A stretch of 64,000 bases of DNA, from NCBI RefSeq assembly GCF_019649055.1, contig NW_026570273.1, positions 806,001 through 870,000 of the forward strand, read 5' to 3'. Every line of letters begins with the position of its first letter. Position 1 is the first letter of the stretch. The DNA is from Paramacrobiotus metropolitanus (lineage: Eukaryota; Tardigrada; Eutardigrada; Parachela; Macrobiotidae). The translations under genes were made by a program, and so were the position numbers. The notes beneath the pieces are model-generated. The model was not told the origin of the DNA, searched no databases, and was given only the letters and a program-made list of their open reading frames with translations. Below, in pieces: positions 1 through 64,000 of this stretch.

Positions 1-921
1 CATTTGAATAAGAAACCGTAGTAATCAGGCAAGGTGTCCTGGTCCTTGAGAAACTTGTACACATGGGCGACCCGAAATCCCCTCTTATTCAAGAATTGGT
101 TCTTCAAATGAGTTGGCGATGCTGCAAAATAACGTTTTTCCAGGAGATTGTTCCTTTTACAGAGTACATTATTAACTTAGAGGACGACAATCTTACTAAA
201 CATATCATGAGCTTCAGAAGTCCGCCTGCGCAGTTAGCACTGTTATTTTATTTTGATTGTCCACCTGTTGGTTGCTTAAATTGCTTCTCTGGAAAAACTG
301 AAAGTGTTTTATTGAAATTTACCGAGCTGATTGCTGTCTAATTGAAACCACCTTTATATGCTGGTATAACATTTTAGTTTCTTTACAAAATCATTAGCCC
401 CGAGTAACCAAGTATGAGAGAAATGAAGGTATTGCAAAGCCTGTAATGGGTCTGTCTGATTGCAATTCTACATGTGTTCAAACTGAGCAACTCCGATTCC
501 TACAATTAAATAAGTACTCAAGATTTTTATTTTACATCACTGTTGAAGTTAGTTGGGAAGGAAGCACCAGGGATCGTTTATTTCTTCCACGAAATTTCTA
601 CTCCTTTCTCACTAATTAAACCGAATTCTAAATAATCGGCATTTCCACAAATTCACACAATTTATACTTCTACTTATAAAGCCGACTATAATTGTAACTG
701 TGTCCGCCATTAAAGCAGCAATTATCTCGGAAAACCTTGTTTTTATCGCCAAAATGTCAAATCTCTTATAAAGCAGATCGTATCTCCTACCCGAAGTGAT
801 AAGTAAGACATGCTCATCAGGAGCCTGCGGCTGCGAAAAAAATACCACCGCACTGCACCCTTGTAAAGGTCACCAACGTCAACAGTCCAGCGAGAACCAA
901 AATCGGCAGACGGGCAACCAT
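1..921 (-). pseudogene. Family C secreted protein, copy C6, partial, frameshifted
   Basis: This minus-strand gene runs off the left edge. Exon 1 (921-791) opens with a signal-peptide-like stretch (MVARLPILVLAGLL then LVTF) and ends in the family-wide LLITSG followed by a GTAGG donor. Exon 2 starts at 121 after a TTGCAG acceptor and encodes the family block RGFRVAHVYKF and the YYGF segment. Exon 1 is 131 nt, but a phase-1 exon must be 1 mod 3. The reading frame changes at a run of seven T near 838-844, so one extra base breaks the protein after the signal peptide. This is either a pseudogene or a homopolymer error in the assembly. The family function is unknown, and secretion is inferred from the N-terminus. 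Its upstream module at 1110-1200 is intact. Confidence 0.75.
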
Positions 922-1109
922 TGTGGTGGCTGGTTAGCAGTATAAAGCTAGCAATCAGTTAGAAACAGACCGTTCACTACAACACTACGGACTGAATCAC
1001 TATCTCAAGGGTAAATTTAAATCACAATAGTAATACGGAATTCACTTTCTTATATACGTATATACGGTAAAATTTTGGCAGCCAGCAGTTTATTCTTTTC
1101 TCCGCCCGC

Positions 1110-1200
1110 CAACCGCTGGTACCGGTAATGCTGACTGCGCTTCTGCCGAGCTGGTGCACTGCGACCGAACATTTTTTCGGGAAAATCACCTTCAAGTGGC
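1110..1200 (-). promoter_or_regulatory. B/C-family promoter module for C6
   Basis: Read on the minus strand, this has the shared order CCACTTGAA, TTTTCCCGAAAAA, TGTTCGG, a GAGCTCGGCAGAAGCGC-like stretch, CAGTCAGCATTACCGG and a trailing CGGTTGGCGG. The CAGTCAGCA core lies about 215 bp before the ATG at 921. A TATA-like tatatac stretch lies between them near 1045-1065. Seven other copies occur in the window at nearly the same spacing. Confidence 0.7.
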
Positions 1201-2448
1201 TAGCCATCGCAGTACTGATGTGTAATATTACTGGAATCGTGAAGGTATTACATGTACAGTAGTTCGATCGAATACTATAAATGATGACAGTGGCATGTAA
1301 GAAGGGCCTTTCTTGAAATCTGATCTATGATTTCAGTTAACGATGAATCTTAGCATGCATTTACGCACCCTGTCACTTGAAAATGTTTTTGGGAAAGAAT
1401 TTTTAAGCGGTAAGCTTTATAAATTTACACATTTGAGTGTTTTCTCAAATATATAATTGTGTACGGAGTAGTTTGTTTCTGGATATTATACCTGACTACC
1501 TGAGTAAAGCTAACAGGCTCGCTACATGGCGCCGGAAATTTAAACCATCTTACGAACCAAAAAATTCTGCGTTCGGCAAAAGCCAGTTTATTAAATGCGT
1601 CGCAACACTGACAACACTATTTTGCAGTAAGTTACAATTAATTTTTCGCGCCAGACTCTGTGCCTTGCTAGTTGCCAAACACAAAAATCCGTAATTAATT
1701 CCATAAACTTATCATCACCGCATAAAGATCTGCACGAGGGACGAAAAGAAGTTAAGCATGTATGTCTTTCCGCAACTACATAATATTATTATTTGTGTAA
1801 TGAGTCTTGTGTGATAAAGTCGTGATCGAGATAGCCGTTAACACTTTACTGGTATGCCGGGCTGTACAGATGGTTGCACGCAGTCCGGTTTTGTAGGAAA
1901 TTATGACTGTACGATGTAATATACTTCTATACAATATGATGTAATATGCGCTTTTGGATAACTTGATCTCAGCGTGCTCACATCATGTTCTTCGCATAAC
2001 ATCAGGCAGTTTTAACGCGGTTGCTGATGCAAGATGTTAACCTGCCGCAGCCTATAGAAAACAGTCGGATAAAATGATCATACAAAGTTACAAGTAATGG
2101 TAAGACAAAGCCATTATCGCGTTTCCGGTTTTCTCATTGCAGGAAATGACTATTATACTCGTACCCTACCAGCAGAAAGAAAATCGTTCGTGTTTTTCGG
2201 TGATGACACATCGTCCTTATCTTATTTCCCGAGCGAAACTGGCTTACCGTTGATTTAATTGCGGAATATACTCATAATGAATGGCAGCTATGTTGGACTG
2301 TTGCTGTACTGTATTCAGCAAAACGTTATCTCAACTTCGCTGTAAGGCCGCATTGGACATGCGTATTATCTGTTTGTTTAAAATCGAAGCTTTAATTATT
2401 ACCACAGATTGATATACAGCCTCACATGTTCCAACCGAGCTGTGAGCA
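1201..2448. other. Intergenic, upstream of the RING gene
   Basis: No open frame here has family support. Around 2130-2160 a short stretch (cattgcaggaaatgac) resembles the region upstream of the two other RING copies near 36270 and 44330, so part of this is probably the RING promoter. Confidence 0.4.
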
Positions 2449-3702
2449 ATGAACGGTAAACTTGCTGGACACTTAGAATGTGGAATCTGTTTGGAACTCG
2501 CCGTTAAAGCCGTTGAATCGACGTGCTGTCATAAAATCTTCTGCTCCCAGTGCGTCTTACGCCTCCGAGACGACCGATGTCCCAATTGCCGCGAGGACGA
2601 CTTTGATTCGGTGGATTCACATCTCGCGCGGCGAATAATTAACGACTTCCCGGCCCATTGTCACTTTTGCCAAGCGGCGGTAACGCGAGGAAACGTGGAC
2701 GACCATATGGCGATGTGTGATGATCGGATGACCCAGTGTACTGCGCCGGGTTTTAAATATACCGGCAATCCAAAAGGATTTATTGATCACATTGCCGGTT
2801 CCCATAGCGATCAACTTCTAAAGAACGCAGTGGCACTTTTCATGCGCAGTCCTGTGGAAGGGGAAGATGGAGACCGCATCCGGATTCGGGACAATCCCGA
2901 TGGGAACGTGGCACGACAGGGGGCTAGCGGCAAGTACTACTGCGGAAAGGCGCTTAACGGGAACTGCCGCTGCTGTGACGGGTACGAAGCGTAGAGCGAC
3001 ACCTGTCGTAATTAAATTAAACCAGCTTGTGCGCCCAACATCCGCCAACGGTGTTCGGTGTTCCTTAATTTGTTAACCCCACTTTAACAAATTTTAAAAA
3101 ATAATAAAGATCGGGTTTGGATTAAAAATAATCTCCCTGTCAAAGGTCTTCACGTGAAAAGTTTGAAGAAGATCTGTCGATAATGACGTTGGTGCACCGG
3201 TTTGCTTTTAATTTTACTTAAATCCAGTTTTATCTAAATTTTTTGTCAAACAGTCTTCGCGTGACCAAGTGGTTTTCACGTCAATGTATACAATTTATTT
3301 GGCTACTAGATGACGATAAGCAGATGACGATATTGTTAATCAAAATTTCCTCTGTTATGATTAATACGTTATGCAATAGATTTAAGTACTCAAGTTTTGA
3401 CATGCTCAGATTGAAACATGTGGTTTTCACCTGCTAGGTTCTGTGGACCAGATAACGGTTGCAATTGCCAAGCATGCATGAAGCTGGACATTGCTGCGCG
3501 GTGCCTGCCAAAGGGTTATCTGGTCAACAAGGAAGGTGCCACGTGCAGAAAAGGCACCACCGGCTTGTACTACTGCGGTCGGCGTGTTCTGGTCGGAAAG
3601 GACGACTGTGATGGTCACTGCGGGCCGACCAACGGTCCGAACTGCAGTGCATGCAAAATGCTTGATGTCCAGGCTGATGACCGGTATGCTAGCTGTCTGT
3701 AG
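2449..3702 (+). CDS. RING / TRAF-type zinc-finger protein with C-terminal Cys module (RING1)
   Basis: Two exons, 2449-2981 and 3438-3702, joined by a 456-nt GT-AG intron, give 265 aa. The junction is supported because the spliced reading recreates a module whose second copy lies wholly in exon 2: YYCGK...CCDG|FCGPDNGCNCQAC matches YYCGR...CDGHCGPTNGPNC. Residues 11-47 form a C3HC4 RING (C11, C14, C26, H28, C32, C35, C44, C47). A C-x2-C...H-x3-C finger of TRAF/Sina type follows (CHFCQAAV...DHMAMC). The next finger has lost its second Cys (CTAPGF, against CAAPNC in the paralog). RING proteins of this layout are E3 ubiquitin ligases, so ligase activity is a family inference. The double Cys module is not a domain I can name. 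The ATG at 2449 aligns with the starts of both paralogs. Confidence 0.82.
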
Positions 3703-3724
3703 TGGGTTGGCGGCATCCACGTAG

Positions 3725-5036
3725 CACGACTTTGGTCGACAGTACTCGACACGGATTTTTACATACGGTATTCGAAATTTCGAACCGTTCTGACTTCCGA
3801 TGGTTCTTTACGGTACAACGCGGAACTGGTTTTCACTCGTAGGTTTCTCTTTGCGAATAATTCCTGTGAGTCAACGACTGCGTTTTGTTGGTTCAAATGT
3901 TATTGCTGTAATTTGAATGAAGAAGCGCCACTGTAATCTTATCGCTGCTACATATAATTGATGGGTATATGTTCTGCAGCCTAGTCAGTACCACTGTACC
4001 ACAACTCCAACCTTCAAGATATATCTGATATGATCGCATCATGACATGCGATACAATTTGCAAATAATCCAGTACGATGTTTTTCATCTCAGTATTTTCG
4101 GTTGGGTTGTATGTAAATATGTGCTGCAGACATTTTCCGTCTCGATGCAACATTACACCGGTTGCACAAAAAGCGGCTTTTAAGTACAGCATCCTTGGAT
4201 TGTCTCGTAGTCGTGAATGTTCTGTCCAGTATTTCATTCAGAACCGCACAACCAGTTCGGATAATGCCACGAGATGCAAATGACATCATAAAAGAGTTAA
4301 GCGTCTTACTTGACATTGCATCCCGTATCTGGAACAGCCGCGCCATACTCAAGCTGTAGATTGAGCGTATCTATGATAGTGCTGGGTTGGCCGGACCAAG
4401 CGGGCCGGGCAAGGTTTTGGCGGCCCGTGCCGTTCCTTTTATGAGTTTTTGTATATGAACATAAGTGTGACTGTGCAAACATAATTCGTGGCTGTTATAG
4501 TCATATGTAATGCTGATTTTATTAGCGGTAAATAGTACAAACTAGAGCGATGTCACCACGACCCACGGGTTTCTTGAACTGTGTACCTTCTACTCAGAAT
4601 TGAAACTATCATCCAGTGATATCTATTCTGGACTCTCAAAGTGAAGCCAGGCCTTCAAGCATGCTTCTGCACGAATACTTTTCTTACTTCGCCGTCCCCG
4701 CTTTTTCTACCATTTAATACTTGGTTACTTGATGACTCATAAGCGGTTCATGCTTATATGGCACAGACAGAAGCCAGAGAGAGTCTGAGAAGGACTGACC
4801 GGTGAAATCTGAATGCAGCAGGTGGACTAATAATCTGTTTTGTCCCGCTGCAGCATGAGCACAATGACGGGGGTGGCCAGAGCAAGAACATACTCAGTAG
4901 ATACCTATCTAGCTTTCTTGGTCAGACACAACTGCATTCTCTCTGATTCCCTTAACTAATGCGATTCTGGGCTGCTGAAAGCTTGAAAATATTCCCAACT
5001 ACCAGAAACACCGCATTTATTCTTTAGTATGGTGTT
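3725..5036. other. Intergenic, no supported gene
   Basis: Several overlapping open frames of about 70-115 codons lie on both strands at 3893-4352. They share the same DNA and lack homology to any family here or recognisable motifs, so they are not called. I see nothing else structured. Confidence 0.4.
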
Positions 5037-6466
5037 ATGGAATCGGGGAGGTTTGGAGATTATGGTCACAGCCACAATCGCTCGGATACAATGGATTCCA
5101 AAATTTTCCCGGATATCACCACATCTCATATACGCATCATCAATTTGGAGCATTGGGCATGGTGGGCTAGTCATTTCCACGGTCGTATTCATAAAGCATT
5201 ACGGACCGATACGGGTGAGGTGGTTGTGGTAAAGACGATCAACGTGAATGGAAAGGATGCTGCGTCCTGGAAGGACGAAGATGAAATTTGCAGCCGCCAA
5301 CTTGACACTCTCAAATCGAATTTTGACTGGATAACACGTCTGCGCCATCCAAATCTCCTGCGCCATATGCATTACCAGGAGCAGATGAAAGGACAACAAC
5401 GACTGTATCGCTTTGAGATTTTTATTGAGCTTTTCGGAAGTAAGCCATGTAACAGCAAGACCTATACTTTCCGGGAATTTAATCAGATTTGCAGGAAGGC
5501 CAGAACCTCTTTTAAAAGCACTGCGCGCTATCCTTACGAAAATAATGGATGACGCTAATGACAAGTTCTAGACTTTTGAGCAAATCTCAGTAATTCGTGT
5601 AAATTAGTCTCCATTAACATCTTTTTACGGAAATCTTAGTGATTTGTCAATTTTTGTGTACCAATATATGCTTAAGAATTCAGTTGTTTTTTATTATGCC
5701 CAAGTTATTTCTAAAGCATTCATCTTCGTTAGAAAATTACAGTATATAAGTACAGTATAAAATTACAGTATATAAGTGACCGTTTTATTGATGTATGATA
5801 GGGGACACTCTCCATGATACTGCCTGCTCAGTGGAGCTAACTCCCCTGCAGACCCAACACATGATGCGGCAGGTTGTCGACGGTCTGGCGTATCTGCACG
5901 AACACCGTTGTGCTCACCGTGACCTTCGTGGTTGTAACATCCTGGTGGCACCAACTAGAACAGGCACTTACCTTGTGAAAATAGCTGGGCTTGGCAACAT
6001 CAAGGACGTCACCCATAAATGGTCCTACCGCCGCGATTACAGTTACTATCGTTTTTTCGCCCCCGAACGTTTCTCTGATACACCTCCGCAATACCAACCG
6101 CCGGGCCTAGCTAGTCGGCGCAGTTTTTGTCTGGATGTGTGGAGTTTGGGATGCGTTGTCCTGGAGGTGGTTAACCGTGGGTGGCCGGAATTTTATGTCA
6201 CAGGTGATCAGGGTCAGCGGGTAAAGAAGGCTACCAACCTATTCGGTATAATGTGCGTCATTATAACGCAGGAAGGTTCCCCGCACATTCCCGATGCTCT
6301 GCCGGAAACAGTACGAAGTTTTGTCAAGAGCTGTCTGGAGCGTGAGCCGACTAATCGCCCTCTTGTTACAGATCTAAAAGGGCACGAATTTTTGATTGCG
6401 CCACAAGATGTTGTTGCGAAATGGGTTCTACCTCGCAGTGTAACGGAACATGACTTTGTCCAATAA
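5037..6466 (+). CDS. MAP3K-like protein kinase domain, predicted pseudokinase
   Basis: Exons 5037-5439 and 5802-6466 (donor A|GTAAGC, acceptor GATAG) join in phase to give 355 aa. Kinase landmarks occur in order: a degenerate Gly loop (FHGRIHKAL), VVVK with Lys66, the catalytic loop HRDLRGCNIL (H173, D175, N180), FAPERF (221-223) and DVWSLGC (246-248). The metal-binding DFG is replaced by GLG (197-199, KIAGLGN), so the Asp that binds Mg is missing. The protein probably lacks normal phosphotransfer and may act as a scaffold or allosteric partner. The QVVDGLAYLH and HRDLRGCN segments look most like Ste11/MAP3K kinases, although the class assignment is by eye. The ATG at 5037 is the first convincing start; an upstream exon cannot be excluded because TTTAG lies just before it. 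Confidence 0.78.
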
Positions 6467-6810
6467 CCGTCGACGTTTCGTGCTGATCAGACCATAACAA
6501 TTCTATTTGACTCTCTTTTATAATTTAGTATAATGTTGTTCGTGAACCGTAGGATCACCAGTATCACTTTTCTATTTGACTGCATACGGAATGTTTTCGC
6601 TGAGAAAATTCCACTTGTGTTTTTTATCATTGTCCACTGCCGTAAACCGGCAGTGCTTCATCACACGAAGCCAATAAATCCATCATTATGTAGTGTTTTA
6701 TTAAATATCAGGATTTGCAATGTTGTTTCCAGCCTTTACACTTTATAGCGCGCATCAGTGTTCATGTGCAATAATACCACGTAAATATTACTGCTGCAAG
6801 GGTTATTGAG
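6467..6810. other. Convergent intergenic gap between kinase and B1
   Basis: This AT-rich spacer separates two converging genes. It contains aataaa at about 6672, usable as a polyadenylation signal for the kinase gene. No supported coding sequence was seen. Confidence 0.35.
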
Positions 6811-7218
6811 TTAAGGAAAAAGGGCGATTAAAGTTCCATCCATGCCTTCTTCTTTCTTCGCCTTCTTGTCGCAACGCGTTTTCTCACTTAAAACATGACA
6901 GCAGTCACAGTTAACGCCCGTTTCTGGTACGCACGTCAAAGACTCTTCGCCGGGTCCATTCTTGCAGTCGCGCTTATGATAAAATATATCCCAATACCCT
7001 GAAGGTTTCGGGTTAGTCACTCCGGTGAGAAGCCACATCGGTTCTGTAGTGGTGTCTGTGGCGATGGTTGTAGTGTCTGTGGCAATCACTCACAATTATG
7101 CCAAGGCACAAAACATTTTATTCTGGTGTGGGAACTTGCTCTTACCCTGGGGTTCAGCCACCGCAAAGGTCATCAGCACTAGCCCAAAAGTGCCAACAAC
7201 TGTCAAAAGTATCAGCAT
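6811..7218 (-). CDS. Family B secreted Cys-rich protein, copy B1
   Basis: This minus-strand gene has exon 1 at 7218-7146 and exon 2 at 7076-6811 (339 nt, 112 aa; donor G|GTAAG, acceptor CCACAG, phase 1). Exon 1 is a signal peptide (MLILLTVVGTFGLVLMTFAVA). The mature part begins with a Thr-rich linker (DTTTIATDTTT), followed by the Cys module CVPETGVNCDCC and a charged tail (KKAKKEEG). The spacing C-x-P-x2-G-x-N-C-x2-C is shared with B2 and with the tail of RING1. The protein is predicted to be extracellular and disulphide-bonded, with unknown function. Start choice rests on the signal peptide and on matching B2, which has the same exon boundary. The B/C promoter module lies upstream at 7415-7506. 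Confidence 0.75.
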
Positions 7219-7414
7219 TTTACTGCAGATGGAATTAAAAACAGTATTCAGTCACCAATCAGTTCGGCTCGGAGCGACCGCAACAGTACAACTCAGTTCA
7301 TGCAGACACAGGGAAAACAAATTAAAATAAGGACTATACGCAACTAAGGCCGAACTTCCTTGCTTATATTGGTGATTTCCACAATAAAGTCGTGACAACC
7401 AGCAGTTTTGACGC

Positions 7415-7506
7415 GTTGCGATGCCGGGAAATGCTGCCTGTGCTCCTTCCGAGCTCGTACACTGTCAGCCCAACATGTTTTCGGGAAAAACATGTTTCAA
7501 GTGGCC
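7415..7506 (-). promoter_or_regulatory. B/C-family promoter module for B1
   Basis: The minus strand reads GGCCACTTGAAACATG, TTTTTCCCGAAAACATGTTGGG, a GAGCTCGGAAGGAGCAC stretch and CAGGCAGCATTTCCCGG. The core is about 218 bp before the B1 ATG. A TATA-like CCAATATAAGCAAG lies between them near 7357-7370. Confidence 0.65.
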
Positions 7507-7539
7507 AGACGTGGCTATATGTGTGTCGTTATCGGAGTG

Positions 7540-7906
7540 GAGAAGACTGTAGTCTGATAGAATACGCTAAATGATGACAGTTGCGTTTTCGCTGAAAATA
7601 TCTTGAGATCATGGCTGCGCATTGAGATCAGATCATTTGAGCAAGCACTTATTTATGCGTTTCGATTCTGGTCACACAGACTCACACTGTCAGACGCGTT
7701 ACAAGGCGCCACGAACAGAAAACTCTATGTTATGGATACGACAACCAACTCGCAAACACGGGCTAAAAGTGACGACCCGTTTTACAATGAAAATAATAAT
7801 TAACATTTTCCAACTTGGAAAGACCGTTTGATTCTACGTTGGTTCCGCTAGCACGCAAGTCACAAAATCATCCCGAAAAATGAAAACTAATTTAACTAAG
7901 ACTCAC
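7540..7906. other. Intergenic, no supported gene
   Basis: Two overlapping open frames near 7603-7831 lack homology or motifs. The region lies between the B1 promoter and the foldback element starting at 7907. Confidence 0.35.
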
Positions 7907-8770
7907 CAGGGCATATTTTCCGGGTGTAAATTCAAAAAAACCTCATCTTTTGTAAAAAGATAGTATACTACCGTAGTATGTTTAAAAAAATCATTCCATC
8001 TGCCATGGTCAATGGGCGTGGCCGAAACAGAATTTAACAATAAATTCTACACTATGCTGTAGCCTATGGGCAGTGCACCGCATCGTACTTTATTACGTTA
8101 CCGAACAATTTGTACAACGCCAGTTTAACTTAAAAACTCGTTCAGAACTTTTATCTGTTGACTTTAACATGTTTATTCAAAAGTTCATTCAAAACTTTTA
8201 TCTGTGGACGTCAAAAGATGCTCCATATCCAGTGTTATTCCACACGTAGTTCTAGCTGCTTTGGATGTACTGTAGCCGCGCGATGAGTTTGCACCACGAT
8301 CAGATCCGGCCGCAGTCTACCCCCTGCATACGCTATGCAGAGTGTGCTGCAGCGTATGCAATAATTCCCGTATACCAGACTCTGTGGTGCAAACTCATCG
8401 CGCGGCTACACTAGCAACCTTATGAAGTGCACTGCGATCATTATTTACCGTTTCTATGTAGATACGGTACAGTTCACAGTTTTTTCAGTAGAAAACGATT
8501 TGCACTGCTTTTTCTTTGATTTGTTGGACGATTACTTAAATGGTTAAATTAGCCTTGTACAGGTTGTTCAGTACTGTTACTCGTACAATGAATGATGCGG
8601 TGCACTGGCCAAAAGCTACAGCATAGCGTAGAATTTATTGTTAAATTCTGTTTTGGCCACGCCCATGGACCTTGGCAGGTGGGATAATTTTTTAAACATA
8701 CTACGGTAGTATACTATCTTTTTACAAGAGAGGAGATTTTTCTGAATTTACACCCAGAAAATGTGCCCTG
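7907..8770. mobile_element. Long-TIR foldback MITE, 864 bp
   Basis: The ends are imperfect inverted repeats of about 230 bp (roughly 7907-8136 and 8541-8770), starting CAGGGCA and including ATAGTATACTACCGTAGTAT. A second inverted repeat (GTAGCCGCGCGATGAGTTTG and its complement, near 8273-8299 and 8383-8408) is nested inside. No transposase frame is present, so it is non-autonomous. The CAGGG terminus fits hAT-type ends, but the flanking octamers do not match, so the superfamily is uncertain and the insertion may be old. Confidence 0.75.
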
Positions 8771-9199
8771 TTTAGTATCAGCCGTATTATTTGTAGTCAA
8801 AATACTCGTATACGGAAGCCGAATATTCTCGTATTATACTGCTACGAGAATAATTACGGTCATGTGCCGCATTACTTCCTACAACCGAAGCAGAAGATTC
8901 GTCAGTGTAATAGAAACGTAAATATTCGGGGATTTGTGATAATCTGCTCCGAAAGAAACAATGCATAGAAGTTTAATAAGGCAGCACCTTCATTCATAAA
9001 GGAACACAATCATCTTTGCAGCTATACGTTTCCATTCCAGAGTGTGACGTTGTAAGTAAACATGGCGCTTACGTACTGAGTCGGATATGCAATCCATATG
9101 TAACGAAGAACATCACTCCAGCCGGGTGGCAACAGTACAAGGGAATGGTGAACCCCTTTATTTTATAATAACTGGCAATGACGCTGGTTTCCATCATAA

Positions 9200-9390
9200 T
9201 CAAGAGCATCTAGCTTGTGGTACTTCTGTCCCTTTGTTTTGGTGTTGGGTCACGGTACCGCTGTGGCATTGGTCGTGACAACGGTCTGGCAGCAGGAACC
9301 AGACACCCGATCACTCGCGTTGGGAGGTGGTGCTAATGGATCATATGTCATACACAACTTACTGCCCAGTGCCAGACACATCATAAAGTA
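9200..9390 (-). pseudogene. Decayed family B fragment
   Basis: On the minus strand the stretch 9343-9260 can be read as DPLAPPPNASDRVSGSCCQ, which aligns with DPSAPLLNGCDLVSGSSCQ of B2 (46687-47289). The upstream part contains stops relative to that frame, and no signal-peptide exon was found. This is a relic of the family, not a gene. Confidence 0.5.
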
Positions 9391-9409
9391 TATAAGGTAT
9401 ATTTATTAA

Positions 9410-10290
9410 ATTCTTTAGTATCCTTATTTCCGACCAACGCTTCGTGCTCGCAAACACTGTTAAAATAAATAATACGTATAGTAATAAATAATACGTATAT
9501 AGTTCAATAAATACGTAACAGACGGCCAGCGCGGCGGCATTTCCTGAAAGTTGCACGTCCCACTTGATCCTTGTAGCTGCTGAAACTTTAGCGTCTACGG
9601 CACGACAAAGCAGAATTTTATAGAAATTCCACGGTCAAGAAATGAACACAAGCCGAAGAAGTTTTTGGGTATTGCCAGCGTGCTGACACATCTAAACCCA
9701 TACCGGGTAGATCGTGTTCCAGAGGGAGATTTTCGTCGGCCTCGCCGGTACGTCGTATCCCTAAGTAAAAACCAGAAAATAGCACCACTATGATAAATAG
9801 AACCTATTTACCTGCTGGAACCGTAATCTCGGATACAATAATGAAGATTTTTTATTAGTTTCTTCGCCAGGCTGCGTCAAGCCACAATTGTAATAAAAAA
9901 AATTTTTCTGATTTTAATTTACAAGTTAGCTAACAAAACAACTTATCCTGGGAACCGAATCCATGTCTTGTACTTTCCAAGCTAAACCGTACTGTGGCCA
10001 GAAATAGCGGATTACAATACTCGTACGTAGTGTACCAGTTTTATTGAGTCATTTTCGGCATTTGAGTATTTATGGGTCATGATATTTGTGATTTGTTCAT
10101 TACCGGCATTCGGGCAGTCATGTTTTGGTATTATTACCGTAAATTTGTGTAATCAGCGCTAGCCACATTTAATATGATTCATTTTACGGAACGCATAATT
10201 CTTAAATTCATAACACGACCGAGTCTTACTGATGCCATGTCGCTCTCATTAGCTGCAGTCTGTACGGCCAAGCACGAAATATGGAAAAAA
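9410..10290. other. Intergenic, no supported gene
   Basis: AT-rich DNA with an AATACGTATA tandem repeat near 9467-9500. A short minus-strand open stretch near 9600-9740 looks weakly coding, but it has no family support and was not called. Confidence 0.3.
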
Positions 10291-10299
10291 GGTGTAACA

Positions 10300-10885
10300 T
10301 GTTGATTTTGCAGAAGCACTTAATTGTTTAAATTCGTAGAGTTCGCCACTTCAAATTTTTTCCTAAAAACATGACTAGGTGGCATGTGAGTAAATGCAAA
10401 TTAAATTGCAGCGTTGCGTAAATGGGTTGTTGAGACCTGAAGATAATTATGTTCTAAATGCAGCTGTCATCATTCACTGCATTCGATCGGATTTAAATCC
10501 CTTCCATTCCCGTAACATCACACACCAGTACAGCGAAGTCTGCCCACTTGAGAATGCTTTTCCCAAAAAAATGTTCGGCTCCAACCCACGAGCTCGGTAG
10601 GAGCGCACTCAGCATTACCAGTATCTGCGCTTAGCGGACGAAGAAAAGCAAAACTCGACTGTAGCACACACGTTGTCGTATAAGCAGAAGTATATAAGCC
10701 AGACAATTGTGCACTTATGTGTGGGATTCAGTTCCTTTTATCTTTGCTCTGATCTGGCCCTTACAAACGCACTAACTCCCGAGCATTGCTGAGTGTCAGC
10801 TTTTTAATGTTCTCCAGCAGTTAAAATGGTTGTCGTACTATATCTACATAATACACTACAGTATCCTATTGCCTGTTCGAAAAAT
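10300..10885 (+). pseudogene. Decayed family C gene with intact upstream region
   Basis: The distal upstream block seen at all + strand C genes (TTTTGCAGAA...AAATTCGTAGAGTT) is present at about 10308-10345. It is followed by the promoter module at 10540-10640, a TATA-like agtatataagcc near 10689 and an ATG at 10826, all at the family spacing. The frame after the ATG begins MVVV like other C genes but stops after about 20 codons, and no exon 2 or 3 follows. The gene body was lost while the control region remains. Confidence 0.6.
10540..10640 (+). promoter_or_regulatory. B/C-family promoter module, orphan copy
   Basis: The parts CCACTTGAGAATG, TTTTCCC, AAATGTTCGGCT, CGAGCTCGGTAGGAGCGCA and CTCAGCATTACCAG occur in the family order. 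The core is about 220 bp before the ATG of the decayed gene at 10826. Confidence 0.65.
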
Positions 10886-11234
10886 TAATTCCCCAAGCTG
10901 TTCGTGAGATTGGGAACAGCCATCTTCTAGCAGCCCGGAGCTCACACAGTGTTAAATTTTTGTTATAAAATGGCGTCGATGACATGAGCTTCTGTTCGAA
11001 CTATAGACATAAACGAATGAAACAAATGATAAATGCGTCACTCACAGGCAGCTGACAGTGAGTATCGTTGCCGTGAACTACGCTGCCTCGTAATTTGACA
11101 ATAATGATTAAAATGACAAAAGATGTTATTAGACACTGGACATCGATTAGCAAGGTTGCACGATAGGTTATTACAGGGGACACATTCGACAAATATAGTT
11201 TCGCGGCAGTGCCGCTGTCGTATCGCCAAACAAC

Positions 11235-12606
11235 TTATTTGTAGAATTTATATGTCCCTTCCGACGTGGATCGTTTTGGAAAGGAATACGGCTCCAAAAT
11301 CGAACCGAACTGTTCGCTTGGGTACTTGTACTTGTTTCCCGGACGTTCGAGAACAGGGCGTTCACCAATTTCAGCATAGAACTTGTTATAATCAATGTGC
11401 TCAACGGGGGGACGATGCGACCACAGCACATTCGCTCGCTCGATCATCTCTGCCAGATCTGGAACCAAATCCTTCGAAACATTTGACAATTTTCGTTGGA
11501 TAAAGTATCCCCGGTCCGGAGTGCCCTCCGGATTAAAAGCGCTGCAAAAAAATATTCAAACTGGTGCTTAAGTTCAATACGCTTCCATCAGGTGAACGAT
11601 GTCATACGATATGCAATAGGGCAACAGTTTAGTTTTTTTGGCACCAACCTCGAGGCAGGGGTTTCTTGCATCGCACTAGCTAGTTTTTTAATTTTATCCT
11701 GTGCGCATTTGAATATGATACCGTTGTAAGGAAACACTATTCGATCGCCGCCGTACTCGAACTTGTAAACATGGGCATACAAACATTTTTTGGTGCCCTC
11801 CAGAAGTCTCCTGATTCGACTTTCGGATACTGCAACACAAGATTTATTCCAGCTTTAGCAAACCAGAATCGTACTGAAGATTTATTAGGTAGTAAACGTC
11901 CAGAGAAGCTAGAATATGCAGTAAGTTGTCTCTGATCTGTCCATTTTTAATTCAGTGTTTTCCCCTTTTTAGCCACCTTAACCGCTCTTTGTATTGTGTA
12001 TATTTTAGGATGCCAGAATTTACGGGAATTAATTATTACCTAATTAGAGCCTGCTAGAAAGTCTTTGGATGCTGGTTCGGATATCCGATTTTATAGTTTA
12101 CAAAAATACAAATCTTTTAGTAATTAAAATATGAGCAAAACCGAAGCATTTTTAAAACCACATACTACAGTAAGTCAGTAGTGGAAGACAATTTACGCTT
12201 AGAAACTCAGGTTTCGAATTAACGATCGAGATTGGCAAATCATTTAGGTCGTGTTAACAGCGAAATCCCGTATCCTATTACCTTCCACTTTTCTCGTTAA
12301 ATAAACTGGGTTGTAAATGTTCATCATTTGCAACATTTATGCAGCTTTTTCAGTACACGTTGGATTTACCTCTCCGGCTTTAAAGCAACAATATTTCGGC
12401 AAATCTTACTGCTATGCTCAAGACCTGTTACTATTATTATGACGAAAACTACACCACCTACCCGTAGTAAGAAGCAGCACATAATCAGAAGAAATAGGCC
12501 GCTGCGCTACTTTCGCAGCACCGCGGGGAGTAGCCGCTGTAAAGGTCACCAACATTACAAGTCCAAAGACACTCAGAATCGCCAAACGTGGAAAGTATGT
12601 ACTCAT
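11235..12606 (-). CDS. Family C secreted protein, copy C5
   Basis: Minus-strand exons are 12606-12462, 11829 to about 11643, and 11541-11235. Exon 1 encodes a signal peptide (MSTYFPRLAILSVFGLVMLV) and ends ISSDYVLLLTTG at a GTAGG donor, phase 1. Exon 2 carries the family core CLYAHVYKF and NGIIFKC. Exon 3 carries GYFIQRKLS, a HIDYNKFY motif and the SFPKRS tail. The frame of exon 3 is fixed by homology and needs two bases from exon 2, but after RLV the sequence offers no clean GT donor in that phase (GT|GCCAAA). Unlike the + strand copies, exon 2 does not stop right after the Val. No B/C promoter module was found: a LINE tail begins 112 bp upstream of the ATG. The function is unknown and secretion is inferred. 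Confidence 0.68.
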
Positions 12607-12691
12607 ATAATATGTGCTGTATCGGGAAGTACACATCTTTAGATATAGTACGGGAAAGTATGTACTCATATAATATGTGCTGTATCGGGAA
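12590..12691. repeat. Short tandem duplication at the C5 start codon
   Basis: A stretch of about 39 bp beginning GGAAAGTATGTACTCATA occurs at about 12590-12629 and again at about 12652-12691. On the minus strand it duplicates the start codon and first codons of C5 (STYYMSTYFP), giving an alternative upstream start. The inner ATG at 12606 is preferred because it leads directly into the signal peptide. Confidence 0.7.
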
Positions 12692-12717
12692 TACACTACA
12701 GCAGATTAAGTTACATA

Positions 12718-13545
12718 AATCGACTATTTAGATACTTCCATTCTGGTGCAAGAATTAAATTATTCGAAGCTTTGGTTTTATCAGTGATCGATTATTGTGC
12801 CTCCTGCGTCCACCCAGTGTTAAAGACGTCCAGCGATACGGTAGAAAAGTGCCAAAAACGTTTTACAAAAACTTTGCTACTAGGAAATGATCCGGCAAAC
12901 TACGAAGAACGTTTAAAAGAGCTGCAGTGGGACAGTCTAAAATTACGTCGCATTAAGAAAGCGCTGATGTTTATTTATAAACTGAAGTTTGGCAAAGTGC
13001 CTTTGGGTGACCTTTGCATCCTTCCTTTGTTTGGTTGGTTCGGTTGCTGCGCTTGAATCTGTTGCAGGTAATACTCGGCATCACGCTCGGCTGACTCAAC
13101 ATCCATTTCCGATTGCACCGGCTCCAACGTCTATATGTGGTACAACGGTGACCGCCGTCCATGGATCTCACCTAAACGAAATGACTACCTTGTGGAACGA
13201 ACTCTCTTTTCCTGTGGAATCCTACCGGTCAACTTCCACGTTCCAGGCCGAACTGGATCGCGTTGACTGGGACAACCTTGCATGGATTAAGAAGCATCCT
13301 TTGTTTGTTAAAGATACTTAGATTTTTGGCTGCCCCATAGCTTGTTTCAGTTTTAAGTCGTACGAATTTTTTTCGATGCTGGTGGTAGTTTTATTTCCTT
13401 AATTAATGTACCGCATACTCCTAAACTCCTACTGTCATGATGTCACGCTTTTGTTTTCTTATTTCGAATTTTTCTGTCTTAGCTTAAAAGGAGGCGACGC
13501 CTCGTAGCAAAGGACAATAAACCAGTTATTATTATTATTGTACGA
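12718..13545 (+). mobile_element. 5'-truncated LINE tail (CR1/L2-like reverse transcriptase C-terminus)
   Basis: The reading frame from 12718 gives NRLFRYFHSG, LVLSVIDYC, VEKCQKRFTK, YEERLKELQWDSLKLRRIK and YKLKFGKV, the familiar end of CR1/L2-type reverse transcriptases. The frame shifts between about 13000 and 13075, then resumes with TTLWNELSFPVESYRSTSTF and ends at 13321. The 3' end closes with an ATT microsatellite (attattattattg) near 13530-13541. The element is truncated and frameshifted and therefore dead. Confidence 0.75.
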
Positions 13546-14690
13546 GTATCTTTTATCTGCACAAATCGCAACACGAGGACACGCTAAGTATACGTGATAG
13601 ACTAGAAACCAGCGAGAATAAGTGACAACAAATCACGTGTTGTGCACCACACAATTCACTTTATTTTTGATTTCATACGCGAACAAACCGAGAAGGTACA
13701 GGCTTGGGCAATTTACGGAACACTGACAGCAGCGACTCGCTTACAACATTTACAGGGCATATTTTTCCCGTTCTATCCACATTTTTTGCGTCACCGTCGA
13801 CATTTTGGTACAGCAGCTTTGCGCAACCGAAATGAAAAATAGCTAAACAAGGTCCAGGCCGGACAAAAGTCACTCGAAAAATCTGCAAGTGCAAATGTAC
13901 AAAACTCTGCTACCGGAAATCCACTTTATACGCTGCACGAAGTCCGCCTACGTTCTTAATTCGGTGCGGTTGCCATCCTGTCGTCCACGGCACCGCAACA
14001 ATTCGCCAAAGACCGCTAGTCCCATGACATTTTGGTCGGCGACATTTCACGGCATGGTAATTTCGCCGCGCGACGTTACGTCGCGGGACATTTAGTCGGC
14101 ATGTAGGACTTCATGACGCAAGACATTCCCGTCGTATGACAGTTTTGACGAAGAGACATTTCGATCAAAGCGGTTTGGTGAGCTGACTAAGAATTTAATA
14201 CAGGACTTGAAGAAGTGGAAAATTGAAATCGACCAGTCAGTCCGCAGTTAAAGAACCGAGCAGCAAAGTCACCAAGCAGTTTTCAACAAGAGACTATCCA
14301 ATACACATTATTGCCAGGATCACATTCAAAAGAGATGCGCGTGCTTGTGGTAAAATGATCACAGGATTCACATTGTAGAAGTGCATTGTTCTGCGTAACA
14401 TTGTGCTAGGCCGCATATTCTCCACAATATTTCACTTAAATTGCAATTGTTCCCGATTACACCACTGGGTTCTGAGAAAAATTACTGTAAACAAATTTAG
14501 TCGTTTGGTCTGTGAGCACAAGCACATTAAAACTGCACAAAAAATGGTAGTATTCACTCGGAAACCTCGCTCCGACATCGGTAAGCGTAGGAAAGGAAGC
14601 AAGAGGAAAATGGATTACTTAAGCAGATGGAAACAATGCCTTGTAGTTGCTACTAGTTGGTTTTACATTTGAGGAAGCCTACAGAAACAT
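13546..14690. other. Intergenic with GACATTT-type repeats
   Basis: From about 14025 to 14165 a degenerate motif of the form GACATTT plus a GTCG-like half recurs about six times on alternating backgrounds (gacattttggtcg, gacatttcacgg, gacatttagtcgg, gacattcccgtcg, gacatttcgatc). The remainder holds no supported gene. Near 14510-14630 it resembles sequence upstream of other E genes. Confidence 0.35.
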
Positions 14691-14842
14691 ACAGCCGGTA
14701 CGGTACGGCTACAGTCAGCATGCAAATCATTATTTTAAGATCATCCGCCGTACTCGTACACAGTGACTAGAAGTAGGAACCAGTCCATTGGACACGTTAC
14801 TACAAAAAGTGATGCGCACTGCAAGCATTGCGTGCTGTTGAA

Positions 14843-14873
14843 TTATCGATCCAAAGAACTCTTGCACAGCACC
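14843..14873 (+). promoter_or_regulatory. Family E upstream motif, E1
   Basis: TTATCGATCCAAAGAACTC followed by TTGCACAGCACC, 160 bp before the E1 ATG. The same motif occurs 148-162 bp before every E start. Confidence 0.6.
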
Positions 14874-15002
14874 ACAGGCACCAACCCACTCATACTTGCA
14901 CCGGAGCCCAGTTTCATCGGCAGATGGCTAAAATTGCAGCATGTAGAGTAGGCAACTACAAACAATCTTTATAGAACAAAAAAGTCAATCACATTGAACA
15001 TT

Positions 15003-18000
15003 ATGCCAGATAAGCTGTACAATTACTTCGCTTATGTTAGATTTACAGTGGATGTGGTGAAGGAAGGCGTGATACAGCGGGGATATGTTACGGATATCGC
15101 TGACGATGGACTCATCATCGACTTCCATCATAATGGCCCATTGTCAACGGAAGTGGTTAAGTTCTCATGTATCCGCATACTGCCATCCAAAACATTTGCC
15201 GCCGACCGTTATCTTGAACCAGTCCGAATGGGCTCAGAGGTAGAGGTACTTCTTCGAGACACAGTGTAAGTCACTGCAATTTTTATCGTTACATTAATTG
15301 TATCATGATGCGAATTGCAAAACTACGAAGTGGTCGTATTTTCCAATGGTAGAGCTCAACCTCTGACCTGGAGAAAGGCCACTTTTGTGGGACTGGTACC
15401 TGACTATGGAAATAAGATGGTGCCAGACGAAGAGGGTGCCCAGTTCTCCTTGGTCCGACTGCAATCCAGGAATCCATTCTCTTTGGCCGTTGTAACTAAT
15501 CTGTGGCCGCCATTCGTAGCCAGTGATATACGTATCCGCCAGAAGCGACTTTGGCGAACGATCTCATCGAAATCCTTCAGCAAAGTGACAGTGCCGTACA
15601 CATCATATTCATGTACGAAGGCCGATTGTCCGTTTCCAAAATCTCCTCTTTTCTTTTATATGAAGCACATCGACGTTATTACCAAATTGGTCTGGCTAGA
15701 AGGGACTGGTACGCTTCTTCTGTCCGCTGACGATGTTAGTGTAACCGTGCTCTCCAGCCATAAAACTAAACGACTGCCCAAAATATTCCATCGATTGGTT
15801 TTCCACTTGTGCGACCAGTTTATGGAGCGATACATTACAAAAGGTTTGGTTTAAATCTTACTTTTCTTGTGAAGCGGATACGTATTGCTGCAAGCAAACA
15901 AAAGTAGATGTTGATCACCCTTTTACCTGGACAGAGTGGACAGAAACCCTTACTTAAAATTCTTAAGAAATCCAGTAATTCCAGTTTGCGGCACTAAATT
16001 CTTACTTCTGTTAATAAAATAAAACAACCATAACTTTTTTAAACTGCTCTGTCACAACTCACAAGTATCCTGTATGATACTGTAGTTTTATACGGGTCTG
16101 TCTTTTGAAAATAGGGGGTACCACTCGTAAGGAGATATGGCGCACAAACGCGATCCAAAAGCTACTGTTTTTTCCCAAATGGTTGGCTTCGAAATCAAGT
16201 GTCGCCGGTACGTTAAATCGAAATAACGAAGTTTTAACCTTCGCACTCAGTTTCCTGGTGTACAACAGAATCGGAAAAAGCATGTACCGATATGTTCTCG
16301 ATATTAATAATTAGCTTTTAGTACCTTTCAAAACTGGGGCAATTAGAAGATTTTACCGGGTTCTCTGTAAACACTTTCTCCGCCTTTTCTCGTGACAACA
16401 ATTACAGACAAGAAAAAAACCTAATTTATGAAGACCAATGGTTGCAGCAAGGATAATCTCCACGATAGGTAAGGAGCGACAAGTGGCCCGTTACCGTAGT
16501 AGTTGCCAAAAGAATAGCAAAACAACACTGCTGCGTCATCTGTACAGTTAAATTAAACGGGTTGTTGCTGCTGTATAATAGCTTACGTCTGCGACGAGCG
16601 GGACTCAGGAGTAATCTGCACAAGGTCGAAGACTACTCTGTCTGCTCATAACAAAAAAGCTTCCAATGGTGATTTGCAGGTGCCCTGATTTTTAAGGGCT
16701 TAACTCAGGATCTCGAGGTGTTTCCGACATTACATGCTCTACCAGACGTACTGCTGCGGGAGACATTACAAAGTATCGACAGGATATCACAAGATAGATG
16801 GGCTCTGAAATGGTAAGTAGTAATTGCAAAGTTATCGGTGATTGCCGTGCTTAATTCGATTGTTATAAAAACCAACGCAGCGCATCGAGGCTATAAAATC
16901 ACCTTGCAATTGCCTTTGTAAAATTTAGTTCGAGAGTAAACTTCACGCGTACGTAACCAAGAAATCCGTCCAGACCGATGGATTGTTAGCCGGGCAAGTT
17001 TACAGTTCCGCTGGCAAAAGCATTCGAGTTTAGAGTTTTCACACTTACCAAAATTGTGAAGCATTCCGATCAGGAGTTTGACCTGGATGGTTTTGGCGAA
17101 GCATGCGTATAATCATACTAAGATCGTATGTTCTGCTAGACTTCATATTTTTAGGAGCGCCGGAATGTTTTGCCGGCTTCAAATTACTAGCAAATGTTTG
17201 TACATGTTACAGTGTCTGCCGGAGATGGTACAGGCTTCAGTCAAGTCCCCTGGCAAAGAAATGTGTAATCCTGGAAGCTCCGGACCGCATACGCAATCAT
17301 CCGGTACAACTGGCTAATGCAATGCTTAAGCACACAACTCCATCGACACGGAGCCTACTTCTGATGCAGTTTTCTCCCAACCACAGTTACACGGCCATAC
17401 GATTAATCAAAGAAATGCAGTTGCATTTAGAGTTTTATGTATCCTACCGGAGTACAGACAGAGTACACTGGCGCAGTCAAATCCACGACCTTGAGGATGA
17501 ACTGGCATTCTATCCCTCAGTCAGCAATCTCCAAATTTCCTGCTCAATGAAATCGAAGAGCGGCGAACGACTTACGTTAGGTACATACATTGATAAAATA
17601 CTAGCATACTTTCAAATATAAGTGTGTACCATATCAATACTTCCGTCAATGATGTTAAACGATGATCACAGAAATAATCGTGGCAGCGTCGGACGGAATA
17701 AATTGTCTGCTGAACCGTTTGGGCGGTGGTTGGGTCTACTGTTGCACGACTAAAATCATGGTTGACACAGTTAAGGGAATTTCGCGTGTGCTCGATGCGC
17801 TAAATCTCCGCTGTTTCACACACGGCAAGCTATCTGAGGCCGTGGACTGTCAACAATATTGGCAATGGGAAGAAGGAGAACGGTTGAAGAATGATATGCA
17901 GCGGTGGCCTATATGTTCAGCAGCTTTTGAAGCTTTAACGAGAGGGTTTGAGAATTACTGTCCACCAAGCGAGTCGTACTCGTATTGTCAGGAAACTGGA

Positions 18001-18102
18001 TTCCACCCAGACATTCTGAAAGTGCTGATCCGTAAGCCTCGTTTGGTGGGAGAAGAACATTTTAGTTCATGCGGCGTTCAGAGTTGGCTTCGATTTACTT
18101 AA
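15003..18102 (+). CDS. Family E F-box protein with Tudor/Agenet-like N-terminus, copy E1
   Basis: Six exons: 15003-15265, 15353-15843, 16115-16207, 16680-16812, 17213-17580 and 17672-18102. They total 1779 nt (592 aa) with phases 2,1,1,2,1, identical in all copies. Residues of about 8-75 (VQRGYVTD-type, here VIQRGYVTDIADDGLIIDF) and 80-130 (PLTWRKATFVGLVPDYG) resemble tandem Tudor/Agenet strands as in FMRP-type proteins, by eye only. Exon 3 carries LLFFPKWLA. The F-box spans the exon 4/5 junction (LPDVLLRETLQSIDRI, then VCRRWYRLQSS). Exon 6 has WVYCCTTKIM, ALNLRC and CGVQSWLRF. F-box proteins recruit substrates to SCF ubiquitin ligases, so the N-terminus may bind the target. All exons are open with canonical splice sites, so this copy looks functional. 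Confidence 0.82.
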
Positions 18103-18885
18103 CTTTTCTAGTTTACTGTTATGTATTTGGAACAACGGAGAGAGCGGCAACTTTAACTGAATTATTTACTACATACGATTAGCTGTTTGTTTATCTGCAG
18201 TGTATCTGGGTTTTTGAAATAAAAATGCGACATTAAACCCATGTACAGATCTTGTCATATGAATGATATCAGTATTTGATAGGTTAACATGGAGCTTGAT
18301 CAAATTAGAGTAATGAGTATATCGTTTTTACTCATATCTCCGGTTTTCGTGTTCGAAGCTTGTGACCGGCACAGCATTTCCACATTAAGGACTTGTGTAC
18401 GGTGTAAAAGGGTGTGAAAGGGTGTGTATCACTGTACGGAGTGGTCACCTAACAGAAAACAATAAAACAAGCGTTCCGTAACAGATCCCCCCAAATCACA
18501 ACAATTAACTTCCGTTACTGTCTTGCCCGGGAATAGTGTTCATTACACATATCACAGCTTTGCCTGTGTGAATTATCCATTACCGTAATACGGGCAGTTT
18601 TACTTGCTATTTCAAGGCACTTTTGTTAGCAAAATCTGCATAAGCGAGCGGCGCTTGGTAAAACCCAATGGTATTAGTAGTACATACCGGTATTTTGTGA
18701 GCAGTTATATTTTATTAGATAGCATTATGATTTTAAGTACTGTCTTCAGCGTTGGCAAACGTTTATGTACTGTATTATGCATACTGGAAATAAGAGGTAC
18801 GACGAACGCATTTCCCCTTATATTGTTAACTACCGTAATACAAGCCAGTGTTTGTAGCGCACCTGTTAACTTTTGCTAGTTATGA
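18103..18885. other. Intergenic between E1 and C1
   Basis: No supported gene. From about 18895 the sequence becomes the conserved distal upstream block of family C (TTTTGCAGAAACACTCGAAT), about 500 bp before the C1 start. Confidence 0.35.
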
Positions 18886-19128
18886 AATGCAGAAACTTTA
18901 ACATCATCATTTTGCAGAAACACTCGAATGGGTACATTCTTAGAGTTTTCGACTTCGTAATTCTTTCCAGAAGCATGGTCAGGTGGCAAATGCGTAAATG
19001 CAGACTAAGTTGCAGCGTTGAATAAACGCATAATTGAGATCTAAAAATAATTCTGTTTAAATTGCAGCTGTAATCATTTATTAATGCATTCGATCCGACT
19101 AAAATTTTCTCCATTTCAGCGTCGTCTG

Positions 19129-19225
19129 GCCACTTGAAGACGTTTTTCCTAAAACAATGTTCGACTGCAGCGTATTAGTTCGGCAGAAGCGCAGTCAGCA
19201 TTACCAGTATCAGCGGTTGGCGGAC
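19129..19225 (+). promoter_or_regulatory. B/C-family promoter module for C1
   Basis: CCACTTGAAGACGTTTTTCC, AATGTTCGACTGCAG, TTCGGCAGAAGCGCAGTCAG and CATTACCAGTATCAGCGG occur in order. The core is about 215 bp before the ATG. A TATA-like gaatataagcg follows near 19266. Confidence 0.7.
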
Positions 19226-19406
19226 CGGGAAATGAAAAAGTGATTGGTGCCAAGATTTGTATTTGAATATAAGCGAGGTTCATCTGCGTTTCTGCTTGTG
19301 ATTCAATTCAGTTTATCCTAGAGCTTGTAATTCGGTCCGTGGTATTTTAGTTGGTGCTCTAAAGATTATTGATTGTTACCTGTTTCACTGCACACCAGCC
19401 ATCAAA

Positions 19407-20824
19407 ATGCTTACAAGTTTATCGATTTTTGGTATTTTTGGGTTGATGATTCTGGTGACCTTTACTGGGGTGCACTGCGGTGCTGCGATATCGAGGCAGG
19501 AGTCTTCTGAATATGTGCTGCTTATTACTTCGGGTAAGTCGTATGCATTTCAATCTGAAAAGTTAGGGCACATCAAACTTTACGATAGAGTTTTGACTAC
19601 ATAAATTGAAGTTGTTTTGAAATGCCACCCGGTAGCTCCTTTATTAACGAGCGTATACAAAACGAACATCCTGCAGTAACAATTATGTAAAGTGCACAAA
19701 TGACGAATACTTCCAGTTCGGTTTGATTAATGAGAACTTAGAAGCGAGCAGGTACGCGACCTGATGATAATTATTCTATCACTACCAGTAGAATTGCTAA
19801 GTGATTTATAAACCTGACTATCTGAAAGGGAGAACGGCAGTTGCTCAGCTGGGCTAAATTACAAAGTACTCGTATTATGGCTAATAATTACCTGTTTTAC
19901 AGACGTATAGCATAGCAGCTTTTACGATACTTCGATTGATTTTGCTTATATTTATGTACTTCAAGTTATTTTAAGTTTGTGGTTCATAAATAATTAACTA
20001 AAGTACCATTACAAAAAGAACGCCTCAAATCAGATGATGATGTACCCGTGTTAATTTCAATAAATCATTTTCGAATTTATGCAAAAAGCCAGATATAAGC
20101 AACAAAAAGGATATAAAAGTGAATGGCCGAGAAAACAACGGTCGTTGCGCATGTGGATTTCTTGAGAATTTCTTAGATTTCTTAATACGATGGTCGTGTA
20201 CCCAGTTCATGCCGTACTGTGTAAAGGAAACATCTATTGAAGAACCATGTATTGCAGACGACGGCAATCGGATCAATTTCCGCTTCGATCGCACGCAAGG
20301 ATTTCAGTACGCCCATGTGTACAAGTACATATGGAGCACAATCAGCAAATCGACCTTCCACGGTTTCATATTCAAATGCTCAAAAGAGAAACTTCCAGAG
20401 CTAGTTGACACGATAAAGGAAAAGATTTCCTTCAAGTTGGTGTGACGAGCTATGGCTTTATTTGTTAATTTGTCAGAAAGTCCAACTGTCACAAAACATA
20501 TTAAAATTAACAATAACAGTTTTAAGCATGCTCTACAGGGCTTTGGGTGAAAAGGATGTTCCGCACCACGCCTATTTTATCCACGGAAAATTGTCGAGTG
20601 TTCCAGACAAGCTGGCTCCAAAATTGAGTGAAATGATCCATCGTGCAGACAGACAGTGGGAAAACCGTGACCACATCGATTATACGAGTTTCTATTATGG
20701 TATGCCGGAACGCACGGTTATCACTCTGGAGCAGGCCCCAAGATTGGAGTTCGCTAAGTATCTGGAGCCGGAAAACTTTCCAAAGGTATCCCTGTCGAAG
20801 CGAATAAAGAATATTTTCGGGTAG
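19407..20824 (+). CDS. Family C secreted protein, copy C1
   Basis: Exons are 19407-19533, 20258-20441 and 20539-20824. Exon 1 is a signal peptide (MLTSLSIFGIFGLMILVTF) plus SSEYVLLITSG, with a GTAAG donor in phase 1. Exon 2 carries GFQYAHVYKY and HGFIFKC. Here the end of exon 2 allows splicing in the phase exon 3 needs (GT|GTGACG), giving 597 nt (198 aa). Exon 3 holds AYFIHGKLSSVPDKLAP, a HIDYTSFY motif and LEPENFPK. If the donor is ignored, the frame ends at once (FKLV then stop TGA at 20443-20445). The function is unknown. Secretion is inferred from the N-terminus, and the mature protein has no Cys pattern or catalytic motif I recognise. Confidence 0.75.
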
Positions 20825-21466
20825 CGGGAAGTATGACGGCGACATACGTTATTTCTCCGAAACTGTACCTGTCCAAACTGTTCCCTACACGAACTAACCA
20901 GCAACTTGGCCCAACCAGTCTTCTGCTCATATTATTACTAGCTCATGAAGCCATATTATTAATCTTTATTGCCAGTTAACGAAATAGTGTCTACATCTCA
21001 ACGCCTTACAATCCTGTTGAGCCGGTTTTCTTTTAATGCGGTGATGGTCGTCAGGTGTTTATAAAACAGAAGCATATCTTCTTTACAATATCTGTAATGT
21101 CGAATAGTTGAATAAATGTTTGATTTCGTTAGATCTAGTTCTAAATTAAGAATTTGACAGTGTATGACAATTCGAGGATTTCGAGCTACAAAAAGATGGT
21201 TGTTTACGGATAAGACCTAAACTCATTTACTCCCAAACTTGTACAAGCAAATGCCGTTTAAACTTAAAACTCAGATATCCGATAGCTAGAACAAATAAAG
21301 AAACTCCTCTCGCTGTTTTGAGCAACTAACAGTTCCCAGAACAGAAGCCGCATTACCTCGTTGAATTTCAACACTAACACGCTGCCACAAAAATTCCGTA
21401 GCACACACTTCTCCTGTTCGCAACTTTACGAATACGTTTATATAAGTTCACAACAGGATACAATCT
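20825..21466. other. 3' flank of C1, no supported gene
   Basis: The first 300 bp resemble the 3' flanks of C2 to C4 (gctcatga/gctcctag followed by cttaattg-like and gtaacg stretches), so they are probably UTR. Nothing else was seen. Confidence 0.35.
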
Positions 21467-22301
21467 TTTACCGGGAGGCTGAACAAAATGGCCATCTGCT
21501 TTGTCATGGTGCGCTGGATCCGTCCAACACTTAATTGACGTTATCCTAGTTTCATTCGATAGAGCAATGCTTTTAACATGAAAAAGTGAAGTTAAGTCAA
21601 AATTTTCATAAGGCTGAAATTTTTTATGAATTCTTTTGTAAAATCGGCTGGGTTTAGATGATGTCCTGGAAGCGAAAACCTGAAATTACCCGTTTCTAAA
21701 TTAAAATTCTTGCTATTCAGCTAACGACATTAATGTAGCTTATTTTACTATTTCTGGTAGAGTGGTTGTTCTCGTTTTTTTGTTTCTGGTCGAGAGGTTG
21801 TTACCAGAAAGGGCAATGTGTCAGCTACATTTTAAAGTCAAATCTGCATTTTTTGGTGCATCCTGTCATGCAGCCAAAAATTGTAACCGAAAATACTCGA
21901 AAATACCAAATAAAAAACCGGCATTTTTCGAAAAAGTCACAATGTGTCTTGACTGCATAACTCGTTCAGCGTATGCAGCATGACCACAACTTTTTTTTCT
22001 ATAGAAAGAAAACGTATTTTGCTAAATGAAACAGTTAAAAATATTCAAACAGTCCGTAAGGGGAAGAAATGGCACAAGATTTTATGTTTTGCGAGCTGGG
22101 ACACGAAAGATTTGCAGACAGTTTCATTTGACATCATTGCAAAAGTCGAAGACGACTTAATTTTTTCGAAAACTTTGTTTTAGGTTTTGTGGCTAATAAA
22201 ATTCTCTATCGAATGAGCCTAAACAGTTTACGATGCGATAAAGGGTCTGCGAAAAACAAACGAAAACAGAAGACGGCCATTTTGTTCAGCCACCCGGTAA
22301 A
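21467..22301. mobile_element. MITE with long imperfect TIRs, 835 bp
   Basis: The left end reads TTTACCGGGAGGCTGAACAA and AATGGCC; the right end is its complement with few differences. A further inverted match (CATTCGATAGAG) lies about 90 bp inside each end. No transposase-like frame is present, and I found no clear target-site duplication. Confidence 0.65.
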
Positions 22302-23282
22302 TGGTCAAAATTTATAAATCATTGACAGCCTTAATTTTAATTGACTGCTGATGATCAATCAATTTCCTTCAGTTTTCGGTTCTTCGCTGCTATGGTCGCA
22401 CGTAATCAGTCGTAATTCGTGGATAGAATCTGATGTTCTTCCCCATCTTGCGGTTCCCATCGAAACGCCTACCCGCCAAGCGACAGCTAGTGTAATGGGC
22501 GATTAACGCTTAGAGCGCTTCCGGATAACGGTTTCGTTTGTCTGTCGGTTGCTCATAAAACCGTCACTATTGCATTAGCCACCGCAACACTACTCGTATT
22601 GATGTTCGTGGTTGCCGTGAAATGTTCACGGCGCAGTGCACCTTATTTGTTCAATCCCTTAATGTCGTCGTGGACGATTACGAGTAGGTATCCAAGGCCG
22701 CCGTCATTCTGGGAGCGTCAACTATCGGTGTTTTAGAACGGCAGCTGCAGAACTCTCATCGGAATCACTACGATCAAATGGTTTTGTGAGATGGCCAATT
22801 GTACAACGTTGGACTATACAATGGACACTGCAAAACTGGTTGCGCAAACGGCTTTATCGGCTATATCGATGTGCGTTCAGCCAGTTTTGCAGTCCATTGT
22901 ACGAATACCGATGCAAGCGGAAATTGGATAGCCGTGCTATGCAGAAAAGGTCGCAAACAGTGTGCGACAGAAGCATATGCGGCGCTCATAGATCATTAGC
23001 ACTGGATTCAGAACAAAGGACGACCGAAAAACTAGACTCTGGAGGCTAAAGTGTGTATTCCATATTCCAATTTTAAACATTATGTTTAATTTTAAAATTG
23101 AGTTGCAATCAGAAAACACAAATTTTGCGCGGGAACTGCGGCTGTGGATATCGTGGCTTCATATTCCCCAGTTTACTTTACTTTGCTTCCCTTCAGATAT
23201 CCTTAATAAATCCTTGCAGCTCGTACTGAAATTACCGAAAATTTAATCGGTTGGTCATCCATTGGTGGCCGTTGGTCTATCA
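22302..23282. other. Intergenic, no supported gene
   Basis: Open frames at 22786-23049 overlap in two frames and match no family here. A short inverted repeat (TACAATGGACACTGCAAAACTGG and its near complement) spans about 22823-22903. Confidence 0.3.
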
Positions 23283-23290
23283 CCTGTGAG

Positions 23291-24155
23291 TAAGGATGGT
23301 AATATCCAAGAGAAAGCCCCTGGATATGGGATATATCCAAAACGTATCCGGATATATCCAGAAATATCTTGGATATATCGTTTTCTATCCAGATATATCC
23401 AATAACATGTTTTTTTTATGAAAAAGCCTTAAAAAGGCTTAAATACTAAAATAAAAGCATCACACAACACACTAACGATCAACGCCAGATTTAGATATTA
23501 GAAGGAAACAAGAAATACACACATACTTCGACTATTCTCGACATCAAGGTTAGCCGGTTAGGGTAACTGTACATTTTGAACAACGGATCACCCACGTACT
23601 ACATAATCCAATAGTAAAAAAATAAAAGAAATAATTATTTGACGTGCCCGCCATTTCCGCCTTACCACAAACACATGCGAATCGTAGTTCCAATGCGAGC
23701 CTTAGGTTGACGGCCCCGAGTTATTAATACAAAAATTTTGTTTCAGTGTGAGATCAAACATGGTGATTTGCACATTTATGATTATTTTGCGGAGACACCA
23801 GTAGAACGTCAGATGGTATTGATGTATAGGCAAACTTGTTGATCTTAAAATTTTGTACTTCAACATACTTGAATAATTGGGTGATCCGTTTTTCAAAATA
23901 TTCAGTCAAGCTGATCCGTTGTTGAGAAAAGTCGCAGCATGTATAGCAACTTTTAAATGCCTTCGCTGGAAAAAATATGTTTATATAAAAGGATCTGTCT
24001 TATATCCGTCAATATGCTGCTGTATCTTTGTATTCACCGCATCCACCAAATATCCAAAAATATCCGTATCTTTCGAGACAGCTCGAGATATGGATATGAT
24101 ATTTGGATATTTAAGCTCTGGATACACTTTTGGATATTGGATATTACCATCCTTA
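23291..24155. mobile_element. hAT-like non-autonomous element, 865 bp
   Basis: The termini are TAAGGATGGTAATATCCAA and its complement (19 bp). They are flanked by an exact 8-bp duplication CCTGTGAG at 23283-23290 and 24156-24163. TAAGG fits the hAT terminal consensus, and 8-bp duplications are characteristic of hAT. Both subterminal regions are crowded with ATATCC/GGATAT words, probable transposase-binding repeats. No transposase is encoded. It lies in the upstream region of E2. Confidence 0.85.
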
Positions 24156-24163
24156 CCTGTGAG

Positions 24164-25090
24164 CGCAAACATGGTAAAATTCTGCAAAACTGTGGTACGG
24201 AATTACAACTTTCACTCCGATTTCGGTTAGCGCAGGAAAGAGAACAAAAGGAAAAAGGTGAACGCGGATGCTCAGGCAAATGAATGATGAAATGAAAATT
24301 ATTGGTAACAGGGGTCGGCCAAGTCTTTGCCGCCCGTTTTCCTTTGCCGTTTTAGTTTACCTTGTCAAGTTTACCATTGCTTTTTGCCTATACAATACCG
24401 CCGTAAATCTTTCGCCGTTTTAATTTACCGCTCCAAAATACCTTTTTAATTGCCTTTGATTTTGACCTTCTGCATACTACAATATCGTCAAACACTTTAC
24501 CTTATCTGGACTTTGTTGGCGCTTCTGTTGTATATTTGAGTCAACATTCGTGTTGGAAAGTCTACTGATCCGTTATAACTTTTACGTGTCCGTATAAGCC
24601 ATTTTCACAATTATTACTGTTAACAAAGCACAGCTTCGCAGGAATAATCAGGATAAAAAATTCTATTGCCCATCACAGCGGAACAGCGGTCCGGTTCGGT
24701 TCAGCACTTTACGGTTCAGCACATTGATCCCCCAACACACGATAATAAATTAGCAAACATATAGCGCGCCACATGGGGCGTCAGGTTATCCGGTGGCTGA
24801 TCCAGTCATCCTGCAAATTTACATGCCTGCAACCCAATGATAAATAATCAACACCGAAGCTTAGAAGCTTTTTAATATACTGTAATCGTAAAAATTTCGT
24901 ACACTGAGACATTAGGTTAAAACAGGTTATTTAGTTGCAAAATAATAAATTTGCTGAGTTGGGCTTTTCCGGCAAAAAAACCGCTAGGTGCAGAGGTTCA
25001 AGAGTGGAACACTGGAATACAGTACACTAGCGCATTAATCACACGACAACAGAACTACCAGCACTGGATCCACATGCTATCACAGCAGTT
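24164..25090. other. Upstream region of E2
   Basis: No supported gene. At about 24164-24290 the sequence resembles the far-upstream DNA of E4 near 57490-57620 (gagcgcaaa ... gcggatgctca). A loose repeat of GCCGTTTTAATTTACCG-like words lies at about 24340-24430. Confidence 0.35.
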
Positions 25091-25092
25091 CC

Positions 25093-25130
25093 ATTATCGA
25101 TCCATAGTCCATACAATCTTTGAACAGCAT
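25093..25130 (+). promoter_or_regulatory. Family E upstream motif, E2
   Basis: TTATCGATCCATAGTCC, then TTGAACAGCATC, 162 bp before the E2 ATG at 25255. Confidence 0.55.
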
Positions 25131-25254
25131 CACATGCATGATGCGGCAGCCTACTCTGGCTCGCACTGGAATCCGAGACTAGATCGGCAGACCGCCATTA
25201 TCTCAGTTGACTCAGCATAAGGCATTTTTGCCCGTGAAAATTTTTTCTCAAATA

Positions 25255-28200
25255 ATGCGTTCAAGCATGCTGCAGAACATGCTAGATAAGCTCTACGACT
25301 ACGAAACATATGTTAAATTCACGGCTGACGTCGTGCGAGATGGTGTCATTCAGCGGGGATATGTTACGGATATTGCTAACGATGGACTCATTATCGACTT
25401 CCATCATGATGGCCCAACGTCAACGGAATTGGTCGAATTCTCCTGTATCCGCATACTGCCAGCCCAAAGGTTTGCATCCTACCGTTACCTTAGACCACTC
25501 GAAGGCAACGCCAAGGTGGAAGTGCTAGTTCGAGACGTATTGTAAGTGGCCGGAATAATAATCACCAGGCAGTGGCAGGCACTGTAATTATGATTCTCCG
25601 TAAGAATGTCTAATAGGGTTCGTAATTTCCACTGGTAGGGATCAACCTCTGACATGGAGAAATGCCACTTTCGTGGCACTGGTACCTGACTATGGCGACA
25701 GTGAACCTGAAGATGAAGGTGACCAATTTGCCCTGATTCGACTGAAATCCAGGAATCCATTCTCTTGGCCGTTGTCACTCATAAGTTCAGATTAACTGTA
25801 GCCAGCGATATACGAATCCGCCAGAAACGATTCTGGCAAGTAGTCACACCGGAAACGTTCTACAAAGTGACCGTGCCGTACACATTATGCCAGAAAACCG
25901 ATTGTCCCTTTCCACAATCTCCCCTTCTGTATTATTTGAAACAACTGGACGTTTGTATGAAGTTGATCTGGCTGCAAATGACAGACACGCTTATTGTATC
26001 TGCTGATGATGTGAATGTGACCGTGGTATGCCGCAGGAGAACTAAACGGGGCCGAATGCCAAGACTACCCAGGAAATTCCATCGACTAGTTTTTCACCTA
26101 CACGACCACTTCGTCAAGAGATACATTAGACAAGGTATGGCTGGATGTTCAGCTCTTCTTTGCAGAAAACGAAGCATTTGTGCAAACAGATGCACCACGA
26201 AGTAGCCAAAGCGCTCGTTAACACCAGACAAACTTGAGAGTCAATCAATCACCTTGCATTAACAACTCCGGTTTATTATATAATATATATAGCGCGTTTA
26301 ATGTAAAATAATCCAGTATTACCAGCATACGGTTATCCATCTAGCATAAGGTTATCCACTTTAACTAACCAAGACAGCCGTAATTTTCGTACAAAAGTTC
26401 TGATACATATATGTACGACTTACTGTTAGCCTCACACAGACTTTTTCTCTGCAAATAGGAGGTACCATTCGTATGGAGACATGGTTCACAAAAACAATCC
26501 AAACGCTACGGTTCTTTCCCAAATGGTTGGCTTCGAAATCAAACTTCGCCGGTACGTCAGGTGAACATTAAAGAAATGGTTTCTTTGCAGTAATTGTCTG
26601 CATGTGGAACGGGAAAATGCAGGAATGTTTTCGATATAAGAATAATATTGTCAAACTGGGATAGGCAAACGTTCACTAAATCTTTCTGTAAAGCTATTTT
26701 GTAAAAAGTGCAGTTCGACAAAGAAGGAAGCATACTGTTGGAGAGCTAACGGCTGTCGAAATCTTGTCCTGCACGATAGGACATATCGTACCTATCGGAT
26801 AGGTACTGCAGGTGGTGGTAGTAATAAGCACTACTAGTGATCATCGAAAGGACAGAAAAACAAGTAACACTACAGCAATACAATTACTGTACATTTGGAC
26901 TCAGTGGGTTATTTGCAGGTAACCTGGTTTCTAAAGGTACCTCTCAGGATTACGAGGAAGTTCAAACATTACAGACTCTTTCGGATATAATACTGAGTGA
27001 GGCATTACAAAGTATGGACAAGATAGCACAGAGGGAGCTAAAACGGTAAGTGCAACGTCATCGGTCATTGCTTGCTTGATTCGAGCATCGAAAGAATCAC
27101 GAGTTGTGGCCTTTTGAGACACCTAGGCCATCAGTATGAACATGCGGCTGCTTCTTTTAAGATCAGTTGACACGTATTAGGTTATTATGCGTTAATAACC
27201 GGGAAACCGGTTGATAAATAGACCGCCCGCTAGCCACTCTGTGCCGTTCCGCCGGCAAAATTTTTCAGTGTTAATAAAAACACCAACCGTAATTTTGCGC
27301 ACACAGCACATATATCGAAACTGTATAACATGCTGCAAGCGGACCCTAAATATTATCTCGAAGGATTTTGCCAATGTGTATACCTACTGTAGCAGACCGT
27401 TTTGTCACTTTTGTGCACTGCATAGCTTGTGGACCGCCGGATGGTTTTACAGGTTGTTTCCTACAAATTAATGCAAAGATTTGCACATTGCAGTGTCTGT
27501 CGAAGATGGTATAGGCTTCAATCAAGCGCCACGACAGAGAAGTGTGTAATTCTGGAAGCTCCGGACCGCTTACACAATCGCGCGGCATATTTGGCGAAAG
27601 CACTGCTAAAGCATACTGATGTATCGACACGAAGTCTGCTACTAATGCAGTTTTCCTGCAGCCACAGCTCCACGGCCATGCGCTTATTAGAAGCAATGCA
27701 ATTGCAGTTACGGTTTTACGTGTCTTACCGCAGTACAGATACAGTACATTGGCGCAGCCAACTCTACAACCTTGAGGATGAGCTGTGGTGGTATCCAGCA
27801 GTCAACAATCTCCACGTTTGTTGCTGCATGAAATCGAAAAGCGGTGAACGATTTACGTTAGGTACAAAAAGGGAATATAGGGGGAATTCAACTGCTAGGC
27901 CAGCACTCCCTGTACTTGTTGCCGTCACCCGCCTGGAGTGTGACGTTACGGCAGTACATACGGTTGAATCAGGCGCGGTAACATGGGCACCATGTCTAGC
28001 CACAACGTAAAACTCCAGCCGGCTGACGGCAGCAAGTACAGGGAGCGCTGCCGTCAGCAGTTGAATTCCCCCTATATATTTACAAATGTACGGATCACTC
28101 TATATGCCATTAGCGCCCATATACTTCTTCCATTGACGCTAAGCTGCTACCGCAGAAATCATCATGGCAGCGCCGGAAGATATAAAATGCCTGCTAGAAC

Positions 28201-28586
28201 TTCTCGGCGGTGGCTGGACGTACTGCTGCACGACCAAGACCATGAAGGACTCAGTCACGGGAATGTCACGTGTGCTGGATACATTAAATTTCCGTTGTTT
28301 TGAGCACGGCAAGTTATCAGATGCGATGGACTGCCCGCACCATTGGCAATGGAAAGATGGAGAACGATTGAAGAATGATCTGCAACGTTGGCCTATAAGT
28401 TCTACGGCATTGGGTGCCTTAACGAGAGGATTTGAGGATTACTGTCCAGCGAGCATGGAGACTTCAAGCTGTGAGCCAACGGGATTTCGTCCAGACATTT
28501 TGAAGGTGTTTATCCGAAAGCCCTGTTTGGTGGGAGAAGAACACTTCAATTCGTGCGGCGTTCAGAGCTGGTTTCGATTTATTTGA
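25255..28586 (+). pseudogene. Family E F-box gene, copy E2, single-base frameshift in exon 2
   Basis: All six exons are recognisable: 25255-25541, 25639-26134, 26459-26551, 26919-27045, 27494-27861 and 28156-28586, with canonical splice sites. Exon 2 is 496 nt, one base short of the length its phases require. The loss is at about 25764, where the family has TTCTCTTTGGCC and E2 has TTCTCTTGGCC, so the frame stops about 10 codons later. Downstream, the frame is intact with DIRIRQKRFW, FFPKWLA, F-box halves SEALQSMDKIAQRELKR and VCRRWYRLQSS, and the CGVQSWFRF end. The segment after the deletion (HKFRLT for NLWPPF) is also diverged, which favours real decay over a sequencing error. Intron 5 contains a small MITE (27878-28074). 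Confidence 0.75.
27878..28074. mobile_element. Small foldback MITE inside E2 intron 5
   Basis: The ends are TAGGGGGAATTCAACTGCT and its complement, extending inward with CTCCCTGTACTTG and TGACGGC words to arms of about 50 bp. TA dinucleotides flank both ends, consistent with a TA-targeting Tc1/mariner-like MITE. The other E copies lack it. Confidence 0.65.
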
Positions 28587-30085
28587 TTTTTTAACTACAT
28601 ATGTACTTTTCTCGTAACTCTCATTAATTACTATAATTTTCCCGTTACCAACTTTTTGAAGTGCTTGATCGGTCTGCGTCGACTTTTATTGTAATTCATT
28701 CTAACTCTTTGAGTTAATGGTGGTATGCTTATATGAATTACTTGCTAAAACCAAATTTGTCTAAGGCTTCGTTGTCAGCTCGTCCTGCTATAAATAGTTT
28801 CATCCGAATACAGAAACAGATAGACATGCAGCAAATTAAATTTCCACGGCGCGTAGCTTCTAATTTTTCTATTTGGATATATTGAAACATTACTGATGCA
28901 GGCTGAATAAATCAATGACGCAGTCACGATAAAATTATCGATAAGATTGGAAAGGGAATTAATTTTTACGTATAACATGCTCGTAAGATCTTGGTATCCA
29001 GTAAGAATTTTAGCGATGAGTACTTTTGTGAGCGCTTTCGTCACTGATTTCTTTACAACGCAACTGCAAAGGAACGGTTCAAGGTTTTTTAAAAATTTCA
29101 AGTACTCGATAAATTCTGTTTAATCGGATAAAGGAAAAGTTGGAAGAAAATCGGAATATGGAATCAAATACTTAAAGCGTTCCACTTAAACGACCATTGA
29201 CGTATTATACAGCGCTCCACTTAAACGACCATACGAGTAGCCAAGGCACCTGCAGTTGGTGCTTGTTCATGTGCAGTACAAAGTTGATTTTTGTGATTGC
29301 CCTGGACTGTTAAACATGATCGCGAAATCTGCGGATGACCTCGCGGGTGATTAAGGAGACCAGGCCGATAATTCTGATGGTGTGCCGACTGTCACCGTTG
29401 TAGAATGACAGCTACAGAATTCCCCTCGTTTTCGCTACGCACAAACCGCTTTATGGAATGAACGTTATGCACGACTAAAAAGGACGATGTGGGACTAAAA
29501 AAGTGGAAGTCCACCAATTGTTCAAGGTTTAAAAACACTATTAACAAAAAGTTGTGGAACAAGAGTGTCCATAAAGCGCTTAAATAGCCAGCACTGGAAC
29601 TGAACAGAGCAGAGCTTGACTCAGAGGGAATGAAGCATATTCTTTTTCATTAATACAGCGTATTCGTGCATTGTATTGAGTAAAATTGTCCTACAACCAG
29701 TAGCAGTAGCAATAAACAGCAACGGCAATCAACAGCAATAAAAATAAAAGTTGGGTGCCCGAGAATGCCTTTACATGGCTGCGTATTCCTTGAATATTCA
29801 TTTTGCTTAATATTCAGATACCGTACTTCAAATAAAATACGCCCAGTTCCAAAGAAACCCGCTTTAGATTTAGTCCGCTTACCTTTGAGCGTAAACGTGT
29901 GAAAATAATTTCCTTGTTAGCAAAAATTTCAAAATACAATCATACTGTGCAACTACTGAAATACAATCATACAGTCTTGATGATGCAGACAGCATGTTCA
30001 GCAGATCGCTAGTCGTGTACACCGGTCCTTCCAGCACGTGACAGCAGAAAGTGCGCAATGCAGGTACTGTACTGCATGCCTTTAA
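28587..30085. other. Intergenic between E2 and E3
   Basis: No supported gene. The words CACTTAAACGACCAT occur twice at about 29187 and 29219. A minus-strand open frame at 28775-29101 has no motifs and AT-rich codons and was not called. Confidence 0.35.
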
Positions 30086-30086
30086 A

Positions 30087-30120
30087 ATATCGATCTAAAG
30101 AACCCTTACTGCGCAGCACC
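30087..30120 (+). promoter_or_regulatory. Family E upstream motif, E3
   Basis: A TATCGATCTAAAGAACCC stretch, then GCGCAGCACC, about 150 bp before the E3 ATG at 30237. Confidence 0.55.
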
Positions 30121-30236
30121 GCGTGCAATAGCCCGCTCTTGCTCGCATAAAAATCCAGCTAAATTGGCAGACGATCATAATTTTTGTGTGTAGAGTGTTT
30201 ACAGTTAACACGTGAGAAAAACAGTTTCATCGCATA

Positions 30237-33156
30237 ATGCTGAAGAATTCGCTTAAGTGGTACCACTCGGAGTCTCGTTCATATGATAAATTTACAGTAG
30301 ATGTAGTGCGAGATGACGTGATACAGCGGGGATTGGTCACGGATACTGCCGACGATGGACTCATCATATACTTTGAGCATGATGGCTCGTCATCCACAGA
30401 ACTGGTGGAAATTTCCAGTATCCGCGCATTGCCGACAAAAGAAATGGCCGCCTACCGTTACCTTAAGCTGTTCCAAGTGAATTCCGAGGTGGAGGTTCTG
30501 GTCCGTGGCTCAGTGTAAGTGAATAGGATTTTGTTGTTATATAACATGTGTGGGTACACTGAAATTGTCATCCTGAGTACGAATAATTACACCATATTTG
30601 CTGTATTTTTCACTAGAGACCAGCCTCTGACCTGGAGAAAAGCTACTTTCGTGGCAATGGTGCCTGAATATGGTACCAAGCGAGGTGAACAAGAGGGTGA
30701 ACGATATTTTTTGGTCCGACTGCAAACCAAAAATCCTTTCTCTTTGGCCGCTGTTGCTAATGTGTGGCCGCCAATCGTTGCCAGCGATGTACGAATTCGC
30801 CAAGAGCGACTCTGGCAGACAGCTACAACAAAGACATTCTTCAAGGTGATCGTACCGTATGCACCATGCCGCAAAACCGACTGTCCGTTTCCACAGTCAC
30901 CTCTTCTGTATTATATAAAGGAGCTGGGCGATTGTATGAAGTTGGCCTGGTTGAATACGACGGGCACTCTTATTGTGTCGACAGACGATGCCAGTATCAT
31001 CGTCCTTTGCCGCAAGAAATCTAAACGACTACGTCTCAGATTCCATCGACTGGTTTTTCACTTTTACCACGAGATTATGGAGCGATATTTTAGAAAAGGT
31101 TTGGCTTGCAGTCTAGTACGTCTGTACAGACAGTTTAGCACGGTTTCCCACGGCAATCATGATTTTCGGAAAGCTAGGTCTGGGGATTGGACCACTGGAT
31201 TTGGATGAGTAACCTTAAAGATTTTGTTTTTAAAACAGGGCATGCCCCAGATGCCAGTCGCACGGAAAAATGGTTCACAAAAACGATCGACAAACTACTG
31301 TTCTTTCCCAAATGGTTGGCTCCAAAATCAAACGTCGCCGGTACGTGAAAATAACGTTAAGAAAACTTTATTCTTCGCAATCAGTTTTAGCCTTAAATCA
31401 ACATACAGATACGTATGTTCTCGATGGCGAGTAAGAGTTACCGAGTAAGTAATTCTTTTGGACATTGGAAAATTAGAAAAAAGAGTATTGTAGCCGTTTT
31501 TAGGTAATTTTATTTCAGACGTTTTCTCCGTTTCTGTTCGTGCGCGAAATTGGAGACAGATAAAACCAGAAATGTAATGGCGAATGTATATTACAGTATG
31601 TTAAGCAGTTAAGATAGTGGTAGTGCTCACCAAAATAATAGCAACCCACGTAAGACTGCTGCATTGGTCATTACAAATTTACTATCACAGCATGCAGGTA
31701 ATTTGCAGGAGCCAGGATTATTAAAGGCACGGCTCGAGATCAGGAGGCTCTTCCAGCATTACAGGCTCTTCCGGATATATTGCTACGGGAGACCTTTCAA
31801 AGTATGGACGGGATAGCACAGAGGGATTTGAAACGGTAGGTGTAAAATCTTTGGTTTTTGCCGCGCTTGATTCGACCGTCCTAAAATTCAAATGTTGCAA
31901 CTTGCAACGCTCCGAGGCACTTCGAATTCATTCCAGTACTGGGATTCTGGAATCTACATTAGTAATCTGGATAATAGAATCCAGTACCCTTTTTGCGACA
32001 GCTTGTTTGTAAATTTAGATTCAGCCGTATGCATAAGGTTTGGGCTAATGGTGTTACAGACACTAGAGTATACTTTTCACTACTGTCCACAGAAAAAATG
32101 GACGAAGTACAATGCACTGGAGTCTTTTGACTTGTACTACAGTCCGCTATTGATACTATGCAAAAACAGCTGACTTTCGGTAATACACTGCAGATAAGAA
32201 TAAGTGTCTAAAATCTTGGTTTTTCAGCTACTGATTTCTAGCGAAGATTTCGCACTTTGTAGTGTCTGTTGGAGATGGTGCAGACTTCAGTCCAGTGTCA
32301 CGACAGAGAAATATGTGATGTTGGAAGCTCCGGACTACCAACACGTTCAGCCGGTACACCTGGCGAATGCAATGCTGCAGTACATCCCCAAATCGACACG
32401 AAATCTGCTACTAATACAGTACACTCCCAGCCACGGGTTAACGGCCATGCGGTTAATCAAAGAAATGCAGTTGCAGTTAAGGCTTTATGCGTCCTACCGC
32501 ACTTCCGTGCACTATCCCCGCGCAATTCACGACCTTGAGTACGAGCTGGAGTTGTATCCCACAGTCAATAATTTCCACATTTTCTGTACGATGAAATCGA
32601 AAAAGGCCGAACGAATTACTTTAGGTACAGTAAGACCATTTACTCCCAAATTTAGTAATACTGTACACCATAAGCACCCACGTACGAGTATTTCTGTTCT
32701 GTCGTTGATGTTACCCTAGAAATAATCATAGCAGCGCCGGACGAAATAAAATCGCTGCTGAACGTTCTGGGTGCAGGCGGCTGGACGTACTGCTGCACGA
32801 CAGAAACGATGAAAGGCACCGTTACGGGAATTTCACAGGTGCTCGATGCACTCAATCTCCGCTGTTCACAACACGGCAAGCTAACTGTTGCCGTTGACTG
32901 TCCGCACCGTACGTCATGGGAAGCGGGAGAACGGCTGAAAGAAGATCTGCAAGCTTGGCCTATAAGTTCAGCAGCGTTTGACGTCTTAACGAGGGGATTT
33001 GAGGATTACTGTCCACCGAGCACGCCGACGACTTCATATTGTGAGTTTACGGGATTCCGTCCAGAAGTTTTGAAAGTGCTGATCCGGAAGCCCTGCATGA
33101 TTGAAGAAGAATACTTTAGTTCATGCGGCGTTCAGAGTTGGCTGCGATTTGCGTGA
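30237..33156 (+). CDS. Family E F-box protein, copy E3
   Basis: Exons: 30237-30514, 30617-31098, 31239-31340, 31709-31835, 32263-32624 and 32720-33156. They total 1788 nt (595 aa) and keep the family phases. The N-terminal Tudor/Agenet-like blocks are VIQRGLVTDTADDGLIIYF and PLTWRKATFVAMVPEYG. Exon 3 has LLFFPKWLAPKS. The F-box is LPDILLRETFQSMDGIAQ, then VCWRWCRLQSS, with Trp and Cys replacing the usual Arg and Tyr of the family. Exon 6 has WTYCCTTETM and ends CGVQSWLRFA. All exons are open with GT-AG sites. The role as an SCF substrate adaptor is inferred from the F-box only. Confidence 0.8.
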
Positions 33157-33570
33157 CTTTCCAACTATTTATGCACTCATCTTCCAGATGCAAATTTATC
33201 TTACTATTTGTGGGTTTAATTGTTTAAAATGCGTTATTATCGTGTACCATCCTTAATTGCAGAATTACGTTTTGGTGGATTGCAGCAAGCGGATTGATTT
33301 GTACATTTCCCCGCCGATGCGCTGCATTCCGGTTGGCTAATTCATATTACTGTAATTCCTGAGTTAATTTAAACAATGAACAACTAGGTGAAAAGTAAAT
33401 TTTGTATGCACATAGACTTAATCAGTTTCTTTGGGATTTGGCTAATTTCGGTGATTTTTGAATTACCGAATACGTTGGTTTTTTAATATTGTTGCTTTAC
33501 ACGCGCAGAGGCGCTGCAAAATTTTGCAATGTTAACTTTGACCGCGCACGAAATGAAGAAAGAAAAAAAT
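33157..33570. other. Intergenic between E3 and C2
   Basis: AT-rich, no supported gene. The family C distal upstream block begins near 33580 (ATTTTGCAGAAACACTTGAG). Confidence 0.35.
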
Positions 33571-33801
33571 TATTATCATAATTTTGCAGAAACACTTGAG
33601 AGCGTAAATTCGTAGAGCTCGCCACTTCATAATTCTTTTCAAAAACATTTTCAAGTGACAGATGCGTAAATGCATGCAAAATTGCGTAGTCACCTAAAAT
33701 TATATTTGAGATCTTTCCTGAAAGCAGTTGCAATCGATTATTTTATCGGACCAAAGTAATATCCATTCCAGCAATATGATTCACAAATTCCACCAAGACG
33801 A

Positions 33802-33895
33802 GCCACTTGAAAATAGTTTTCCCAAAAAAGTCTTGGGCGGCGGCAGCGGCGCTCGGCAGAAGCGCAGTCAGCATTACCGGTAGCAACGGTTAGCA
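33802..33895 (+). promoter_or_regulatory. B/C-family promoter module for C2
   Basis: GCCACTTGAAAATAGTTTTC, CTCGGCAGAAGCGCAGTCAG and CATTACCGGTAGCAACGG occur in order. The core is about 211 bp before the C2 ATG. An aatataaacgag TATA-like word follows near 33940. Confidence 0.7.
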
Positions 33896-34075
33896 TGGCA
33901 GGAAAAGGATAACTGCTTAGAGTCAATACTTCATCGTGTAATATAAACGAGATAATTCTTCCCTTCTGTTTGTGGTTCAGTTTAGTTAACTTACGACCTT
34001 GTGATTTAAATACAGTAGCGACTGCTCTGAGTGTAACTGATTGCTAGCTGTTTTTACCGTTAACCGGTAATTAAA

Positions 34076-35454
34076 ATGGTTCTACGTTTTCTGGTGATTT
34101 TGTGCATCCCTGCGGCGCTGCTGTCAGTGACCTTCACAGCCGCGAAACGCCGTCCCGCAGACGTGCGGCCGGGGATATCTACTGATTTTGTGCTAGTTGT
34201 CACTTCGGGTAGGTGGTGCAATTATTATTTTAAATATCTATGTACCTATTTCAAACCTGACCCGTTTCCTGGGATAATTGCTGCTTGAAAGATTGGTTAA
34301 GTCAACTTCCAACAGTGTTATTGTGAATTTGTGTATATGAAACTGAAAGAAACAATTTACAACTCGGTTAATTCATTGAAAAGTCTAGGTACACCGTAAA
34401 CGATCTGTGGATCATTAATTTCTAGTTAATTTATTCGTCGAATAAATTTTGCAACAATTATTTATCTGAAAAAAAGGTTGCTTCGGCCCGGTTAGGTTAG
34501 TAACACTGTGGCCTGCAAATCTCCATTGGGTTCTACGATACTTGGAGTTAGCTCATATTTTAGCCAAGAGCAAAATTATTACCACATAAACTGGAATTCA
34601 AAATATTATTCCATCATGCAAAGTTGGCTTGAATTAATTAATAATAATATTATATACTCGTCTAAGTTTCAATAAACATAGAGGAAACGTTTTGAAAATA
34701 ACATCAACAGGAAACGACTAAGAAAGACAAAAGTCGAATTTACTCTTTGCGCACGCCGACTTCAGAGGAAGTTTATTTGATCTTTTTTCGATGTTTGATA
34801 ATGTGGTCATTCACCAAGTTCATACTGTGCATGACATAAACTGTTTAAAAAGCGCTTTTCTGCAGCTGATAAGGATCACGTGAAAATCCTCTACGAGAGG
34901 AAGGGATTCCGGTTTGCCCACGTGTACAGCTTCAAGTGGAAAAAGGGTGGTATTTTGCCAGACTACTATGGTTTCATATTCCAGTGCATTCAGTGCAAGG
35001 AGAGCAAAATTAAAAGTCTGGTTAGCACGATGGAGAAAGATGATACCCAGTTAGTATGAACAGATTTGTAACTCTTCTTTAATATTTTATCACGTACGCG
35101 GTACGCTAGTCTAGCTGTAGGAAACTTACTAAACTCAATATCTCAAGAAAATCTTTTTCCAGTCCTTTTCTAAAGGATCCTCCGACGGAAGCCTATTTTA
35201 TTCCCGGAAAACATTTCGTGGATCTTCCCAATAGTGTGGATCTGCGAGACAAAATCGTTGCTGCGAATGAGCTGTGGTCGTCCAGCGTTAAATATTTGGA
35301 CTGCAAGAAATTCTATACTGATGTATCGGAATGTCCTATTACGAAACTGACAAAGAACGCAACAGAAGTGTTCGGTAACTTTTCGGCATACTCCTTGCCA
35401 AAAAAATCCTCATCCAAAGGAATAAAAAAGATTTCCGAGTTTTTCGAGAAATAG
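34076..35454 (+). CDS. Family C secreted protein, copy C2
   Basis: Exon 1 at 34076-34208 has a signal peptide (MVLRFLVILCIPAALLSVTF) and STDFVLVVTSG with a GTAGG donor. Exon 2 starts at 34866 and carries GFRFAHVYSFKWKKGG and YYGFIFQCIQCKES. It reaches QLV and a TGA stop at 35057-35059. Exon 3 at 35163-35454 carries AYFIPGKHF, KYLDCKKFY and YSLPKKSSSKGIKK. Exon 3 needs two bases from exon 2, but the family donor position reads GT|ATGAAC, without a GT. Either the mature protein stops after exon 2 or an unusual donor is used. The span includes exon 3 because its frame is conserved across five copies. The function is unknown. Confidence 0.66.
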
Positions 35455-36540
35455 GCCGATGACTTATTATCTAGAAAGTGTCCTGGTCCACTCTGTTCCC
35501 TACAAGAACCTAATCTGTAGCTTTCGCTAATCGCTTATCATCAGCTCCTAGCCTCCTGTTATTATTCCTTAATTGTCCGGTAACGAGAAGGTGTGCACGT
35601 CTATACTAACAAACCTGTCCAGCGGCGGTTTTCGTTTAGTGTGTTGGTGCAATCCTGTGCCTTTATAATAGATTCATTTCTCATTTAAAATAATATTGCT
35701 CATGCTCCAGAGTTTGGCCCATGCATGATGTTGTTAAACTGAATTTTAAATTTCGTTAAAAACCTGAAAAATTTGCGCTACTTTGGTTCGGTGTAAAAAC
35801 GATCGTCATGCATATGTGCATAATGTATTTATATGCAAAATTTTGTAATTAGTATCAAAACTAATCTGTGTACGCAATCGTGTTTACGCTAAATTGCATG
35901 CTCGTGGTAATTTTGCCTTGCTTTAATTACAAAAACACCATCGATAAGATCGCATCACTTCCGAGCTTCCAGTTCCGATAACCATCACCACGAACGTTAT
36001 GCCAGTTAGTAGGTACAAGTAGCGTGCCGCGTTTATTTATTTACTTATACAGCATTAAGTACGCTTGTTGTTTTAAAAGAATAGTGCTTGAACAAGGTTT
36101 ATGCAACATGTCCACTGTGCAACAGGACTGTTCGACACAAGTTGTAAACAACTACCGGAATATGTAAGGATCGTTGTGCTAATCATAGCCTTGTGAGCAT
36201 TGACGGCGGCCGGACGTTGCAGAAAAATACCAAGCAAATTCGTTATCTTGATTCCGGTTGCTCATTGACGGAAATGACTGTTACAGCCGTTAGTAAGAGC
36301 GCTCGCATAGTTTCCTACAGTACAAAAAGGTTGATTAAACGGCACGTTGGGGTATATGACATAATTTGACGCTGTGTTGTTCTCCGAGCGACGGGAGATG
36401 TAGTAGATAACAGGCAGTCAGAACTTATTGCTCTATGTACTATATATGAAAATCCTCCACATCATTTAGTCGAACGCAAACGACTCATCAGTATATACGC
36501 TCGGCCGTATTAAGTTAAAAGCCGTATTAAGTTAAAAACG
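35455..36540. other. 3' flank of C2 and upstream region of RING2
   Basis: No supported gene. From about 35900 the sequence is closely paralogous to 43980-44500, with shared words such as ACCAAGCAAATTCGTTATCT and CGACGGGAGATG. This marks the segmental duplication. Confidence 0.5.
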
Positions 36541-36594
36541 TTGCGTGATTATTGTAGAATAATTTCACTAGTGTCGGGAGACGAATTGCAAGCC

Positions 36595-37101
36595 ATGAAC
36601 GCCACAATTGTGGGGAATTTAGAATGTGGGATCTGCCTGGAACTGGCCACCAACGCCATGGAAGCGACGTGCTGTCATAAGATCTTCTGCTCCCAGTGTG
36701 TATCACGCCTTCGCAACGATCGCTGTCCCAGTTGCCGAGACTACGATTTTTACCCGGTGGTTTCGCATCTGGCGCGTCGGCTGATCACCAGTTTTCCTGC
36801 CCAATGCCACTTTTGCCAAGCTGAAGTAATACGAGGGAACTTGGCGGACCATACGAGGATTTGCGACGATCGGGTTATCCCGTGCGCAGCGCCGAATTGT
36901 GATTATACCGGCAATCCGAAAGCATTTATCCAGCATATTGTCGGCTCTCACAGCGACAGCCTCCTGAAGAATGCAGCGGCACTTTTTCTGTGCAGCCCTG
37001 GGGAAGGCGATGACAGAGACAGCATCCGGATATGGAAGGGCACCGACGCGGACCAAGCACGACAGGACGCTTGTGACAAGTTCTACCGTACTTGGCATTA
37101 G
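36595..37101 (+). CDS. RING / TRAF-type zinc-finger protein, short paralog (RING2)
   Basis: A single open exon of 168 aa. The ATG at 36595 aligns with RING1 (MNATIVGNLECGIC against MNGKLAGHLECGIC); the open frame begins further upstream at 36541. The C3HC4 RING is complete, followed by CHFCQAEV...DHTRIC and a complete second finger CAAPNCDYTG...HIVGSH. The protein ends at FYRTWH, exactly where RING1 continues into its YYCG module, and no second exon with that module was found downstream. It therefore keeps the predicted E3 core but has lost the C-terminal Cys module. Probable ubiquitin ligase by family inference. Confidence 0.78.
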   Translation: MNATIVGNLECGICLELATNAMEATCCHKIFCSQCVSRLRNDRCPSCRDYDFYPVVSHLARRLITSFPAQCHFCQAEVIRGNLADHTRICDDRVIPCAAPNCDYTGNPKAFIQHIVGSHSDSLLKNAAALFLCSPGEGDDRDSIRIWKGTDADQARQDACDKFYRTWH

Positions 37102-37933
37102 CGTTCATATACAGTGTGTGATATGTTCATAGAGAACACGGCAACAATATGATGAAGCAAGTTTTTTTACGATCTTACCTCGTCTATTCAAGTTTTTTGC
37201 AAGCGACATAATGATATTTCTCAACTCATCTTTCTCAAAAAAGCTGTTTAGTGTACTTCTGGTATATTACGTCGACCGAAAATAGATTTTTACAATTCTG
37301 TTTATTTTTCGGTGGAAAATATCCACGCGCTTGGTTTTTGAATTTTCATTCGATGAACCTGACTTCATGAACGAACAAGTGTCACTATTTTTATCTTTGG
37401 TAATAGATGGTCAAGATATTTGTACCATGAAGTGAACTCAGGGGTCATGAACACTAAAATGCTTTCCCGGCGTGGAAAACAAGCCTTGCAACAAATGCCG
37501 CAAGATGTAGCGAGAATATCTGCTAGTGTGACTGTTTGCTCGCATGAGTGCGGCTGAGTACTGCTATCGAAGCACCCCCCTTCGTTTTGGAAACTGCCAA
37601 AGTATAGATAAGTTGGACATTTTATGTCGATCATTGCCTTGAGAAGTCGGTTTTATTAATAATCATCGCACAGTTATGGTAATAAAGAAAGAAACACGCT
37701 ATATTAATCACAACAGCAAAACTTCATTTAAACTATCCACTTCGTCCATCGTGCCAAGGACAGATGCTGCATTGCCTTGAGTATGCTGATATAACCTTAT
37801 TTTGTTGTGGTTATTCTGTTGGATTGTTGGCACTTAGTCTTAATGTATACGCTGCTCTCTGAATTAATAAGAGCATTTGGATATTGCACTAAAACTTGAT
37901 ATGCACTGGTAAATTCAATCGGCCCGGAAAGTC
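37102..37933. other. 3' flank of RING2, paralogous to 45700-46310
   Basis: No supported gene. It shares long similar stretches with the DNA after RING3, such as CCACGCG followed by TTTTTGAATTT, and GTACCATGAAGTGAA. Confidence 0.45.
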
Positions 37934-37942
37934 ACAAACGTC

Positions 37943-39082
37943 GGCAGGGGATAAAAGGTGGCACTGGCACCTGCCACTGGCAATTGCCACCGGCAGTGGC
38001 AACTGCCACAATGCGTTCTGGCAAGCGATAAAAGGTGGCAGTTGCCAAAAACAGTATAACTTCCGCTTTTTCTGCAAAAAACGTCAGATTTCTTTAAATT
38101 TGGAGCAGCTAACGTGACCCGGTTTTATCGCTTGGAAAATATAAAAACCCATAATAACATAAAAAAAACCCATAAAAGCATTGCCCATAAAACTATCGAT
38201 TTTAATATTCTGATGAAACCTGAGAAGCCTAAGACCTTACACATTTATGAAACCAAATAAACCCAATAATCTCAAAAACCTAAAACGCAAAAAATCTAAC
38301 AGCAACGGAAAACCGAAAAAGGTGGTTCTAGTTTTGGATAATGGTTTTGGTGGTGGTAGCGGCAGTGGCGCTGGCAATCTTAATGGCGCTGATGCTGGTT
38401 GTCGTAATAAGGCTGATAGCGGCTGCCGTACCGCTATCATGACGTTTGTTTTGTTTTGATGTTTCCTTCCGTTTCGTTGACTTAGGTTTGGAGGTTTTCT
38501 TCGACTTCCTGGTTACTTAAATCTGGTTAGATTTGCTTAATTTGACAGGTTTCGTAGGTTTTTTATTCTTGCTAAGGTTACCGGAAGTCTTCTAGGCCCT
38601 AAGCTTTCTAAGAGTGTAAGCTACCTGTATTCCACGGTTCAGATTTGCTTCAATAAATCATGCTTTTTTTATTAATTTGCTTTTAAGCAGAAAAATTGCT
38701 TTTTATGCATAGCACAGTATAAGTTTATGTAGCAGTTCTACTAAATGTTAGCGGAGCTTTGATTTTTGTTGATTTTTAAATGATTTCCTGAAACCTCAAA
38801 AAACTAAGAAACCTTAATTAACTAAAACTGGAAAAACTACAATCTGGTGCTGTCACATTATTCATGTATCGGAACATTACCATAGGTCCATAGCCACTGC
38901 CAGTCCCATCATCTTTACCGAACTTTCTACTAAAGAAAACCTAGACAACTTAAAACAAACGTGAGAAGACGTGGTTTGTGCAATTGCCACTTTTTATCGC
39001 TTGCCAGAACACATTGTGGCAATTGCCACTGCCGGTGGCAGTTGCCAGTGGCAGGTGCCACTGCCACCTTTTATCCCCTGCC
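37943..39082. mobile_element. Mutator-like MITE, 1140 bp, 9-bp TSD
   Basis: Inverted repeats of about 108 bp start GGCAGGGGATAAAAGGTGGC and contain many TGCCACTGGCA/GGCAATTGCC palindromes. An exact 9-bp duplication ACAAACGTC flanks it (37934-37942 and 39083-39091). The paralogous segment at 46303-46320 carries one uninterrupted gtcaccaacgttggg, an empty site that confirms the boundaries. Long TIRs with a 9-bp duplication fit Mutator-like elements. The interior has only a low-complexity open frame (Lys/Asn-rich then Gly-rich, 38247-38459) and no transposase. Confidence 0.85.
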
Positions 39083-39091
39083 ACAAACGTC

Positions 39092-39784
39092 GGGTTTTTT
39101 CTACCACCGAAATCAGAAACACGGTAAAATTGGATTTTATCAGTGGAAGCTGTAAACGATGCCTAATGTACCTAGCTTCTGCGGGCTCTGCCGATGCCAG
39201 ACGCGTGTCATGACACGAAAAACACTGGGTTGGCGTTATAAGCCTAAGAACATAATTATGCTGCCTTTGAAAAAATCTAACGTTGTATAATATGCAGTTA
39301 TGCATACTGTATGGTCAACATTTATGATACTATACTTAAGTTAAAATGTCTGATTATAAAAAAAAACTATGAAATTAGACCAAAATAAATCTAGCAGTAA
39401 TTACAAAATTTATTAGTATGCTCAGCCAGTCAGCCATAAACCGGCTTATTCCAATTCCTTTAATAAGTTTCCGGGATTTATGTATTTATGTTGACAACAA
39501 AATCGTTGTCCACCAAACTCAGCGCACTTCCACCTCTTTTAAAGCTAAATCTCATGTGAAAACACTACGTACCATATAACGATAGTGTGAACAGTTTGGC
39601 TAATTTTAACTGTAAATTGTTGATTAAGCTACTACTATGGGTAGGTTTATTCGGTAATATTTAATACTTTTATTAGCAACATTTACATCAACGAGCAAAA
39701 ACTAAGAATTTGTTAACAATTATGTTCTAATAGTATCATTGGAAGTATTGGCCTCAGCGTTGGCTCACGTTTAATGCGTACGTC
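39092..39784. other. Intergenic, paralogous to 47815-48280
   Basis: No supported gene. Shared words include TTCTGC...GCCAGACGCGT / TTCTGC...GGCAGACACGT and ATGATACTATACTT. This is the far-upstream part of the C3/C4 unit. Confidence 0.4.
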
Positions 39785-39875
39785 GGAAATCAGAAGCATA
39801 TCGAACGCACATCCTTTAGGCTCTTTACAGTGTAAAGAACCTAAAGGATGTGCGTTCGATATGCTTCTGATTTCC
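39785..39875. repeat. 91-bp near-perfect palindrome
   Basis: Two 45-bp arms beginning GGAAATCAGAAGCATATCG meet at a single central base with one mismatch. The transcript would be one long hairpin. The left arm corresponds to ordinary sequence at the same place upstream of C4 (near 49020-49060) and C1, so this copy gained an inverted duplicate of the flank. Confidence 0.85.
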
Positions 39876-40232
39876 AAAAGTTTACAGGGACTAAAGTAGT
39901 GTTTCTGGCGCCTTGTTACGCGACTGATATCTTTGGCCACGTACGAAATACAGGAACAAGTTAATTAGCATCATCTTGCAGAAACACTTGAATGTGTAAA
40001 TTCGCAGAGTTTGCCACTTAATATTTATTTTCTAAAGCAACATGTTCAGGTGGTAGGTGCACAAATACTCGTACTCGTACGTACATGCCAAATTTCAGAG
40101 TTGCATAAAAGTATACCTGAGATCAGAAGATCGGTCTTTCCTAAAATCTGCTGTCATCATATAATTATTTCTTTTAGTCCGACTAAAGTCGCCCCCATTC
40201 CAGTAATATTACTCAATAATACAGCCACACTT

Positions 40233-40326
40233 ACCCACTTGAAAATCTTTTCCCCAAAAATATCTTCGGTTGCGGTAGCGGTACTCGGCAGAAGCGCAGT
40301 CAGCATTACCGGTAGCAACGGTTAGT
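40233..40326 (+). promoter_or_regulatory. B/C-family promoter module for C3
   Basis: CCCACTTGAAAATC, TTTTCCCC, CTCGGCAGAAGCGCAGTCAG and CATTACCGGTAGCAACGG occur in order. The core is about 225 bp before the ATG. gaatataagcaagg follows near 40391. Confidence 0.7.
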
Positions 40327-40521
40327 GGGACCAGAAAATTAAATTTTAAGAGAAAAATGCTTGGTGCCAGTATTTCAGTGTGAATATAAGCAAGGTAATT
40401 CTGAAGTTTTGCTTATGATTTAGTTCAGTTTACTATCGAGCTTGTGATTTAAGGATTTATTGTTTCGAGTACTTAGAGTTTAACTGATTGTGCGCTGTTT
40501 TTCCCCTACCCTGTAATTAAA

Positions 40522-43500
40522 ATGGTTGTTCGTTTTTTCGCGAATTTATGTGTCCCTGCGTTGCTGCTGTTTGTGACCTTTGCAGCGTCAAAATCCTCCG
40601 GTGCAGCAAAAGATAGGCAGCAACGGATGTCTACTGATTTTGTACTCCTTATCACTTCGGGTAAGCGTAATAATTTTTATTGTTAACATCTAGTTTCAAA
40701 CCTGCGATGGACATTAGGTTTTCTCTTGTACCTGTACTTTCTGCGTTGAGGATAATCAATTGTAGTGCCAACTTCAAACACTGTATAGGTTGTGCATAAA
40801 AAGGAGAATACTAGCAGCTTGGTGCATTTGATGAAAATAGTAAAGACGGTCGACTTTAAACGATCGAAGATCACTAATAAAAGATCATTCTAGATAATTT
40901 GATCAGTAATGTTAAACCTGAGTTTCTAAACCTACCCTAAGAAAAGAAAGTCGCTCAGTTCGGCTAAAATAGTAGCCGTGTAATCGGCAGGCCTACATTG
41001 GGTTCTACGATACTTGGGGTTTGCCCATACTTTGGTCACAAAGTAAGTTTATAACTTCATAAATTGGGATCCAAGATTTCGTTCGAGCATGCAAAGTTGG
41101 TTTCACTACTATACGAGTATAATCGTGGAAATTTCAATAAATAATGTCATATTAATACAACAACGTCTTAAAAAGTAAAGCAATGGGAAAAACTGAACAA
41201 AGAAAGAACAGAACTGTGATGATGTGACATAGCAACGTGCGAACAGCAGCAGCGTAAGCTGCCAGTATGACTGTGAAGAGCTAAGTGAATAAATGACTTT
41301 GTGAAGACGTGACAATCTGGCGTGAGGAATCGAGCTCATTGCCGTTTAAGAGTGATAAAGTGTTTACGAACAGCGTGGTTATGCCTTCGGGAAGTGGTAC
41401 AGCCATGCTGTCGGGAGGAAGAAAGGAGGACACTGGTGGACTGATGAGATTTGAGCCAGCCGCAATGACCTGGCGGTCTTGGCAGTATCGCTACAAAAAT
41501 TATGTAGCACTGCACAAGGTCACGGACCTGGCCGAGCAAAAAGCGGTGTTGCTGGACGCCTTAGGCGTGGAGGCACTGGAGATCCTTATTTCCATGTGCC
41601 TGCCTGGCAGTCCGGACGATTTCACCGCTGGCCAGCTGGCGGATAAGCTGGAGCAAGCGTTTGTGAAGAAAACGCTGAAGGAGACGGAGTGGGCGTTATA
41701 CTTCAGGATTAAGCAGGAACCTGGGGAGACGCTCCTGGAGTTCTCCAATAGACTGCGCCGGAAGGCGACGGTGGTTGGGTTCCCTGCGACAGTCCTGGAG
41801 CAGAACATGATGGCTGCATTCACCAATGGACTGGTGAACGAAAACACCAGGCTGCACCTGATGTCAAAGACACGCACCAAGTTGGAGGAGTGCTTGGAGA
41901 TTTGCGAGCTGTACGAGCTCGCCCGGGGTACGAAGAAGACCACGGAGACGGTGGATGTGGCGAGAGTCCGCGATGGGCGTGGCCCGGATAAAGGTCACGG
42001 AGCTGGTGGCCGTGGAGAGAGGCCAAAAGGGCGTGAAGCCCAGGGCGACAACCGCCGCGGCAGAAGCGGTAGTGGGGAGAGAGACCATGAAGGCGGAAGC
42101 CAGGCGACACGGTGGCCATACAATGGCGGATGTTACGGATGCGGAGAGCGCGACCACCGCAAGGCCGAATGCTGGGCAAAAGAATTGCGGTGCGGCAATT
42201 GTGGTAAGTTAGGCCACATTGCCAGGGCCTGTCGCGCCGATCCAAAGGAGAAAGAGCAGCAAAGGGATGGTGCACGGCGCACCAATCTGATAGAAGAAGA
42301 GTTCGATGTGCTACAGGTTAATGTGGATAGTGATTTTGACTGTATGATTAAACATCAGCCTAGTTACACCAGGCGAGCGAGCAGCCGCCCCTGGAGATGC
42401 AGCAAGGACGGAGATGCGGTCCTGGATACTGTGCTAGGCGAATTGGCTGCCTTGCACACGAAGGTGGACGAAATGGCACGAAGGAGCACAGCAGTGACTC
42501 CGCGATACTGGAGACGGGTGGAGCATCGGCGATATCAGCCGGAGCAGAACCGGAACGTGGAAGAACTTGCGGCGAACGAAATGGCAGAAGACTGCGACGT
42601 TCAGCAACACGTGGTGGCAGTCAGCGATGGCGGAAACACTGACGGGGTCAGTATCGAACAGCCAGAAAATGATATCCCGCCAATCGGAAGCGTCTCCGAA
42701 AAGGAAAGGGGAACGGTTTCAAGCAGTGTACTGGTTAAGACTCGCAGCCAAATGAATCGGGAGAAGAAACGGAAAAAGAAGGAAGCAGTGAAAGATACCG
42801 ATATTTTGGATTTATTTTCCGATTAATTTGGTGTTAATTCTGGAATTCTTATGTTCAAATATCGTGCATTTTCTTTAGTGTGTTTCACACACTGGGGAAG
42901 GTGTGATGATGTGACATAGCAACGTGCGAACAGCAGCAGCGTAAGCTGCCAGTATGACTGTGAAGAGCTAAGTGAATAAATGACTTTGTGAAGACGTGAC
43001 AAGAACAAAAAATTACCAGGTTCACCTGCCGACTTCTGCATGGGAGAAGTTTACTTGATCTTTAATATGTGACCGTCAATCAAGTTCATACTGTACTGTA
43101 AATAAGATAGTCTGGTTAAAGAATGCTGTACTGCAGATGATAAGGATCACGTCAAATTCCGCTTCGAAACGAAGGGATTCCGGTTTGCCCATGTGTACAA
43201 TTTCAAGGTGACAAAGGGTGGCTCCTTGCCAATCTACTATGGTTTCCTATTCCAGTGCATTCAGTGCAAGAAGAGTCAAATTGAAGGGATAATTGACACG
43301 ATGCAGAAAGATTATACCGGGTCAGTGTAAAGAGTAATCTTTAGTGTTGTTTGATATTGCATGGTGTACGCTGGTCAAGCTGTAGGAAACTTAATAAACT
43401 AAAGACCTCAATGGGAGCATGTTTTTCCAGCCCTTTTCATGACGCTTCCCGGACACGAGCCTACTTTATCCATGGAAGAAATTTAACTGATCTTCCAAAA

Positions 43501-43740
43501 AGTGCTGCTCCGGATCTGCGAGAAAAGATGGAACTTGCGGACAAGTTGTGGTCGGATCAGCCCGGCGTTAAATATCTGGATTGTACGAATTTCTATAAGG
43601 ATGCGAGTGATGTTACGAAATGCCCTATTTTCCAGTCAGGGTCCGCACAAGATGAGTTCGGTAAATACTCGGAATATTCCTTGCCACACAACCCTCCAAC
43701 CAAGGGAATAAAAAAACTTTTAGGAATTTTCGGGAAATAG
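40522..43740 (+). CDS. Family C secreted protein, copy C3, intron hosts a retroelement
   Basis: Exons are 40522-40660, 43137-43326 and 43431-43740. Exon 1 is a signal peptide (MVVRFFANLCVPALLLFVTF) plus STDFVLLITSG with a GTAAG donor. Exon 2 carries GFRFAHVYNFK and YYGFLFQCIQCKKS. It ends SV with GT|GTAAAG in the phase exon 3 needs; unspliced, it stops at TAA 43328-43330. Exon 3 carries AYFIHGRNL, KYLDCTNFY and YSLPHNPPTKGIKK. The spliced total is 639 nt (212 aa). Intron 1 is about 2.5 kb because a Gag-only LTR element (41215-43001) sits in it. All coding exons stay open, so the gene may still be expressed. Function unknown, secretion inferred. Confidence 0.75.
41215..41314 (+). repeat. Left LTR of the Gag-only element
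   Basis: 100 bp with TG...CA ends, identical to 42902-43001. Confidence 0.88.
41381..42826 (+). CDS. gag: Retrotransposon Gag with two CCHC zinc knuckles
   Basis: 481 aa from the first ATG of the open frame (the frame opens at a GTG at 41309 inside the repeat). The N-terminal half has the helical Gag-like stretch WRSWQYRYKNYV and a retrotransposon-gag-like LRRKATVVGFP...FTNGL segment. A basic Gly/Arg-rich region follows, then two zinc knuckles CYGCGERDHRKAEC and CGNCGKLGHIARAC. The C-terminal part is acidic and ends in a Lys/Arg-rich block (EKKRKKKEAVK). It would assemble the particle and package RNA. No pol frame or frameshift site follows. Confidence 0.85.
   Translation: MPSGSGTAMLSGGRKEDTGGLMRFEPAAMTWRSWQYRYKNYVALHKVTDLAEQKAVLLDALGVEALEILISMCLPGSPDDFTAGQLADKLEQAFVKKTLKETEWALYFRIKQEPGETLLEFSNRLRRKATVVGFPATVLEQNMMAAFTNGLVNENTRLHLMSKTRTKLEECLEICELYELARGTKKTTETVDVARVRDGRGPDKGHGAGGRGERPKGREAQGDNRRGRSGSGERDHEGGSQATRWPYNGGCYGCGERDHRKAECWAKELRCGNCGKLGHIARACRADPKEKEQQRDGARRTNLIEEEFDVLQVNVDSDFDCMIKHQPSYTRRASSRPWRCSKDGDAVLDTVLGELAALHTKVDEMARRSTAVTPRYWRRVEHRRYQPEQNRNVEELAANEMAEDCDVQQHVVAVSDGGNTDGVSIEQPENDIPPIGSVSEKERGTVSSSVLVKTRSQMNREKKRKKKEAVKDTDILDLFSD
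42902..43001 (+). repeat. Right LTR of the Gag-only element
   Basis: 100 bp, identical to the left copy, preceded by a polypurine tract and followed by the AGAAC duplication. Confidence 0.88.
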
Positions 43741-44500
43741 GCTGTGGACAAAGTCCGAAACCGTACTTGTCCCACCTGCCCCTTACAAAAAACCTGACCT
43801 GTTATATTCCTAATTTTCAAGTTTTCCGTTTGATGTTATTCCTGTTTTCCAGTAGCGAGATGGCGTGTATAATTTTTTCCCCTCGCAGTTTTCATTTAGT
43901 ATCGTGTTCGTGATCATTTGCCTATGTAACAGATTCATTTTCCATTTATGATAATATCGCCTATGTCGTGCAGTTAAGCAGATGCCATGTTTTTGCTATT
44001 ACTAAAACACCATCGATAAGACCGTATCACTTCCAAGCTTCTGATAACAATCACTACGAACATAATGCGACGTATAAGATGGTACAAGTAGTGTACGGCA
44101 TTTATGTATGTACTTGTACAGTAGGTGCTTGAACGCTTGTTTTAAAAGAATGGTGCTTGAACAAGGTTTATACAACGGATCCGCTGAGCAACAGGAATGT
44201 TGGACACAAGTTGTAAACAACTACCGGATTAATTTAAGGATTATTGTTGGGCTAATTTTCTTATGAGCATCGACAGCGGCCGGAGGTTGCAGCAAAATAC
44301 CAAGCAAATGCGTTATCTTGATTCCGGTTGCTCATTGACGGAAATGACTGTTACAGACATTAGTAAGAGCGTTCGCATAGTACCCTACCGTACGGAAAAG
44401 ATGATTAAACGGCACGTTGTGGCAATAATTATGAGATAATTTGACGCTATGTTATTCTCCGAGCGACGGGAGATGTACAGATAGTAGCTAAGAAGCAGTC
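43741..44500. other. 3' flank of C3 and upstream region of RING3
   Basis: No supported gene. Paralogous to 35460-36430. Confidence 0.45.
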
Positions 44501-45006
44501 CCAGACTTTGCCCATCTTTTGGATGAGGTGAAAATTTTCCCCATTTTTCCCAGCCCATCACATCTATTAGGTGAAAATGAGGATGAGATGGGAAAGAGCC
44601 GCAGATGAGGTGAGATGGGCTGGGATTGTTGAAGGATGGGATGGGACCAAGAAAACAAATAAAAAAGAAAATGTTGATATTTTAACCGGTTTTTTAGGCT
44701 AGAAGCACGTAAAAATGCACCGTACGAGCTCGAAGAACAAAAAATTTTCCGCGCTCCGCGCGGATTTATCAATAAGTGGGCATCTTTTCATATTAACCAA
44801 ATTTTTCTTTCGCTCGTTAGCTCTATCGTATGGGAAAAACCTGCAAAATTAGCTTGTTCAGCCTGTAAAAAATGGGGGTGGAGATGAGATCGAAAAGGTG
44901 AGACAGGCTGAAAATTTGAGTAGCCGGGGGTGGGCTGGGGTGGGAATTAGACGGTGGAGATGGGGGTTGGGTGAAAGTGGAAAAAGCGAAAATAGGCAAA
45001 GTCTGG
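44501..45006. mobile_element. 506-bp TIR insertion upstream of RING3
   Basis: Ends are CCAGACTTTGCC and GGCAAAGTCTGG (12 bp). The paralogous site at about 36421 lacks this DNA, so it is an insertion. One strand is markedly G/A-biased at the left (gatgagatgggaaagag, ggatgggatggg) and again at the right. No coding capacity and no clear target duplication, so it was not assigned to a superfamily. Confidence 0.65.
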
Positions 45007-45177
45007 TCCGACTCAGAACTTATTGTTCTATGTACTACATATAAAATCCGCCACAGCATTGAGTCGAACGCAAACAACACATCAGTATATACGCTCGGCC
45101 GTAATAATGGTAAGGTAAAAACGTTAAGTGATTATTGTAGAATAATTTCACTAGTGTCGCGAGACGAATTGTAAGCC

Positions 45178-45691
45178 ATGAACGCCACAATTGTGTGGAA
45201 TTTAGAATGTGGAATTTGCCTGGAATTGGCCACCAACGCCATGGAAGCGGCGTGCTGTCATACGATCTTCTGCTCCCAGTGTGTATCACGCCTTCGCAAC
45301 GATCGCTGTCCCAGTTGCCGAGACTACGATTTTTACCCGGTGGTTTCACATCTCGCGCACCGGCTGATCAACAACTTTCCTGTCCAGTGTCCCTTTTGCC
45401 AAGCCGAAGTTACACGAGGGAGTTTAGCGGACCATACGACGATGTGCGACGATTGAGTTATCCCGTGTGCAGCGCCGAATTGTGCTTATACCGGCAATCC
45501 GAAAGGAAATTATCCAGCATATTGTCGGTTCTCATAGCGACTACCTCCTGAAGAACGCAGCAGGACTTTTTCTGTGCAGTCCTGGGGAAGGTGATGACAA
45601 AGACAGCATCCGAATACGGAGGAGTACCGACGCGGACAAAACACGAGAGGATTCTAGTAACAAGGTCTACTGTATCTGTATTTGGCATTAG
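45178..45691 (+). pseudogene. RING / TRAF-type paralog, broken (RING3)
   Basis: The RING core is intact from ATG 45178 (LECGICLEL, CVSRLRNDRCPSC) through the first TRAF-type finger. A TGA at 45454-45456 then interrupts the frame right after MCDD, where RING2 reads CDDR. A second lesion follows near 45505: AAAGGAAATTATCC against AAAGCATTTATCC in RING2, a net +1 base. The rest continues in a different frame to the stop at 45691. The truncated product would keep only the RING and half the fingers. Confidence 0.78.
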
Positions 45692-46686
45692 GGCTCCTAT
45701 TCAGTGTATGATATGTGCACAGAGCTCACGGTGACATAACGATATTTCTTAACTCGTCTTTTTCGAAAAAAACCATTTAGTACACTGGTATATTCCGTCG
45801 ACCGAAATTGATTTTCACACATCTATTTATCTGTCAGTGAAAAATATCCACGCGCCTGGTTTTTGAATTTCAATCGCTGACACCTGAACGAACCAGTGTC
45901 ACTATTTATCTTTGGTAACAGATGGTCGAGAATACTCAAGATATGTGTACCATGAAGTGAATTTATGGGCCATGATCAAATAAAAGCTCTCACGGCGTGA
46001 AAAACAAGCTTTGCAACGAATACTGCAATCTGTTGCGAGAATATTTGCAAATGTGACTGTTTGTTCGAGGCGGCTGATTACTATTTAATTAGGAAACATT
46101 CCCTTCGGTTGTAGAAATTGACGAAGTACAAATAGGTTAGCCATTTCGTGTCAATCATATTGATTTTGATGTTGGTACAATTTTATTTTACGCATAAATG
46201 TTGGTACATTTACAATACACGCTGCTGTCTGAATTAATAAGTGCATTTGCATACTGCCTTAGAACTTGCTATGCACTGGTAAATTCAATAGAAACGGATA
46301 GTCACCAACGTTGGGGGTTTATTTCACCGAATTCATTGTAGCGATTCGACATCATTTACAGATAATGGCGAAGGGCATCAAGATTGTTAGGCTGTCTTTA
46401 CATTGTCTCTAATTTGAACAAATATCACGCAGACGGTTCACGCAGATTGATGGCTTAGTCCGGATTAAGTCCCAAACGTGCATCTGTGAAGCAAGGATCC
46501 AGTGAGTTATGCCCATGCGCAGGTACGCGTTTGTACGTTGATACAAACTTCAGGTGACACCGGTATTGATTCTATTTTCCCACCCACAAAGCAGACAAGA
46601 GAATGTCGGTAGTGTCGGGCGTGCTCAGCGCTGCGATTATGAAAGGAAAAGCTTTAATATGACAGTACATGTATTAAATACACTTA
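45692..46686. other. 3' flank of RING3
   Basis: No supported gene. It contains the empty site (46303-46320) corresponding to the MITE insertion at 37943. Confidence 0.45.
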
Positions 46687-47289
46687 TCAATACATACGAA
46701 CATCGTACGTTAATGTTGATGTTTTATGAGTAATCATTTTATTATTACCCGTGTCAGTAGTGCCAAAACCGTTGGGCACTATGTGGTCGAAGTTTCCGCC
46801 AGCCTTAAAGCATGCATGTCGCTCCTCTTGCCAATCACAGCACCTGCAGTTGATACCCGAATCCGGCACGCAATACGCTGGATGTTCGGGCACCTCACCG
46901 GCGTCATAACCGCAAATGCGCTGTAGAGGAATATCGTCAACCCCCCTTATTTCTCTCTTCGGTCTGGCGATGGATAGCGCTACCGGTGCGGTAGTGGTAG
47001 TGACATTATCCCGATGCAGGTCCAATAAATACCGGCATTTAGTCAGCTCCGGTTCGGTGGCACAACATTGACAGCTGGAACCGGACACCAGATCGCACCC
47101 GTTGAGAAGTGGTGCTGACGGATCGCACCCACGATCTACGGCCAGCGACATCCAAAGGTCACTAATCATTAGGTCTGTATACTCCTTTCTTTAATGTGAA
47201 CGTGGTTTCTTACCGGTGGGCTTAGCCGCTGTATAGGTCATCAGTAACAACAGCCCAAAAACAGCCGCAGGTGATAAACGTTCTACCAT
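46687..47289 (-). CDS. Family B secreted Cys-rich protein, copy B2
   Basis: Minus-strand exons are 47289-47214 and 47174-46687 (564 nt, 187 aa; donor G|GTAAG, acceptor TATACAG, phase 1 as in B1). Exon 1 is a signal peptide (MVERLSPAAVFGLLLLMTY). The mature protein has two Cys modules: CDLVSGSSCQCCATE...C, and CVPDSGINCRCCDWQ...C. A Thr-rich linker (NVTTTTAPVA) with a possible N-glycosylation site and a dibasic KREIRG stretch separate them. The C-terminus is polar without Cys. Extracellular location is inferred, and the function is unknown. The promoter module is at 47500-47592. Confidence 0.76.
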
Positions 47290-47499
47290 TTTGGTTGCTG
47301 ACGAAGAGTATTACAACAACACGGCAGTTCTACCAGAGCGTTTGCTGCAATAATACAGGTTGCACCACGGAATCAGCATACGAAAAGTGGAACACAATGT
47401 TGGAAAATGATTTTAATGGCAAACCGTTTTTGCTTACAGTACGTATATTCACGACGAAAGCTTGGCGCCAAGCGTTTTTTCCTATTTCTCTGTCTGCCA

Positions 47500-47592
47500 A
47501 CCGTTAATACAGGTAATGCTGACCGTGTTTCTTCCAAATATCGCACACTGCAGCCGAACATTTTCCCGGGAAAACTTTCTCTCAAGTGGTCA
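47500..47592 (-). promoter_or_regulatory. B/C-family promoter module for B2
   Basis: The minus strand reads CCACTTGAGAGAAAG, TTTTCCCGGGAAAATG, TTCGGCTGCAGTGTGCG and GGTCAGCATTACCTG, then TTAACGGTTGGC. The core is about 235 bp before the B2 ATG. Confidence 0.65.
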
Positions 47593-47639
47593 GACCTGGC
47601 TGCGCTGTGCGTAATATTACTGGTATGGAGACCGTAATC

Positions 47640-48300
47640 CGACCGAATACAGCTGTTAATGATGACAACTCTGCTTTTGAAGGGCCTTCCTTAAAATCTC
47701 AGTTGCTCATTTGTGCAACTAAGCATTTCGGGAACTGTATGCTTATACATCCAGGTACTTACGGAAAAACAAAGCAGTGCGATTTTTGATCTTGGCAAAC
47801 TGTTAACCGCCTGTCGAACCTGGCTTCTGCCAATGCCGGCAGACACGTTTCAGGGCAAGAAGAACACCGTGTTTGCGTTATAAACTTAGGAACATCTGGT
47901 GCATTTGAAAAAGGCCAAACTAGTATATGCGACCGCATTCATGATACTATACTTCATTTAATCGTGATGCGTAGTAATAAAATTATTAGCCCTCTAAACC
48001 AAAGTGAATAATAATAAGAAATATTAGGAAATTAAACCTAGAATTAAAATAAACCTGGTAGTAATTCTAGATTTTCTTAGGCTGTCATATTCATCATCCG
48101 CCATACGCTTGTTCCAGTTCTTAACATCTTATAGTTACTGCTGCTTTGACGTTATCAATCAAAAATTATCCAGAAGAAGCAATGTTACCCCTTCCCGAAT
48201 CTTATAAGAAAGTTTAGTAACCACGGACCGTATTTCATAAAATACAGTAAGCTGGAATGGTAGTATTTTTCTGTACGTTAAGATTTTCTAACGCCTAGTA
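47640..48300. other. Intergenic between B2 and C4
   Basis: No supported gene. 47815-48280 is paralogous to 39170-39700 upstream of C3. Confidence 0.4.
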
Positions 48301-48453
48301 TCATCTACTCCAACGTCCGGTCGCATAAAAAGTCAGCCAGGCGTTCCGGTCGTTTAACCGTTCAAGAAGCTCCGGGGATACATCATCCGAGGGTTCCGGA
48401 CCTATAGCAATTTTCTTTATGTCAGGTTTGGTGCTGCTGTTCGCTTCAGTCAT
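48301..48453 (-). CDS. Possible 50-aa hypothetical peptide
   Basis: A short minus-strand frame from ATG 48453 to TGA 48301, with coding-like composition (MTEANSSTKPDIKKI...LLERLNDRNAWLTF). No signal peptide, homolog in the window or recognised motif. It could equally be a lone exon or chance. Confidence 0.25.
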   Translation of the reverse strand: MTEANSSTKPDIKKIAIGPEPSDDVSPELLERLNDRNAWLTFYATGRWSR

Positions 48454-49140
48454 AGCATCTGATACGGGTAGCTGTTCAAGCTAATTCCAAGCACTACACG
48501 ACAAAGAAGATTTTTGCTGAGATCAAAGTAAAAACCAGAAAGCAAAATCACATAAATAAAAGGGAAATTTCAATAAATATTGCAGTTCCTATACCATCTT
48601 ACAGACAGTTTTCGTAGTTTCAGGGGAAAATAAAGTATTACTGTTAAAAATTTATTTTATTTCCTTTTTTAATTTATAAGACACAAAAATAATTTACACA
48701 GCTGTTATTTTTGGTATCCGAAGAACCTAGCCTTTTAAGCAAAGACTGGGAACGAGATGTACTGTACTTAGCAGAATATTTTGGTGTGCAACAGTTTCGG
48801 CTAAATCTGCGCTTGAATTTTTCATTGCCATAATTCAAGGATTTTTATTGCTGCTGCCTAATACATTTAACAGCATTATTTGCCTAAGTGATCGTTACTT
48901 ATTCAATAAAAACAAGCTAGAATTTTGTGAGAAATTTTATGTTTCACAAAGTACACATTATCATTTTTGGTACGAGTTTTGACATCACTTTACACTTTAC
49001 ATGTAGCACAAAGTATGTATGTCGGAAATAAGAAATATTCCGAACGCATACTGCTATGGTCCTTAAAATGTTCCAATGGTTTTACCGCCTTATAGCGCCT
49101 ATTAGCTTTGGCCAGTTATGAAATGCAAAAAGTAACTTCA
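48454..49140. other. AT-rich intergenic DNA
   Basis: No supported gene. The family C distal upstream block begins near 49145. Confidence 0.35.
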
Positions 49141-49380
49141 ATAGCCTCATTTTGCAGAAACAATCATATTCATAAATTCGTAGAGTTTGCCACTGCAGAA
49201 TGTTTTTTCCAAAAAACACGTGAAGGCTAGCAGATGTGTAAATGCATACTAGGTGCAACGTTGCATGGTGGAGATCTGAAGATAGGCCGTTCTAAACGCG
49301 ACTGTCATCAATTATTGCATTTGATCGGAATAAAGTCTCCTCCATTCCAGTAATATTACCACACCAGTATAGCCACGTAT

Positions 49381-49476
49381 GGCCACTTGAGAACGCTTTT
49401 TCCCAAAACAATGTTCAGTTGTAGTGCGCGAGCCTGACAGGAGCGCAATCAGCATTACCGGTATTAACGGTTAGCG
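49381..49476 (+). promoter_or_regulatory. B/C-family promoter module for C4
   Basis: GGCCACTTGAGAACGCTTTT, CCCAAAACAATGTTCAG and CAATCAGCATTACCGG, then TTAACGGTTAGCG. The core is about 218 bp before the ATG. A gtatataaaag TATA-like word follows near 49519. Confidence 0.7.
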
Positions 49477-49663
49477 AGCGGAGAAAGAAAAAAAGCTAGG
49501 TTCCAAGACTCTACCGTATATAAAAGAAAGGTAATTCTGCATTACGGTTCGTGGTTCATTTCAGTTTACCTTTGAGCTTATCGATTTAATTTTTGGTAAT
49601 GCAACGGGCACTGTGAATAGTCAAATTTCTTTTTAATCGTTTTGCTGTCAACTAGCTATCGAA

Positions 49664-51102
49664 ATGGTTGTACGCTTTGCGATTTTGGTTATCTGTGGAC
49701 TGTTAGTGCTGGTGATCTCTGTATCTGCTAAACCCTTTGGTGTTGGGAAAAAATCGCAGTCGCCGAATTCGTCTGATTATGTGCTGCTTATCACTTCAGG
49801 TAGGTGGTATAATTTTCATTATAAAATATCAATGGTAGTTTCCTTAGATAACTGCTGCTCCAAGGCGGGACGTAGATGGATCTTACTGCCATAAAAATTG
49901 TGTAAATTTATGCAAACTTACAATTAAGACTCGGTATACAGTATTTAGTGGAAACGTAGTGGCTAAACGACCAGATAATTGGTGGTCATGGCTTTCATAA
50001 ATCTTATTAATTTGATCAGCAATGAAAAACGTGATGTTCTAACGTTAAGAACGCAAATTCCTCGTTTCAATAAATCTGTGCAATCCACAGGTATGTAGTA
50101 CCGAGTACGTACGTTCAACGATACTTCGATTTCTGCTTATATGTGGATTATTTTTAGTTTCTGTTTTCATAAGGTATGAACTAAATTATCGTTTCAGTTT
50201 CGGCACTGACGGCTCTAATTTAGTAATAATGTACTCGTATAAGTTGTATCTTGCAATAAAGCTCTTCAGCTTATACTTTATCCAAAAAGAGGTTGAAAGC
50301 AATAATACGAAACGTCAAACCAAGGAAAGTTGCCTGGTTTGAGTACTATCTGCACCAGAGCAGACCGTGCTCGCTAAGCCTCCCACTTCCGGAGAAAATA
50401 AATAGATGCTTTTAACTCGTACAATGGTCGTCCATCAAGTTTATACTGTGCTCTGTAACTGAAAAACTCTGTTGTATTGCAGATGATGGAGATCGAATGG
50501 GGACCCGCTTTTATCGCACGACGGGATTTAAGTATGCCCATGTGTACAAGTTCCACTGGGGTGGCGCAAGCATCGACTTCGATTACCATGGTTTTTTATT
50601 CAAATTATCAAGGAATAAAATTAAGGAGCTGATTAGCACGATGAAGGAAGACTATGCCAAGTTCGTATAAGGATTCAAAGTTTTAAACTATGATCTTGTA
50701 TCTTTGATAATTTGTATTGTACCACATATTCCAGCCGTAGCAGACTTAATAAACTAACAACATCAATTTTGAACATGTTTTGTTAGCCCTATGTTACCGG
50801 ACGGCACTCCCAACCAAGCCTATTTTATCCACGAAAAATTATCGGAAATTCCAGAAGGTTTGGCTCCACAGTTGCAACGCATGATCCAGCGAGCGGAAGA
50901 GCAGTGGGGGCGTCCCGGCCATGATCACATCGATTATACGGATTTCTACGGATATGCGGGTGTGCAGCCACTTTCAGTTATCGAACTGACAACGCCCGCA
51001 GACCAAGCGTTCCATTCGTATTTGGAGAAGTATTCTTTTAAAAATCCAAAAGCATCCCCGATGAAAGCACCAAAGAAATCTCGCAAGTCCAGCTTGAAAT
51101 AA
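49664..51102 (+). CDS. Family C secreted protein, copy C4
   Basis: Exon 1 at 49664-49799 has a signal peptide (MVVRFAILVICGLLVLVISV) and SSDYVLLITSG with a GTAGG donor. Exon 2 starts at 50483 and carries GFKYAHVYKFHWGG and YHGFLFK. It ends KFV plus TAA at 50668-50670. Exon 3 at 50787-51102 carries AYFIHEKLSEIPEGLAPQL, HIDYTDFYG and a Lys-rich tail (KAPKKSRKSSLK). The donor needed to join exon 3 in frame reads GT|ATAAGG, without GT, as in C2. The two-exon form ending at FV may therefore be the real product. A Ngaro-like retrotransposon begins 89 bp after exon 3. Function unknown. Confidence 0.66.
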
Positions 51103-51190
51103 AATTTTGGCTTTAGGTTAGGACTAGAATAATACCTAATAATACCCGAAACGTAACTTGTAATCAATTCCCTGTCGAAATCTACCATGC

Positions 51191-51478
51191 ATTAACGCTA
51201 ATGTCTCGAGAAACGCTAACGAGGTGTTGGGACATTGGCCAACCCAGTGCTCAACTGCAAGGTCAAAAGGTAGCTGCAGAACATGCTCGACCACCGGAAG
51301 GAATGCTTGCAGGTAAAGGATGCGGATTAGGGTATGCAGAATGCACCTGGTGCGCGCTCGCTCCAGGAACCCTGATTCGTGGCCAGGGTTATATGATAAT
51401 GCGAATGCTTGCTGCGTTTCCTTCCGGTGCGGTTCCGTGCGTACCGTGGCGGGAGAGAGCAGTGAGATGGGTTGTGCC
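51191..51478 (-). repeat. Split direct repeat A1
   Basis: 288 bp, nearly identical to 51837-52124; differences seen near GGTCAAAAGG/GGTCTCAAGG and ACCCTGATT/ACCCTCATT. Confidence 0.88.
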
Positions 51479-51517
51479 TTTAATTAATATACAAGTTGCT
51501 AAAGGGTGGGATGGTGG

Positions 51518-51836
51518 GTAAAGAAAACACACCAAAGGTCACTCACAAATATTGCAGGTGAAAAACAGAAAACTAATTTACCGCACAAAATCTTCAGCAA
51601 CAAGAAAATAAACCACAACTATCAGACGCAACAAAAACGACTTCAGAATGCAACTATGCTATAAAGAGCGATATGTGCACAACAGCGCGATGAACAAAGG
51701 CAAGATGGCGTCCGGCAAAAGGTCAGCCAATCACTTGCGCTGGGAATGGCTTTGCGGATATTTCAGGAACTTCCTAGAGAGTCAGCGTTTCTCTCAACTG
51801 CGTTAACCAAAGTTAGCGATAAAATCGCTAACTTCT
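51518..51836 (-). repeat. Split direct repeat B1
   Basis: 319 bp, nearly identical to 55860-56178, directly abutting A2. A 39-bp unique spacer separates it from A1. Confidence 0.88.
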
Positions 51837-52124
51837 ATTAACGCTAATGTCTCGAGAAACGCTAACGAGGTGTTGGGACATTGGCCAACCCAGTGCTCAA
51901 CTGCAAGGTCTCAAGGTAGCTGCAGAACATGCTCGACCACCGGAAGGAATGCTTGCAGGTAAAGGATGCGGATTAGGGTATGCAGAATGCACCTGGTGCG
52001 CGCTCGCTCCAGGAACCCTCATTCGTGGCCAGGGTTATATGATAATGCGAATGCTTGCTGCGTTTCCTTCCGGTGCGGTTCCGTGCGTACCGTGGCGGGA
52101 GAGAGCAGTGAGATGGGTTGTGCC
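51837..52124 (-). repeat. Split direct repeat A2
   Basis: 288-bp partner of A1; it ends just short of the recombinase stop at 52133. Confidence 0.88.
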
Positions 52125-52132
52125 CCAAACAG

Positions 52133-52903
52133 TTAGGTATTGGGAAAGGGCCGAATGTAGCGTTGAAACGATGCGGATTTCCATCGTCCTTTCTTGCAAA
52201 TGGCATCTGCTGGTTGGCCGTCCGCTGCTGCCGAAGTCGCGCCGCCAATGCGAAAACTGTGAGATGAATATCGCTTGCGGTCACAGCTATCCGGAAAACA
52301 CTTTTTCAGCGCTGCGGTAACATCGGAGCGAGTGAGAAATCTTCCGGAGGCATAAATGAAAAAAGGAAAATTTGCAGGGTAGAGGCGACGGCGAATTTCA
52401 CCATAACCGGTGCAAACATCATGAACAAAGGGAGACTCGGCACGCTGCATCGTCAAAGTGACTCCGTTCCGTCGCTGATCCGTTTTCGACTGCTTGATAG
52501 TGCAACTAAGCATTGTGCGGTCATAAAGCACATCATCCAAACACAACGTGGCGGCCGGATTAAAGCTGGCTGGCGAAATGCTTGTGTATTCGCTTACACG
52601 TAGGAGAAAATGATGGGCTAACGTGAAAGCGGCCCCAAACATGCGTTGGTCGATGTGTTGATTCGACGTCAGATGAAGGCGCGAGTGTAACTGCCGTAGG
52701 AGATCTGGCGTTATGGGTAGCCGTTGATCTTGTTGCACTCCGTTCATTCTGCGAGCACCCTCAAGGATCGCTTTCAGGCGAGCTGACTGCGTGGGATCCG
52801 GCCAGTTGTGCATCACATGGAAACGGGCAATAGCGGACAGATACACTGATAAGGTAGAGGAGGCGATGCCAGTGTTAAATAGATGCGTCACATAATCCTC
52901 CAC
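52133..52903 (-). CDS. Ngaro tyrosine recombinase (YR)
   Basis: About 256 aa, integrating the element's circular DNA copy by site-specific recombination. The catalytic set of the family is visible in order: Arg in HHFLLRVSEY, HSFRIGGATSAA (H-x2-R), GRWKS, and the Tyr nucleophile in FQRYIRP near the C-terminus. The frame opens at about 52921 without a clear ATG (GTG at 52903), after an in-frame TGA. The N-terminus is therefore probably supplied by frameshifting or from the upstream RT frame, which ends only 32 nt before. All catalytic residues are intact. Confidence 0.85.
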   Translation of the reverse strand: MEDYVTHLFNTGIASSTLSVYLSAIARFHVMHNWPDPTQSARLKAILEGARRMNGVQQDQRLPITPDLLRQLHSRLHLTSNQHIDQRMFGAAFTLAHHFLLRVSEYTSISPASFNPAATLCLDDVLYDRTMLSCTIKQSKTDQRRNGVTLTMQRAESPFVHDVCTGYGEIRRRLYPANFPFFIYASGRFLTRSDVTAALKKCFPDSCDRKRYSSHSFRIGGATSAAADGQPADAICKKGRWKSASFQRYIRPFPNT

Positions 52904-52935
52904 TAAATCTGACGAAGCCGGTCACGGTGAGCGAT

Positions 52936-54966
52936 TTATGGACAGGCAGTAGGAAGCAAATCTGCGCTCTCCGGTTGCATAAGCTCGTCTGGTAGAAGGA
53001 GCCATTCCGGCTGCAAAAAGGTCATCGGGCGTGAAAGCAGACTTGGACTGATCCCCTGCAGAAACGGTTGGAAACGGCTTAGCAAGTCCGGTGGCTTGAG
53101 TCCTTCCGGCTGAGCAGTTGGAAGCAACTGTCTGAATCGGTGCTGCTGAAAACGAGAAAGCGCATCAGCTAGTTCATTTTTTACTCCGGGAATGTGCACT
53201 ATCTTGACAGCAAAATTAAAATGTGACGTAACGAAATGAATGCGGCGCACCAACTCCATCACAGCAATGTTTCTACATTTACCACGCGACCATACTTCAA
53301 CAGTACCCGTATTGTCGCTATGCACAACGATTCTTCGCGTACTCAATCGTTTCCCCCATACAACGCATGCTACGTAAACGGGGTAAAGCTCAAGAAACGT
53401 TATGGACACTCCTAACGTTAACAACCACCCTGGCCAAGAACCCTGAAACCACTCAGTTCCAAAAACGCCTGCATAACCGATAGAGCCCGCCGCATCAGTA
53501 TATAAATGAAACGATTCTGCTTCCTGCCACACCGGTGTGAGAAAACTTGCCGTACCATTCCATAAGGGCAGAAACTCTTGCCACCAGTAAACGTCTTGCC
53601 GAAACTCAGTTGACAAGTTTATCGTGTGATGAAGCTTTACTGCAGTACAGCTCAGTTCAATCATGCGTCTGAGAAATATTCGACTTGCAGGAATGCACTT
53701 TGTAACAAATGACAAACAACCAACCAAACTCAATAGGTCTCTCTTCTGACACTGCTTCCGATCAGCAAATGACTGCAGTAATAACTTCAGCTCATCCATA
53801 CGGCTGTCTGACACCGACAAGGTAAAGTTAACGCTGTCTAAAACTATGCCCAAAAATTCAATCCTTGTGTCTGGCCAAACTAACTTTTTAGTATTTACAG
53901 GAACGCCAAGGTAATTGCACACCGAAACACACTGCATAACACCCCTCCTGCAGCTATCACTTCCTGGCTTATCCACTTTAAAAAAGTCATCCAAATAATG
54001 TAAAAACGAACCATTGCCCGTACACTTACGAAAAATGTACTCTAACGCTGTAGCGAAAATGTCAAACAGACGCGGACCTGACCTCAAACCAAATGACACC
54101 ACTGTATCAAAATAATAATTACTTTCCCAGAAATATCCTAACAGATGCCACTCGTCCGGTCTAACGGGCAAATTACGAAAAGCGCTATCAACATCAATTT
54201 TAGCCATCAGGGCGCCTCTCCCTGTGTGGATTATTAACTGAACTGCATCATCGATTCCTACATAAGCCATAGAGTACTTATCTTTCGGTATGAAGTCGTT
54301 CACGCTGAATCCAAAAGGCTGGGACAAATCCATGATGATACGATGACCAATGGGCTTCTTTGGTCGCAGGCCGAGAGCATTGGTTACAAAATCCGGATGC
54401 GGCGGCTCAATGAAAGGGCCAAGACAATGGTGCGCAGCTAGTTCTTTCTCTATCATGGCTGAAATGACGGATGGGTTTGCCAAAGACGATTGTGCATTAG
54501 AGGTAAACCGCCGGATCTGCGGGCCTTCGTAACCAATGCTAAAGCCGTAAGTAAAACCCTGCAAAAGGAAGTGCAAAGCATTAATATCCTGATACTCTAC
54601 CAATAGCTCCGCCAATCTATCGACGTTGACTGGTGTTGTTATGCGCGGATCTGGTCCCGGACACAGTGCTCGCGCCGGCATTTGTGTTGCGTTGTCCACA
54701 ATGCTCGAAAGAAGTGTGATCGGTAGCCCGGTACTCCCCGCACTGATGCTTGAAACGGCAGCTGGCTCCTTTTGTGCAATTCCCGTAACTCCAGTTCCTG
54801 CACACGTCTGGCGGGATGTGTCGAAAGGGCCGACCCGCCGTCGCCGTGTCAGCGCGACCAAGTGCAGGCAACTGAAGAGTCTTCGGGCACTCTTGCACAG
54901 TATGATCCGCCAATGGGCAGGTGTGGCATAGAGGAAGATGGGCACGATTAGGCAGACGGGCAGCAC
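52936..54966 (-). CDS. Ngaro reverse transcriptase-RNase H
   Basis: An open frame of 676 codons; the true protein start is unclear because it overlaps gag by 350 nt in the +1 frame. RT motifs: HRIIMDLSQP, MAKIDVDSAFRNLPV (first catalytic Asp), GLRSGPRLFDIF and HYLDDFF (catalytic Asp pair). RNase H: LYTDAAGSIGYAG, LELYPVYVA, VVHSDNTGTVEVW and LADALSRF give the D-E-D-D set. Domain order and motif style match DIRS/Ngaro polymerases. It copies the element RNA into DNA. No frameshift was seen within it. Confidence 0.88.
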   Translation of the reverse strand: MLPVCLIVPIFLYATPAHWRIILCKSARRLFSCLHLVALTRRRRVGPFDTSRQTCAGTGVTGIAQKEPAAVSSISAGSTGLPITLLSSIVDNATQMPARALCPGPDPRITTPVNVDRLAELLVEYQDINALHFLLQGFTYGFSIGYEGPQIRRFTSNAQSSLANPSVISAMIEKELAAHHCLGPFIEPPHPDFVTNALGLRPKKPIGHRIIMDLSQPFGFSVNDFIPKDKYSMAYVGIDDAVQLIIHTGRGALMAKIDVDSAFRNLPVRPDEWHLLGYFWESNYYFDTVVSFGLRSGPRLFDIFATALEYIFRKCTGNGSFLHYLDDFFKVDKPGSDSCRRGVMQCVSVCNYLGVPVNTKKLVWPDTRIEFLGIVLDSVNFTLSVSDSRMDELKLLLQSFADRKQCQKRDLLSLVGCLSFVTKCIPASRIFLRRMIELSCTAVKLHHTINLSTEFRQDVYWWQEFLPLWNGTASFLTPVWQEAESFHLYTDAAGSIGYAGVFGTEWFQGSWPGWLLTLGVSITFLELYPVYVACVVWGKRLSTRRIVVHSDNTGTVEVWSRGKCRNIAVMELVRRIHFVTSHFNFAVKIVHIPGVKNELADALSRFQQHRFRQLLPTAQPEGLKPPDLLSRFQPFLQGISPSLLSRPMTFLQPEWLLLPDELMQPESADLLPTACP

Positions 54967-55831
54967 AACGGTCGAGCAGGCTGCGGTCTAATCTGCTCCA
55001 ATCATCATGGTTTGTGGTATCACGGATCCGGTTGGCCCGAAAAGTCTTGTCATACTCAAGCCAAACGACTGTAGAATAGACACCAGCCAGCTCATTTACA
55101 ATGGTCTGATAAGCATCCAGCGGGTCTCGTAGTCCAGGATAGTAAAACGACCGCACACGTCGAAACACTATAAACGCTTCATTCCATTGGTTCAGCGACG
55201 TGATGGTGACCTTTCGAGGCTTTGAATCGGATAACACGTAACTTCCATCCTTGATCTCAATCTTTGCTTCTCCTTGAATGGGAGACATGATACTATTTGC
55301 CCGCAGCAGTTTGTCAAGATCCACATTAACCGTCAGGTCATACAACTCTTCAAGGCATTTATCATTCACAAAGGCGAAGCTGGCTGGCAATGGCGGAGGT
55401 TTCTTGGCCTGTGCTCTCATAGCATTCGCTGATCCAGACAGTTCTGGCTCCATAACCTTCTAGGTTAACTGCATCAGCTGGTTCTGCTGATTCAACATCA
55501 ACTGCATCAGCAGATTTGCGTCAATCTGCGACGATATCTGAGAAACGGTAGCGGGTGGTAACATCACCACATCTGGCTCTGAACGGGTCACCGCATCTCT
55601 ACGGGCGATCAATTCTTTAAGGTTTCGCTGGGCCGCGGCAATCTCGTCTTCAACGCTCCCTGTCGAAGGCACCGATGATGCAGGCGATTTCTGAACTGGG
55701 CTGCCACGTGCAGCAGGCTGAACTGCCAAAGGAGCCTCCACAATCTCCGCCGGATTACCCGCATCTCTGGAACGTGTTAGTCGCTTGGTACGTGGCACCG
55801 CAGCCCTTCGCGCCGCTCGCTTTGGCGGCAT
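54617..55831 (-). CDS. Ngaro gag-like protein, interrupted by one in-frame TAG
   Basis: The first segment, 55831-55460, starts MPPKRAARRAAVPR and ends NQQNQLMQLT at a TAG (55462-55460). The same frame reopens at once (KVMEPELSGS) and runs to 54617. The second part contains CRNWSYGNCTKGASCRFKHQ, a CCCH-type zinc finger usual for DIRS/Ngaro gag, then further Cys/His residues. The single amber codon could be a CAG-to-TAG mutation, or a readthrough signal separating two products. The basic N-terminus could bind RNA. RT follows in the +1 frame. Confidence 0.78.
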
Positions 55832-55859
55832 TTGCACAAAATCTTCAGCAAACACACAA

Positions 55860-56178
55860 GTAAAGAAAACACACCAAAGGTCACTCACAAATATTGCAGG
55901 TGAAAAACAGAAAAGTAATTTACCGCACAAAATCTTCAGCAACAAGAAAATAAACCACAACTATCAGACGCAACAAAAACGACTTCAGAATGCAACTATG
56001 CTATAAAGAGCGATATGTGCACAACAGCGCGATGAACAAAGGCAAGATGGCGTCCGGCAAAAGGTCAGCCAATCACTTGCGCTGGGAATGGCTTTGCGGA
56101 TATTTCAGGAACTTCCTAGAGAGTCAGCGTTTCTCTCAACTGCGTTAACCAAAGTTAGCGATAAAATCGCTAACTTCT
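55860..56178 (-). repeat. Split direct repeat B2
   Basis: 319-bp partner of B1, at the 5' end of the element on its coding strand; it holds the gag leader. Confidence 0.88.
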
Positions 56179-56183
56179 ATTAA

Positions 56184-57800
56184 TGTCTAATCGATTATAA
56201 CCAGCTCATGAGCCTAATCACTCATGTATCCTTAATTGTCACGTAACCAGATACAGTGCATTACTGTGTGTCGGCAATCTTGTGCTTCTTGTGTAATCTA
56301 CATTTCTACATTTAGCAATCTGGTGTAACCGTGATTTTCATTTATTGTAGTAACTCTTTTAATGTCCCATGTGAAAAACCGTTAATGCACTTCTGTCACT
56401 ACAACGTTTACTAAGGAAAAACGCTTAATTTTTATTTCCACCATGACATCTGTACTCCCGACAACTGTGCCGTCGCCACACAGTTGCATCAACACGCTCA
56501 TATTCGCATGCAGCCACAAAGCTATAAAAACAACGCACCACTCCCATCACTGTGTTTCCCATTAGTCACATCTGCAGGCCACATTCATCCTGCCTCCTCA
56601 TCATTCCCACTTGACCAGCGGTCAGCGATCTTACACAGATAAGGAACAATACGATAAAACATAAATGTCTTCACATACATATGGCCATAAATATCTTCAC
56701 ACAGATATGGTCCTAATTATACTCGTACTAACGTGTCCACGGTCATAACTTTCCATGGTCGTAACACATGTTGATCTGCTAGTTACCTAGTGTTTCGTTT
56801 TGAGTCGGTTGTGTTACTATTCCTAAATCGTACTTGTACTGTCGAGTGTTAAATCAAGTAACGGAAATATCTGTTAGAACTTAGACATAGGCTTTCGCAG
56901 TTCTAGGATATTTGAAAGTTGAAACTAGCTATTTTGCGGAGCAGGTTTTTTTATTTTCCACCACACTTCGTGCCGGTCCATTGACATCAGATTGAACCAA
57001 ATTTGCGCAGTCGAAACAAAGAACAGCAGCTGAATTTCCTAAGACAGGGCAAGACAGGCTCTGGATGGCCCGGCTGTTTGATATACAGAACATGCGCCTG
57101 CAACAGTCCAAGGCGAAACACAGTTCTGCATGGGGACAACAAAAATATACCGACAGGGGAAATTCACCTTACATGGTGCGTGTAATCCGCGAGTAATAGA
57201 ATCTTAATTCCGATCGGTAAAAATCTCCTCTAGTTCGTTTCGCTATCCGGTCGCGGGACCGTTATCAACGGTCCGGAGGATGATAGATCGTACACTGCTT
57301 GAAGCCTCATACCGCAAAACCCAAATATTGAAAGAACCAACGATAAGATCACTTTACAGATTTCCCATACACCGTGCAAAAACAAGCCGTATTCACTGTT
57401 CTACAGTCTACAGAAAGTCTCATTTTCTGTTTTTATTATAGTGTAGGTACTGCTACAAGGAACTGTGCAGAACCAACGCAAATTTAGTCGGGTGGCTTAT
57501 GAGCGCAAATATGCTACCAATGTACAAAAAAATGCTGCGCTAAATCTTTCATTCGGACTCTGCCTAGGAAGCAAACAAGCTGGGAAGAAACGCGCGGATG
57601 CTCAAACAAATGATTACAGTTGCTTTATCAGTGGCTATCAGGTGTTTGGAGCAAAAGTTGAGGTAAAATTGCATCAAAATCAGACCAGATGTCATGCACA
57701 GGAAGAGCAGCAGTTGCAGCACTGCAGGCGGTTAGTCATGCGCAGTATTTCACACCAGTTCATCTAGCACGCAGTCACAAAAGCGAGCACTTCAAGCACC
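56184..57800. other. Intergenic between the Ngaro element and E4
   Basis: The first 100 bp continue the 3' flank of C4 (cagctcatgagcc; compare cagctcctagcc after C2). From about 57480 the sequence matches the far-upstream region of E2. No supported gene; the overlapping short frames at 57465-57913 look like chance. Confidence 0.4.
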
Positions 57801-57812
57801 TGCCTCCCATTA

Positions 57813-57846
57813 GATTATCGATCCAAGGAACCCTTGCACAGCACCG
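57813..57846 (+). promoter_or_regulatory. Family E upstream motif, E4
   Basis: TTATCGATCCAAGGAACCC, then TTGCACAGCACC, 156 bp before the E4 ATG. Confidence 0.6.
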
Positions 57847-57968
57847 CATGCGCTATTCCACTCATGCTAACAAGTGGTATCCAGTATTCATTTCGGCCGA
57901 CAGACAGCCATAATTTTAGCCCCCAGAATGTTAACAAGAGGAAAAAGTTTTTTATCGAATAAATAATA

Positions 57969-60900
57969 ATGCTGCCAATCACGCCAAATATTATGCTGCA
58001 AAAGCTGTATTACTCGCGGGCGCGTTCATACGATACATTTACAGTAGACGTGATGCGAGGCGGCGTGGTACAGCGAGGATATGTTACTGATATTGCTGAG
58101 GAAGGACTCATCATCGACTTCCATCATTATGGCCCATCGGCAACAGAACTGGTGGAATTCTCCTGTATCCGCACACTGCCAACTAAAAAGTTGGCCGCCT
58201 ACCGTTACCTTAAACTATTCGAAGTGAACTCCGAGGTGGAGGTACTAGTTCGAAGCGCAGTGTAAGCCACTGGAACGTTTACCATTCTGTTTTACGTATA
58301 ATCGCGATTCTGGGCATTTCTGGAATAAATTTTGGGTTTGACCGTATAATAATGGTTGTAATTTCCACTGACAGAGACCAACCTCTGACCTGGAGAAAAG
58401 CCACCTTCGTGGCACTTGTGCCTGAATATGGTACCAAGCGAGCTTCCGAAGAGGGTGAACAATATTTTTTGGTCCGACTGCAATCCAGAAATCCTTTCTC
58501 TTTGGCCGCTGTTGCTAATCTTTGGCCGCCAATCGTAGCCAGCGATATCCGTATCCGCCAGAAGCGACTCTGGCAAACAGTCGCACCAAAGACTTTCTTC
58601 AAGGTGACCGTGCCGCATGCTTTATGCCGCAAGACTGATTGTCCGTTTCCACAGTCTCCCCTTCTGTATTATATAAAGAACCTGGACGTTGATATGAAGT
58701 TAGCCTGGCTGAATACGACGGGCACGCTTATTGTGTCCGCTGACGATGGCAGTGTCACCGTGCTTTGCCGCAAGAAATCTAAACGACTACCATTCAAATT
58801 CCATCGTTTGATTTTTCACTTATACGACGAGATTGTGGAGCAGTATTTTAGAAAAGGTTTGGCTTGCTTCTGAGTACCTCTTAGGAGGCAGCTAGGCATT
58901 TTTGCAGGCAAGTAAGTGTAAAATATTTATGTAGAAGCGCTGTACTCGTCGTAACTCTTAAGAGTAAAGCATACTACGAGTACATTGTCGACTACCCTGT
59001 ACAAATAACTTTCAATAAGGTGACTATCTTTTTATTTTCTATGCGAGAAATTGTTGAGAAATGCCTGAGCACTTACATATCATTCATAATTTTCGGAAAG
59101 TTGCCCTCGTGTATACACAAAGGGCTTATTAAGACTTTATCTCGACAGGGGATACCACTCGTATGGAGACATGGTTCACAACAACTATCGAAAAATTACT
59201 GCTCTTTCCCAAATGGTTGGCTGCAATATCAGGTAAGTGATGTTAGTTAGCATTCATAAAACATCATTCTTCCCAATCAGTTTTTGGACGTACTCAGTAA
59301 TAAAAAAATCCGCGTACCGTACACAGTTTTCAGTAGATTTTACTACTGACTACTGAGTAATAGATTTGCTACTGAGTAATCCTTTTTCTGATTGCAAAGT
59401 TAAGGTACGAAGGATTTTAGCTGTTTTAACTGCAAACGCTTTCTTCTTTTTTGCACATTTGAAAAGCTGCAGAGCCACAAAAAAGAAAATGTAACGTGCA
59501 CCTGTAAGTGCCGTAAAGATGCGCTGCGCGATGGATATCACCATGTGACAGGTTGCGGTAGTCGTCACCGCAAAAATAGAATGTTGAGTAAAACTGCTGC
59601 AATACAGTTTTACAGCATGCAGGTACTTTGCAGGTGCCTTGCTTTCTAAAGGCATAGCTCAGGATCTGAAGGCGTTTCCCAAATTACAGACTCTTCCGGA
59701 TATACTGCTGCTCGAGACGTTACAAAGTATGGACAGGATATCCCAGAGGGATTTGAAGTGGTAAGGCAAAGTCATCCGTCACTACCTTGTTCAAGAATCT
59801 CGTGTTCAAAAAGGCACTTCGGCTTACAATAACACCTTGCGGTTGCATTTTGTAAATCAGATTGTGATTCAAACTTAAAGCTGGGGATAATGGCAATACA
59901 GCATAATAACAAATCAAATCAATCATAACAAATCAATTTTGTCACTAGTCACTACTGTCCACATTAGAGAATGCGCCATTTGTCTTCTCATTCGGTATGG
60001 TTGCATTACAGTTCTCTGTTCTCACTGCAGAAACCCAACTGAATTCGCACAATTTTGTATTGGCAATAATACATAATTGTGCGAATTACAATTATGTATT
60101 GGCAATAATTTTCACATTGCAGCGTTTGTCGGAGATGGTACAGACTGCAGTCAAGCGCGACGACGGAGAAATGTCTGACTCTGGAAGCTCCGGATGTCAA
60201 ACATAATCACCCATTATACTTGGCGAAAGCACTACTTAACTACACCTTTACATCGACACGAAGCCTGCTACTGATGCAGTTTTCTCCCAGCCACAGCTAC
60301 ACGGTTATGCGATTAATAAAAGAAATGCAGTTGCAGTTAGAGTTTTATGCGTCTTATCGAAGTACAGATACAGTACATCATCGCAGTGTAGTTTCTGACC
60401 TTGAGGACGAGCTGGCGATGTATCCCGCAGTCAACAATCTCCACATTTCCTGCGTCATGAAATCGAAAAACGCCAACCAACTTACATTGGGTACGAGTCA
60501 ATACGAATGTACGATAACCGAATATTCTTTCACATAATAAAGTGGTCAATGTATGCCATAAATGCCTCTTTACATCTGTCATTAATTTTATTCTTAACGG
60601 TTCTCGTAGAGATCATCATGGCAGCGCCGGAAGAAATGAAATGTCTGCTAAACCATTTAGGCGTTGACTGGACGTACTGCTGCACAACCAAAATAATGAA
60701 GGACACTGTTACGGGAATTTCACGTGTGTTAGATGCGCTGAATCTCCGCTGTTCTGTACACGGCAACCTATCCGATGCCGTGGAGTGTCCAAACCATTGG
60801 CAGTGGAAAGGAGGAGAACGATTGAAGAACGATCTGCAACGCTGGCCTGTAAGCTCCGCAGCGTTCGATGCCCTAACGAAGGGATTTGAGCATTACTGTC

Positions 60901-61040
60901 CACCGAGCAGGACGCTTTCCTATTGTGAGATAACGGCGTTCCGCCCAGAAATTTTAAAGGTGTTGATCCGGAAGCCCCGCTTGATTGGAGAAGAATACTT
61001 CGATTCTTGCGGCGTTGAGAGTTGGCTTCGATTTTCTTGA
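57969..61040 (+). CDS. Family E F-box protein, copy E4
   Basis: Exons: 57969-58261, 58375-58856, 59149-59232, 59634-59760, 60123-60490 and 60610-61040. They total 1785 nt (594 aa) with the family phases and canonical GT-AG sites. N-terminal blocks are VVQRGYVTDIAEEGLIIDF and PLTWRKATFVALVPEYG, Tudor/Agenet-like by eye. Exon 3 has LLLFPKWLAAIS and is 9 nt shorter than in E1, ending at a stronger GTAAGT donor. The F-box is LPDILLLETLQSMDRISQ, then VCRRWYRLQSS, close to the family consensus. Exon 6 has WTYCCTTKIMKDTVTGIS and ends CGVESWLRFS. It looks functional, probably an SCF substrate adaptor. E5 begins 580 bp downstream. Confidence 0.82.
60041..60105. repeat. Small hairpin / tandem repeat in E4 intron 4
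   Basis: GAATTCGCACAATT and AATTGTGCGAATT flank TGTATTGGCAATAAT, which is repeated once more just before the acceptor. It lies 20-80 bp upstream of exon 5. Confidence 0.6.
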
Positions 61041-61470
61041 CTTCCTAACCTGATATCAATCTTCCAAATAATTACAGTTAAACTCATCATTTGAATGTTT
61101 GATTGGACAACATGGACTTTTATAGTATTTCATTCCTAATTTTAGGATTACGTGTTTGTGTGCATATAAATAATGCATTTATGTACAGTAGTTATATACA
61201 GTAATCAGACAATAATAGCACCTCTTTCACACAACCTCTTTCACATGATACTTATGTCTTATGTAGAACGAAGTTATACATAAGTTATACACTATTACTG
61301 TATATTCGTAGTATCTTTTTTGCTAGTTAAGATTTACGGTGTAGCATGCACAGCCTCAGCACTGATAATCAATACTTCGTAAGTAGTCGTACAGATTGGT
61401 CCATCACAATTGTGATGTACAAAATTGCAAGCTACCAAACCAAATGCACAACACGCTTTGATGCAGTTCA
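61041..61470. other. Short gap between E4 and E5
   Basis: AT-rich; no gene seen. A local duplication (cacctctttcacac / acctctttcacatg) lies near 61220-61245. Confidence 0.4.
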
Positions 61471-61500
61471 GTTATCGATCCAATATTCCTTGAACACTAT
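61471..61500 (+). promoter_or_regulatory. Family E upstream motif, E5
   Basis: GTTATCGATCCAATATTCC, then TTGAACACTATC, about 148 bp before the E5 ATG. Confidence 0.55.
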
Positions 61501-61619
61501 CAAATGCACTACTTCTATTCAGTAGCCCACTCTTGCTCAAACTGCACTTAACCCGATCGGCAGACGTATAATATCAGCATCTAGGAACTCTTGCACGTGA
61601 AAGAAATCATTATCTAATA

Positions 61620-64000
61620 ATGCAGGCAAAATCATCGAAGATTTTGCTGAATGAGCTATACTACTCGCGACAATATGTTAAATTTACAGTGGACGGGATG
61701 CGAGACGGCGCGATAGAACGGGGGTATATTACGGATATTGCTAGCGAAGGACTGATCATCGACTTCCATCATGACGGCCCATCGTCAACGCAACTGGTTG
61801 AATTACCCTGTATTCGTGCATTACCAGCCAAAAAGTTTGCCGGCAAACGTTATCTTAAACCACCACCCCAGATAAACTCCGAGGTGGAGGTACTAGTTCG
61901 AGTCACAGTGTAAGTCGCTGGGGTTTTATCGTTACTGTAATTAACACATGCATCGCGAGTATGGTGATATAATAGTGGTTGCAATTTTACTCATAGAGAT
62001 AAACCTCTGACTTGGAAAAAGCTACCTTCGTGGCACTGCTGCCTGGCTATGAGAACAATGAAGTCCAATGTGAAGGTGAAAAATTTTCCTTGGTCCGAAT
62101 GCAAGCCAGGAATCCATTCTCTTTGGCCGCTGTAATAAATCTGTGGCCCGAATGGGATGCCAGCGATATACGCATCCGTCAGAAGCGATTGTGGAAAACG
62201 GTTACAGCGGAGACTTTCCACAAAGTAACCGTGTTGTACGCATCATATTCATGCCATAAGGTCGATTGCCCGTTCCCACGGTCTCCTCTTCTGGATTACG
62301 CGAAACAGATGGACAGCTTGGACGCCGGCATGAAGTGGGTCTGGCTTAATCTGACAGGCACGCTGATTATATCCGCTGACGATGTCAGTGTCACCGTACT
62401 GTGCCGTCAGAAAGCTAAACGACTACCAAATAAATTCCATCGATTGGTTTTTCACTTATACGACCTGTTTATGGAGCAATATATTAAAACAGGTATGGCG
62501 GGACGTTCAGTTTTTCTGTACAGGCATTAGGCAATGACGTATTGCTGCAGGCAATTACTGTACAATACACAGAAATGATAGAATCATTAAACCATTGAAG
62601 TGCTGCTCACCTGCTTAAACAATTCTTGTTAACACCCATACTGTACAAGATAGCCTTATATCGATTTGTTTTCTTGAGAATAGGGGGCACCTTTCGGATC
62701 GAGACATGGTTTGCTAAAACATTCCGAAAACTACTCTTCTTCCCCAATTGGTTGGCCTCAAAGGCGAACGCTGCCGGTACGTAAAATTTACCCATTGGTA
62801 CTTTTACCGCGTGACTGGTAGCATGTCAGCTGATAAACGGAGTGAATGACAGAGTGCGCAAGGAGTCAGTGATGCTTCAGTGAAAAGTGGTAAAAGTAAG
62901 CGCTACCAAAAGAACAGCAAAACCAGGAATACTGATGCAGTACACAATGACCACACACGTAAGTTGCAGGTGCCGTGGTCTCTGCGCGCATATCTCAGGG
63001 CCTCGGGGAGTTTCCAGCAGTGCAGACTCTTTCGGATGAAATGCTGCTGGAGGTATTACAGAGTATGGACAGAATTGCCCGGAGGGATCTGAAACGGTAA
63101 GCCCAAAGCCATCGGTCAATGGCGTGCTTGGTTCAACTGCCTTAAGAATCAGGTGTTGCAACGTTCTTTGGTACTTCAACGTTCATTATCATCTGGCGGT
63201 TGCTTTTTGTTTGTTTAGATTTTACATAATTATTATCATTTTACATATTTTACGTATTATCATGCTTCCCGCTACCTGCCCTGCGGTCAAATTTCTACGA
63301 GTAGTCTAATGGCTGGCTATAGTATCATAATATGCGTATGTAACAGTCAAAACCGTCCAGACGGATCATCCGTCTACTGATCGCTTTTGCCTTTCCGCTG
63401 GCAAACCGCTCGACGGTCATACAAATTTTTGTAAAATTTATCCGTGTAAATTTTATCCGTTTCTTTCACACTTTTCGAAATTGGAAATCCCAAGATCAGA
63501 AATTTTACCTGGATTATTTGCCGGAGTGCATGCTGGTGGATAACCAGCTTTGTCCAAATGGACATTTGGGGAGGGGTAGTTTCTCCTGTTTGGATGTAAT
63601 CAGAAGACAGTAATGTTTCCTTATGCGGACTGTATTTCCGAGGTGGATTTTATAACCCGACGGGTTTTTCCGGGAACAGAATAAGTACGTTTAAAAAGAG
63701 ACCAGCAAAGCCTGTCGTTCTACATGTAATCAAACACTCTAGCATCACCGTCCGTGCCCAAATAACCATTCCGGCAAAATACATGTACGCATAAACCAGG
63801 GAAATTCCCGGGTTTACATGTACATGTGGAAATTCCTGACCTGGGTGTTCACAATTCCGAAAGTGGGAAAAAGCTTGTGTGGGTAAAATTTTACGTTGGT
63901 TTGTTGATCACCGGACGGTTCTTCCGGCCACATACGCTAATTTGTTGTCTACAATTTGCTCATTGCAGTGTGTGTCGGAGATGGTCTAGAATTCACTCAA
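61620..64000 (+). pseudogene. Family E F-box gene, copy E5, partial, frameshift in exon 2
   Basis: Exons 61620-61909, 61997-62492, 62684-62776 and 62970-63096 are followed by exon 5 from 63969, which runs off the window. Exon 2 is 496 nt, one base short of its required phase. The missing base is near 62015-62020, where the family reads TGGAGAAAAGC and E5 reads TGGAAAAAGC. The rest of exon 2 is in frame with itself (ATFVALLPGYE, DIRIRQKRLW, FHRLVFHLYD). Exon 3 has LLFFPNWLAS. F-box halves are LSDEMLLEVLQSMDRIAR and VCRRWSRI. The loss lies beside an A-run, so an assembly error is possible; otherwise this is a fresh pseudogene. Exon 6 should lie beyond the window. Confidence 0.75.

Follow-up and report, generated by a model that had tools for sequence, protein, structure and literature searches.

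The analysed stretch of DNA, a 64-kb window, contains the starts of six C-type and two B-type genes, which is in agreement with the assignment of downstream genes in the original prediction. The genes C3 (19407..20821, + strand), C4 (34076..35451, +), C5 (40522..43737, +) and C6 (49664..51099, +) are each predicted to comprise exons 1 to 3, with a gag-like element being located within intron 1 of C5. The genes C1 and C2 are broken. C1 exon 1 (791..921, −), which encodes the signal peptide and a tail, has an interrupted reading frame, and the ORF with C1 exon 2 (3..176, −), assigned by ORF clustering, is truncated at the window edge. Exon 1 of C2 (12463..12593, −; E 2.5e-24) lacks a promoter and is inverted relative to the C2 promoter; exons 2 and 3 of this gene (11238..11829, −) were assigned from ORF clusters. 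In B1, exon 1 (7146..7218, −) extends from the ATG to a predicted phase-1 donor (GGTAAG) and the mature Cys-rich body lies in an ORF at 6811..7089 (−). B2 is built likewise, with exon 1 at 47214..47289 (−), again running from the ATG to a predicted phase-1 donor (GGTAAG), and a mature Cys-rich body ORF at 46687..47190 (−). Judged from the predicted donors, the boundary after exon 1 is in phase 1 for B1, B2, C3, C4, C5 and C6. C1 exon 1 gives phase 2, as its frame is interrupted, and C2 was left out of this count, as its start is split off. A Pfam scan of the B and C pieces, both B bodies among them and the WFDC and Kunitz models included, yielded no matches, and neither did NCBIfam for C6 exon 3 and the B2 body nor a search of PDB sequences with the latter. 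A tRNA scan found nothing. No relatives were confirmed for one D-family protein compared with viral contigs, nor for one RING protein compared with genome contigs.

All eight copies of the module that had been claimed upstream of these genes were found at the given places by a search of the window. The copies of C1 (1109..1201, −; E 1.9e-27), C2 (10542..10634, +; E 1.3e-25; apart from the C2 body), C3 (19128..19220, +; E 6.9e-27), C4 (33801..33893, +; E 3.7e-26), C5 (40233..40325, +; E 1e-26) and C6 (49381..49474, +; E 7.2e-25) are themselves included in the profile that gave these E values. Those of B1 (7423..7506, −; E 1.4e-14) and B2 (47497..47591, −; E 3.3e-15) were matched by the module segment of a profile built from family C only. 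The copies predicted at 1110, 7415 and 47500 are thus located on the minus strand and the other five on the plus strand, and all eight lie in sense orientation upstream of a gene start. The spacing from CACTTGA to CAGCATT is 65-67 bp in all copies. From CAGCATT to the ATG 207-232 bp were measured, close to the 211-235 bp predicted from the core. A TATA-like word had been noted in most copies, and TATAA is present in seven of eight, 68-84 bp 3′ of CAGCATT. Its background chance per 24-bp stretch is 0.025, which corresponds to a binomial P of ~5e-11, with the reservation that the copies are related and the trials hence not independent. The words quoted for the module hold as a consensus, but not every word occurs in every copy. 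CCACTTGA is present in all eight upstream regions, TTTTCCC in seven, CCACTTGAA and CATTACCGG in five each, the exact 18-mer CGGCAGAAGCGCAGTCAG in four and TGTTCGG in three. Across the window CCACTTGA has 11 sites, three of them outside the modules, and the 18-mer CGGCAGAAGCGCAGTCAG has five matches with up to three mismatches (0.01 expected from shuffling). The 25-mer core gave no matches in viral contigs. CACTTGA may resemble an NK-2-type site and AGTCAGCA a Maf half-site.

The similarity between B and C is not confined to the module. The family-C-only profile (nhmmer) recovered both B genes, at 47209..47728 (−) in B2 (E 1.4e-66) and at 7132..7610 (−) in B1 (E 2.3e-56), the latter stretch including upstream sequence, module, TATA box, 5′UTR and signal exon. 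These matches stop within 13 bp of the B exon-1 splice donor. When the profile was divided, the segment −150..−1 (B2 E 1.1e-17, B1 E 8.4e-14), the TATA zone (B2 E 8.8e-6, B1 E 2.5e-7) and the 5′UTR (B2 E 2.1e-3, B1 E 5.4e-4) each matched both genes, in addition to the module segment. The coding segment of the signal exon gave a clear match for B2 (E 4.4e-7) and, taken alone, a weak one for B1 (E 0.016). B1 also matched the C region further upstream weakly (E 0.056 and 0.15), which makes the upstream limit of the cassette approximate. Beyond the donor, neither B gene was matched at the right place by the exon-1 tail or intron 1 of C among the best 12 matches listed. None of 20 comparisons between B bodies and C exons scored above shuffles (300 each), and no significant B-C similarity was found in the 400 bp 3′ of the stop codons of five C and two B genes (best E 0.13). 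The ORF clustering is no proof that the bodies are unrelated, as at its cut-off the two B bodies were not grouped even with each other. In trees, B1 and B2 are sisters (bootstrap 97 for −150..+281 and 81 for −90..+92), which fits a single fusion.

These profile comparisons demonstrate a cassette that is homologous in all eight genes, with the B-C similarity ending at the predicted B exon-1 donor. B and C look like one homologous 5′ cassette joined to two different secreted bodies. The earlier claim that the coding parts of both families are unrelated holds for the mature bodies, but the signal-peptide exons are similar in DNA as detected by the C-only profile; by sequence comparison, only the mature parts of B and C are unrelated. 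Similarly, the proposed promoter in front of two unrelated families stands as a conserved control region of fixed architecture at eight B and C starts, yet its similarity continues through the 5′UTR and the signal-peptide exon. A common control of B and C would follow first from shared descent, with selection being added on top.

Within family C the module is conserved in an uneven manner. Among C3-C6, identity in successive thirds is 0.81 in the first core, 0.58 in the stretch between the cores and 0.90 in the second core; the 5′UTR has 0.63, and the first two codon positions of exons 2 and 3 have 0.57-0.67. Conservation of the noncoding 5′ module cores hence exceeds that of the mature coding part, whereas that of the 5′UTR does not. 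Invariant columns number 15/30 and 14/32 in the two cores, 6/30 between them and 7/106 in the 5′UTR. The pN/pS values, which are rough because many pairs have a pS close to saturation, range from 0.60 to 1.04 for C exons 2 and 3 (20 pairs; 0.64-1.01 in the 12 pairs without C2), compared to 0.26-0.34 for the neighbouring RING family (3 pairs) and 0.34-0.64 for the D family (16 pairs). C exon 1, including the signal peptide, is also variable (0.54-1.06; 10 pairs). These alignments show the two module cores to be the best-conserved part of family C, with the predicted secreted bodies diverging fast. This conservation of the cores above that of the protein supports selection on the putative control element. 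Two observations qualify this idea. The D family has a conserved upstream block as well (identity 0.67 at −200..−150), so that upstream conservation among paralogs is not peculiar to B and C. Moreover, neither core shows visible decay in the broken genes C1 and C2, which counts against a purely selective account, as this would predict decay in time.

Taken together, it appears quite probable that the eight modules are proximal promoters of genes with one homologous 5′ cassette, that family C spread by duplication, that one fusion joined the cassette to the B body, and that the module drives a shared expression of B and C. The cassette of ~480-520 bp would consist of upstream elements, the two-part module with its fixed spacing, a TATA box, the 5′UTR and a signal-peptide exon with a phase-1 intron at its end. 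Family C would have spread by duplication, and a single recombination, placed at the signal exon or immediately behind it, would have joined the cassette to another body, in our opinion in the direction from a C-type gene to B. The fusion gene would then have been duplicated to give B1 and B2. With a transcription start ~30 bp downstream of the TATA box, the module would lie ~165 to 75 bp upstream of that start and may bind transcription factors at that place. The B and C proteins would thereby share time or place of expression and entry into the secretory pathway.

The fixed architecture and the strong conservation of the module in front of both B and C genes would also be expected if an independent promoter module had been recruited by two unrelated families as a co-expressed secretory programme. 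This is unlikely, as the match between B and C runs collinearly and without interruption into the 5′UTR and the signal-peptide exon, which argues for a 5′ end shared by descent rather than for a motif alone. A dispersed repeat, or a mobile-element fragment lying near these genes by chance, could be suspected in the module from the presence of eight copies on both strands within 64 kb and from the retroelements nearby. All copies are, however, in sense orientation at a near-equal distance before a B or C exon 1 or ATG. Furthermore, an eight-copy nhmmer profile, which found its own eight copies at E 1.6e-161 or better, as expected for a profile built from them, had only one further significant match in the window, namely the promoterless piece of C exon 1 (12592-12396, −; E 1.4e-22). 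The rest of the window gave no other significant copy, with one match at E 7.7 being noise. Scattered matches away from genes, which the original prediction had named as evidence against itself, were thus not found within the window, and a dispersed repeat appears very improbable.

Recent gene conversion, rather than selection on a control element, might likewise keep the modules similar, and concerted homogenization was proposed for similar Hessian fly genes (PMC2955719). Yet the identity among C3-C6 alternates on a scale of 30 bp, while conversion tracts would span neighbouring stretches, and the −150..+281 tree has long terminal branches (0.17-0.35 substitutions per site) and no near-identical pair. 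Such concerted evolution therefore seems quite unlikely as the source of the conservation. It is very unlikely that the module represents a short exon with coding function or an RNA with conserved structure. Partly open frames do cross it in some copies, but in several copies the frames are broken, and no clear codon periodicity is seen in the changes (30, 23 and 28 by position). RNA folding revealed two-sided changes in only one of 18 pairs and a positive, that is unfavourable, covariation term, and no Rfam match reached the gathering score.

The joining of such cassettes is an already known route by which new secreted proteins come under existing control. Among known systems, the mammalian REST/WFDC/SPINT locus and salivary genes of the Hessian fly come closest. 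The mammalian locus, with semenogelins, elafin/PI3 and Svp1/Svp5 among its members (PMC3209443, PMC7556508), contains clustered genes for secreted proteins which have a signal-peptide exon and a phase-1 boundary in common, but a wholly different secreted part (PMC3209443). The upstream promoter region is conserved, and in one new gene the coding part comes from a different gene than the promoter and the signal exon (PMC7556508). B and C resemble these genes, in their way of working only, in that promoter and signal-peptide exon are conserved across unrelated mature proteins, with a phase-1 boundary after the signal exon at the predicted donors of B1, B2 and C3-C6. The mammalian third, 3′ untranslated exon is conserved as well, whereas no significant similarity was found between the 3′ flanks of B and C; the SPINT genes are expressed mainly in the epididymis.

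The SSSGP-1 genes of the Hessian fly are described as clustered, partly inverted small genes with conserved promoter, 5′UTR and signal peptide and with fast-diverging mature proteins, and similar promoters accompanied similar expression (PMC2955719). As in these genes, the noncoding 5′ module cores of family C are better conserved than its mature coding part. In the fly, intron and 3′UTR are reported to be conserved too, unlike in B and C with their similarity ending at the exon-1 donor. Positive selection is reported for SSSGP-1, whereas the pN/pS values of C exons 2 and 3, though high, are not demonstrably above 1, with synonymous sites near saturation. In the KQY and KHI effector families of the pea aphid (PMC7495047), a common secretory-signal cassette is combined with different coding regions, as in B and C; those genes have many miniature exons and are mostly scattered, whereas three exons are predicted for the C genes, which occur together within 64 kb. 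In nematodes, the DOG box (PMC4901422) and the STATAWAARS motif (PMC6062891) are described as gland-linked promoter motifs of 6-10 bp in unrelated genes genome-wide. They share with the module that a promoter element accompanies secreted proteins of unrelated sequence, but differ from it in that the B and C element is ~90 bp of homologous DNA inside a homologous 5′ cassette.

The locus would be another example in which promoter and signal-peptide exon behave as a single transferable unit that can give rise to new secreted proteins with ready-made regulation. As the window contains both kinds of genes together with a naturally broken copy, in which promoter and body are apart, the regulatory core and the fusion point are directly testable. 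It also advises caution: where a conserved promoter precedes genes that seem unrelated, a first exon common to them should be looked for before a regulatory programme is postulated.

An origin of the B body in the Cys repeats of the neighbouring RING-finger gene is a weak lead from sequence comparison. Pairwise shuffles gave p 0.0007 for B1 and p 0.0063 for B2. A profile of the RING Cys repeats did not match B2 (218 of 2000 shuffles were as good) and matched B1 only at E 0.11, with two of 2000 shuffles being as good. It is rather doubtful that the fast-evolving secreted family was the donor of promoter and signal exon for this Cys-rich repeat; if it was, part of what is probably an intracellular ubiquitin ligase would have become a secreted protein under ready-made control.

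All eight copies of the module of about 95 bp that the original prediction had placed at 1110, 7415, 10540, 19129, 33802, 40233, 47500 and 49381 were found as described. The words quoted for it are a consensus of the copies, and not every word occurs in every copy. CCACTTGA was present in all eight upstream regions (with three further sites in the window outside the modules), TTTTCCC in seven, CATTACCGG in five, an exact 18-mer of the module in four and TGTTCGG in three. An alignment of the eight copies comprised 96 columns, of which 33 were invariant. The palindrome GTAATATTAC lies just upstream of the module in four of the eight copies (1222-1231, 40203-40212, 47611-47620 and 49350-49359) and at no other site in the window. 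Within it is the nonanucleotide found at the replication origin of some circular single-stranded DNA viruses, a likeness which is probably a coincidence.

Similarity around the eight copies extended well beyond the 95 bp of the module, as was seen when the 930 bp surrounding each of them were aligned. Mean pairwise identity among all eight copies was 0.65-0.66 at positions -90 to -30 relative to the module copy, 0.65-0.78 within the module, 0.45-0.57 over +150 to +270 and 0.62 at +270 to +300, the region of the start codon, with a background of 0.15-0.24 for aligned random 400-bp pieces of the window (five sets of eight). The six copies belonging to family C (C1-C6) are similar to each other from about -300 onward; the two family B copies begin to match strongly at about -105 (B1) and -138 (B2). 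Given a weak additional upstream match of B1 (E 0.15 with a profile of C copies only, E 0.056 with segment profiles), its similarity to C may extend farther upstream.

Both B genes were found with the C-only profile: B2 with E 1.4e-66 (47728-47209) and B1 with E 2.3e-56 (7610-7132). With segment-wise C-only profiles, B1 and B2 ranked directly after the C copies for -150 to -1, the module, the TATA zone, the 5′UTR and the coding segment of the signal-peptide exon, the last with a good value for B2 (E 4.4e-7) and a weak one for B1 (E 0.016). The 12 best matches listed for the exon-1 tail and for intron 1 included no correctly placed B match. The full match between C and B runs 4 bp into the predicted intron 1 of B2 and 13 bp into that of B1, and stops there. 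Exon 1 of B is predicted to end in phase 1; that of C is about 60 bp longer and runs to its own predicted phase-1 donor in C3-C6. None of the 20 comparisons between the B body, the mature Cys-rich part, and the exon-2 and exon-3 ORFs of C exceeded shuffled sequences (300 each; for the best comparison 24 of the 300 were as good), and the 3′ flanks of B and C exhibited no significant similarity. The mature parts of B and C are unrelated. The original prediction of a shared module before unrelated genes was right about the conserved module and the unrelated bodies, and fell short in that the similarity to the C-only profiles continues through the 5′UTR and the signal exon. Both families have in common a cassette of promoter, leader and signal exon, rather than a promoter module alone before unrelated genes. 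The bodies of B1 and B2 align with a score of 79 (best shuffle in 3000: 61), and both are sisters in the promoter tree, with bootstrap values of 97 (-150 to +281) and 81 (-90 to +92). A single fusion, followed by duplication into B1 and B2, would be the simplest history.

Architecture, conservation pattern and conservation strength of the module suggest that it is a control element. The words CACTTGA and CAGCATT are 65-67 bp apart in all eight copies. TATAA follows CAGCATT after 68-84 bp in seven of them, the exception being B2 with just a degenerate TATACG; the distance from CAGCATT to the ATG is 207-232 bp. Invariant columns are concentrated in the two cores, the outer thirds of the module (15/30 and 14/32, vs 6/30 in the middle). 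Among C3-C6 identity was 0.81 and 0.90 in the outer thirds, compared with lower values of 0.63 for the 5′UTR and 0.57-0.67 for first and second codon positions in exons 2 and 3. No clear codon periodicity and no RNA structure were found in the module. The alternation over short distances within the module counts against plain gene conversion. Two neighbouring gene families served as controls: in the RING-finger family upstream identity was 0.62 or less vs 0.79-0.80 in coding sequence, and the D family has a conserved upstream block which peaks at -200 to -150 and is, with 0.67, lower than its own coding start (0.75 at +50 to +100). What speaks against a control element is that the cores of the broken copies C1 and C2 are without visible decay.

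In C2 the promoter and first codons lie on the + strand near 10540-10835, while the remaining exon 1 and exons 2 and 3 are inverted (12593-11238, - strand) and adjoin a 34-bp tandem array (12593-12691). Both breakpoints have two exact words in common, one of 13 bp inverted and one of 12 bp direct. The split may be an assembly error; we class it, from the sequence, as a putative natural rearrangement. The orphan promoter is directed toward the 3′ end of its own inverted gene and could produce antisense RNA. An ORF adjoining the breakpoint (12649-13056) resembles by eye the C terminus of a LINE reverse transcriptase and had no Pfam match.

The C bodies are fast-evolving, with pN/pS values of 0.60-0.88 for exon 2 and 0.64-1.04 for exon 3 (10 pairs each, broken C2 included), compared with 0.26-0.34 in three pairs of the RING family and 0.34-0.64 in 16 pairs of the D family. 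As synonymous sites are near saturation in many pairs, the C values fit either relaxed or diversifying evolution. Exon 1 of C gave similar values to the bodies (0.54-1.06, 10 pairs), and the signal peptide is thus no conserved island at the protein level. The scanned pieces of B and C matched no Pfam family. NCBIfam gave no match to C6 exon 3 or to the B2 body, and no solved structure matched the latter.

The most likely mechanism would be that transcription factors bind both module cores, at their fixed spacing, upstream of the TATA box, and that the transcript bears the related leader and signal-peptide exon. The phase-1 boundary would let different bodies join with the frame intact; family C would have expanded through duplication, with B employing the same 5′ cassette. 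A gland, stress or defence role for B and C is a guess. The same gene-making route is described for the mammalian REST/WFDC/SPINT locus. Its genes have a conserved first exon with the signal peptide and a phase-1 boundary, and their secreted parts are unrelated (PMC3209443); the upstream promoter region is conserved as well, and a new gene there combined the coding message of one gene with the promoter and signal exon of another (PMC7556508). The conservation pattern of the B/C genes is like that of Hessian fly salivary genes (PMC2955719), and cassette assembly has been proposed for pea aphid effectors (PMC7495047). The original promoter-module idea is nearer to nematode gland motifs, which differ in being short motifs ahead of unrelated genes (PMC6062891, PMC4901422). 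Genes made from a promoter and signal-exon cassette are a known way of making genes, of which the B/C set would be a further case.

The window looks eukaryotic in character; it contains split genes with predicted GT-AG introns, the RING-finger family, a kinase and retroelements. RING1 (2446-3702) has a RING finger and, across a predicted intron, two repeats of the form YYCG...CGPxNGxNCxAC, which were not seen by eye in the stretch read of the RING copies at 36514 (weak Sina zinc-finger match) and 45175 (early stop). The multi-exon D family has five copies (14952-18102, 25183-28586, 30216-33156, 57963-61040 and 61572-62530, the last truncated where the window ends), one of which gave FMRP-like Tudor and F-box-like matches below threshold. 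A reverse-transcriptase element at 52133-55960, presumably DIRS-like, has a sub-threshold tyrosine-recombinase match and identical 300-bp repeats at 51518 and 55860. Intron 1 of C5 harbours a gag-like ORF (41297-42826) with a zinc knuckle and a sub-threshold PNMA match; stretches similar to each other lie on either side of it (41112-41345 and 42826-43050).
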